41,159 bases of DNA. Origin: Aphanizomenon flos-aquae FACHB-1287. GTDB lineage: Bacteria; Cyanobacteriota; Cyanobacteriia; Cyanobacteriales; Nostocaceae. Below are positions 1 through 41,159 of this stretch, piece after piece. The stretch covers positions 1 through 41,159 of the forward strand of contig NZ_JACJTO010000040.1 of assembly GCF_014698755.1 (NCBI RefSeq). The letters are read 5' to 3'. Each line of letters starts with the position of its first letter. The stretch's first letter is position 1. Below the pieces are notes generated by a model. The model saw nothing but the letters and a program-made list of their open reading frames with translations. It was not told where the DNA came from and did no database searches. The position numbers and the translations under genes are program-made.

Positions 1-159
1 AAGATGTTAGATAAATTCCGCTATCTTCAAGCTTGTATGTGTCAACAAATCAGTTATGTTCATTGGATGGAAGATATTATGAAATGTTGACATTTTTACC
101 CTTGATAATACTACTATACTTAAATATGTAAAGTTTTGTAACGACATTCAACATTTCTG

Positions 160-310
160 CCCTAAACTATATAAATCACTAATAAATAATGGTTTACCCA
201 TTGACTGTTCAGGAGCGCAATATTCAGCAGATCCAATTACCGCACTTTTGACAATATTGAAAATTATCAGGGTTAGGAAAAAGACAGTCAGGATTAAGAC
301 ATTGACGCAT
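160..310 (-). pseudogene. Remnant of a 4-Cys-prefix Ser/Thr protein kinase
   Basis: The minus strand from 310 to 224 opens with ATG and encodes a 28 aa peptide with a C-x4-C / C-x2-C pattern (MRQCLNPDC, then YCQKCGNW). This is the zinc-finger-like prefix at the start of many cyanobacterial Ser/Thr kinases. It stops at a TGA. In an overlapping shifted frame, 234 to 160 reads EYCAPEQSMGKP followed by SDLYSLG, which matches the APE motif and helix-F Asp region of a kinase catalytic domain (subdomains VIII-IX). The ATP-binding lobe and catalytic loop between these parts are missing, as is everything after SDLYSLG. The locus is therefore an internally deleted, frameshifted relic. The motif matches are seen directly; the family assignment rests on known conserved kinase motifs. 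Confidence 0.6.
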
Positions 311-445
311 AGACTCACCATCAAAGCTTTATTGTAATTTTACCCTAATTAATCAAGATTTACGCAAAATCTCTCAAAACCTCATTTCTCTGCGTCTGGA
401 AGGGTTCATTTAAAAAAAATATATAATATAACTTAACTAACACCC

Positions 446-478
446 AGATCCCTGATTTCTCTAAGAAATTGGGGATCT
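446..478. repeat. Short palindromic hairpin repeat
   Basis: Two 15-base arms (AGATCCCTGATTTCT and AGAAATTGGGGATCT) are separated by CTA and pair with only G-T wobbles as exceptions. This kind of ATCCC...GGGAT palindrome is widely dispersed in Nostocales genomes. It lies 70 bases before the epimerase start and could also act as a transcript-end hairpin. Confidence 0.6.
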
Positions 479-547
479 ATCTTCTCAAATTATGCTACAA
501 TTACGCACTGACTTCAACTATCCCCAAAAACCCCAACATCCAATTTC

Positions 548-1504
548 ATGACCAAAAAACGTATTTTAGTTACAGGTGCAAGTGGCTGTATCGGTCACTA
601 TATCACTGAAGCCCTAATTCAAAACACCAACTACGAATTGTATCTACTAGTTAGAAATCCCGATAAATTGCAAATTGATACTACAGTCCGTCCTGATATC
701 ACTGTTATTCAGGGTGATATGCAAGAGATTGGTAAATTCTCTAATTTACTCAAAACCATTGATATCGCCGTATTAACAGCCACTTCCTGGGGTGGTGAGG
801 GCATTTTTGATATTAATGTCTTCAAAACTCTAGAATTAATGAGTTTGTTAAATCCTGAAAAATGTGAGCAGGTAATTTATTTTTCTACTGCGAGTGTCTT
901 AAATAACAATAATCAACCACTTAAAGAAGCCGGGGAAATTGGGACAGATTATATCCGGTCTAAATATGATTGTTTACATCAAATCGAAAAATTAGCAATT
1001 TTCCCGAAAATTACCACAGTTTTTCCTACCTTAGTATTAGGTGGTGATGACAAAAAACCTTATTCTCATCTTACCTCTGGTATTCCCGAAGTTACTAGCT
1101 ATATTGATATCATTCGTTTTTTACAAGCAGATAGCAGTTTTCACTTTATTCATGGGCGAGATATTGCCACAGTTATCCAATATTTAATTGATTATCCCCC
1201 ACAACAGCGAGATCCACGCCGATTTGTTTTAGGACAGTCTGCCTTAACTGCTAATCAAGCCATTGAAGAAGTTTGTGCTTATTTAAGTAAAAAGATTTAT
1301 TTCCGCATTCCTCTATCTATAGGTTTAGCAAACGTGATTATTGCTATATTCCGCATTCAAATGGCAGCCTGGGATAGATTCTGTATGAATTATCGTCATT
1401 TTAGCTATGCTCATGCTATTAATCCTAGCAGTTTCAATTTACCTAATTACTGTGTAACAATGACCGACGTTTTGAAAATTAGCGGAGTGAAGGCGGGAAT
1501 TTAG
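548..1504 (+). CDS. NAD(P)-dependent epimerase/dehydratase-like (extended SDR)
   Basis: This 318 aa protein is an extended short-chain dehydrogenase/reductase. The Rossmann nucleotide-binding motif is seen at the very N terminus (GASGCIG, about residues 10-16), and a catalytic Y-x3-K (YIRSK) lies near residue 138. Family members epimerise, dehydrate or reduce nucleotide sugars, flavonoid-like substrates or thioesters. The substrate here cannot be read from the sequence. The usual C-terminal substrate domain is present, so the gene looks complete. It stands alone: the next gene downstream is on the opposite strand. The ATG at 548 starts directly before the Rossmann strand, as is usual for the family, so no alternative start is needed. 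Confidence 0.8.
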   Translation: MTKKRILVTGASGCIGHYITEALIQNTNYELYLLVRNPDKLQIDTTVRPDITVIQGDMQEIGKFSNLLKTIDIAVLTATSWGGEGIFDINVFKTLELMSLLNPEKCEQVIYFSTASVLNNNNQPLKEAGEIGTDYIRSKYDCLHQIEKLAIFPKITTVFPTLVLGGDDKKPYSHLTSGIPEVTSYIDIIRFLQADSSFHFIHGRDIATVIQYLIDYPPQQRDPRRFVLGQSALTANQAIEEVCAYLSKKIYFRIPLSIGLANVIIAIFRIQMAAWDRFCMNYRHFSYAHAINPSSFNLPNYCVTMTDVLKISGVKAGI

Positions 1505-1861
1505 ATCCCAGCCATTTTCAGGTATAGTCGGTTTTAACCGACTACTGGAACTTGATAATTCATAAGTTTAAATTATTGATTTTCAATTTTCAATAAGTTT
1601 TTTTAAAAAAAATTTTTGTTTTCAGGGTTCAGCGGTGGAAATATGTGGTATATTAGGGATACTAATATAATGGGAATATAAGCAAAAATATTATTGAGGC
1701 ATACACTCCCATTGTAAAAATAGCACTTTCAGAAAAAAAAGTCAAGGGATTTTGACCACAAAAAAAAAGCCACAAAAAATTTTTTCAATTTTTTTTCTCT
1801 GAGTCAGAATTGTACATTAAAAAACGTCGTCAATCCTGATTCAGGCATTATTTTATTGAGG
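1505..1861. other. AT-rich spacer between convergent genes
   Basis: No gene is seen between the convergent epimerase and permease genes. It holds the palindrome at 1525-1544 and several runs of A and T (around 1600-1620, 1730-1750 and 1760-1800) that could help end transcription from both sides. Confidence 0.5.
1525..1544. repeat. Perfect palindrome, terminator-like or dispersed repeat
   Basis: TAGTCGGTT-TT-AACCGACTA is a perfect inverted repeat 20 bases after the epimerase stop codon. No clean T-tract follows, so it may be a dispersed palindrome rather than a strong intrinsic terminator. Confidence 0.5.
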
Positions 1862-3190
1862 TTATTCGTTTAATGTTACCTCAATATTTTCTGTGGAATT
1901 AATCTGACGAAATATAAAATGCCATATCAGTCCAAGAGCCATTAACCCAATACCAATTAACCAGTAGCGCCATTCAATGCAAAAAGCCAGCAACAGCGAA
2001 GACCAACAAGATAGCCAAGATATCCATTTTGGATATAACCGTTCTTCGTTACTGATTTGTAATGCAGCTAGACTGACAATGGCACTTCGGTATAAAGCCC
2101 CAAATGTCCCAAAAGACCAAGTAACTTTTACGTCACCGATGAATACAAGAAGGGCGATGATAATACCTACAGCGATGACGGCTAAATCAGGTGTTGTCCC
2201 CGCACTATTCAACTTGGTAAAAAAATTAGGCATATCTCCACGACGTGCCATTGCTAACAGCAAGCGAGATACACCCAAAACCGTAGTTAATAAGATACTC
2301 AGCATAGAAGTGACAGCGCCAACAGCTAAGAAATTAGAAACAAAGGGAATACCAAAACTATCAGCTACTGCTTTTAAAGGTGCTGCATTCAATCTAGTTG
2401 CTTCAGCAAACGCATCTGAACCAATTGATCCCAAACTGATGACTGCTACGCAAATATAAAGGAGCATGGTGGCAATTATAGTGAAAATAATCGCTCTGGG
2501 GATACTCTTTTTAGGATCTACGATTTCTTCACCAACCATAGAAATGCGAGCAGCACCATTATAGGAAACAAACATTAAAGCCACTGATTGCAGAAAATTA
2601 ATTGTCCAGTGATGAGAGTTTGTGCTTGAAAAAGTCAATTTCTCAAACCCATGAGTAAAGCAGAAAAAGAACCCCACAATAATTAAACAAAGTAGAGACA
2701 GGATGGTGATAGAAACAACTACAATAGTTGATATTTTAGAACTCCGCATCCCCCCCAAAACAATGAAAGTGATCAAAAATACAGCAGTTTCCGCTACAGG
2801 GACTAAAATCCCAGAATCGGTCATACCGAGATTATTTAAAAGATAGCCAGAAAATCCCAGGGCTGCGGTAGCTGCTACGGCAGTTTTGCTTAAAAGATAG
2901 ATCCAGCCGCCAGTAAAGCCTAACCAGGGCGTTAAGTATTTATAACCATATTCATAGATACCACCACTAACAGGATGATTAACAGCAAGTTGGGCGAGGT
3001 TGAGACTGTTACAAGCTGCTAATAAGCCAGCAACTATTAAGGCAGCGATCGCCGCTGAACCAGATATCTCAGCAGCAAGACCAATACTGACAAAAATCCC
3101 CGCGCCAATGACTGATGCTAATCCCATGATTGCCGCACTTAGCCAATCTAACTCTCGTTTCAGTTGCTTTGGCGGATTTTCATTTAACAT
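1862..3190 (-). CDS. APC-family amino acid permease
   Basis: This 442 aa membrane protein has about twelve hydrophobic segments. The first carries the G-x-G-I-F signature (LASVIGAGIFVSIG, about residues 24-37) of the amino acid-polyamine-organocation superfamily, where the unwound helix 1 binds the substrate amino group. It probably imports an amino acid or amine by cation-coupled secondary transport across the plasma membrane; the substrate is unknown. The ATG at 3190 is preceded by AAAGGAA at about 8 bases, a good ribosome-binding site. It lies 98 bases after the PrpF-type gene on the same strand and most of that gap is a tandem duplication, so the two are probably co-transcribed. Confidence 0.85.
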   Translation of the reverse strand: MLNENPPKQLKRELDWLSAAIMGLASVIGAGIFVSIGLAAEISGSAAIAALIVAGLLAACNSLNLAQLAVNHPVSGGIYEYGYKYLTPWLGFTGGWIYLLSKTAVAATAALGFSGYLLNNLGMTDSGILVPVAETAVFLITFIVLGGMRSSKISTIVVVSITILSLLCLIIVGFFFCFTHGFEKLTFSSTNSHHWTINFLQSVALMFVSYNGAARISMVGEEIVDPKKSIPRAIIFTIIATMLLYICVAVISLGSIGSDAFAEATRLNAAPLKAVADSFGIPFVSNFLAVGAVTSMLSILLTTVLGVSRLLLAMARRGDMPNFFTKLNSAGTTPDLAVIAVGIIIALLVFIGDVKVTWSFGTFGALYRSAIVSLAALQISNEERLYPKWISWLSCWSSLLLAFCIEWRYWLIGIGLMALGLIWHFIFRQINSTENIEVTLNE

Positions 3191-3353
3191 AGTGTTTCCT
3201 TTGAATTGATCTAATTCAACAAACGACTTGATACATAAACATTACCCGAGACGCACAATTCGCACATAGTGTTTCCTTTGAATTGATCTAATTCAACAAA
3301 CGACTTGATACATAAACATTACCTGATAAAAGCAGACGCACAGTTCGCACAAT
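3189..3353. repeat. 77-base tandem duplication at the prpF-like/permease junction
   Basis: The block starting ATAGTGTTTCC at 3189 recurs at 3266 and the two copies are near identical over about 58 bases. The match continues to the CGCAC at 3265, after a small deletion of about 9-11 bases in the first copy. The second copy holds the last codons of the PrpF-type gene and its stop; the first copy repeats them and supplies the permease ribosome-binding site. On the minus strand the duplication creates an 18-codon open frame (3267-3211) with its own ATG and the same AAAGGAA site. Confidence 0.9.
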
Positions 3354-4373
3354 GCCCGCACTTTCAACAATCATGGACGAATCTTGATTAGTTGTCACCA
3401 AAGAAACCTCAATTTTCCCAGCAGGATGCTCAATTATCACCATTTCATTGCCAGAACCTATTGAAGTAGTAATACCTTCGGCAACAGAACCTTTCAGGAG
3501 ACTACAGCAACCCACACAAATTGCACCTGTGACAGCATGGGCGCTATGGCAAACATTGGGGACAAAATAACGGGAGGTAATGTTTCCTCCATAACGTGGC
3601 GGTGCAATAATCGCAAATTTAGGAATTACACTATTTGTAACATCACCTAGTCCCATTCGTTCACCAGCAATGCGGCGAATTCTGGCAATTCGGGCTAAGA
3701 AAGCTGTGTCTGCATCTAGTTCTGCCTTGGTTTCATAACCAGTTTTACCTAAATCATTAGCTCGTGCTATGACCATAGGCATGGCGACATCAAGACAAGT
3801 AACCTCAACTCCCTCGATTTCTTCACGACAATAGCCGGTTGGTAAAAGTTGACCTGTTTTAGAACCGACAATATCCATGAAGTTGAGTAAAACTGGTGTT
3901 GCTGTCCCTGGTACACCGTCAATGGACATATCACCATCGTATATAATTTGTCCTTGAGGGGTCAGGACTAGAGCTTCTATTAGTGCATTGGTATTGACGT
4001 TACGGATTTTGACAATAGTTTTCTGATCCATTGCGGTCACAAGACCTCTGGTAATGGCTGCATGACCGATAGCAGCAACCATGTTACCGCAGGATGGACT
4101 CCAATCAATCTCCGCCTGATTAATGCTCACTTGACCGAAGAGATAATCTACATCAGCCCAAGGATGTGGAGATGGTGAGAATATGGCAACTTTGCTGGTT
4201 AGTGTTGTTGCGCCTCCGATTCCGTCTATTTGGCGGTCATCTGGTGAACCCATTGCGGCTAGAATTATCTTGTCTCGGATAGTTGTATCTGTGGGTAAAT
4301 CTGACTGCAAAAAAAACGGTCCACGAGATGTGCCGCTACGGAATAATAAACATGGGATTGCTAACTGTTTCAT
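3288..4373 (-). CDS. PrpF-family isomerase (4-oxalomesaconate tautomerase / methylaconitate isomerase-like)
   Basis: About 361 aa from the ATG at 4373; the frame can be extended to an ATG at 4382 or a GTG at 4385. The N terminus (LLFRSGTSRGPFFL) and the segment SPSCGNMVAAIGHAAI match the PrpF/diaminopimelate-epimerase fold, in which a Cys/Ser-Gly-Asn loop carries out proton transfer. Family members isomerise 2-methylaconitate or tautomerise 4-oxalomesaconate in propionate or gallate breakdown. The actual substrate here is not evident. The gene is complete, and its last codons are duplicated just downstream. Pairing with an amino acid permease suggests use of a small imported acid, which is inference only. 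Confidence 0.8.
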   Translation of the reverse strand: MKQLAIPCLLFRSGTSRGPFFLQSDLPTDTTIRDKIILAAMGSPDDRQIDGIGGATTLTSKVAIFSPSPHPWADVDYLFGQVSINQAEIDWSPSCGNMVAAIGHAAITRGLVTAMDQKTIVKIRNVNTNALIEALVLTPQGQIIYDGDMSIDGVPGTATPVLLNFMDIVGSKTGQLLPTGYCREEIEGVEVTCLDVAMPMVIARANDLGKTGYETKAELDADTAFLARIARIRRIAGERMGLGDVTNSVIPKFAIIAPPRYGGNITSRYFVPNVCHSAHAVTGAICVGCCSLLKGSVAEGITTSIGSGNEMVIIEHPAGKIEVSLVTTNQDSSMIVESAGIVRTVRLLLSGNVYVSSRLLN

Positions 4374-5264
4374 AGATAACATCACGGGAGATTACCAACC
4401 CAGCGTTTTAGTTCTGGAGTTTTAACAATGCAATGAAAAGTTGCTCTGATTGTATTATTATGACTGTAATCAATGATGACTCCAAAATTAGCGGCGTGAA
4501 AAAAGGCAAATCATTATTTTGTCAGCAGTACAAAACCATAAGCCTTTGGAAGGCAACTATATGATGATTTTTTCAACCCACTTTTTTATAGTTCTTTGAT
4601 AGTACATGACCGAAAAGACGGGACACAAGCCCCGTCCTTCTAGGACGGCTTTATGTTAAAATTTGGTCATAGTCGCCATAGGGCATTGGGAGACTTTAAA
4701 CGGACATGGAGGGACGATAAGACCACTTGTGGCGTGTTTCATTGAAGTGTCAAGAATTACCGCACCTTCAGGTCGGTGAGTATGTCAACTAAGGCTCTTA
4801 AAACCATCCTTGTCGCTTGTATCTCAGCACGCTTTGTAACTGAGCTTTACACTTACTGGGATATTTATGTAAAACCCCAATTTAGTTTTATCCTGTATCC
4901 TGGAATAGTGGACTTAAAAAAACTTCGGACTTCCCGATAGATCAGGTTATAAACAGCCTTTCTAGAGACTAGTAGCAATATTTAAGCCCCAATCTATGTA
5001 ACCCCAGAGATGTAAACACTTGCAAAGCGTGCCATCAATAGTTACACTTTTTAAAATATTCTCATTTTTGTTTAGCGATTATCCAAACACTTCCACAGCT
5101 AGTTCTTGACAGAGACCTAAATCTGTGGTAGTGGGTCGGTATTGTCAAACTCAAAATCAGCAATAAAAAAACTTAGAGATTCCTCTAATTGGCGGTTTCC
5201 ACCATGCAGAACCTCTGTAAGAAAATTGCTTTGTAAACATAACTATCCAGGAGGCTTATAGTCA
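4374..5264. other. Intergenic region upstream of psbB
   Basis: Beyond the miniature element at 4607-4788, no coding sequence is supported. The last 470 bases are the psbB leader and promoter region. A TTGACA at 5105-5110 is present, but the hexamer 17 bases later (TAGTGG) is a poor -10, so I do not call a promoter. AGGAGG sits about 10 bases before the psbB ATG and is an excellent ribosome-binding site. Confidence 0.5.
4607..4788 (+). mobile_element. Miniature IS200/IS605-like element, copy A (possible orphan guide-RNA scaffold)
   Basis: A 182-base non-coding block that recurs at 32080-32263 with the same order of parts: TGACCGAAAA start, an AGCCCCGTCCT..AGGACGG hairpin, TAGTCGC.ATAGGG.ATTGGGAGACT.TAAACGGACA, GTGTCAAG, a second hairpin, and the end TATGTCAA. 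Hairpins just inside both ends and a TCAA right boundary are typical of IS200/IS605 elements. The stretch before the right end resembles the region that forms omega/reRNA next to TnpB genes. No transposase or TnpB frame is present, so it would be non-autonomous. Repetition and hairpins are seen; the family link is inference. Confidence 0.6.
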
Positions 5265-6791
5265 ATGGGACTACCTTGGTATCGAGTACATACAGTCGTT
5301 CTGAACGATCCAGGTCGGCTGATTTCCGTACACTTAATGCACACAGCTTTAGTAGCTGGCTGGGCGGGTTCAATGGCATTGTACGAACTAGCCGTTTATA
5401 ACCCTAGTGATCCAATTCTTAACCCCATGTGGCGACAAGGGATGTTCGTACTTCCTTTTATGGCACGTTTAGGCGTAACCGAATCTTGGGGCGGCTGGAG
5501 TGTAACTGGTGGTACAGCAGTAGACCCCGGTTTCTGGTCATTTGAAGGCGTTGCTGCGGCTCACATCGTTCTCTCTGGTTTATTATTCTTGGCTGCGGTG
5601 TGGCACTGGGTTTTCTGGGATTTGGAACTCTTTAGAGATCCTCGCACTGGTGAACCTGCCCTAGACTTGCCAAAAATGTTTGGTATTCACCTGTTCTTAT
5701 CCGGTTTACTTTGTTTTGGTTTTGGCGCTTTCCACCAAACTGGACTCTTTGGTCCAGGAATGTGGGTATCTGATGCTTACGGAATCACTGGTAGTATTCA
5801 GCCAGTAGCACCAGAATGGGGTCCGGCTGGATTTAACCCTTATAATCCAGGTGGTATTGTTGCTCACCACATTGCAGCGGGTGTAGTCGGTATTATCGCG
5901 GGTTTATTCCATCTCACAGTTAGACCGCCCGAAAGGCTCTACAAAGCCCTACGGATGGGTAATATTGAAACCGTACTTTCCAGTAGTATCGCGGCAGTAT
6001 TCTTTGCTGCTTTCGTAGTCGCTGGAACTATGTGGTACGGTAACGCTGCTACCCCCATTGAATTGTTTGGACCTACCCGCTATCAGTGGGATCAAGGTTA
6101 CTTCCGTCAAGAAATTCAGCGTCGTGTACAAACCAGTGTTGCCGATGGCGCTACTTTGACCGAAGCTTGGGCGCAAATTCCTGAAAAATTGGCATTCTAC
6201 GATTACGTTGGCAATAGCCCTGCTAAAGGTGGTCTATTCCGTACAGGTCCAATGGTGAAAGGTGATGGTATTGCTGAATCTTGGCAAGGTCACGCTGTGT
6301 TCACAGATGCTGAAGGACGGGAATTAACAGTTCGTCGTTTACCTAACTTCTTTGAAACTTTCCCAGTAATTTTGACCGATAAAGATGGTGTTGTCCGCGC
6401 TGACATCCCCTTCCGTCGAGCAGAATCTAAATACAGCTTTGAACAAACTGGCGTGACTGTCAGCTTCTACGGTGGTAATCTGAATGGTCAAACCTTTACA
6501 GACCCCGCTGATGTTAAGAAGTATGCCCGGAAAGCTCAAGGTGGGGAAATCTTTGAATTTGACAGAGAAACCTTGAACTCTGACGGTGTATTCCGTACTT
6601 CTCCTAGAGGTTGGTTTACTTTCGGTCATGCTGTATTCGCTTTGTTATTCTTCTTTGGTCACTTGTGGCACGGTTCACGGACAATCTACCGTGATGTATT
6701 TGCCGGTGTGGAAATTGAAGAAGAACAAGTTGAATGGGGTCTTTTCCAGAAGTTGGGTGACAAGACAACTCGCCGGAGAACGGAAGCTTAA
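5265..6791 (+). CDS. psbB: Photosystem II CP47 chlorophyll apoprotein
   Basis: This 508 aa protein has the length and sequence of CP47, the inner antenna of photosystem II that binds chlorophyll a and passes excitation to the D1/D2 reaction centre in the thylakoid membrane. The N terminus [12 protein letters not shown] is diagnostic. Six transmembrane helices carry chlorophyll-binding His pairs (for example [20 protein letters not shown] and [11 protein letters not shown]), and the long lumenal loop lies at about residues 260-450 before the last helix ([20 protein letters not shown]). AGGAGG precedes the start. It is followed by a hairpin and then psbT, the usual cyanobacterial order. Confidence 0.99.
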
Positions 6792-6806
6792 AACTTGGAT
6801 CAGGTG

Positions 6807-6828
6807 TGAAGTAGAAAAATCTACTTCA
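6807..6828 (+). terminator. Hairpin between psbB and psbT
   Basis: TGAAGTAGA-AAAA-TCTACTTCA is a perfect 9 bp stem with an AAAA loop, 15 bases after the psbB stop and followed by TGCTTTTTCC. It may be a partial terminator or a 3' stabiliser that sets the psbB to psbT transcript ratio. Confidence 0.6.
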
Positions 6829-6889
6829 TGCTTTTTCCCCGGTTTGGTAAACTAAAATTACTGGCTCAATAGGCACAGATCTGAAAAAT

Positions 6890-6994
6890 ATGGAAAGTGT
6901 TGCTTACATCTTGATTTTAGCCCTAGCAATAGGTGTACTCTTTTTTTCAATCGCCTTCCGCGAACCCCCCCGGTTTGAGAAAAAAGATAAGTAG
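6890..6994 (+). CDS. psbT: Photosystem II reaction centre protein T
   Basis: A 34 aa peptide with one transmembrane helix (MESVAYILIL, then ALAIGVLFFSIAF) and a polar tail REPPRFEKK. This matches PsbT, a small subunit at the photosystem II dimer interface that helps stabilise the QA region. It lies 98 bases after psbB on the same strand, the standard cyanobacterial and chloroplast order. The length is normal for the family (31-35 aa). Confidence 0.95.
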   Translation: MESVAYILILALAIGVLFFSIAFREPPRFEKKDK

Positions 6995-7031
6995 TTAGTT
7001 ATTCCCAATTTGTGAGGGAATATATGCTAAT

Positions 7032-7069
7032 AATATCCGTTGTTACTGATAATAGTAGCAACGGATATT
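7032..7069 (+). terminator. Strong hairpin after psbT
   Basis: Arms AATATCCGTTGTTACT and AGTAGCAACGGATATT pair over 16 bp with one wobble around a GATAAT loop, followed by CTGTTTT. This is a likely end point for the psbB-psbT transcript. Confidence 0.65.
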
Positions 7070-7102
7070 CTGTTTTAGGTATTAAAACTCAGATATCACC
7101 TG

Positions 7103-7137
7103 TTCCCTTTTACCTATTACCCATTCCCTATTCACCG
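7103..7137. repeat. STRR heptamer repeat
   Basis: Five consecutive 7-base units (TTCCCTT, TTACCTA, TTACCCA, TTCCCTA, TTCACCG) around the consensus TTCCCTA. Shorter versions on either strand lie near 9283, 15091, 15478 and 20185. Confidence 0.75.
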
Positions 7138-7303
7138 CCATATATGATATAATTTTATGTCTGGAAGTTGATATGTGTTAAGACTAGCTATTCTAAGCTA
7201 GGATAAGACAGCAATGTAAGTGGAAATTGTCATCCCCCTACTTACATATAAACTGAATTTATGACAAAACCTTTACGGAGACTAGACCCAGGAATACATT
7301 AGC

Positions 7304-8356
7304 ATGGTCAATCAGAACTTAACCGCTACAGAAATTGGATTTACCCACGAAGATTTCGCTGCTCTACTAGATAAATACGACTATCATTTCAGCCCTGGTG
7401 ATGTCGTACCGGGTACAGTTTTCAGTATAGAGCCGCGCGGCGCTCTGATTGACATAGGTGCGAAAACCGCAGCATATATACCCATACAAGAAATGTCTAT
7501 TAACCGGGTTGATGCCCCGGAAGAAGTCTTACAATCAAACGAAACGCGGGAATTTTTCATCCTTACCGATGAAAATGAAGATGGTCAGCTCACCCTTTCA
7601 ATTCGTCGGATTGAGTATATGCGGGCTTGGGAGCGAGTACGACAGCTACAAGCAGAAGATGCTACTGTCCGCTCTGGTGTTTTCGCAACCAACCGTGGTG
7701 GTGCATTAGTGCGAATTGAAGGACTGCGCGGCTTTATCCCCGGTTCTCATATTAGCACTCGCAAACCCAAGGAAGATTTGGTAGGCGAAGAACTGCCTTT
7801 GAAATTCTTAGAAGTAGATGAAGAGCGTAACCGCTTAGTTCTCTCCCATCGTCGAGCACTAGTTGAGCGCAAGATGAACCGCTTGGAAGTTGGCGAAGTG
7901 GTTATCGGTACTGTTCGCGGTATCAAACCTTACGGTGCTTTCATTGATATTGGTGGCGTGAGCGGATTACTTCATATTTCTGAGATTTCCCACGAGCATA
8001 TTGATACTCCTCATAGTGTATTCAATGTCAATGATGAAGTGAAAGTAATGATCATTGATTTGGATGCTGAAAGGGGACGGATTTCGCTGTCTACTAAACA
8101 GTTAGAACCCGAACCTGGTGACATGATCAAAAACCGTGATTTGGTTTACGATAAGGCCGAAGAAATGGCAGCTAAGTATCGGGAACAATTGCTTGCCAAA
8201 CAGCAGGGTATTACTACACCTGTAGAAGCAGCACCTGTGGAAGCTACGGATGTGGAAACTGTAGCTGGAGACGTTGCACCTGCGGAAGCTGTACTTGAGG
8301 AAGAAGTTCCCCCAGCAACAGAAATTGAAGAAGAGATCCCCCCAGCTATTGAATAA
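7304..8356 (+). CDS. rps1: 30S ribosomal protein S1 (cyanobacterial short form)
   Basis: This 350 aa protein contains three S1 RNA-binding domains of the OB fold, each with the typical pattern: PGDVVPGTVFSIEPRGALIDIGAKTAAYIP (about residues 31-60), a middle copy around RSGVFATNRGGALVRIEGLRGFIPGSH, and VIGTVRGIKPYGAFIDIGGVSGLLHISE. S1 recruits mRNA to the 30S subunit. Cyanobacteria and plastids have this three-domain form rather than the six-domain enterobacterial one. The C-terminal tail of about 50 residues is rich in Glu, Ala, Pro and Val and probably disordered. It has its own terminator (8407-8433) and a leader of about 230 bases. Confidence 0.95.
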   Translation: MVNQNLTATEIGFTHEDFAALLDKYDYHFSPGDVVPGTVFSIEPRGALIDIGAKTAAYIPIQEMSINRVDAPEEVLQSNETREFFILTDENEDGQLTLSIRRIEYMRAWERVRQLQAEDATVRSGVFATNRGGALVRIEGLRGFIPGSHISTRKPKEDLVGEELPLKFLEVDEERNRLVLSHRRALVERKMNRLEVGEVVIGTVRGIKPYGAFIDIGGVSGLLHISEISHEHIDTPHSVFNVNDEVKVMIIDLDAERGRISLSTKQLEPEPGDMIKNRDLVYDKAEEMAAKYREQLLAKQQGITTPVEAAPVEATDVETVAGDVAPAEAVLEEEVPPATEIEEEIPPAIE

Positions 8357-8406
8357 TAGATTGATAATTTTCAGTAATTACAACTCGGATTGTTAAAGTA
8401 TATGAC

Positions 8407-8433
8407 AAAGAGGGGAAAACCCTCTTTTTTTTT
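8407..8433 (+). terminator. Intrinsic terminator of rps1
   Basis: AAAGAGGG-GAAAA-CCCTCTTT forms an 8 bp stem followed by a run of T, about 50 bases after the rps1 stop codon. It is a textbook rho-independent terminator. Confidence 0.9.
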
Positions 8434-8479
8434 ACTTACAATCTAAAGTCAGCAATTAATATGAGTAAGGTGGGATATT

Positions 8480-9214
8480 TTGGTAACTATTAAATGTAAA
8501 GACGTTGCGTTTTCTAATATTGAAGCAGTTTTATTTGATAAAAACGGTACTTTAGAAGATTCTGAGTCATATTTAAGAACATTAGGACAAAAAATCAGCC
8601 GGATGATAGACGCGCAAATTCCCGGTATTGGTGAACCATTGTTAATGGCTTTTGGCATTAATGGTAATTTTTTAGATCCAGCAGGTTTAATATCAGTAGC
8701 AAGTCGTAGAGAAACGGAAATTGCCGCAGCAGCTTACATTGCGGAAACTGGTAGGGGATGGTTTGAGTCTTTAAAAATTGCTTGTCAAGCTTTAGAAGAA
8801 GCAGATCAATATGTTGGTAAAACTCCTTCACCTTTATTTATGGGTAGTTTGGAGGTATTACAGTCTTTGTCAGTAGCGGGGTTAAAATTGGGGATTCTCT
8901 CAGCAGCAACGACTCAAGAAGTCCAGACATTTGTAAGGATTCATCAGTTAAGCGATTATTTACAACTAGAAAAAGGTGTTGATGATGGCCCTAGTAAACC
9001 AGACCCAATACTGTTTTTAGAGGCTTGTCAAGCTTTGGGAGTCGCACCAGAGGCAACTTTAATGGTAGGTGATTCTGTCGGTGATATGCAAATGGCCCGT
9101 AATGCTAAAGCTGCTGGTTGTATTGGTATTACTTGGATTGGTAGAGCAGATAATGTTCAGGGTGCAGATGTGGTAATTAATCAACTTGATGAAATTCAGA
9201 TTTTTGATGATTAA
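8480..9214 (+). CDS. HAD-superfamily hydrolase with altered motif I
   Basis: This 244 aa protein has the haloacid dehalogenase layout: motif I VLFDKNGTLEDS (residues 17-28), motif II GILSAATT, a Lys in KPDP, and motif IV VGDSVGDMQMARNA. The cap region lies between motifs I and II, as in phosphoglycolate-phosphatase-like members. The expected second Asp of motif I (D-x-D-G-T) is Asn22, while the nucleophile Asp20 is kept. Since the second Asp normally acts as acid/base in phosphatases, activity may be weak or of another type. The start is a TTG at 8480: no ATG or GTG exists in frame upstream, and AAGGTGGG lies at good spacing. The substrate is unknown. Confidence 0.8.
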   Translation: MVTIKCKDVAFSNIEAVLFDKNGTLEDSESYLRTLGQKISRMIDAQIPGIGEPLLMAFGINGNFLDPAGLISVASRRETEIAAAAYIAETGRGWFESLKIACQALEEADQYVGKTPSPLFMGSLEVLQSLSVAGLKLGILSAATTQEVQTFVRIHQLSDYLQLEKGVDDGPSKPDPILFLEACQALGVAPEATLMVGDSVGDMQMARNAKAAGCIGITWIGRADNVQGADVVINQLDEIQIFDD

Positions 9215-9718
9215 ATGATTTTCTGTTTCTATGGAAATATTGTTTTTATTGATACAATCCCATTTCCAAGTTCATTTCTATTACCAAAAAAGGGAACAGG
9301 GAATAGACAAAAGTTGCACTAGTTTAAAGCTCAGTCAAAAAAAAAGATGTTTTTAAAAGATGCGTAGCACGAGAAAAAACAGTGTCATTATTTCAATCTC
9401 TTTTAAACATGAGTTTTTCCTGTTCCCTCTAAAATTGATCAAAACCTAAATAATTTCTATTAAAAACTAGTAATTATTTTTATAAAAACACTAATCAATA
9501 TATTAGCGTATAAGTATTATATAACCTAGCAAAACATTTTGCAGCTAAATACATTAACGTCCCTCCCACCCCTGCTAAATTCCCACTGGAAAACCGCACG
9601 GGTAGTTTTTTTATGCTTGCTGTCAGGGAGACTCCTTCCCTGATCATACATAAGCAGTCCTTATCAATATCATCAATTATTTTCTTACTAAGTTATATTA
9701 AAAATCTCTCATAATCTA
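9215..9718. other. Spacer before the first ssl1498-like cassette
   Basis: No gene is supported. It includes a short STRR stretch near 9283-9295 and, at 9561-9625, a block (CCACCCCTGCTAAATTCCCA, then a hairpin) that recurs before cassettes 2 and 3. It therefore belongs to the repeat unit and may mark where an earlier copy was lost. Confidence 0.5.
9590..9612 (+). terminator. Terminator-like hairpin of the repeat unit, copy 1
   Basis: AAAACCGC-ACGG-GTAGTTTT followed by T. One A-C mismatch weakens the stem compared with copy 2. It precedes the first cassette rather than following a nearby gene. Confidence 0.5.
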
Positions 9719-9767
9719 TTGACACTTTCTAACAATCTTGTTATATTAGTTTACATAACTTAACAAA
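9719..9767 (+). promoter_or_regulatory. Promoter and operator of ssl1498-like gene 1
   Basis: A -35 TTGACA (9719-9724), a 17-base spacer and a -10 TATATT (9742-9747) make a near-consensus sigma-70 promoter. A perfect palindrome TAACAA-TC-TTGTTA (9730-9743) fills the spacer and runs into the -10. Immediately downstream, TTTACATA-AC-TTAACAAA (9750-9767) resembles the HLR1 element, two (G/T)TTACAWW repeats 2 bases apart bound by RpaB in high-light genes, with one mismatch. The same arrangement recurs in the next two cassettes. Confidence 0.75.
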
Positions 9768-9780
9768 CCCCAGAAATATT

Positions 9781-9951
9781 ATGTATACTCCAAAAGAACA
9801 AAAAGGCCTTCTTAGCGACTACGTGAGAGATCCCAAACTTTACGAAGCAAAATCTCATAAAATAGCCCAATATAGCCGCCATCATTCTCAACGTCATTTA
9901 GGAATATTCGACGTAAGCTCTACAGTTGTAGTTACATCAAGGTTTTCCTAA
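9781..9951 (+). CDS. Small ssl1498-like light-harvesting-like protein 1
   Basis: 56 aa, beginning MYTPKEQKGLLSDYVRDPKL. The pattern L-x-x-Y/F-x-x-(E/D)P-K-x-Y-x-A matches, as I recall the family, the N terminus of the ssl1498 light-harvesting-like proteins, relatives of high-light-inducible proteins. In that family a hydrophobic helix follows. Here the C-terminal half (GIFDVSSTVVVTS) is short, interrupted by Asp and Ser, and preceded by a His/Arg-rich stretch, so membrane insertion is doubtful. It has its own strong promoter and a weak ribosome-binding site. It is the first of three tandem paralogues. Family membership is by motif recall; function is unknown. Confidence 0.65.
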   Translation: MYTPKEQKGLLSDYVRDPKLYEAKSHKIAQYSRHHSQRHLGIFDVSSTVVVTSRFS

Positions 9952-10033
9952 GGTTTCTGGAATATTTATGTTTAATAATCGTTCAAAAATTCTCTTATAT
10001 TTCCCCTCCCCACCCCTGCTAAATTCCCACTGG

Positions 10034-10055
10034 AAAACCGCACGGGTGGTTTTTT
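10034..10055 (+). terminator. Intrinsic terminator after ssl1498-like gene 1
   Basis: AAAACCGC-ACGG-GTGGTTTT pairs over 8 bp (one G-T) and continues into a T-run. It lies 83 bases after the stop codon and just before the next cassette, so it would separate the two transcription units. Confidence 0.75.
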
Positions 10056-10160
10056 ATGGCTGCTGTAACTGAGATTTTTACCCGATTTTAGGTAAACAGC
10101 CTTTATTAAAAAGATAAATTATTCTTTTGCTAAATTAAATTAAAAATCTCTCATAATCTA

Positions 10161-10209
10161 TTGACACTTTGTAACAATCTTGTTATATTAGTTTACATAA
10201 CTTAACAAA
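10161..10209 (+). promoter_or_regulatory. Promoter and operator of ssl1498-like gene 2
   Basis: TTGACA (10161-10166), 17 bases, TATATT (10184-10189). The palindrome TAACAA-TC-TTGTTA lies at 10172-10185 and the HLR1-like pair TTTACATA-AC-TTAACAAA at 10192-10209, at the same offsets as in copy 1. Confidence 0.75.
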
Positions 10210-10222
10210 CCTTGGAAAAATT

Positions 10223-10381
10223 ATGTATACTCCGAAGGGACAAAAAAGCCTTTTTAGCGACTACGTGAGAGAACCCAAACTTTACGAAGTAAAATTTCCC
10301 ACAAAAAAGCAACAAAGCATTAATGCTTTTCAAGGTTCTGTAGCAATGTTCGATATAAATCCTGCATTTTTAAGTGCATAG
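10223..10381 (+). CDS. Small ssl1498-like light-harvesting-like protein 2
   Basis: 52 aa, MYTPKGQKSLFSDYVREPKL followed by YEVKFPTKKQQ, closely paralogous to the genes on both sides. The family-type T-K-x-Q-Q stretch is best preserved in this copy. The C-terminal segment (FQGSVAMFDINPAFLSA) keeps the F-Q-G junction but is too short and polar for a normal transmembrane helix. It has its own promoter. It is too short for usual gene-finding thresholds, but conservation with its neighbours at protein and promoter level supports it as real. Confidence 0.65.
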   Translation: MYTPKGQKSLFSDYVREPKLYEVKFPTKKQQSINAFQGSVAMFDINPAFLSA

Positions 10382-10579
10382 AGGGTTAGATAAAGTTTTC
10401 GGCCTCGATATTTGTATCTAAACGTTATTCAAAAATTCTCTTAGATATTCCCCACCTCCGCTAACTTCCCACTGGAAACCCAGCGTGAGTTTTTGAGGCT
10501 GTTGTCACTAAGATTTTTACCCAGATTCTAGATAGGTGATTTTTATACGTATCATAAGATTTTCCTTTGTCAATATCTA

Positions 10580-10639
10580 TTGACGGTTTGTAACAATATT
10601 GTTATCATGGTCTTATCATAATTTACGGAATGTAACAAA
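10580..10639 (+). promoter_or_regulatory. Promoter and operator of ssl1498-like gene 3
   Basis: TTGACG (10580-10585), 17 bases, TATCAT (10603-10608): weaker than copies 1 and 2. The palindrome is kept as TAACAA-TA-TTGTTA (10591-10604) even though its centre changed, which suggests selection on it. The downstream pair is TTTACGGA-AT-GTAACAAA (10622-10639), more degenerate and further from the -10. Confidence 0.65.
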
Positions 10640-10652
10640 CCGAAAAAACATT

Positions 10653-10823
10653 ATGTATACGACAAATAAACAAAAAGGCATTCTTAGCAACTACGTCAGA
10701 GAACCCAAACTTTACCAAGCAAAATCCTTTACAAAAGCGCAACACAGTCGGTATGATTTTCAAGGTTCTTCAGGAATATTTGATGTAACTTATACAGTGC
10801 TAGTTACCTGGAAAGATACCTAA
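10653..10823 (+). CDS. Small ssl1498-like light-harvesting-like protein 3
   Basis: 56 aa, MYTTNKQKGILSNYVREPKL followed by YQAKSFTKAQHSRYDFQG. The N-terminal half fits the ssl1498-type consensus well, and SRYDFQG followed by GIFDVTYTVLVTW aligns without gaps to the region that forms the membrane helix in the family, as I recall it. One Asp and polar ends make that helix marginal. The longer reading frame upstream (from 10599) overlaps the promoter, so the ATG at 10653, aligned with the paralogues, is the start. The final Lys-Asp-Thr is unlike its siblings. Confidence 0.65.
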   Translation: MYTTNKQKGILSNYVREPKLYQAKSFTKAQHSRYDFQGSSGIFDVTYTVLVTWKDT

Positions 10824-10997
10824 ATTTTTCAGTTGCAGTATTATTTGTATGTAATCAGCATTGATGAAACTAAATATGACTTTAGGTGTAGAGATGTTCC
10901 ATAGAACCTCTCTACAAGGGTTTTGGAATCATCATTTTCATACATTAAATCAGCAACGCCTATCTAATCTAATCTTTATGCAAATTTTCTCCCAATT

Positions 10998-11022
10998 AAG
11001 CCCTGTTTGGTCGGGGTTTTTT
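10998..11022 (+). terminator. Terminator after the ssl1498-like array
   Basis: AAGCCCTG-TTTGGT-CGGGGTTT forms an 8 bp stem with wobbles and runs into TTTTT. It lies 175 bases after gene 3 and before the convergent pgsA gene. Confidence 0.7.
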
Positions 11023-11091
11023 ATTCGTTAATTAAAAAATCTTGTGTAATCTGCTTTTTAAAATTCGAGTTTTATGTTCATAAATTGATTT

Positions 11092-11604
11092 TCAATCCTT
11101 AGTTTTTTGAGGAATGAGATAAATGATTCCCGAAAGAATTGTTAATATTACAGATATCCAAAAAGAAATTAAAACTGGAGTTTGCCAAATTGGTGATAAG
11201 GGTGCAATGAGGAGAGATATGGCAATTATTTGACTAACTGTTTTTAGTTTACCCCAAATATTTGCACCGCTGATAGTAGTTTGATTAACTCGCCAACCTG
11301 CGATCGCTAATTCTCGTGCTAGAATTATAAATACTGCCCAAGCTGGGATTTTTCCTAATTCTACTAATACTAATAATGGTGCAAGTACCAATAATTTATC
11401 TACTAAAGGATCAAGAAATTTACCTAATTCACTAATTTGATTAAGTTTTCTGGCTAAATATCCATCTAACCAATCAGTTAAAGCTGCAATTAAAAATATA
11501 GTTAAACAGATCCATTTTGCTTGATTTGTGGGATTGTATAAACCGTAGAGTAAAAAAGGTATTCCCAGCAGTCGAGAAAAAGTAATCCAATTAGGTAAAG
11601 TCAT
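11092..11604 (-). CDS. pgsA: CDP-diacylglycerol-glycerol-3-phosphate 3-phosphatidyltransferase
   Basis: About 170 aa. It makes phosphatidylglycerophosphate from CDP-diacylglycerol and glycerol 3-phosphate, the first committed step to phosphatidylglycerol, the only phospholipid of thylakoids. The CDP-alcohol phosphotransferase motif D-x2-D-G-x2-A-R-x8-G-x3-D-x3-D is complete (DWLDGYLARKLNQISELGKF, then LDPLVDK, about residues 44-70). Several hydrophobic helices surround it. I take the ATG at 11604 (MTLPNWITFSR) as start, because family members usually begin with this segment; the frame extends to a TTG four codons earlier. It is about 145 bases downstream of glcD on the same strand. Confidence 0.93.
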   Translation of the reverse strand: MTLPNWITFSRLLGIPFLLYGLYNPTNQAKWICLTIFLIAALTDWLDGYLARKLNQISELGKFLDPLVDKLLVLAPLLVLVELGKIPAWAVFIILARELAIAGWRVNQTTISGANIWGKLKTVSQIIAISLLIAPLSPIWQTPVLISFWISVILTILSGIIYLIPQKTKD

Positions 11605-11749
11605 AAGAATTAACAATGTCAGAATTAGAGGCCTAAAGGAAGAATTAAAGACAGGGAAAAACAGAGAATTAGGAATTAAATAAAGGTGGTAAAAACTTTA
11701 TTTCATAATATCAGGAATAGCTATATATTCCTGATTCCTAACTTTTTTG

Positions 11750-13228
11750 TTAAAATCTTTCTACATCTGAGAATTTTTGAATAGATACTTTTGCAGTTTC
11801 TCCACAAGTGCGGGGTGTGGGGAAAATTTTCCCAGGATTTGCTAAACTTTGAGGATTAAATACCTGTCTTACCCATTGCATTGTTTCCAAATCAACTTCA
11901 CTAAACATATCTGGCATATAACATTTTTTATCAGCGCCAATACCATGTTCACCGGAAATACTACCGCCGACTTTTACACACAATCTCAGAATTTCTCCTC
12001 CCAATTCTTCGACTTTTTCCAATTCTCCATGTATGGAATTATCAAATAAAATTAATGGGTGTAAATTACCATCTCCAGCGTGAAAGACATTAGCAATAGG
12101 ATAACCATATTGATTGCTTAACCGCTCAATTTCTTGGAGAACATAAGGTAATTGGGTGCGAGGAATTACACCATCTTGTACATAATAATCTGGGCTAATA
12201 TGTCCTGCTGCGGCGAAAGCTGCTTTTCTACCTTTCCATAATTTTAATCTAGTTTCTGGGTCACTAGCACTAGTGACATTTCGCGCTCCATTTTTTTGAC
12301 AAATTTCTTTAACTCGCTGTTTATTAGCAGAAACTTCCACTTCTAAACCATCAATTTCTACTAATAGGATAGCAGCAGCATCACGAGGATAACAATTAGT
12401 AGCAACCACATCTTCTACAGCGTTAATACTAATATTATCCATCATTTCCATACCACCAGGAATAATGCCCGCGCTGATAATATCAGAAACCGTTGCAGCA
12501 GCAGCATCTACACTGGTAAAATCTGCCAATAAAACACAAATTGATTCCGCACTTTTGAGAATTTTTAAAGTGATTTCTGTCGCAATTCCTAAAGTACCTT
12601 CTGAACCGACAAAGACACCGGTTAAATCATAGCCTGGAGTTTCGGGAATTTGTCCACCAATATCAACAATTGCACCATTAGGAAGGACTATTTTTAAACC
12701 TAAAACATGATTTGTTGTCACACCATATTTTAAACAATGTACCCCTCCTGAATTTTCGGCAATATTACCACCAATAGAACAAATAATTTGACTAGAAGGG
12801 TCTGGTGCAAAATAAAAACCAGCGCCGCTAACTGCTTGAGTCACCCAACTATTAATTACTCCTGGTTGCACTATAGCCCGCTGATTTTCTAAGTCTATTT
12901 TTAAGATTTGTCGCATTAAAGAAGTGACAATTAAAACGGAATTTTCTGCTGGTAAAGCGCCACCAGATAAACCTGTTCCTGAACCTCTAGCAATAAAGGG
13001 AACGGAGAATTGATTGCAAATTTTGACGATTTCTGATACTTGTTCCGTGGTTCTTGGTAATACTGCAACGGGGGGAGATTGTTTATAGCTGGTTAACCCG
13101 TCACATTCATAGGTAAGGAGTTCTTCTTTGCGTTGTACTACACCTTTTTCTCCCAGGACTGCGACAAATTTTTTGATTATGGGTTTCCAGTTTATGGTTT
13201 GAGTTTTTGTTGATTCTTGGGTAAGCAT
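11750..13228 (-). CDS. glcD: FAD-linked oxidase, glycolate oxidase subunit GlcD-like
   Basis: 492 aa with the VAO/PCMH FAD-binding fold: PFIARGSGTGLSGGALP (about residues 79-95) and GVFVGSEGTLGIATEITLKI (about 205-225) contact FAD. The C-terminal domain carries the HAGDGNLHPL motif and SGEHGIG. Family members oxidise 2-hydroxy acids such as glycolate or D-lactate. In cyanobacteria a GlcD-type glycolate dehydrogenase converts photorespiratory glycolate to glyoxylate. The length is normal. Whether the true substrate is glycolate or D-lactate is not decidable here. Confidence 0.88.
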   Translation of the reverse strand: MLTQESTKTQTINWKPIIKKFVAVLGEKGVVQRKEELLTYECDGLTSYKQSPPVAVLPRTTEQVSEIVKICNQFSVPFIARGSGTGLSGGALPAENSVLIVTSLMRQILKIDLENQRAIVQPGVINSWVTQAVSGAGFYFAPDPSSQIICSIGGNIAENSGGVHCLKYGVTTNHVLGLKIVLPNGAIVDIGGQIPETPGYDLTGVFVGSEGTLGIATEITLKILKSAESICVLLADFTSVDAAAATVSDIISAGIIPGGMEMMDNISINAVEDVVATNCYPRDAAAILLVEIDGLEVEVSANKQRVKEICQKNGARNVTSASDPETRLKLWKGRKAAFAAAGHISPDYYVQDGVIPRTQLPYVLQEIERLSNQYGYPIANVFHAGDGNLHPLILFDNSIHGELEKVEELGGEILRLCVKVGGSISGEHGIGADKKCYMPDMFSEVDLETMQWVRQVFNPQSLANPGKIFPTPRTCGETAKVSIQKFSDVERF

Positions 13229-13344
13229 AGAGGTTTTTATCTGTGGTAGATGTTGATGATAGCAAAATATTGATTTAATTGTTTATTATATCATAAAATA
13301 TATTTATAGTATTTTAGCGTAATGCGCCATAATTAAGAATTTGA

Positions 13345-13455
13345 TCATACTATACTCAATAGATACTTTCCTGATATTATCTTTTCTATTTCCATCCTGG
13401 CTTTTTGTTGTAGTTGTTTGGCATTTTCTCTGATTTTTGTGATATGTTCACCCAT
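13345..13455 (-). CDS. Possible 36 aa peptide, unknown
   Basis: An ATG frame encoding MGEHITKIRENAKQLQQKAR and then MEIEKIISGKYLLSIV. It is amphipathic, Lys/Glu/Gln-rich and likely helical. No family is recognised. It could be a remnant of a longer gene or a chance frame in an otherwise empty spacer. Confidence 0.2.
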   Translation of the reverse strand: MGEHITKIRENAKQLQQKARMEIEKIISGKYLLSIV

Positions 13456-13590
13456 TTTATTTTGGTTAATGGAATTAATAAATATGATCAGGATCAGAAT
13501 GTTCAAGATTAAAAGATGAACAGAATAAAAATAGATATTTTAATGTTTTTGGAAAATTGTTTCACATAATTATGGTAACATTTTTTGTTT

Positions 13591-13616
13591 TAGGGGCTTC
13601 CTCGCCCCTATTTTTT
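13591..13616 (+). terminator. Terminator-shaped hairpin
   Basis: TAGGGGC-TTCCTC-GCCCCTA followed by TTTTTT. The T-run is on the plus strand, while the flippase gene ends towards it on the minus strand, so it does not obviously terminate a known gene. It may stop antisense transcripts or be a dispersed palindrome. Confidence 0.5.
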
Positions 13617-13666
13617 ACTCTCTTATTTTATTAAATTATTGTCACCTTTCATTTTTAATCATCTTG

Positions 13667-15028
13667 TCACTCGTTAAGGGTTTTGTCAGACTCAAGTGCT
13701 GGATTAAAAAAGCCGATAAAAATGGAAGGATTGATTTTAATATGTTTGACAACTAAGAAACTTAACCAAACATTAGAGATTATCATAGTCACACTGGTAG
13801 CGATCGCTGATCCGATCATCCCTAAAGTAGGAATAGCGATTGTATGTAAAACTAAATTAATGATTAAGCAATAACCAATCACAGGTAAGGATTTTTTGTG
13901 ATGACCTGTCATGACCATTAAACAACCGACAGAACCACATAAAGCATCAAATAATCTACCTATAACCAATATCTTCAGCGATAAATTAGCATCAACAAAG
14001 TCTGGTCCAAAAATACTCAATATTGGTTGAGTAAAAAACATTAAACACAAAGAAATCAGTAAACTAGGCCAAAATATCCAGTAATTAGCGGTGGTAACGA
14101 GTTTTTGTAAACCGGGAATGTCTCCTTCAACATACAAAGTTGCAAACCTGGGTGCAGATATCTTATTTAATATCACCAACACGATAATTATCCAGTGACC
14201 AGTTCTGACTGCGGCACTATAAATACCTGCTTGTGCAGGACCGAGGAAAGAACCAACCAGGAGAATATCAGATTGCTCTAAGATGGTAAAAAATGCTTGT
14301 TGTAGCAACAAAGTAACAGAGATTCCTAACCATTCTTGAGTAGAATAAATCGGGGTAGCTGGTTCAATCTCATTATTTACTTTCTGATGCAACAACCAAA
14401 ATTGCACAATAACTACAATAAATAACGTAGTTATAGCTACACAAATCATTGGTAAGCTAGTCAGAAAATAGCCTTGTTTTGATAAAAAATATCCCCCACA
14501 AAATACTAATATTGGCCAGATTATTTCTGATGGAATGAAAGCTAAGGTAATTGTTGCCATTGTTCTAGCTGTCTCCATCTGCAAATGTACCAGAGATTGC
14601 AATGGTAATAATAACATTCCCACTAACATGGGTATCCCATATACAAAGTTATAATTAACACTCAAATACCAGACTATTGCTACAACAATGAGGGCTAGAA
14701 ATGTTCCTCCCAATAGGGATAGAAACCAACTTAACCGCAGAATACCACGTAAACGTCCCCAGTCTTGTTTAACTTTATACTCTGAAATTAAACGCACAGA
14801 TGTACGAGGTAAACCTAAACAAGCAGGGATTGCTAAAAGTAAAGCCCAAGAATTAACATATTCATAAATACCATATTCAGTTTGTCCCATCCATTGTGCT
14901 AGACAAATTTGCACTAAATAAGTTATCAATATATTACAAACTTGAATGCTTAGAGCTATGGTAGCATCTTTAGAAAATGCTTCTAAGAGAATATTCTTTT
15001 CGGGTTGATAAAGTGAAGATTCAGTCAT
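13667..15028 (-). CDS. Oligosaccharide/lipid flippase (MOP superfamily, Wzx-like)
   Basis: This 453 aa polytopic membrane protein has about 12-14 hydrophobic segments and the polysaccharide-biosynthesis flippase layout: an N-terminal amphipathic start, then GQTEYGIYEYVNSWALLLAIPACLG. The motif (A/G)-x(2)-EYGxYxY is typical of this branch of the MATE/MOP superfamily. Such proteins flip polyprenyl-linked glycans or other amphipathic products outward. It is the last gene of the minus-strand cluster, 640 bases past cysC, so it may have its own promoter. In this setting it could export the sulfated product, but a role in polysaccharide export cannot be excluded. Confidence 0.8.
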   Translation of the reverse strand: MTESSLYQPEKNILLEAFSKDATIALSIQVCNILITYLVQICLAQWMGQTEYGIYEYVNSWALLLAIPACLGLPRTSVRLISEYKVKQDWGRLRGILRLSWFLSLLGGTFLALIVVAIVWYLSVNYNFVYGIPMLVGMLLLPLQSLVHLQMETARTMATITLAFIPSEIIWPILVFCGGYFLSKQGYFLTSLPMICVAITTLFIVVIVQFWLLHQKVNNEIEPATPIYSTQEWLGISVTLLLQQAFFTILEQSDILLVGSFLGPAQAGIYSAAVRTGHWIIIVLVILNKISAPRFATLYVEGDIPGLQKLVTTANYWIFWPSLLISLCLMFFTQPILSIFGPDFVDANLSLKILVIGRLFDALCGSVGCLMVMTGHHKKSLPVIGYCLIINLVLHTIAIPTLGMIGSAIATSVTMIISNVWLSFLVVKHIKINPSIFIGFFNPALESDKTLNE

Positions 15029-15665
15029 ATCAATTTTGGATTTTAGATGTTGGATTGACTCTATATGTATATAAGCTTGAACAATTTATTTTCCCTATCC
15101 TCTACTCCCTACCTCCTTTCTCATTTTATATAATACCCATGTTATACTCAGTTGTTTAAACAACTCACTTACTGAAATCTGACCATGAGATTCACTATCT
15201 AGTTCCCGAATGGAGATTTGTTGTATGACTAAAGATCAACCTCCTAAGAAAATGTTTTAAAAGTAGAAGAATATCGCAAAAAAGCTCACAAAGTATAAGC
15301 TGAAATTTGAAGATATCAGCACCTTGTGAACAAATGACTAAAGTATATTTTAGTAACTTGATATAAAATGGGAATTGATTCCAAAAGAGTTTCCATTAGC
15401 TCAACCGTGTGGTCGCTACAAAATTTAAGAATATATAGTAGTTCCCATGCTCGTGAGGTACAAAGTTTTTTAGTTTTAGGGAACAGAGAATAGGGAATAA
15501 ATTGGTTTGTACTTCATGAGACTGGAAAACAATATATACAGTTAGAAGTACCATATCAACATGAAGTTGAAAAATTAAAAATTAAATACGGTTTCAGATA
15601 GATATTTATACCAATCTGAAACCTATTATTAAGATTTCCAGGAATTGAATAATTACCAATTAACT
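15029..15665. other. Spacer with gene relics between flippase and cysC
   Basis: It holds the carrier relic (15098-15258), an STRR stretch near 15478-15499, and scattered plus-strand fragments that look once-coding but are interrupted by stops (for example a frame ending in EVEKLKIKYGFR near 15560-15600). No intact gene is seen. The region looks like a site of past insertion and loss. Confidence 0.5.
15098..15258 (-). pseudogene. Relic of a second peptidyl-carrier domain
   Basis: On the minus strand this region encodes LGG-stop-SLV, then IQQISIRELDSESHGQISVS and ELFKQLS, then VLYK-stop. It matches the end of the reductase-condensation-carrier protein (LGGRSLAMI, IQQICVRELGSESHSQISVG, VLYKTRKE) almost residue by residue. 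The Arg of LGGRS has become TGA and about seven codons are deleted after the attachment Ser. The DNA match extends through the 3' flank (15091-15120 against 16343-16375). Everything upstream of the carrier domain is gone. It is a decayed duplicate that shows the cluster once held another carrier-containing gene here. Confidence 0.85.
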
Positions 15666-16232
15666 TTAGACATTAGTTAATTGAAGTTCGGGAATATCAG
15701 ATACTGGAATATATCCCATTTTTTCCAAGTAATGTATTACCTTAACAACACTTTCATCAATACTTTCCTGTTCCGTATTACAAATAATTTCTGGATTTAT
15801 AGGTTCTTCATAGGGGTCATCAATCCCTGTAAATCCTTTAATTTTTCCAGATCTAGCTTTGGCATATAAGCCTTTAACATCTCTATCTTCACAGGTTTCT
15901 AAAGATGCTTTGACATAAACTTCTACAAAATTTTCTGTCATTTGTCTTACCTTTTCTCTCGTTTCTCGATAGGGACTAATAGCAGAAACAATGGCAATTA
16001 CTTGATAACGACTTAACAGACTGGCCACAAATCCAATGCGATGAACATTAATATCCCTGTCTTCTTTACTGAAACCTAAACCTTGGGAAAGATGAGTTCT
16101 CACCACATCTCCATCTAAAACTTCTACCTGACAACATCGTTTTTTTAACTCCAATTCTACCCCCTGAGAAACAGTGGTTTTACCAGCACCACTTAACCCT
16201 GTAAACCATAAAGTTAATCCAGAATATTTCAT
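15666..16232 (-). CDS. cysC: Adenylylsulfate (APS) kinase
   Basis: 188 aa. It phosphorylates adenosine 5'-phosphosulfate to PAPS, the sulfate donor for sulfotransferases. The P-loop GLSGAGKTT lies at residues 13-21, and DGDVVR and FSKEDRDINVHRI are the APS-binding segments. FTGIDDPYEEPINPEI is the C-terminal family motif. It sits in the same minus-strand run as three sulfotransferases, so it most likely feeds them with PAPS rather than serving general sulfate assimilation. A similar pairing of APS kinase with sulfotransferase is known in saxitoxin and cylindrospermopsin clusters. The sequence is complete, with no sulfurylase domain fused. Confidence 0.95.
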   Translation of the reverse strand: MKYSGLTLWFTGLSGAGKTTVSQGVELELKKRCCQVEVLDGDVVRTHLSQGLGFSKEDRDINVHRIGFVASLLSRYQVIAIVSAISPYRETREKVRQMTENFVEVYVKASLETCEDRDVKGLYAKARSGKIKGFTGIDDPYEEPINPEIICNTEQESIDESVVKVIHYLEKMGYIPVSDIPELQLTNV

Positions 16233-16348
16233 GTTAATTTCCTATTGTTTATTGTTTGAATGAACCCGACATTTGAGAATCAAAACTTAGTACAAGACTG
16301 ATATTTAAGTTTTATTAGCATTGGTGCTTAAAACTCCATATATTTCCC

Positions 16349-19285
16349 CTAATCTCTACTTCCTACCTCCTTTCTCGTTTTATATAATACCTGTGCCATG
16401 CCACTGATTGTGGGGTGTTGAAACAACTCACCTACTGAAATTTGACTATGAGATTCACTACCTAATTCCCGAACGCAGATTTGTTGTATTTGCTGACAAA
16501 TCCGAATCATGGCTAAAGAGCGACCTCCTAAGTCAAAGAAATTGGTATGGATACCAATTTTTTCTACACCGAGCACCCCTTGCCAAATAGCTGCAATAGT
16601 TTCTTCAATTTGGTTAGTAGGAGCTATATAAGCTATTTCGGGTTGGTGAACAGGTATATTAGTTTTGACTGACCTTAATAAGGGTAAGTCTAATAATTTT
16701 CGTTCTGGATCAGCGATAATATCTGTTAGCAAAATTTGAAAATTCTGGAGTATTTCTAAGATTGTAGATTCTTGGAACAGGTCTGTTTTGTAGCGAATTA
16801 TTGCAATTAGCTGCTGCTGTTTCTCTTTCATAGAAAGGGATAAATCAAAATTAGAGATTCCTTCATTCATCTCCACTAAGTTTATGTTTACTTCTCCTAG
16901 TTTTTCAGGTAAACTGAGAACATTTTGTAAGGTAAACATAACTCGACTGAATATATTACTAGATATATTTACAGATGTTTCTAACTGTTGAAAAGATAAA
17001 TGTTGAAATTCTTGTGCTTCTAAAGTAACTCGACTGACCCGACTGAGTAATTCCAAAAAACTGGGATTTTGTCCAAGATTAGTACGCAAAAGCACTAGAT
17101 TACTAAAGTAGCCTATTAGTTTTTTGGTTTCATTTTGCTGACGACCAGCAATCGGTGAAGAGAGGATAATATCTTCTTGTCCTGAATATTGATAAAGTAA
17201 CATCTGAAATCCTGCTAATAAAGTTACAAATAGAGAAACTCCTGCTTTGTGACTTAAAGTTTTCAGATTTTCAGTTAATTCTTGTGATAATGCTAGTGAT
17301 TGAAATGCTCCTCGATAGCTAGATATTTGAGAGGATGAAAAATCAGTAGGTAATTGCAGTGGAGAAATATCACCACTTAATTGTTGTTTCCAATAGTTAA
17401 TTTGAGCTTCCAGGACTTCACCTTGCAACCATTGTCGTTGTGATTGAGCAAAGTCTACATACTGAATAGGTAATTCCGAAAGAGGTGAGGGTTTTCCAGT
17501 ACAAAAAGCTGTGTATAAAGTTGCTAATTCTCGCATCAATACAGTGTCTGACCAAATATCAGTTACAATATGATGAGTTATTCGCAAAATTAAGTTTTCT
17601 TCTGCTGATAAACACAACAGTTTGACCCGCAATAATGGACCCTCAATCAGGTTGAAAGGTTCTTGTGCTAATACAATTGCCAGTCGTCGAATTTCACTTT
17701 CCTGTTCTGAAGATGAAAGTTCTTGCAGATTGATTATTTGTAACTCAAAGGTGGGATTATTGGTAATGACCTGCACAGGTTGTCCATTCACTAAATTAAA
17801 TGTAGTGCGGAGGATTTCATGTCGTCTAATTATTTCTATCCAACTTTGTTCTAAAGCAGTTATATTGAGTAAACCTTGGAGACGAAAAACTGCACGTAGA
17901 TTATGAACAGGATTCCCAGGGTCTAATCTATCAATTAACCACAGTCTTTCTTGTGCAAAGGACAGAGGTAAATTTTGATTGCGAGGAACGGGTTGAATTG
18001 CAAAAGCTTGATTTTTTGACTTAATACTAGTTGTAATTGCTTTCCAAAAAGCAGGAGTTTTGGTACTGTTTACAGATTTTTCTGGCAAAGTGGGAAAATA
18101 ACCACTGTTATGAAAATACTTCAGGTAAATAGTAATTAATTTTTTATCTACCAGAGGGCAAATAATTGATGTCCCTGCTAATCCTGCTAAAGTATAATGT
18201 GTATCAAACTCTGGTTTCTTTTTCGTGAGAAATGTGTCTGAAGAATCCAACAGCAATAATAAGGAGGAATAAAGATTATCATGGGGATATTTAGTAGCGT
18301 AATCCCTAATTGTCACTAAAAAATCATCATAACTAACTTTCTGCAAAGGATAACCAAAAGAGTCAATAACATCAAACCAATCATGCCAATTAATTTGCTG
18401 AGAATTTGTTAAATGAAATGTCTGATTTGAATATTTATCTAACAGGGATAAATGAACAACAGATTGACTTACATAATCAACTGGAACCAAATTTAGATCT
18501 GTTTCAATTATGGGGAACTTCTTTAAATTAATACATCCTTTCAGCAAAATACATAAAGCATCTTGGAAGTTACTATTAATTCCAGTTTGGCTATGTCCCA
18601 TGATTCTTGAAGGTCTATAAATACAAGCAGGTAATCCTCTTAATTGCGCTGTCATTACTAACTGTTCTGCTACCCATTTACTTTGTCTATAACCCCCTGT
18701 CAGAGTCAATAATTCAGGTATATCTGCTTCTTTTACTGGTTGAAGTGGATTAAATGCAGAATTGAAAAAAATGCCTACCGTGGAAATAAAATGGACTGGT
18801 TTAGTTTGTGAAAGACTAGCTAAGTAAAGTACTTCTTGAGTACCTAAAACATTAGTAGGTTTTAAAGTTGAGTAAGGACAAGCAGAATTAACCCAAGCCC
18901 CATTGTGATAAATAATATCAATTTGATTGGCTAATTCATGAAAATGTTCTTTTGTCAGACCAAATAGAGGTTGAGCTAAATCTCCAACTACAGGAATAAT
19001 TCGGGAACTTAGCTTTTCTTGCCAAAGGGAATAAAGTTGTAAATGCTTTTTAATTCGGTTTTGTCCCGATACAACATCACTACTACGAATTAGACAATAA
19101 ATATCTGCTGTTGTTTTCTGGAGAAGTTCCTCTAGTAAATAAGCACCAAGAAAACCTGTTGCTCCTGTCAAAAAGATAGATTTAGGAGCTTTTAAATTTT
19201 TAGATAAGGGATTATTAAATTGAATGGAGGGATTTAAAACAGCCTCTGCTTGTAAGTTCAAGCTTTCAATAGTAGAATTGATCAT
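16349..19285 (-). CDS. Thioester reductase - condensation - peptidyl carrier protein (NRPS-like, unusual order)
   Basis: 978 aa with three parts. Residues about 33-400 form a thioester-reductase domain of the extended SDR type (FLTGATGFLGAYLL at 38-51; catalytic Y-x3-K in YRQSK near 200). Residues about 445-860 form an NRPS condensation domain (LPLSFAQERLWLIDRL near 447; HHIVTDI at 571-577, the HHxxxDG motif with Gly replaced by Ile). Residues about 885-965 form a carrier domain with the phosphopantetheine Ser923 in DLGGRSL. Reductase domains normally end an NRPS; here the reductase is first and no adenylation domain is present, so amino acid or amine input must come from elsewhere. It would form an amide or ester and a reductive release. 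Neighbours: sulfotransferase upstream, cysC downstream. Confidence 0.9.
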   Translation of the reverse strand: MINSTIESLNLQAEAVLNPSIQFNNPLSKNLKAPKSIFLTGATGFLGAYLLEELLQKTTADIYCLIRSSDVVSGQNRIKKHLQLYSLWQEKLSSRIIPVVGDLAQPLFGLTKEHFHELANQIDIIYHNGAWVNSACPYSTLKPTNVLGTQEVLYLASLSQTKPVHFISTVGIFFNSAFNPLQPVKEADIPELLTLTGGYRQSKWVAEQLVMTAQLRGLPACIYRPSRIMGHSQTGINSNFQDALCILLKGCINLKKFPIIETDLNLVPVDYVSQSVVHLSLLDKYSNQTFHLTNSQQINWHDWFDVIDSFGYPLQKVSYDDFLVTIRDYATKYPHDNLYSSLLLLLDSSDTFLTKKKPEFDTHYTLAGLAGTSIICPLVDKKLITIYLKYFHNSGYFPTLPEKSVNSTKTPAFWKAITTSIKSKNQAFAIQPVPRNQNLPLSFAQERLWLIDRLDPGNPVHNLRAVFRLQGLLNITALEQSWIEIIRRHEILRTTFNLVNGQPVQVITNNPTFELQIINLQELSSSEQESEIRRLAIVLAQEPFNLIEGPLLRVKLLCLSAEENLILRITHHIVTDIWSDTVLMRELATLYTAFCTGKPSPLSELPIQYVDFAQSQRQWLQGEVLEAQINYWKQQLSGDISPLQLPTDFSSSQISSYRGAFQSLALSQELTENLKTLSHKAGVSLFVTLLAGFQMLLYQYSGQEDIILSSPIAGRQQNETKKLIGYFSNLVLLRTNLGQNPSFLELLSRVSRVTLEAQEFQHLSFQQLETSVNISSNIFSRVMFTLQNVLSLPEKLGEVNINLVEMNEGISNFDLSLSMKEKQQQLIAIIRYKTDLFQESTILEILQNFQILLTDIIADPERKLLDLPLLRSVKTNIPVHQPEIAYIAPTNQIEETIAAIWQGVLGVEKIGIHTNFFDLGGRSLAMIRICQQIQQICVRELGSESHSQISVGELFQHPTISGMAQVLYKTRKEVGSRD

Positions 19286-19308
19286 ATTTTTTTATAACTG
19301 TATTGTAC

Positions 19309-20178
19309 TTAAATGTCGTATCCAGCTTCTTGGCAAAGTGGTTTGCAGTATTCAACCAAGTATTCAATACTTTCAGCATCTAATGAATCCTTCCACTTAT
19401 CAATTTTGCCAGTTCTAAAAGTTCTGGCCGCAGGACTATAAATTTCTGTTAATTGAGAATAAATATTCTCATCAAAAGGAATTTTCAAATAATCAGCAAT
19501 CTTTTTGACAACATTAATTTGCTTTTCAAAAGTTCCTCCACCTTGCTCACCAACCAAATCTTCAAAATTTGTAAATAAACAGTTTGGTTCATTTTTCCAA
19601 GCTAACATTGAACGATAAACTGCTGCAAAATTATTGATTTTTAGCCCAGCTTTTGGGGCATATCCTCCTTCTAAAACAAATTTTAATCGCTCTATTGAAG
19701 ACATAATTTGCAAATCATCCTCTAAAAAATGCGAAGATGGCATTTTTCCTGTATCCAAAATAAATGGAATTGAAGAAGCAACTACTGCGCGAGGATCTCG
19801 AATGATAAATAAATGATGATATTTGATTTCGGATAAGACAGAACTTAAAACTGGAGTCCAGGGAATATGTCCCAAAATATATTTTTTTTCTGGTATGTTA
19901 TCTAACCAATTCCGCAAGGTAGCTACATTGACATAACAAGGTGTTAATGCACCAATACTAATTTTTTCGTTACTGTATTCTGTGCTGGTTAGTTTTTCTT
20001 CATCGCTTAATTTTTTTCTCACCTCTCGATAATTTAAAAACCAAGGTATAGGGCTAGAATCATGATTTTCATGATCAAAATGCTCTTGATAACCCAAGAT
20101 TTCTATAGCTTTAGCTAATAAATGAGTACCACTTTTAGGTAATGAGTTAATTAAGACTCGATAGGTAGGAAATGACAT
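19309..20178 (-). CDS. Sulfotransferase, cytosolic type
   Basis: 289 aa. The 5'-phosphosulfate loop is seen at the N terminus (LINSLPKSGTHLLAKAIE, about residues 10-27; P-K-S-G-T) and the 3'-phosphate motif is HLFIIRDPRAVVASS. This is the layout of PAPS-dependent sulfotransferases that move sulfate to hydroxyls or amines. It ends 24 bases before the NRPS-like gene, so translation is likely linked. It is one of three sulfotransferases in the cluster and unlike the other two in sequence, so each may have its own acceptor position. The acceptor is unknown. Confidence 0.85.
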   Translation of the reverse strand: MSFPTYRVLINSLPKSGTHLLAKAIEILGYQEHFDHENHDSSPIPWFLNYREVRKKLSDEEKLTSTEYSNEKISIGALTPCYVNVATLRNWLDNIPEKKYILGHIPWTPVLSSVLSEIKYHHLFIIRDPRAVVASSIPFILDTGKMPSSHFLEDDLQIMSSIERLKFVLEGGYAPKAGLKINNFAAVYRSMLAWKNEPNCLFTNFEDLVGEQGGGTFEKQINVVKKIADYLKIPFDENIYSQLTEIYSPAARTFRTGKIDKWKDSLDAESIEYLVEYCKPLCQEAGYDI

Positions 20179-20252
20179 AGGGAGAAAAGAAGGAGTAGGG
20201 AATAGGGGAGAGGGAAGATTAGATAAACTTCCCCAGAAATTAACATTATTAA

Positions 20253-22037
20253 CTAATACATACCCATCGGAGGTATTTCCTCAGAATCAATATGCACATC
20301 CAATACTGTTGGACCAGGGTAACTATAAATTGCCTCGAAATTCAACTTTTCTAAATCTTGAGCATGACGGATAATATAACTATTTGCTCCCATAGCTTTA
20401 GCCATTAAACTAAAATCTACTGTTGGTAAAGTAAATTCTAGAGGTTCTTTTCCTGTCTGTCGATGGCGATGTTTCACCATTCCATAACATTTATCATTTA
20501 AAATCACAAATATTATTGGCAACTTTTCTACAACCGCAACAGCTAGTTCATTTCCATGCATTAAAAAGCAACCATCACCAGTAAGACAAACAACTGGTGT
20601 GTTTTTGACTCCTAAAGCTGTACCAACTGCACTACCAATTCCCCAACCCATTGCTGCTGTTTCGATAGCTAAACGATAATTTTCTGGACATGGTGGAAAT
20701 AAATAATGAATGCTCCAAGATAACCAGTTACCAATATCAACTTGAAACCGAGTTTCTGGAGGAAGATTTCTCAATAATGCACTAATTAACTGTTGTGGTT
20801 TAACACAGACTTTTGTATCTGTGTTTTGATAACTTTCTGGTTCTAAAACTTCAATTTGGCTAGGATAGTCTTGGAGTTTTTGATCATGATTGCGGTGAGG
20901 AAATAATAGTTTTGAATTCAAATCTAATTTCCCGTTACTTTGCATAGTTTCCAGTCGGGATATTAATTCCTTAAATATGGTCTTAATATCCCCTTGAATT
21001 TGCAATTGTGCCATAGAAGAACGGGCAAAATAAATATCTGAATTGTGAATATGTACCAATTTATTATTTAGTATTGCCTTATCCCATACCGATGTTTCCC
21101 ATTGCCCCAAAGTAGCACCAACTGCTAATATTAAATCAACTGATTCATCAGTTAAAGCTTGACGTGCTGTTTTATGCCCAGCAAATCCAAATACCCCTCT
21201 AGCTAAGGGATGATAAGGATCTATACAAGATTTACCACTTTGAGTAGTCAGAATTAATGCATTAATTAATTCAGCAAATCTAATGATCTCCGTTACTCCT
21301 CCCCCACAGTCTTTACCAACTAATAAAACAACTTTACGTCCTTGAATTAATACCTTATATAGAGTTTGCCAAAGATTTTCTAATGCTGGTAAATTTAGAA
21401 ATGATGTGGGTTGGGTAATTAGTTCAGATAAGTTGGGATAGGTAGTAGGTTCTGGAGCCGGAAGACGGGAAATATCTACAGGAATACTCAAATGAACAGG
21501 TCCTTTAGGTGAACCGAAAGCCGTTTTTAGTGCGGTAAATAATTTTCTCTCTAGTTGATTAGCATGAGTAACTAAACTATTGTAGCGGGTACAATGCTTT
21601 AGCATAGCTACAGTATCTATAGTGTCAGGAGAAGATTCTTGAAACGCTCCCCAGCCAAAATGTGATAAAATCGTTTGTGCTGTAATCACTAATAAAGGAG
21701 TACATTCCGCATAGGCAGACGCTATTCCTGTAATTAAATTTGTTGTCCCTGGTCCTGTTGTCGCACAGCACACACCAATTTTACCAGTCTCACGAGCATA
21801 ACCGTCAGCCATAAAAGCTGCTCCAGTTTCATGACTAGTCAAAATAGCCCGTGGACCTCCTCTTTTTTCGGAGCGTGCTAAGGCCTCATATAAAGGACTA
21901 TTATGACCACCTGGTATACCAAACACATATTCTATGCCGAGCAATTCTAAGTATTCTACAATTAAATCGCTTAGTGTTCTGTGTTCTTGTTGATTATTGA
22001 CTATGGATTTGTTTTCTAACGGGATTATTGTTGTCAT
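20253..22037 (-). CDS. Thiamine-diphosphate-dependent carboligase/decarboxylase (acetolactate synthase-like)
   Basis: 594 aa, three-domain ThDP enzyme. The N-terminal Pyr domain has the activating Glu in SHETGAAFMADGYARETG (about residue 70), the central domain follows, and the C-terminal PP domain has GDGCFLMHGNELAVAV with the GDG-x(n)-N motif ending in ILNDKCYGM. The tail IPPMGMY resembles acetolactate synthase. Such enzymes join a 2-oxo acid to an aldehyde or second oxo acid, or split such bonds. There is no small regulatory subunit gene nearby and it lies in a biosynthetic cluster, so a specialised acyloin-type coupling or decarboxylation is more likely than valine synthesis. ScyA of scytonemin synthesis is a known precedent; homology to it is untested. 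Confidence 0.85.
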   Translation of the reverse strand: MTTIIPLENKSIVNNQQEHRTLSDLIVEYLELLGIEYVFGIPGGHNSPLYEALARSEKRGGPRAILTSHETGAAFMADGYARETGKIGVCCATTGPGTTNLITGIASAYAECTPLLVITAQTILSHFGWGAFQESSPDTIDTVAMLKHCTRYNSLVTHANQLERKLFTALKTAFGSPKGPVHLSIPVDISRLPAPEPTTYPNLSELITQPTSFLNLPALENLWQTLYKVLIQGRKVVLLVGKDCGGGVTEIIRFAELINALILTTQSGKSCIDPYHPLARGVFGFAGHKTARQALTDESVDLILAVGATLGQWETSVWDKAILNNKLVHIHNSDIYFARSSMAQLQIQGDIKTIFKELISRLETMQSNGKLDLNSKLLFPHRNHDQKLQDYPSQIEVLEPESYQNTDTKVCVKPQQLISALLRNLPPETRFQVDIGNWLSWSIHYLFPPCPENYRLAIETAAMGWGIGSAVGTALGVKNTPVVCLTGDGCFLMHGNELAVAVVEKLPIIFVILNDKCYGMVKHRHRQTGKEPLEFTLPTVDFSLMAKAMGANSYIIRHAQDLEKLNFEAIYSYPGPTVLDVHIDSEEIPPMGMY

Positions 22038-22099
22038 AATTTATTTCTATGATTTTTTGGGAACATATTTGTGTAGACACAAAGTAAGGAGTAGCAATG

Positions 22100-22813
22100 C
22101 TATATAGCTAAAGGTGTTTTGTGGTTAAACAAGTTTTGTTTGGAGTCGGAATCATATCCATCAAATGTATAACCAAATAACTCAATATCCTCTTGAAAAT
22201 ATTCTTCAACTATTTTTTTAGTTGACTCGGTATAATATAATCTATAATCTCGATGTACTGAATTATTCAAATAGGGTAAAGAGGCTTTGATATTGAGAGT
22301 CTGACAAATATATTGGAAGTCCTGCTCTAAATTTTCATATCTACCAATAAAGTCAACAATCAATTTACCATCGACATCAGTGATAATCTCTTTTTGTAAC
22401 TTAGTCGCTCCTTTAGGAAATGGATTTTTTGTCTTGATTACCCACTCTAGATATTCCTCAAACCCTGTCATTGATTTTACAAGTTGATGTCTAATATGGG
22501 TTTCTTCTTTGAGAATAAAATGATAATAGGATACTTGCCAATCCCAAGGATTTCTTACAAAAGCAAACTTATAGAAATTGTTATATATTTCCACAGGTAG
22601 TTCTTTTTTTGCATCTTTTGCTTTCGCGTGCCACAGAGAAGATTTCCACATTTCATATAGGGGGTTAATACTATCCCCTAATTTCTCCTGTGGTCGATTA
22701 ATTTTAAATTTTTCTGGTTCTTTTGCATAGTCTTTAAGAGCATCTCTAATACTTGTGCCAGCCGCTTTCGTAACATGAAAGAAAATGAATTGATGTTCGT
22801 AAGATATGAGCAT
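22100..22813 (-). CDS. Sulfotransferase, family-2 type
   Basis: 237 aa. It begins with FIFFHVTKAAGTSI (about residues 8-21), the PAPS-binding loop K-x-A-G-T-S of Golgi-type (family 2) sulfotransferases, and has FAFVRNPWDWQVSYYHF (about 88-104) as the 3'-phosphate motif with R-N-P-x-D/W. Family-2 enzymes often sulfate carbohydrates, so this one may modify a sugar or a hydroxyl on a glycosylated product. It lies between the ThDP enzyme and the chorismate lyase on the same strand. No transmembrane anchor is seen, so it is probably cytosolic. Confidence 0.85.
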   Translation of the reverse strand: MLISYEHQFIFFHVTKAAGTSIRDALKDYAKEPEKFKINRPQEKLGDSINPLYEMWKSSLWHAKAKDAKKELPVEIYNNFYKFAFVRNPWDWQVSYYHFILKEETHIRHQLVKSMTGFEEYLEWVIKTKNPFPKGATKLQKEIITDVDGKLIVDFIGRYENLEQDFQYICQTLNIKASLPYLNNSVHRDYRLYYTESTKKIVEEYFQEDIELFGYTFDGYDSDSKQNLFNHKTPLAI

Positions 22814-22857
22814 AAAATTATGGTTTCAATTATGCAGGATTTTCCTATTCCTAATTT

Positions 22858-23424
22858 TTAGACAAAATAGCTTTCGGGAAATTTTTCTGTAATAATCATT
22901 ATAGGCTGACGATTAGAAAATACTCGATAAGTCCGAGACAGTATTTTATCTTCTTTTTTAATCTTGAAGTAATTTGATAAATCCCCTGCTCTTTCTCTAG
23001 CTGAATCAATGATTTCTTTAAATGTTTCTACTCGATGTTCTAACCAAAGTCTTCCAATTGATTCTTGAGATTTTAGTAATCTTTCTCTAAATATTTCATC
23101 TAGTCTAGATGGAACAATCACAGACTCAGCATAAATCCAATTTCTTCTACTAATTTTACCCTGAAGTAAGATTTTTCTTTCAATTACGTCATCACCAGTT
23201 TTTAGGTCTAATGCGTGAATCGGTTGGGCAGTTAATACAGGTTTTTCAGATAATTTAATAATCTGAATTTTTTCCATTAAATAAGATTCTAATATCTCAG
23301 TTAACGTACCATCTGTTGTCAAAATAATTCTTTGAAATGTGCTGAGTTTTGATGGCTCTAAGTGATTGTTAGTCAACAATTCTTCTAAATCTGCTTCTAT
23401 TCCGTTCAATTCTTGAGTTTGCAT
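22858..23424 (-). CDS. Chorismate pyruvate-lyase family (DUF98/Ycf21-like)
   Basis: 188 aa with the whole-length pattern of the cyanobacterial chorismate lyase family: LTTDGTLTEILESYL, VIERKILLQG, NWIYAESVIVPSRL, GRLWLEHRVETFKEI and the C-terminal SRTYRVFS with ITEKFPESYF. Members remove pyruvate from chorismate to give 4-hydroxybenzoate, normally for plastoquinone. Inside this cluster, next to sulfotransferases and an acyl-AMP ligase, it probably makes a 4-hydroxybenzoate starter or ring for the product. A second, housekeeping copy would be expected elsewhere in the genome. The assignment rests on recognised conserved motifs; catalytic residues were not mapped to a structure. Confidence 0.85.
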   Translation of the reverse strand: MQTQELNGIEADLEELLTNNHLEPSKLSTFQRIILTTDGTLTEILESYLMEKIQIIKLSEKPVLTAQPIHALDLKTGDDVIERKILLQGKISRRNWIYAESVIVPSRLDEIFRERLLKSQESIGRLWLEHRVETFKEIIDSARERAGDLSNYFKIKKEDKILSRTYRVFSNRQPIMIITEKFPESYFV

Positions 23425-23453
23425 CTGGTTTAATTTTCCTTGGTATTATACAT

Positions 23454-24965
23454 TTATGAGATCTTGTTTTTTAATCGAGTCAATAGGGGTTCTAAACCAG
23501 GTAATACTGCCTCAATTTCTTTTTCATTTTTGCGCCATTTATCTGGTGATGGTTCAGACAAAGTTCTTCTAGCTACAGGCAGAGATTGAGATAAAATTTC
23601 TTCGATATGTTTATCCCAGCGCAATTGGGCAAATTCAGCGATTTGGCTGATGGTTTTTTTCGGATCTTGAATTAGGTCATAGTAGTTGACTAGATGCCAG
23701 GATTTTTGGGGCAGGGTTTCTAAATCATCTAAAATATAAGCATTAGCAGTATACCACTGATGGGCAGCAATTTCTACTATAGAAGCTTCCTGCAAAGATT
23801 CCCATCCAGGAGTCAGGAGAAAACACCATTGACGATAAGGCCAACCAGAAAGAAATTGGTATGAGGGAAAACGTTGCGACCTCCATCCTTCCATCAAACT
23901 ACTGATATTTTCTCGCGGTTCTCGATACAGGTAGACAAACAATGCTTCTGGAAATACAGTTTTCAAAAAAGGAATTCGCAGCGCATTTTTAGGGGTTTTT
24001 TCGAGAAATCGAATGATGGGAAGACGCTCGTTAATGGGAAAATTTAGGTATCCTTGTGCTTCTCTATCTTGTAGTTGTCTGGTGAATCGCTCTGTTAAAA
24101 TTGTCGGTATATGAGGTAGCACATCATCTTGGGTCAAGCGGTTAGAACTAAAATTTTGTGCTGCTGGATGTAGTTCGGGAATCCCTTCTATAATTTCATG
24201 ACTTTCATCTCCAATTGTCCATAAGTCAGGAAACTGAGCTAAAGTTTCAAATAACAGGGTACTACCTGCTCTTGGGGCAGAGACAATAAAGATTGGTTTG
24301 GTAAATTTCGGGAGGGGAAAATTTTCTTTGAGTAATTCTAAATCAATTAACTTTTGTACTATGTCGGCTATTTGAGTTTCTGTAGTCTCCCATTCTGAAG
24401 GTAAACAATGTTGTATTTCCTCTAAAGTTGAGGGTGATGTAAATAATTGCAAAACCTGCAAATGTTTAGGTAATGTGAGTAGACGCTGATAACTTTTTTG
24501 TAGTTCCAGATTTTCTACAACTTGATAGCAAGCATTTCTATTCAGTTGTGGTTTAGCTTTAAGTTTATTTCTCGCTAACAACAATTGCTTACTAGATAAT
24601 TGTCTACTAGAAGATTTAGATGTTGATAACATCGAAGTAATTGTACTAATGGCGTTCCTACTCTCTAATTGTGGTAATCTTATTGTCTCCTCAAAGTTGA
24701 GAATTAAATTTCGGTAAGTCAATTCTCCAGAATATTGGTTACCAAATCGGGAAAAGGCTTTTTCCCAATTGCGTCTAAATTCCTGAATACCTGTACTCAG
24801 TTTTTGTAACTCCTGAGGAGATATCTGGGAGTTTTCTAGTTCTGAAAGTATTTCGGTGGTGAGTTTGCCAATTTCTGCTGGGGTCAATATCTGTAAACCA
24901 TCAGGTTTCCAGGTCGGTTGACTATCACGATTTGGTAAGTAGGAAACGTCATCAGATACAATCAT
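23454..24965 (-). CDS. Sulfotransferase with a large N-terminal extension
   Basis: About 503 aa from the ATG at 24965 (a TTG start three codons earlier is possible). Residues about 222-500 are a PAPS sulfotransferase domain: FIVSAPRAGSTLLFETLA (P-loop-like, P-R-A-G-S-T) and FVYLYREPRENISSLMEG. The first 220 residues are not recognised. They are Ser/Leu-rich, mostly helical, and contain a segment (LTLPKHLQVLQLFTSPSTLE) that could be a small winged-helix or docking part. The extension may hold the enzyme on a carrier-bound substrate, as with PAPS domains in polyketide lines such as CurM, but this is inference. It starts 15 bases after the radical SAM stop codon. Confidence 0.82.
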   Translation of the reverse strand: MIVSDDVSYLPNRDSQPTWKPDGLQILTPAEIGKLTTEILSELENSQISPQELQKLSTGIQEFRRNWEKAFSRFGNQYSGELTYRNLILNFEETIRLPQLESRNAISTITSMLSTSKSSSRQLSSKQLLLARNKLKAKPQLNRNACYQVVENLELQKSYQRLLTLPKHLQVLQLFTSPSTLEEIQHCLPSEWETTETQIADIVQKLIDLELLKENFPLPKFTKPIFIVSAPRAGSTLLFETLAQFPDLWTIGDESHEIIEGIPELHPAAQNFSSNRLTQDDVLPHIPTILTERFTRQLQDREAQGYLNFPINERLPIIRFLEKTPKNALRIPFLKTVFPEALFVYLYREPRENISSLMEGWRSQRFPSYQFLSGWPYRQWCFLLTPGWESLQEASIVEIAAHQWYTANAYILDDLETLPQKSWHLVNYYDLIQDPKKTISQIAEFAQLRWDKHIEEILSQSLPVARRTLSEPSPDKWRKNEKEIEAVLPGLEPLLTRLKNKIS

Positions 24966-24979
24966 GTTGAACAAACTCC

Positions 24980-26272
24980 CTAATTCATGCTCTTAATATA
25001 ATCTGCCAAAGTTTGTCCTACATAATCTCCATAGAGAATACCTTTTGCAGTTAATTCTATATGTTGTTGAGATATGGTGATAAAATCTTCTCTTTGGAGT
25101 TTGGTCAATAAGTCAGAACATAGAAATTCTAATCTGAAACCATGTCTTTTTTGAAACTTTTTCAAATCTAGACGCAGTAGTTTCATACCTAGTAACACAT
25201 CCCGCACCATCAGATCCAAACCAGTGAAGCGGTATCCACGAGCTAGTGGTAGTTCTCCAGCAGCAATCATTGCTGAGTATTTATCTGTATCGCTACTGTT
25301 TTGGAGAATGGAATCTTCTAAACAACCAAAGGCCGAAACTCCTAAACCATAGAAATCCATTCCCTGCCAAATGTTAGCAATATATTCACTGCGATCGCTA
25401 TTATTTTTGGTATAGGTAAAATAGCTCCAAGGTTGATAATTAGCTTGTGCAAATCTGTCCATTGCATACTGCATAAATTGTATTTCTTGTTCATCTGATG
25501 GTAGATGAACAACTTCTTCTCGAACACCAAGTTTATAAACTTCTGTGTTCGCAAATGCTTCCATTTTATAAACAGTGATGCTTTCTACTCCTGTATTAAT
25601 CGCACATTCTAGGCTATTGCGCCAAGTTTCATTAGTTTCTCCTGCTAATCCACTCAACAAATCAATATTAATTGCCCATTTACCTTGACCTGCTTTCTGG
25701 GCAATCTCTATAGCTCTGTAAGCTTGTTTCTCGTCGTGTCCTCTACCGCTCAATTTAATTACTTTATCGTCAAAAGATTGTACACCCATGCTCAGACGAT
25801 TTACTCCCAATTGAGCTAAGACTTCCATCTTAGATTTGGAAATTGTCAATGGTTCACCTTCAACAGAAAATTGTTTTTTGTCTCCAAAAAACTTGAAGTT
25901 TTCCTCTAAAGCTTCGACGATTTGGACAAATTGTGACTCTACTAATAAAGTAGGAGTTCCCCCACCGAAATAAACCGCGTGAATTGGTCTATTACTAAGT
26001 TGGAAACGTTCCGCAGCCATTTTAATTTCTTGGCAAAGATAATCAACATATCCTTGCACTTCTGGTCTTTCTTTTAAATCAATAGTTTTGTAGTAACAGA
26101 AGGAGCATCTTTGAGTACAAAAAGGAATATGGACATAAAGGCAGATTGGCTGCGGTTTCAATCTTTCGTCTAAAGCTTCCTTCTTCCACTGCTTAAAGGG
26201 TGGATAGTTAGGAGTTAAAGTGAGACGCTGGGGATGAAGTTCTGTGGTGTTAAGTTCAGCAACTAAAGTCAT
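24980..26272 (-). CDS. HemN/HemW-like radical SAM enzyme
   Basis: 430 aa. The iron-sulfur motif C-x3-C-x2-C is at residues 52-59 (PFCTQRCSFCYY), followed by YFGGGTPTLL, the glycine-rich SAM segment of the HemN family, and LSMGVQSFDD. The C-terminal HemN-type domain is present. Besides coproporphyrinogen oxidation and heme chaperoning, this family includes class C methyltransferases and cyclopropane-forming enzymes of natural-product pathways. It is placed between the carrier protein and a sulfotransferase, so it probably modifies a carrier-bound or aromatic intermediate. A heme role is unlikely here, but not excluded. Confidence 0.85.
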   Translation of the reverse strand: MTLVAELNTTELHPQRLTLTPNYPPFKQWKKEALDERLKPQPICLYVHIPFCTQRCSFCYYKTIDLKERPEVQGYVDYLCQEIKMAAERFQLSNRPIHAVYFGGGTPTLLVESQFVQIVEALEENFKFFGDKKQFSVEGEPLTISKSKMEVLAQLGVNRLSMGVQSFDDKVIKLSGRGHDEKQAYRAIEIAQKAGQGKWAINIDLLSGLAGETNETWRNSLECAINTGVESITVYKMEAFANTEVYKLGVREEVVHLPSDEQEIQFMQYAMDRFAQANYQPWSYFTYTKNNSDRSEYIANIWQGMDFYGLGVSAFGCLEDSILQNSSDTDKYSAMIAAGELPLARGYRFTGLDLMVRDVLLGMKLLRLDLKKFQKRHGFRLEFLCSDLLTKLQREDFITISQQHIELTAKGILYGDYVGQTLADYIKSMN

Positions 26273-26377
26273 AACTTTTTTCTGCAGGTTTTTAAACGTT
26301 CGTATGTTCTTAATTCAACTAGATCACAAAATATCTTCAACAAAGAATTCTGTTGTTTGCTAAATTTGTTGAATCCG

Positions 26378-26635
26378 TCAAGATTCCATTTTTTTAGCAA
26401 TAAATTCAGCCAATACTTGTAAATTACTGAATGAGGCCAGATTTAGCTCAGAATCAGAAAAACTAATAGAAAAATGATTCTCCATTAAAGATATTAACTC
26501 AACAGTGGCAATAGAATCAAAGCCTAAACCATCCTCAAATAATGGTAAATTTTCATCAATTTCTTCAGCCTGGAGATTGACATCCAGTTCTTCAGCAATA
26601 ATTTTTTTCAACTTATCTACTACAGTAGCAGACAT
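26378..26635 (-). CDS. Free-standing acyl carrier protein
   Basis: 85 aa four-helix carrier. The attachment site is Ser41 in DGLGFDSIATVEL, the standard D-S-(I/L) motif for 4'-phosphopantetheine. It lies 5 bases downstream of the ligase gene, which implies a shared transcript and that the ligase loads it. Its sequence is acidic, like a biosynthetic ACP. It is distinct from the carrier domain fused to the NRPS-like protein. Confidence 0.93.
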   Translation of the reverse strand: MSATVVDKLKKIIAEELDVNLQAEEIDENLPLFEDGLGFDSIATVELISLMENHFSISFSDSELNLASFSNLQVLAEFIAKKMES

Positions 26636-26640
26636 AGTAA

Positions 26641-28128
26641 TTATCTCCTAACTAAATTTGTGAAATCTGTTTTGTTGCCTATGGCAATAAGCGTTTGTCG
26701 ATCTACTTTACCATTAGATAATAAAGGCAAAGACGGCAGAAGCAATATGTGTTCAGGAATTGCCCTTTTAGGTAATAGCTGAAAACAGGAAGCCCGGATC
26801 TCTTTTTCTGACAACTGACTATTTTTAGTAAGAACACAGTATGCAATCAGTCCTTTCCCCCGTTGACTGTCTCCTTGTGCTTCAACTACTACCGCTTCTA
26901 TACCCGGAATAGTCTGAATTGCCTTTTCTACATCTGAGAATATCACCAAAAGACCATCTCGGTTCACACTGCGATCAGAGCGGCTTAAAACTTCTAAATA
27001 ACCATCTGAACTAATCCGACCCAAATCTTTAGTACAAAACCAATTACAATCTACATTTTCATATATGGGTTTTCCATCCCGATCAATATAGGCCTCAAAG
27101 CCATATTCATGCTGACACCAAAGTTCACCCACATCATTGTTCTCATTGGTAAATTCTCCTTGATTTTGTTCCACCCGCATCCGTACACCTGACACAGGTA
27201 AACCTAACTTTTGGATACGAACTTCTAAAGGTGCTTCTGGACTAGCTGCTGCCATTACCCCCATTTCTGTACTACCGTATAGTCTTACCAAGCAACCAAA
27301 CTGAGATTCATACTTTATAAAAGTATCCTCTTTCATGGTGTCACCAGCGGCTACTGTGAAGTTATATGGTCGAGAAGATTTACGCCCTTTCAGTAAAGTT
27401 TCACAAAAAACTGGAGTCATAAAAGCTACATTAGGATTAAATTCTTGCTCTCTTTGCAGATAGCGTAACAAATTAGCTCCCTTTTGTAAATCAATACAAG
27501 CTCCTACGGACACACTGGGGAGAAAAGCTGCACCTAAACCATACATATGATACAGTGGTACTGGTATTGCTACCCTAGCATCACTAGTCAGATTTAGTCT
27601 TTGTCCACAGTTTAAAGCATTTTGCCATACTTTAGCGTGGGAATGAACTACAAGCTTAGGAATTCCTGTACTTCCTGATGTGCGGAGATAAAGTTTTGCG
27701 GTCTTATCATCCTCTTTTTGAGCGTGATTATTCCATTCTGGATTTTCATGAATGAATATAAAAGATTCTGGCTGCTCCCAATTAATTACTTCCCCTTGAT
27801 TAGTCAGGCTTTCAGGGATAATCCGATAACGGCAAAATGGGGGAACAGATTGCTGTAAGTTTTGTGGTGAGGCTGTTTTAACTTCCTTAGGAACTAATAA
27901 AAAACTATAACCAGCCTCTAATAAATATAACAATGTTAAAGCACTAGTTAAAGAATTTTCACACTCCAAAACTAAACAATCTTTGGTACTAACATCCTGC
28001 TGGGCAAAGAAATTTTTTAGATGTACAAAGATATTTTTAATATCTTTGTATGAGCAGGAAAGTAGTCCATCCGTTATAACGTTTTCCGGTTTTGAGTTTA
28101 AGGATTCCAGGTCTTGAATTAGCAACAT
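26641..28128 (-). CDS. Acyl/aryl-AMP ligase (ANL superfamily)
   Basis: 495 aa adenylate-forming enzyme with all core motifs: LRTSGSTGIPKLV (A3), LYGSTEMGV (A5), CTKDLGRISSDGYLEVLSR (A7-A8) and LSNGKVDRQTL with the catalytic Lys (A10). It activates a carboxylic acid as an acyl-AMP and passes it to a thiol, here most likely the carrier protein encoded next. The chorismate lyase in the cluster makes 4-hydroxybenzoate a candidate substrate, but the binding pocket residues were not decoded. First gene of the minus-strand run, starting in the divergent intergenic region. Confidence 0.9.
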   Translation of the reverse strand: MLLIQDLESLNSKPENVITDGLLSCSYKDIKNIFVHLKNFFAQQDVSTKDCLVLECENSLTSALTLLYLLEAGYSFLLVPKEVKTASPQNLQQSVPPFCRYRIIPESLTNQGEVINWEQPESFIFIHENPEWNNHAQKEDDKTAKLYLRTSGSTGIPKLVVHSHAKVWQNALNCGQRLNLTSDARVAIPVPLYHMYGLGAAFLPSVSVGACIDLQKGANLLRYLQREQEFNPNVAFMTPVFCETLLKGRKSSRPYNFTVAAGDTMKEDTFIKYESQFGCLVRLYGSTEMGVMAAASPEAPLEVRIQKLGLPVSGVRMRVEQNQGEFTNENNDVGELWCQHEYGFEAYIDRDGKPIYENVDCNWFCTKDLGRISSDGYLEVLSRSDRSVNRDGLLVIFSDVEKAIQTIPGIEAVVVEAQGDSQRGKGLIAYCVLTKNSQLSEKEIRASCFQLLPKRAIPEHILLLPSLPLLSNGKVDRQTLIAIGNKTDFTNLVRR

Positions 28129-28486
28129 AATGATTTATTCCCCAGCAAAGTCCATTTGTATATTTAGACATATTGACTGTATTTATCCATTTTGGTACAA
28201 GTTATTGTCATAACTCATGCTTAGTATTTTTTATACTAATGACACTTAGGGAATTTGCGATTAACCATAGATTGCACCCGCTCAATGGATCTAGAAAGTT
28301 AAATGTGCCTTTTGGCTGCGAAAAGCAGCACATTGCCAAAAAAGCAGTTTCTTTAGCACTGAAAAACATGATACAGACTATATCAAATATTGTCAATTTT
28401 TTTTTAAAGAGTTGACACATAAAAATTTTTGATATACCATCAGTGCCAGGGTAATAAAAAAACAACAAATTAGGAGTTATCCGAAT
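28129..28486. promoter_or_regulatory. Divergent control region of the cluster
   Basis: 358 bases between the ligase (minus) and the sulfatase (plus). It must hold the promoters of both arms. On the plus strand TTGACA at 28412-28417 precedes TATACC at 28433, with a spacer of only 15 bases, so it is a weak candidate. Open frames of about 80 codons on both strands here show no conserved motif and are not called as genes. Confidence 0.45.
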
Positions 28487-30403
28487 ATGACCTCTGGAAT
28501 AGGTAGCTTACCGACAAAACCCAACATTGTAATTTTACTGAACGACCAAGATAGTGCTGCAGTAGCAGAAACTTGGCCACAAAGCTTTGAGGAGGAAAAC
28601 TTACCAGCACTAAAGCGTCTAAAACAAAATGGCTTAAACTTCAAAAAAGCATTTATTGGTTCTGCCGCTTGTTCACCTAGTCGAGCTTGTTTTCTTACTA
28701 GTACTTATCCCCAAGAAAATGGCGTTTTACAAACTCTAGGAGATGTAAAATCAGATGACCGTGTGAGCGCTGTTAGTACCCCTGTTGGTTTCGCTCAAAG
28801 TGTTCTCCGTCCTACCCAGCTTAACCTGGGTCATATGCTTAAAGCTGCTGGATATAAAGTTTACTGGAAAGGCAAGTGGCACTTGAGCCACCCCGTCAAT
28901 GGTACTAATACCTGGACTGATGAAGACGTTAAGTTTATGAAAGAAGCTTACGGCTTTGATGGATGGAATCCTAGTGATGCAGGTATTACCAAAATCGACC
29001 CTCAATTATTTGGAAAAGGTTTGTGCTTACATGACATCCGCTTTTTGGAAGGCAATAAAAATGCCTGTGTTCAAGATGCTGATAAAACCAAGGCTTGTAA
29101 ACAACCTTTAGTAGATGCAGAAAGTATTCTGGAATTTATTGAGAGATATAATCCTGAAGACGGTCCTTTTTGTCTGATTGTATCTTTAGTTAATCCTCAT
29201 GATATTCACTCTGCTCCTCACTTTGAGCCAGAAGCAGGATATGACGAGGAAGAGTTTCGCCATTTTAACCTTCCCGTACCTGCAAATGTAGAGGAAGATT
29301 TATCAAGTAAACCAGAAGTCCATGAAATCAGAAGACAAGGGGCTAGAGTTGGTGATGCTAATGTTTCTAAAAGACTAGCAAAAGAAGCAAAAGAGAAACT
29401 AGCAAAAGCAAATACTACTGGACTGACTCAAACAGAAATTGATAAGCTCAAACAAGAGGCTGCAGAGTTAGAAAAGAAATCCAAACGAGTAGTATTTGGA
29501 GAAGCAAAGAGTAATGCTGAGATTCCAGAATCTCGACAACTATTTGTGAACTTCTATGGCTATTTGAAGAAGATCGTAGACGAGCAAATGAATAGAGTTC
29601 TCGAAGCGATGGATGAGAAGGGTTTGCTTGCAAATACTTTAGTCGTAAGGACTTCTGATCATGGTGAGATGTGTCTTGCTCATGGACAAAGAGAAAAGAA
29701 TTACTTTGCTTATGAAGAAGTAATGCGCGTTCCTTTGGTCTTCTCTCATCCCACACTATTTCCCACACCACGGGAAACCAATGTTTTAGCTAGTAGCCTT
29801 GATGTCTTACCAACTTTAGCGCGTATTGTTGGTGTCTATGATATGTTCAAGTATGCGTTTAAAGGATCTGATCTCACACCTTTATTTATAGATCCTGAAG
29901 CAAAAATTACCTGGTCTTTTGACTCAGAAACAGAGCGGGACTCGATTCATTACGCTAGTGATGATGGTTTCTTACCAGATCGTTTTCAATATACTCCTAT
30001 TTACATCCGCACTGTCCGCACTGATAACTGGAAGTATTCAGTTTACTTTAATAGGTTAGGGAACAGATTTGAGTACGAGCTGTACAATTTAGAAAATGAT
30101 CCTCAGGAAAATAACAATCTGGTTGGTGTAGCTAGATATTTTGACAAACAACAAGAGTTACATACCAAGTTACAAACATTAATGATCAAAATGGGGACTG
30201 TACCTACTCCCTATTGGATATATACAGAAGCAATGCAGAAAACTTCATTTGTACCGCCACAATACTGGCCTACAAGTCCTGAAGCTGTATTGGGTGGTAG
30301 AATGCAGTACGAAGCTAATAAAGCTCAACAAAAATTCAGACGTTCAACCCTAATTCAATCCCAGGTGAACCAAGTATCTCCTGATTTGTGGTGGGTTGGA
30401 TAA
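28487..30403 (+). CDS. Type I sulfatase (formylglycine-dependent), cytoplasmic
   Basis: 638 aa alkaline-phosphatase-superfamily sulfatase. Residues 62-66 are CSPSR, where the Cys is oxidised to formylglycine. The metal and sulfate ligands are seen in LLNDQDS (about 17-23), KGKWHLS and RTSDHGEMCLAHG. It hydrolyses sulfate esters, and choline-sulfatase-like members have a comparable x-D-Q start. No signal peptide is present, so it should be cytosolic. A Lys/Glu/Ala-rich, probably coiled-coil stretch is inserted near residues 285-345 (AKEAKEKLAKAN). Opposite a cluster of three sulfotransferases, it could trim, activate or detoxify a sulfated product, or recycle sulfate. Activity needs a formylglycine-generating enzyme, not in this window. 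Confidence 0.9.
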   Translation: MTSGIGSLPTKPNIVILLNDQDSAAVAETWPQSFEEENLPALKRLKQNGLNFKKAFIGSAACSPSRACFLTSTYPQENGVLQTLGDVKSDDRVSAVSTPVGFAQSVLRPTQLNLGHMLKAAGYKVYWKGKWHLSHPVNGTNTWTDEDVKFMKEAYGFDGWNPSDAGITKIDPQLFGKGLCLHDIRFLEGNKNACVQDADKTKACKQPLVDAESILEFIERYNPEDGPFCLIVSLVNPHDIHSAPHFEPEAGYDEEEFRHFNLPVPANVEEDLSSKPEVHEIRRQGARVGDANVSKRLAKEAKEKLAKANTTGLTQTEIDKLKQEAAELEKKSKRVVFGEAKSNAEIPESRQLFVNFYGYLKKIVDEQMNRVLEAMDEKGLLANTLVVRTSDHGEMCLAHGQREKNYFAYEEVMRVPLVFSHPTLFPTPRETNVLASSLDVLPTLARIVGVYDMFKYAFKGSDLTPLFIDPEAKITWSFDSETERDSIHYASDDGFLPDRFQYTPIYIRTVRTDNWKYSVYFNRLGNRFEYELYNLENDPQENNNLVGVARYFDKQQELHTKLQTLMIKMGTVPTPYWIYTEAMQKTSFVPPQYWPTSPEAVLGGRMQYEANKAQQKFRRSTLIQSQVNQVSPDLWWVG

Positions 30404-30537
30404 AACCGAGAAAACTGCCCATTGAGATAGTGAAGTCATTGTAGAAATTGCTGAGGGTAGAATGATTTCTGCACCTACTCTCAGATTTCTACAAAGTTTC
30501 TAAAATTACATCAACGATTAAATTTTGGTGAGAAAAC

Positions 30538-31011
30538 ATGAAAAAAATTGCGGGGATTTTGTCATTACTTCTGTGTTTAGCAACATTTTTTATGACTCCA
30601 TCAGCTCTAGCTGACGTATCTCCAGTTCCAGTAATAACCTCATCTCCAGTATCTGTACCAGTTCTAGATGAAAACGATCCTATCTGGAAACTAAGTTCAC
30701 CAACTTTTACATCTCAGGGAGGTACTGTATATCACGGTTATGTTATTAATCCCAAACTTTGGAATCTCACAACCGGAACGGGATCACGGAAATTTGTGAC
30801 TCATGTTTACTTTGAAGAACCCTATCAAAATATACCTACAGTCACTGTTTCTCTAACTGGATTAGATACAAATAATCTAGCCAATCAACGCATTGTGGTT
30901 AAACCTATTAATATCACCCTAACTGGATTCGATTTAGAATTTAGCACTTGGGCTGATAGCGGAGTTTATTCAGTTTGGTCAAATTGGACTGCTTTTGGCA
31001 ATAATGCTTGA
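30538..31011 (+). CDS. Secreted H-type lectin-like protein 1
   Basis: 157 aa with a cleavable signal peptide (MKKIAGILSLLLCLATFFMT, cut after ALA) and a Pro/Val/Ser linker, then one H-type lectin-like domain. The hallmarks are RKFVTHVYFEEPYQNIPTV, VSLTGLD, and FDLEFSTWADSGVYSVWSNW followed by TAFG. H-type lectins (Helix pomatia agglutinin, discoidin C-terminal domain) bind N-acetylgalactosamine and related sugars, usually as trimers. It is the longest of three tandem paralogues. Expected in the periplasm or outside the cell. It follows the sulfatase by 135 bases on the same strand, which may link it to that gene. Confidence 0.8.
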   Translation: MKKIAGILSLLLCLATFFMTPSALADVSPVPVITSSPVSVPVLDENDPIWKLSSPTFTSQGGTVYHGYVINPKLWNLTTGTGSRKFVTHVYFEEPYQNIPTVTVSLTGLDTNNLANQRIVVKPINITLTGFDLEFSTWADSGVYSVWSNWTAFGNNA

Positions 31012-31063
31012 TAGAAAATTTAGCTAATCTGCTGAAGACAATAATTTTTGTTTGGAGAAAAGA

Positions 31064-31477
31064 ATGAAGAAGATACTGTGCTTTTTGTCCCTAATTCTCT
31101 GTTTGACAACATTTTTCATTTCACCATCAGCTCAAGCTCAAACTAGTGAACTCAACCTCCAAAATGTTAAGGAATTTAAAGTTCAGGGGGGAGCATTAGT
31201 TAATGGTTATTCTGCTAACCCTGAAAAATGGAATCTTTTAACTGGTACTGGAAATCGTGAATTTACCAGTCACGTTGATTTTAAAGAAGCCTATGCCCAA
31301 AAACCAGTTGTTGTGTTAGCAATTTCTGGTTTAGACGTATTAAATGCTGCCAATAATCGAATTACAGCTACAGCTACAAACGTTACTCCAACAGGATTTG
31401 ATATCAATTACAAAACCTGGGCAGATAGCCAGATTTGGTCGGTATTTTTGAATTGGACTGCATTTGGTGGTAAATAA
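31064..31477 (+). CDS. Secreted H-type lectin-like protein 2
   Basis: 137 aa. Signal peptide MKKILCFLSLILCLTTFF, cut after AQA, then one H-type lectin-like domain with REFTSHVDFKEAYAQKPVV, ISGLD, and GFDINYKTWADSQIWSVFLN followed by WTAFGG. The ATG at 31064 is chosen because GGAG stands 8 bases upstream; the frame runs on to a TTG at 31052, which overlaps that site. It lies 52 bases after lectin 1. The signal peptides of the three paralogues are almost the same, so they arose by tandem duplication and then diverged in the sugar-binding face. Confidence 0.8.
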   Translation: MKKILCFLSLILCLTTFFISPSAQAQTSELNLQNVKEFKVQGGALVNGYSANPEKWNLLTGTGNREFTSHVDFKEAYAQKPVVVLAISGLDVLNAANNRITATATNVTPTGFDINYKTWADSQIWSVFLNWTAFGGK

Positions 31478-31524
31478 AAAAATTTACAACCTATCTAGTA
31501 AAACAATAGATATTGGGAAGAACA

Positions 31525-31929
31525 ATGAAGAAAATTGCTTGGCTTTTGTCTTTAATTTTGTGTGTTGCTACTTTGATGATTTGTCCGCCAGCACAAGCTG
31601 CCCAAGAGTGGGAAATGATTTCACCCTATTTGCGATTTCAAGGTGGTAATCTCTATTACGGTGCCTATGAAAATGGACAAACATGGACTCTTAATCAAGG
31701 AACTGGAGAGCGGAAGTATACCAGCCATATTGATTTTAAAGATTCCTATGTTATTCCTCCCAATGTGATTGTTTCACTGACTGGGATAGATGGGGATAAT
31801 AAAGCTAATAGTCGCATTAATGTTGTGGCTACAAATGTAACAGAAACAGGATTTGATATAGAATACAAAACCTGGGCAGATACCAAAATTACTTCAATTT
31901 GGTCAAGTTGGACTGCATTAGGCGAGTAA
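31525..31929 (+). CDS. Secreted H-type lectin-like protein 3
   Basis: 134 aa. Signal peptide MKKIAWLLSLILCVATLMIC, cut after AQA, then an H-type lectin-like domain with RKYTSHIDFKDSYVIPPNV, LTGIDG, and GFDIEYKTWADTKITSIWSS followed by WTALG. The ATG at 31525 has GGGAAG just upstream; a TTG four codons earlier is less likely. It is 47 bases after lectin 2, so the three form one short operon or a read-through unit from the sulfatase. Confidence 0.8.
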   Translation: MKKIAWLLSLILCVATLMICPPAQAAQEWEMISPYLRFQGGNLYYGAYENGQTWTLNQGTGERKYTSHIDFKDSYVIPPNVIVSLTGIDGDNKANSRINVVATNVTETGFDIEYKTWADTKITSIWSSWTALGE

Positions 31930-32430
31930 TATTCTTTCTTGATTGTAATAGTCTTAGAGGATGTTTGAAAAGTCGGACAGGTTCTAGACTGATGAAAAAT
32001 CAAGGCTAATGGAATCACGTATTCTTGGTCCAGTAAATGACAGGCCATGGCTAACATGGCCACAATGATCTAGTTAAACTGACCGAAAAAAGTCGGATAC
32101 CAGCCCCGTCCTTTTAGGACGGGTTTATAGTAAACTAGGTATAGTCGCAATAGGGTATTGGGAGACTATAAACGGACACTCCAGACTGGACAGATTTTCG
32201 GTAGCATCGGTCAATGGAGTGTCAAGTAATCCTCGCTCATGAAAGGACGAGGAGGTATGTCAAATTGTTGCTACATTTATTTCTGGTAGGAAGCACTGCA
32301 ATAGTGTTATGATGTGTAAATTGGGCTGTTTATGATTTTTGAGTTTTTGTTTTAGAAGACAATAACTCCACTTTATCAGCCCTCTTTTCATCCTATTTTT
32401 TTAGCAAAGGTATTGACAAGGTTAGTAAAA
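31930..32430. other. Spacer with a mobile element between lectin 3 and the aminotransferase
   Basis: It holds the second miniature IS605-like element (32080-32263) and the aminotransferase leader. No coding sequence is supported. The element sits between the lectin and aminotransferase genes, so it may separate the aminotransferase from the upstream transcript. Confidence 0.5.
32080..32263 (+). mobile_element. Miniature IS200/IS605-like element, copy B (possible orphan guide-RNA scaffold)
   Basis: A 184-base block aligned with copy A at 4607-4788. The left hairpin is CCCCGTCCTTTTAGGACGGG and the right one is CCTCG-CTCATGAAAGGA-CGAGG, ending GGTATGTCAA. Only the loop of the right hairpin and about 30 bases in the middle differ strongly, so the hairpin shapes have been kept while their bases changed. 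The last bases before the host flank match the TCAA right cleavage site known for IS608-type elements. No TnpA or TnpB is encoded. Confidence 0.6.
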
Positions 32431-33792
32431 ATGGAACAAGCAGAATCACACGTTTTTTATGCAGCCGGTTGGCATAAATCTTATCCAGTAGCAGAATATG
32501 GTCAAGGCATATATTTATATGATTCAGATGGTAAACAGTATTTAGATGCCATTGGTGGTACTCATGTTATTTCCATAGGACATGGTGTAGCGGAAGTAGC
32601 TGATGCTATAGCAGAACAAGCTCGTAAACTCTGCTTTGTTCATAAAGCCCAATTTACCAGTGAGGCCCAGGAACGTTTGGCTGATATGGTAGCAGCAATG
32701 GCCCCAGAGGACATGGATCGTGTAGCTTTTGTAACTGGGGGATCAACAGCTAATGAAATAGCTTTCCAAATGGCCCAACATTATCATCGAGAAAGAGGAA
32801 ACCCTGGCAAGTATAAAATGATTGCGCGTTGGCATAGTTATCACGGGAGAACTATTGCTACTGTAGCCATGTCTGGTAGTCTCTTTGTGCGACGTGATTT
32901 GCCTCCTTTTGACTTACTCAACTTTCCGCATATTCAACCACCACACTGTTATCAATGTCCATATGGTTTGACTTATCCTAGTTGCCAACTAGCTTGTGCA
33001 AACGAATTAGCTAGAACTATTGAACAGGAAGGACCAGATACTATAGCTGCTTTCATAGCTGAACCTATTATTGGTGGGGCTGGCAGTGCTATTGTACCAC
33101 CACCGGGTTATTATGAAAAAATTCGGGAAATATGTGATTTTTATGACATCTTGTTTATCTCTGAGGAAGTGATCACGGGTTTTGGTCGAACAGGTAAAAA
33201 TTTTGGGATTCAACACTGGAACGCTATACCAGACATTATTACTGCAACTAAAGGTTTAAGTAGTGGATATGCCCCTATAGGAGCGGTTATTCTGCACAAG
33301 CGTGTTTATGAGACTTTTACAAAGAGTAAGAGAAACGGATTACCTGCATTTTTAACCTATTCTGGACATCCCATCAGTTGTGCTGCTGCTTTAGCTGTGC
33401 AAAAATACATTCTCAAGCATAATCTCATTGAGCAATGTGCAGTTATGGGTAGGTACTTAAAAAAAGAGTTGCAAAAACTGGCTGATAGAGAGCCTCTAAT
33501 TGGGGATGTTCGTGGAGAAGGTTTATTGTTGGGACTGGAGTTTGTTAAGAATCGGGAAACTCATCAACCTTTTGAGCGATCGCTACATATTTCGGAAACA
33601 GTTGTCCAACAAGGTTTTAAAAATGGGTTAATCCTCAGAGGTAGATTTGGTACTGGTATTAGATCAGATGGAGATCACATTTTAATTTCTCCACCCTTTA
33701 TCATTACAGAGAGTCAATGTGATGAAATTGTTACTCAGTTAGAATTAACTATTAAACAGGTGAGAGAGTCTTTAAGTCTAGTGTGTGTCTAG
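32431..33792 (+). CDS. Class III PLP-dependent aminotransferase
   Basis: About 453 aa from the ATG at 32431 (a TTG six codons earlier is possible). The fold-type I, class III layout is complete: GGSTANEIAFQMA, WHSYHGRTIATVAMSG, then ISEEVITGFGRTG (about 242-254) and the PLP Lys274 in TATKGLSSGYAPIGA. The Asp that normally contacts the PLP ring nitrogen (D-E-V) is Glu245 here. Family members use omega-amino acids, taurine, diamines or amino alcohols. In the cluster it could convert the aldehyde made by the thioester reductase into an amine, which is inference. Confidence 0.85.
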   Translation: MEQAESHVFYAAGWHKSYPVAEYGQGIYLYDSDGKQYLDAIGGTHVISIGHGVAEVADAIAEQARKLCFVHKAQFTSEAQERLADMVAAMAPEDMDRVAFVTGGSTANEIAFQMAQHYHRERGNPGKYKMIARWHSYHGRTIATVAMSGSLFVRRDLPPFDLLNFPHIQPPHCYQCPYGLTYPSCQLACANELARTIEQEGPDTIAAFIAEPIIGGAGSAIVPPPGYYEKIREICDFYDILFISEEVITGFGRTGKNFGIQHWNAIPDIITATKGLSSGYAPIGAVILHKRVYETFTKSKRNGLPAFLTYSGHPISCAAALAVQKYILKHNLIEQCAVMGRYLKKELQKLADREPLIGDVRGEGLLLGLEFVKNRETHQPFERSLHISETVVQQGFKNGLILRGRFGTGIRSDGDHILISPPFIITESQCDEIVTQLELTIKQVRESLSLVCV

Positions 33793-34120
33793 TTTAATTT
33801 TGGGGAGGTTTAAATTTCTAGGGGATGGAAAAATCTTTCCCCTAAAATGACCGCAAATAAGTATACAAGCCCCTCTATCTTGATTCTGCATATATTCCTT
33901 TAATATTTTTAGTGGTGCAAGCCTAGGGCATAGCAAAATAAGTAGAATGCATAAAAAATAAAGGTCTTTAGTATATTATCAGAAAATCTGAATAATGTCT
34001 TTATATAAATCACATCTGCGGGATCAGAATTGAAAGAACTAAAACATTTTTTAACCTTTTCCAGTTCACGCAAAGCTATAATATGAACGTAATTATGCGT
34101 TAATTGACTCCTCGCTTAAA
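33793..34120. other. Spacer before pyrD
   Basis: 328 bases with no gene. A possible terminator hairpin, TAGGGGA...TCCCCTA (33817-33842), lies just after the aminotransferase stop. The rest is the AT-rich leader of pyrD. Confidence 0.5.
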
Positions 34121-35260
34121 TTGGACATTTATCAATTATTAGTTGGTCATTTTTTATTTACTCTAATGAAAACTGACCCAGAGTGGTTACACAAACAAAC
34201 TATTAGTAGTCTTAATTGGTTGGCAAAAACCAGCTATTATCCGGCTAATAATTGTTTAAATCATCTGCTGTACCAATCTTTATCTCTCCAAGATCTACGA
34301 CTAGAACAAACTATACTAGGAATGAAATTTCCTAATCCGTTAGGTTTAGCTGCTGGATTTGACAAAGACGGCGTTGGTGCTACTTTGTGGCATAATTTTG
34401 GATTTGGTTTTGCAGAATTGGGTACTGTTACTTACCACCCCCAACCGGGAAATCCTCCCCCACGGTTATTTCGTTTACCTTTGGATCAAGCAGCACTTAA
34501 CCGGATGGGTTTTAATAATGCTGGTGCTGTGGCTATAGCTGCAAGACTAAGGGAGGGGAAAGAAAACTTGAATTATCCAATAACTATACCTATAGGCATA
34601 AATTTAGGTAAATCCAAGATAACAGCTTTAGAATCAGCAGCCCAGGATTATCTAAAGAGTTTGCAGTTACTAAAGGATTTAGGTGATTACTTTGTAGTTA
34701 ATGTTTCCTCTCCCAACACTCCAGGATTGCGATCGCTCCAGGATGCTACTATGCTCAGTCAAATACTAGATGTACTGCAACAGGAAAATAGCACTAATAA
34801 ACCCATATTTGTGAAAATAGCCCCCGATTTAGAATGGGAAGCAATAGCCGACATTATTAGTCTAGCTAAAACTTACCAAATTGCCGGGTTAATTGCCACC
34901 AACACCACTATTAGCCGAGAAGGACTAAAAACCCAAATCATTGAAAAAACAGGTAAATCTCCCCAAGAGGAAGCGGGGGGAATTAGCGGAAAACCAGTGC
35001 GAGATCGGTCTACAGAAGTAATTCGCTTTATTTACGCACAAACCCATGGAAAAATGCCAATAATTGGTGTAGGGGGAATATTTACCGCAGAGGATGCTTG
35101 GGAAAAAATTACAGCGGGGGCTTGTCTCATTCAAACCTATACAGGCTGGATTTATCAAGGACCAATGATGGTACGCCGCATCCTTGCTGGTTTATTAACC
35201 AAACTAGAAGAAAACGGCCTAACATCCATCAGTCAAGCAATAGGGATGAATAATAGGTAA
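34121..35260 (+). CDS. pyrD: Dihydroorotate dehydrogenase (quinone), class 2
   Basis: 379 aa. It oxidises dihydroorotate to orotate in pyrimidine synthesis, passing electrons to quinone at the membrane. The N-terminal helix region ([24 protein letters not shown]) is the class 2 quinone-access part, and the FMN barrel has [23 protein letters not shown] with the catalytic Ser, and [11 protein letters not shown]. It begins with TTG at 34121; the encoded N terminus fits the family, so I keep it rather than the internal ATG at 34166. Length is normal. Confidence 0.95.
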
Positions 35261-35336
35261 TTCGATTTTATACTGGATTCTGGATTATCAGGAATTAACT
35301 CCAAGCTAAAATCCCAAAAAATTTTTTCCTTCTTAC

Positions 35337-36062
35337 CTATTCCTGAATTGGGAAAAACTCCTTAGACCTACGAGAATAAGACCAAGCAATACCATCAGGA
35401 TCACGACTACGACACCAATCAGCAAAATCTGGGTCATTGCGTCGTTTGTAAACCGTACTGGAATAGACATTTAGCCGTTTAGCTAATTCAGATTGAATCA
35501 GCGAACCAAAAACTAACTGTGCTTCTAGAGGTTTTTTAGCTTCCTCATGATTTGTTGCCGGCAAAGATTTAGATTCAGGGTGTGCCTCCTCCTGGGGTAT
35601 TGAGGTCGGTGCAGCTAAAAAAGAACGAGCAACTTTAGTAACTGGTTGAGCCGGAAATTCTTCCAAGGATTCACTACTATCAAAAATATCGCCGAGAATA
35701 CTGGCATTAATAAAGTAGTAAGATTGATCCTCATTTTCAGAATTTAGTACACTGGCACCAAATTCCCTGGCTTTACCATCTAAATAACGTTTGGCCGCAT
35801 CTCCCGAAAAATTACCCTTAATTGCCAAATCCATCGGTGTAATTTTTCCCTGGTTTTCCTGAATTAACTCATAGAAAAGTGGGTTAACTTGGTTACACCA
35901 CTTTTCCCATCGAGATTGCTGCCAAAGATTGAAAGCCATTAACAGCAATAAGATTACCAGTAAAACTCTCCAGGTACTGACCAAGAAAACAATCAAAAAC
36001 GATATCGGCAAAATTAGAACCAGAAAACTTTTGCCTGAGCTTTCTATGGTTTTTCCATTCAT
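35337..36062 (-). CDS. Unknown membrane protein with C-terminal helix-turn-helix-like segment
   Basis: 241 aa, not recognised beyond a cyanobacterial type. Residues 12-46 hold two hydrophobic helices (FLVLILPISFLIVFL, WRVLLVILLLLMAF). A soluble part follows that starts with a helical PLFYELIQENQGKITPMDLA and includes a possible winged-helix-like GDAAKRYLDGKAREFGA. A Pro/Glu-rich linker (about 145-185) leads to LIQSELAKRLNVYSSTVYKR, which looks like a helix-turn-helix (about 193-212), and a conserved-looking tail DPDGIAWSYSRRSKEFF. It could be a membrane-tethered DNA-binding protein. It starts beside a cluster of repeated TTTTGGCAAAAAT boxes, which may be its own operator. Confidence 0.6.
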   Translation of the reverse strand: MNGKTIESSGKSFLVLILPISFLIVFLVSTWRVLLVILLLLMAFNLWQQSRWEKWCNQVNPLFYELIQENQGKITPMDLAIKGNFSGDAAKRYLDGKAREFGASVLNSENEDQSYYFINASILGDIFDSSESLEEFPAQPVTKVARSFLAAPTSIPQEEAHPESKSLPATNHEEAKKPLEAQLVFGSLIQSELAKRLNVYSSTVYKRRNDPDFADWCRSRDPDGIAWSYSRRSKEFFPIQE

Positions 36063-36367
36063 GCTGATTTTTGCTAAGTTAATTTCTAGAAAATAATATT
36101 TCTATTTTGGCAAAAATTTGCACATTTATTTGTATCTTTTGGCAAAAATATCGGCAATTATTTGGCAAAAGCTACGTAATTAAAAGAAAAGTAACAGATA
36201 AGACCAAGATAATCGTAGAAAATTCCGGTACAGCGAGATTTTTGCCAAAATCAAATGGGAGTCCCAGACAATAAATCAGCGTGTGGTCAAATTAGCTTCA
36301 TAAACATTAAAATTAGAGAATGATAGACCCTTAGATATGCTTGTAACCAATCACAAATCACCAAAAT
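36063..36367. other. Divergent spacer before mreD
   Basis: 305 bases with the TTTTGGCAAAAAT boxes and no gene. It should hold promoters for the HTH-like membrane gene and for the mreD-ribD pair. Confidence 0.5.
36105..36250. promoter_or_regulatory. Cluster of TTTTGGCAAAAAT boxes in a divergent promoter region
   Basis: TTTTGGCAAAAAT occurs perfectly at 36105-36117 and 36137-36149, and perfectly inverted at 36238-36250. Weaker forms are ATCGGCAATT (about 36150-36159) and ATTTGGCAAAAG (about 36160-36171). The GG positions 36109, 36141, 36153 and 36164 are spaced 32, 12 and 11 bases apart, near multiples of a helical turn. They lie between the unknown HTH-like membrane protein and mreD, a good place for an operator. 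Confidence 0.6.
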
Positions 36368-36985
36368 ATGAAGATACCTGGATTTCCTGGTGACAAAGAT
36401 AAAAAGGCAACTTCCCCACGACGAAAATCCTATGCTTTAATTCCCCCATTAGTGCTTTGGCATCCCTGGTGGCATCAATTTACGGATTGGATGGTGATAT
36501 TGGGAACAGTGCTATTATGTTTACTTATGTTACCAACTCGGTTCCCTGGTTTAGAACTATTAAGCATAAGTCCCAACTGGCTACTGATTTGGGTAGTGGC
36601 TTGGAGCGTCAATCGCTCAGTATTTTCCGGTATACTAGCCGGGATAATTTTAGGGCTATTGCAAGATGCAATGACATCACCTCATCCGACTCATGCCTTG
36701 AGTTTGGGGATAGTCGGGATGTTAACAGCACTAATTCAAAAACATAGGTTTATTCAAGAAGACTTTATTTCTATTGCTTTAATTGTATTTGGAATGGTTG
36801 CGGTGGCAGACACCATTTTTGCTGTGCAGTTATCTTTAGAAGGAAATCGTTATCTAGAGAGCATTTGGACATATTACCAGCGTGCCACCTTGACCTCGGC
36901 AATTCTCAGTAGTTTGTGGGCACCTGTAGTTTATTATCCTCTTAGTCGCTGGTGGCAGCAAATCAAATTAATTCGTAACTCATAA
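36368..36985 (+). CDS. mreD: Rod shape-determining protein MreD
   Basis: 205 aa membrane protein with a positively charged soluble N terminus of about 35 residues, then five or six hydrophobic helices. Features of MreD are seen in FSGILAGIILGLLQDAMTSP followed by HPTHALSLGIVG, with the conserved G-L-x-Q-D pattern. MreD works with MreB and MreC in cell wall elongation. mreB and mreC are not upstream: the next gene upstream is the unknown membrane protein on the other strand. It ends 5 bases before ribD, so the two probably share a transcript. Confidence 0.75.
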   Translation: MKIPGFPGDKDKKATSPRRKSYALIPPLVLWHPWWHQFTDWMVILGTVLLCLLMLPTRFPGLELLSISPNWLLIWVVAWSVNRSVFSGILAGIILGLLQDAMTSPHPTHALSLGIVGMLTALIQKHRFIQEDFISIALIVFGMVAVADTIFAVQLSLEGNRYLESIWTYYQRATLTSAILSSLWAPVVYYPLSRWWQQIKLIRNS

Positions 36986-36990
36986 GTCAA

Positions 36991-38166
36991 ATGGATAATT
37001 CCCCAGGGTTCTCTCCCACACCTGCATCTTTACCCCAAGATTCTCAAATTGTAGAACAGCCTCTAGTTAATGACATAAATGAATTTGACTCTCTCATAAT
37101 GCTACGCTGTCTGGAATTAGCTCGCACTGCCTTGGGGCGTACCTCCCCAAATCCATTAGTCGGAGCGGTAGTAGTCCAAAATGGCCAGATTCTAGGAGAG
37201 GGGTTTCATCCTTGTGCTGGTGAACCCCATGCAGAAGTTTTTGCACTTAGAGCCGCAGGAGCAGGAGCGCGGGGAAGTACTGTGTATGTGAATCTTGAAC
37301 CTTGTAACCACTACGGACGAACTCCTCCCTGTTCCGAGGGATTAATCAATGCTGGTGTGTCTAAAGTGGTGGTGGGAATGGTTGATCCTAATCCCTTAGT
37401 AGCAGGTCGCGGGATTGCACGGTTACGGGACGCTGGTATAGAAGTGGTAGTTGGTGTAGAGGAGGCAGCTTGTCGGCGATTAAATGAAGGTTTTATTCAT
37501 CGTATTCTCTATCAACGACCTTTAGGGATTTTGAAATATGCTATGACTTTAGATGGCAAAATTGCCACTACTACTGGTCATAGTGCTTGGATAACAAATA
37601 AAGATGCCCGCACTCAAGTACACTGTCTCCGCGCCGCTTGTGATGCTGTCATTGTTGGTGGTAATACAGTTAGAAAAGATAACCCGTATTTAACTAGCCA
37701 TCAAGTGGAGGCTCATAATCCCCTGCGAGTGGTGATGAGTCGTAGTCTAAATTTACCAGAACAAGCTCGGCTATGGGATACTCAGGAAGCTGCAACTTTA
37801 GTTTTAACTCAAGTTGGTAGTTCACAGACTTTTCAGAAAATGCTGTGGGAAAAAGGGGTGGAAGTGCTGGAATTTAGCTCACTGACACCAGAAACAGTAA
37901 TGACTCATTTATATGAGCGCGGTTTTTGCAGCGTGCTATGGGAATGTGGAGGGGTTTTGGCCGCTAATGCTATCGCTCAAGGGGCAGTCCAAAAAATTAT
38001 GGCATTTATCGCCCCCAAAATTATTGGTGGTGATCATGCTCCTACACCTGTAGGGGATTTAGGTTTCACCAATATGACTGAGGCGTTAACTTTAGAGCGG
38101 TTAAGTTGGCGTGTTATCGGTGATGATTGCTTAGTTGAAGGTTATTTACCACGAGTAATTAATTAA
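36991..38166 (+). CDS. ribD: Riboflavin biosynthesis deaminase/reductase RibD
   Basis: 391 aa, bifunctional. The deaminase domain has the zinc motif GEPHAEVFALRAAG and LEPCNHYGRTPPCSEGL (His, two Cys). The reductase domain follows with TLDGKIATTTGHSAWITN, and ends with GGVLAANAIAQ and KIIGGDHAPTP. It deaminates the pyrimidine ring of the first pyrimidine intermediate and reduces its ribose in riboflavin synthesis. The first 25 residues are a low-complexity extension before the conserved part. It follows mreD by 5 bases. No FMN riboswitch was seen upstream. Confidence 0.95.
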   Translation: MDNSPGFSPTPASLPQDSQIVEQPLVNDINEFDSLIMLRCLELARTALGRTSPNPLVGAVVVQNGQILGEGFHPCAGEPHAEVFALRAAGAGARGSTVYVNLEPCNHYGRTPPCSEGLINAGVSKVVVGMVDPNPLVAGRGIARLRDAGIEVVVGVEEAACRRLNEGFIHRILYQRPLGILKYAMTLDGKIATTTGHSAWITNKDARTQVHCLRAACDAVIVGGNTVRKDNPYLTSHQVEAHNPLRVVMSRSLNLPEQARLWDTQEAATLVLTQVGSSQTFQKMLWEKGVEVLEFSSLTPETVMTHLYERGFCSVLWECGGVLAANAIAQGAVQKIMAFIAPKIIGGDHAPTPVGDLGFTNMTEALTLERLSWRVIGDDCLVEGYLPRVIN

Positions 38167-38187
38167 ATAAGTAGCATGGATACTCAA

Positions 38188-38406
38188 CTATGATTGTTGG
38201 CGTTCATAAGCTAAATCACGAATCAGACTCAGCCGAGATTGAATATAGCCACAGAGGAAATCAATTTCACTGGCATCTAAAAAGGCTTGATTAGTTATTT
38301 GTTTAACCAACCACTGTACTAAACTAGCATCATCAAGCTGTAGCAGGGTTACTGTATGTGTATCTTCAACTATAGACCAAAACTGACGCATGATTGTGGG
38401 AGTCAT
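38188..38406 (-). CDS. Small conserved-type hypothetical protein
   Basis: About 72 aa from the ATG at 38406, which has AGAGG at 6 bases upstream; the frame also runs to an ATG at 38424 and a TTG at 38475. The protein is mostly helical (MRQFWSIVEDTHTVTLLQLD, DASLVQWLVKQI, IDFLCGYIQSRLSLIRDLA). It has no domain that I can name. Its composition and length resemble small cyanobacterial hypotheticals. It is convergent to ribD with a gap of about 20 bases. Confidence 0.65.
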   Translation of the reverse strand: MTPTIMRQFWSIVEDTHTVTLLQLDDASLVQWLVKQITNQAFLDASEIDFLCGYIQSRLSLIRDLAYERQQS

Positions 38407-38475
38407 TAGACCTCTATTTATCATTAAATTAGTTCTTTTTACATTACACAATTCTGATATTAATTGACTGTACAA

Positions 38476-38813
38476 ATCTACAACTAGATATAACTATTAT
38501 TAAAAATTTAATAAGTAACGGAATATGTTACTTAAAATCAAGAAATGTCAAGTTATATGAATTAAGCCAAAAGTCAGGATTCAAAAGGAAAAATGTTTTG
38601 TGGAGGAAGTTTGATCATCAATTCCAGTTCATAATTAACTTAGTGGTTGCCATAACAAAAATTTACTTTCCTCAACAAAGCTTATAAAAAAAATAGACGA
38701 TTTTGCCTCCGGCCTCTTGCTTCTTGCCTATTCCCCACTATATAATTTTGGCAAATGAGATGATAATGGTTAAATTTGAGAATAAATGAAATGTAATTGA
38801 CGGAAATACCTTC
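38476..38813. other. Spacer before the methyltransferase-like gene
   Basis: 338 bases with no gene. It includes TTTTGGCAAAT at about 38746, a partial match to the boxes at 36105, and a short CTTGCCTATTCCC repeat-like stretch. A specific promoter could not be picked. Confidence 0.45.
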
Positions 38814-40910
38814 ATGTTTCATCCTATAGATTTGAGTAACATAACCGAATATTGCCAGAACAATCCTGTTGGCAAAATGTTACCTGATGCTTTTTACATT
38901 CATATTTTAGCATTACATACTCTTGATCCTTGGCTTCAAGAATATGAAAGCCGTGCCCGGAGTGCTTTACCTAAAGTTCAAGTGCCAACTATAGTTAAGT
39001 TTAGCACTAATAAACCGAAAATTTCCTATCTATTTTATCCTGATTTTGATACTGATCCTCATCCGGCTCTACAAGCTAGTATCCAGGTTGACTTAGAAAC
39101 TCTAGAAGTCGGTTATCGGGATTACAGTAATTCGGAAAATCCGCCCATTTTGCACCGCAAGGAAACCTTTGTTACCCCAGAATATCCCCTCTATGAAGAG
39201 TTTGCTGCTTTGACTCGCGCTCAAGTATCCTTAGGATTACTGAATCATACTAAAGGAATTGGCACTAAGTTGGGTTGGGAACAACGACTACAAGTTTATG
39301 GGGTGGAAGTTCAAGGACATTGCTTAATTAAACGGGATAGGGTTTCTACCACTACAAGCCCAGTCCCAAAAATAGATCGTCATAAAGCCGCTATTATTCG
39401 TCCTGATTTATCTCGTCCTGTGCGTTTAGCCTTAGAATCTGGCTTATTCAGTCCAGAAACTACCTTTTTTGATTATGGTTGTGGACATGGTGGAGATGTT
39501 ACCCGCATTGCTGACCAGGGTTATATAAGTTCTGGTTGGGACCCTTACTACTCCGCAAATACACCGCGGATAGCTGCGGATATTGTGAATATTGGTTTTG
39601 TGATTAATGTGATTGAAGACCAAAGTGAGCGCCGGGAAGCCTTAATCCAAGCTTGGGAACTGACTCAAAAAGTGCTGCTGGTAGCTGCTCAGGTCTTGAT
39701 AGCCGATATGAAGAGGGGTGTAATTGCCTATGGTGATGGCATTATTACTAATCGTAACACATTTCAGAAATATTATGAACAGGAAGAATTAAAAATTTAC
39801 ATTGACCAAGTATTAGGAGTGGATTCTATTCCCGTGGGCTTGGGTGTTTATTTTGTCTTTCAAGATGAAGCTGACGCGGAGTTATTTCGCGCTTCTCGTT
39901 TCCGTTCCCGTGCGACTACTCCCAGGATACGTATTTGTGTAAAACGGTTTGAGGAACATCAGGAATTATTAACGCCGTTGATGACTTTTATGACGGAACG
40001 CGGAAGACTACCTATTCAGGGAGAATTACCTCAAGCAGCCGCAATTGCTGAGGAATTTGGGAGTTTACGTCGGGCTTTTAATCTCATTATACAGGCAACT
40101 GACTCAGAAGAATGGCAAGCGATCGCTGACAAACGCCGTCAAGATCTCATGGTTTATTTAGCACTATGTAATTTTAGCCGTCGTCCCAAATTAGGACAAT
40201 TAGCACCAGCGGTAAAGGAGGACATAGTTGGTTTATATAGTAGTTATAAACAAGCCTGTTTAGATGCTGATCAAATGTTACGTAGTTTAGGAAATACAGA
40301 ACTAATTATTAAACGTTGTCAAGAAAGTAAAGTCGGGAAAAAATTACCTAATTCTCTTTGGGTTCACATTTCTGCATTACAAGCTGTTGACCCTTTATTA
40401 CGTCTTTATGAAGGTTGTGCGAGTCGCACTATTGGACGGTTAGAATCAGCAAATGTGATTAAATTTCATCTAAAAACACCCAAGATTTCTTATTTATTTT
40501 ATCCTGATTTTGATATTAATCCCCATCCAATTTTATCAAAGGTGATGATAATTGATTTACGAGATCTACAGGTCACTTATCAAGATTATGATCTCGAAGA
40601 TGACCCGCCAATATTGCACCAAATAGATGCTTTAGTTACTCCCGACTATCCCCAATATGAGAAATTTGCTAAGTTAACTCGTCAAGAAGAAGATAGGGGA
40701 CTTTTAGATAATTGGCGCAGTATTAGTCATGTTTCTGGCTGGAAAAAATGTTTGCAAGAAAATTGTACTGTGATCAATGGTTATAAGTTATCATGGTGCA
40801 AGGATGGTGATGCTTATAAGTTGAAAGCACTTAAAGCAGCTTTGAGAACTCGACAAAAAAAGAATAATGTTGCTCACGCAGAGTCGCAGAGTCCCAGGGA
40901 GGAGGAATAG
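38814..40910 (+). CDS. DNA phosphorothioation-associated methyltransferase-like protein with duplicated flanking domain
   Basis: 698 aa. The central part (about 190-370) is a SAM-dependent methyltransferase-type fold with FFDYGCGHGGDVTRIADQGY (about 217-236) as the SAM-binding strand and WDPYYSANTPRIAADI after it. It resembles the protein family annotated as DNA phosphorothioation-associated methyltransferase, found near dnd genes. Residues about 7-170 and 489-660 are copies of one domain: GKMLPDAFYIHILALHTLDP against GKKLPNSLWVHISALQAVDP, and KISYLFYPDFDTDPHP against KISYLFYPDFDINPHP. No dndBCDE genes are in the window, so a defence role is unproven. Confidence 0.8.
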   Translation: MFHPIDLSNITEYCQNNPVGKMLPDAFYIHILALHTLDPWLQEYESRARSALPKVQVPTIVKFSTNKPKISYLFYPDFDTDPHPALQASIQVDLETLEVGYRDYSNSENPPILHRKETFVTPEYPLYEEFAALTRAQVSLGLLNHTKGIGTKLGWEQRLQVYGVEVQGHCLIKRDRVSTTTSPVPKIDRHKAAIIRPDLSRPVRLALESGLFSPETTFFDYGCGHGGDVTRIADQGYISSGWDPYYSANTPRIAADIVNIGFVINVIEDQSERREALIQAWELTQKVLLVAAQVLIADMKRGVIAYGDGIITNRNTFQKYYEQEELKIYIDQVLGVDSIPVGLGVYFVFQDEADAELFRASRFRSRATTPRIRICVKRFEEHQELLTPLMTFMTERGRLPIQGELPQAAAIAEEFGSLRRAFNLIIQATDSEEWQAIADKRRQDLMVYLALCNFSRRPKLGQLAPAVKEDIVGLYSSYKQACLDADQMLRSLGNTELIIKRCQESKVGKKLPNSLWVHISALQAVDPLLRLYEGCASRTIGRLESANVIKFHLKTPKISYLFYPDFDINPHPILSKVMIIDLRDLQVTYQDYDLEDDPPILHQIDALVTPDYPQYEKFAKLTRQEEDRGLLDNWRSISHVSGWKKCLQENCTVINGYKLSWCKDGDAYKLKALKAALRTRQKKNNVAHAESQSPREEE

Positions 40911-41159
40911 AGTTTTTTTAAGTTTGTTTTGCTAGGTTTATCCAGTTTTCAATTCCTTTTTTTGTCGGTGTTCCTAAGTTATTAAATGTCCAAATATCCC
41001 GTTTATGTTGTTGTCCATAACTAATGTGAATTGGTTGATAGTTACTCAGAAGTGTTGAATGTTAAGAAAAGCCTGATAAAAATAGCCAAAAATATGTTAA
41101 ATTTTGGGCGAAGGATTAAAATATTTTGATTAACCATGATCATAAACTCATTTCCCAAG
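40911..41159. other. Right-edge region
   Basis: Only the fragment at 40918-41061 is seen. No start of another gene is recognised before the window ends. Confidence 0.4.
40918..41061 (-). pseudogene. C-terminal fragment of an unknown gene
   Basis: An open frame with no start codon, bounded upstream by a stop at 41062-41064. It ends GQQHKRDIWTFNNLGTPTKK then GIENWINLAKQT, which reads like real protein. No family is recognised. It may be the tail of a gene truncated by deletion, beside the phosphorothioation-associated gene. Confidence 0.3.

Follow-up and report, generated by a model that had tools for sequence, protein, structure and literature searches.

The window, by which we mean the whole 41,159 nt stretch of DNA analysed here from the bloom-forming type of cyanobacterium Aphanizomenon flos-aquae FACHB-1287, carries what is well supported as a gene cluster for a sulfated aryl product. 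The initial annotation had proposed such a product for a gene set that it did not recognize as a named cluster; the first part of that claim stands, whereas the second is not supported, since ten core genes of the set are also clustered in a Microcystis locus that fits the agd (aeruginoguanidine) cluster. We consider it likely that the window genes make a sulfated 1-aryl-1-hydroxy-2-aminopropane, and we take aeruginoguanidines to contain an aryl unit of this type; the reactions, their order and the product are those that we infer from the predicted enzymes.

Gene content and recurrence of the cluster

The eleven minus-strand genes and the divergent arm described by the initial annotation lie where it had placed them, and all genes that it named score above the curated Pfam cut-offs. 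On the minus strand are a flippase-like exporter (Polysacc_synt, 13667..15028; 43 bits against a cut-off of 28), an APS kinase, the predicted source of the sulfate donor PAPS (15666..16232; 209 bits), a thioester reductase–condensation–carrier protein (R-C-T, 16349..19285), the sulfotransferase ST1 (Sulfotransfer_1, 19309..20178; 47 against 22 bits), a ThDP-dependent carboligase with three Pfam TPP domains and a GDG...ND motif (20253..22037), ST2 (Sulfotransfer_2, 22100..22813; 64 against 22 bits, and alignment), a chorismate lyase paralogue (PF01947, 22858..23424; 67 against 22 bits), ST3 with an N-terminal extension (Sulfotransfer_3, 23454..24974; 105 against 27 bits, and alignment), a HemN-like radical SAM enzyme (24980..26272), a free acyl carrier protein (ACP; PP-binding, 26378..26635; 45 against 21 bits) and an AMP-forming aryl ligase (AMP-binding, 26641..28128; 106 against 30 bits). 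The eight intergenic gaps from R-C-T to the ligase measure 5 to 105 bases; 116 bases separate the APS kinase gene from R-C-T and 637 separate the flippase and APS kinase genes. The plus-strand arm holds a type I sulfatase with a CSPSR motif (28487..30403; 130 against 25 bits) and a class III aminotransferase (32413..33792; 302 against 31 bits). Three H-type lectin genes in the same arm (30538–31929) had been overlooked (30538..31011, 31052..31477 and 31513..31929; 70, 69 and 70 bits against 24).

That these genes form a true cluster, and that chance grouping can be rejected, is indicated by a scan anchored on ST2 in which nine partner genes were sought up to 10 kb to each side. At least two partners were present in 28 of the 36 loci with an ST2 of at least 50% identity, and none at all in any of the 44 loci (0/44) with a more distant ST2. 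Contig ends truncate many of the loci, and the partner identity floors (37–60% by gene) were chosen after an earlier locus survey had been seen. Six genes compared over six cyanobacterial loci co-diverge (correlations 0.54–0.95), and the aminotransferase gene lies within the cluster in G011, UBA11153, M. wesenbergii, Spirulina and SBLK at 70–78% identity. The APS kinase, found in 1/36 close against 7/44 distant ST2 loci, is thus not a recurrent partner, and the sulfatase occurs in 3/36 of the close loci. Relatives of both are found beside other copies of the cluster: an APS kinase (68%) in G011, where a flippase relative (56%) also lies between ST2 and the aminotransferase gene, and sulfatases in UBA11153, a Trichodesmium MAG and M. 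viridis. The lectin trio also adjoins the UBA11153 cluster.

A predicted route to a sulfated amino alcohol

In the proposed pathway, chorismate lyase would convert chorismate to 4-hydroxybenzoate. The cluster enzyme misses the cut-off of NF037993, the cyanobacterial housekeeping family (35 against 175 bits), and a housekeeping copy sits elsewhere in the genome (279 bits), so that the cluster copy is a second, divergent one. The ligase, which misses the NRPS A-domain cut-off (90 against 317 bits) and is the only AMP-binding protein in the window ORFs scanned, would load the acid onto the free ACP. The HemN-like enzyme would then attach a single carbon to the aromatic ring while the acid is bound to the ACP, in the way that NosN acts on NosJ. 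It has the CxxxCxxC motif (CTQRCSFC), with cysteines invariant in 10/10 aligned sequences, and the HemN C-terminal domain; it falls below the HemN, HemW and HutW NCBIfam cut-offs (196 against 325, 199 against 205 and 233 against 400 bits), and its PDB matches are HemN (1olt) and, second, NocN (9p2u). From its sequence it is probably a class C radical SAM ring methylase of the NosN/NocN type.

Release as an aldehyde would fall to the thioester reductase domain of R-C-T, which passes the TIGR01746 cut-off (321 against 213 bits) and has the SDR motifs GATGFLG and YRQSK; HHIVTD and LGGRSL are present in the same protein. The ThDP enzyme may transfer a two-carbon unit from pyruvate to the aldehyde, which would yield a phenylacetylcarbinol-type ketone. 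It misses the acetolactate synthase NCBIfam cut-off (296 against 538 bits), its Glu70 is invariant across nine aligned sequences and its nearest solved relative is BbmA; on the BbmA/CsmA reaction nothing was found in the literature searched. The class III aminotransferase would turn the ketone into the amino alcohol, the phenol and side-chain hydroxyls of which could be sulfated by the three sulfotransferases with PAPS from the cluster APS kinase, the sole match in the 4.3-Mb genome. The condensation-carrier part may couple the amine with an acyl group loaded in trans, the flippase would export the product, and the sulfatase, for which choline-sulfatase is the best NCBIfam match but below its cut-off, could remove sulfate.

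Support for this route comes from the presence of each predicted enzyme class with family scores and motifs, from partner genes that travel together and co-diverge, from the core held in common with Microcystis, and from the single APS kinase and the second chorismate lyase. It also comes from the ligase, free carrier and HemN-like trio with its NocN match. NosI, NosJ and NosN of nosiheptide are described as an adenylating ligase, a free carrier and a HemN-like radical SAM enzyme whose substrate is an aromatic acid held on the carrier (PMC5585349, PMC12871812). The window has the same trio but differs in its probable substrate, 4-hydroxybenzoate, and in its probable release by a reductase, where nosiheptide uses a hydrolase-like enzyme.

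Several observations count against the route. The set is not whole everywhere: the G038 contig, which ends soon after R-C-T, has no ThDP, ST1 or aminotransferase gene, and ThDP matches in that genome reach 31% at most; Xenococcus L048 has the ligase, radical SAM, ST3, ST2, chorismate lyase and ST1 genes with no ThDP, R or aminotransferase gene in view; the second half is present in Spirulina L054 and SBLK L059, with no ligase, ACP or radical SAM gene in view. Six genus members that lack the cluster carry a full-length APS kinase. Domain profiles run on 30 window ORFs found neither an amino-acid-activating domain nor a prenyl gene (PF01255), and no relative of an orphan 270-aa Microcystis protein occurs in G000, G003, G011 or G038.

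Relation to agd and alternative readings

The agd cluster, for aeruginoguanidine and microguanidine, was reportedly described from Microcystis by Pancrace et al. in 2019. In M. wesenbergii (G282:C114) the ligase, ACP, radical SAM, ST3, chorismate lyase, ST2, ThDP, ST1, R and aminotransferase genes are clustered at 21.5–45.6 kb of the contig with 56–75% identity to those of the window, in a locus of about 30 kb that runs up to an ABC transporter. These genes are accompanied by two NRPS genes (A-MT-T-C and A-T-C), a prenyl-diphosphate synthase gene (PF01255) and a pair of O-methyltransferase genes. Among single-stretch PDB matches, both A domains score highest against anabaenopeptin ApnA A1 (465 and 568 bits), a domain that presumably takes Arg; on the aeruginoguanidine aryl structure nothing relevant was among the literature matches listed. 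One paper gives agd as a 34-kb NRPS cluster (PMC10304443), and the M. wesenbergii locus fits it in size, host and domains, the features on which it was matched. We would guess that the orphan 270-aa proteins prenylate. Unlike agd, the window lacks NRPS A domains, a prenyl-diphosphate synthase gene and the orphan 270-aa genes; its gene order differs, and nothing in the M. wesenbergii stretch matches its APS kinase, flippase or lectins. Its R is fused to C-T, as in G038, whereas R stands alone in Microcystis, UBA11153 and G011. Within the literature searched, this compact Dolichospermum-like version, with fused R-C-T and no amino-acid-activating module, appears undescribed. With the saxitoxin and cylindrospermopsin clusters, as we understand them, the overlap is limited to the theme of an APS kinase and sulfotransferases; the 30 window ORFs scanned contain neither a polyketide synthase nor an amidinotransferase domain, and a saxitoxin-like reading was rejected on that ground.

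Many loci have ST2, chorismate lyase, ligase, ACP and radical SAM genes with no ThDP, ST1 or aminotransferase gene in view, and A-less C-T or C proteins adjoin KS-AT-T-TE polyketide synthases in L055 (Desulfobacterales), L069 (Methylococcaceae) and L074 (Thioploca, with the synthase in two ORFs). These would suit a simpler sulfated product, an aromatic acid or an amide, with the radical SAM and ThDP enzymes acting otherwise (the latter, for example, on another keto acid) and C-T amidating the aryl-ACP with an amine. We regard this as rather unlikely, as six cyanobacterial loci, the window included, retain the ThDP, ST1, R, aminotransferase and chorismate lyase genes as a group, and these genes co-diverge. 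A polysaccharide-type flippase, the choline-sulfatase-like match and three lectins might instead suggest that a glycan or lipid of the cell surface is decorated: the flippase, sulfotransferases, sulfatase and lectins would act on envelope sugars, and an aryl unit would be attached. Against this, no glycosyltransferase family was matched among the 30 window ORFs scanned, and the partners that recur with ST2 are of the type of the aryl ligase, carrier, R and ThDP enzyme, with the flippase in 1/36 and lectin 1 in 2/36 close loci; we think it very improbable.

Only a slight chance is given to an aeruginoguanidine-like cluster in decay, the aryl part kept and the arginine and prenyl genes lost. Decay does happen in the genus: G006 clearly retains a remnant, the first 45 APS kinase residues (98%) and the last 24 of R-C-T (71%), directly abutting the glcD flank, and G011 has an ST3 split by a transposase gene. 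G010 probably bears a scar, graded no higher since only short non-coding stretches of the cluster edge (78–94%) are kept. In the window, however, the reading frames of all cluster genes are open; G003 has the identical gene order at about 93–98% identity (sulfatase 59%); and UBA11153, a member of a different family, carries this compact set too, lectins and sulfatase included, and has no NRPS genes in the 20 kb seen. Given the G006 and G010 remnants, a fresh insertion of the cluster in the genus is not supported; no remnant was found in the 12.7 kb of G001 examined. The sequence at 15240–15420, which recurs near the remnants, was considered as a dispersed repeat and rejected, being single-copy in G000. 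Nor is the APS kinase supported as a genus-wide household gene, as it is full-length in 9/16 genus genomes, a count that leaves out fragments and weak P-loop matches (16/16 with those).

A possible starter cassette and its significance

The sulfated amino alcohol that we favour for the window may be one outcome of a wider scheme. Chorismate lyase, ligase, carrier, HemN-like enzyme and ST2 all occur together in MAGs of Thiotrichales (L061), Methylobacter (L065) and Chloroflexaceae (L066), and in part in Thioploca, Thiomargarita and Desulfobacterales. We tentatively suggest, with somewhat less than even confidence, a widespread starter cassette for a sulfated, carbon-branched 4-hydroxybenzoyl unit that feeds different assembly lines. 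If so, these lines would lead to an ephedrine-like amino alcohol in the window, to an arginine peptide in Microcystis and, through C-T and KS-AT-T-TE, to a polyketide in sulfur bacteria and methanotrophs, and the sulfatases adjoining several clusters would switch products on or off by removing sulfate. The comparison links an uncharacterized cluster of Dolichospermum type with a family of compounds known from Microcystis. It also predicts a product to be sought in a named culture, Dolichospermum planctonicum NIES-80, and provides a putative bacterial route towards chiral sulfated phenylpropanolamines. Through the starter genes that uncultured sulfur bacteria and methanotrophs carry, a class of sulfated metabolites would become accessible to experiment.

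Gene content of the window and membership of the cluster

The window is one (C35) of the 85 contigs of a 4.3-Mb genome (G000), and a Pfam scan of its ORFs recovered, besides a photosystem II gene that places the contig in a cyanobacterium, every gene named in the initial annotation with a score above cut-off. The minus strand carries eleven genes, the flippase (13667) and the ligase (28128) being the outermost, with intergenic gaps of 5 to 105 bases from the fused thioester reductase–condensation–carrier protein (R-C-T) gene through the ligase. On the divergent plus-strand arm, three tandem H-type lectin genes (30538–31929), with N termini that by eye resemble signal peptides, lie between a sulfatase and a class III aminotransferase; the initial annotation listed these two enzymes and omitted the lectins. 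Characteristic motifs are present in the radical SAM enzyme (CTQRCSFC), the reductase (GATGFLG and YRQSK), condensation (HHIVTD) and carrier (LGGRSL) domains, the APS kinase (GLSGAGKT) and the sulfatase (CSPSR). A 698 aa ORF downstream of a ribD-like gene (38814–40910) had no match in the Pfam scan.

The aminotransferase lies within the cluster in G011 (same genus), UBA11153, Spirulina, SBLK and Microcystis, and the lectin trio and sulfatase also adjoin the cluster of UBA11153, which belongs to another family (63–73 % and 59 % identity, respectively). G000 has no APS kinase besides that of the cluster; full-length APS kinases occur in nine of the 16 genus genomes, six of these nine being without the cluster. 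The chorismate lyase of the cluster is a second copy, scoring 35 bits versus 279 for the housekeeping copy elsewhere in G000.

Association of the genes around ST2

An alignment of the Sulfotransfer_2 enzyme (ST2) from four genomes was used to scan the genome_contigs collection, and the best 80 of 112 confirmed relatives were analysed; among these 80, the nearest named relative was from Dolichospermum planctonicum NIES-80 (96 % identity). Where ST2 identity was at least 50 %, at least two of nine partners were found in 28 of 36 loci and at least one in 32, and below 50 % none of the nine was found (0 of 44 loci in the same scan), these counts being based on partner identity floors chosen post hoc, with locus gene content already known, and on loci many of which are cut by contig ends and by the 10-kb flank limit. 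Counted gene by gene in the 36 loci, chorismate lyase was commonest (21), followed by the Sulfotransfer_3 enzyme ST3 (15), ligase and ACP (13 each), radical SAM and reductase (12 each), ThDP enzyme and the Sulfotransfer_1 enzyme ST1 (9 each), aminotransferase (4), sulfatase (3), lectin 1 (2), and APS kinase and flippase (1 each). APS kinase was commoner near distant ST2s (7/44 versus 1/36 near close ones). Within the order, 36 of 388 genomes hold an ST2 relative at an E value of 1e-30 or better, exceeding 300 bits in 15 of these 36. Pairwise identities of six genes across six cyanobacterial loci were correlated (0.54 to 0.95), the worst-fitting gene being chorismate lyase, for which the window protein is 76 % identical to that of UBA11153 and 57 % to that of Microcystis.

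Chorismate lyase and ST2 are also encountered repeatedly in loci of sulfur bacteria, Desulfobacterales and methanotrophs, some of which add ligase, ACP and radical SAM; L061, L065 and L066 combine all five. In L055 and L069 a C-T protein without an amino-acid-activating (A) domain is followed by a KS-AT-T-TE polyketide synthase, in L074 a C protein precedes the same domains spread over two ORFs, and in L052 the synthase lies at the locus edge. SPASM radical SAM proteins are encoded in L074, L055 and L052, and sulfatases in L052, L073 and L074. The C-T portion of the window R-C-T protein shares 42–44 % identity with the C-T proteins of L055 and L069, so the window gene appears to be a fusion of two components that are separate elsewhere in this gene family. 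In L069, from a Methylococcaceae MAG, a 370 aa ORF beside ST2 and chorismate lyase (11339–12451) appears amidinotransferase-like by eye, with no Pfam match at 1e-4.

Variation and history within the genus

Judged by the radical SAM gene, three of the 16 genus genomes carry the cluster. Gene order in G003, which carries the D. planctonicum-type cluster, is that of the window, with identities of about 93–98 % except for the sulfatase (L033, 3961–5814), which is only 59 % identical, shows one in-frame stop in the alignment and has neighbours at about 93 % or more. The G011 version resembles that of Microcystis more closely than that of the window (aminotransferase, 86 %; ThDP enzyme, 79 %); its reductase stands alone and its ST3 gene (L036, 3593–4768) is interrupted by a 391 aa ORF with a DDE transposase domain. 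In G006, remnants of the APS kinase and R-C-T genes are fused to the glcD flank (L169, contig C23, about 10750–11065), clearly a deletion scar of the cluster. A remnant is probably also held by G010, and none was found in the 12.7 kb of G001 that the comparison covered. The right flank varies: pyrD adjoins the cluster in G000 and sits on another contig in G003.

Proposed chemistry and relation to aeruginoguanidine

The ligase, carrier and HemN-like enzyme of the window share the logic of the nosiheptide set NosI–NosJ–NosN, in which an aromatic acid is bound to a carrier before ring methylation (PMC5585349); a class C radical SAM structure is described in another report (PMC12871812). Against the PDB, the window protein matched HemN (E 2e-39) and NocN (E 2e-25), and we hypothesize that it would methylate the ring of a carrier-bound aromatic acid in a NosN-like manner. 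Relatives of the ThDP enzyme include BbmA (E 9e-96) and acetolactate synthases, and it scored under the acetolactate synthase cut-offs among the families listed (25 of 55). Hydroxylase-type genes lie beside some relatives (Asp/Arg-hydroxylase in G038, TauD in UBA11153), and none was seen in the window. Four of nine aligned ST3 proteins have an N-terminal extension resembling a hydroxylase-type domain by eye; Pfam matched none of these four extensions, with a weak cupin match in G038 only.

In the literature, agd is tabulated as a 34-kb NRPS cluster of 11 Microcystis (PMC10304443), aeruginoguanidine is tied to an NRPS cluster (PMC8222398), and the aeruginoguanidines and microguanidine are N-prenylated (PMC4413215). 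On one contig of Microcystis wesenbergii (G282, 21.5–45.6 kb) we found ST2, ThDP enzyme, ST1, reductase, ST3, radical SAM, ACP, ligase, chorismate lyase and aminotransferase, together with two NRPS genes (A-T-C and A-MT-T-C), a PF01255 prenyl-diphosphate synthase, two O-methyltransferases, an acyl-CoA-dehydrogenase-like protein, a second reductase and an ABC transporter. Two related orphan proteins of 270 aa (L150, 5247–6930; 65 % identical to each other), without a match in Pfam and NCBIfam searches, are perhaps N-prenyltransferases. At the end of the locus (L151, 11371–13407) a Tle1-like phospholipase domain is joined to a laminin-G-like domain.

The set is not kept whole everywhere. In the stretches in view, Xenococcus (L048) has the starter half with ST1 and lacks ThDP enzyme, reductase and aminotransferase, and the second half is present in Spirulina (L054) and SBLK (L059) without ligase, ACP or radical SAM; in the G038 genome no close ThDP relative was found (best identity at most 31 %). 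Such split halves count against one fixed pathway. The Spirulina version also carries a tryptophan-halogenase-like flavoprotein between reductase and chorismate lyase (L054, 12016–13785).

We take the aeruginoguanidine aryl unit to be a 1-(hydroxyphenyl)-1-hydroxy-2-propylamine disulfate with a one-carbon ring branch; a literature search on its structure gave nothing relevant among the matches listed. If this structure is correct, each bond of the unit would be accounted for by one core gene, and for this reason we favour an aeruginoguanidine-type reading, in which the cluster quite likely builds a sulfated aryl-propanolamine unit of this type as its predicted product.
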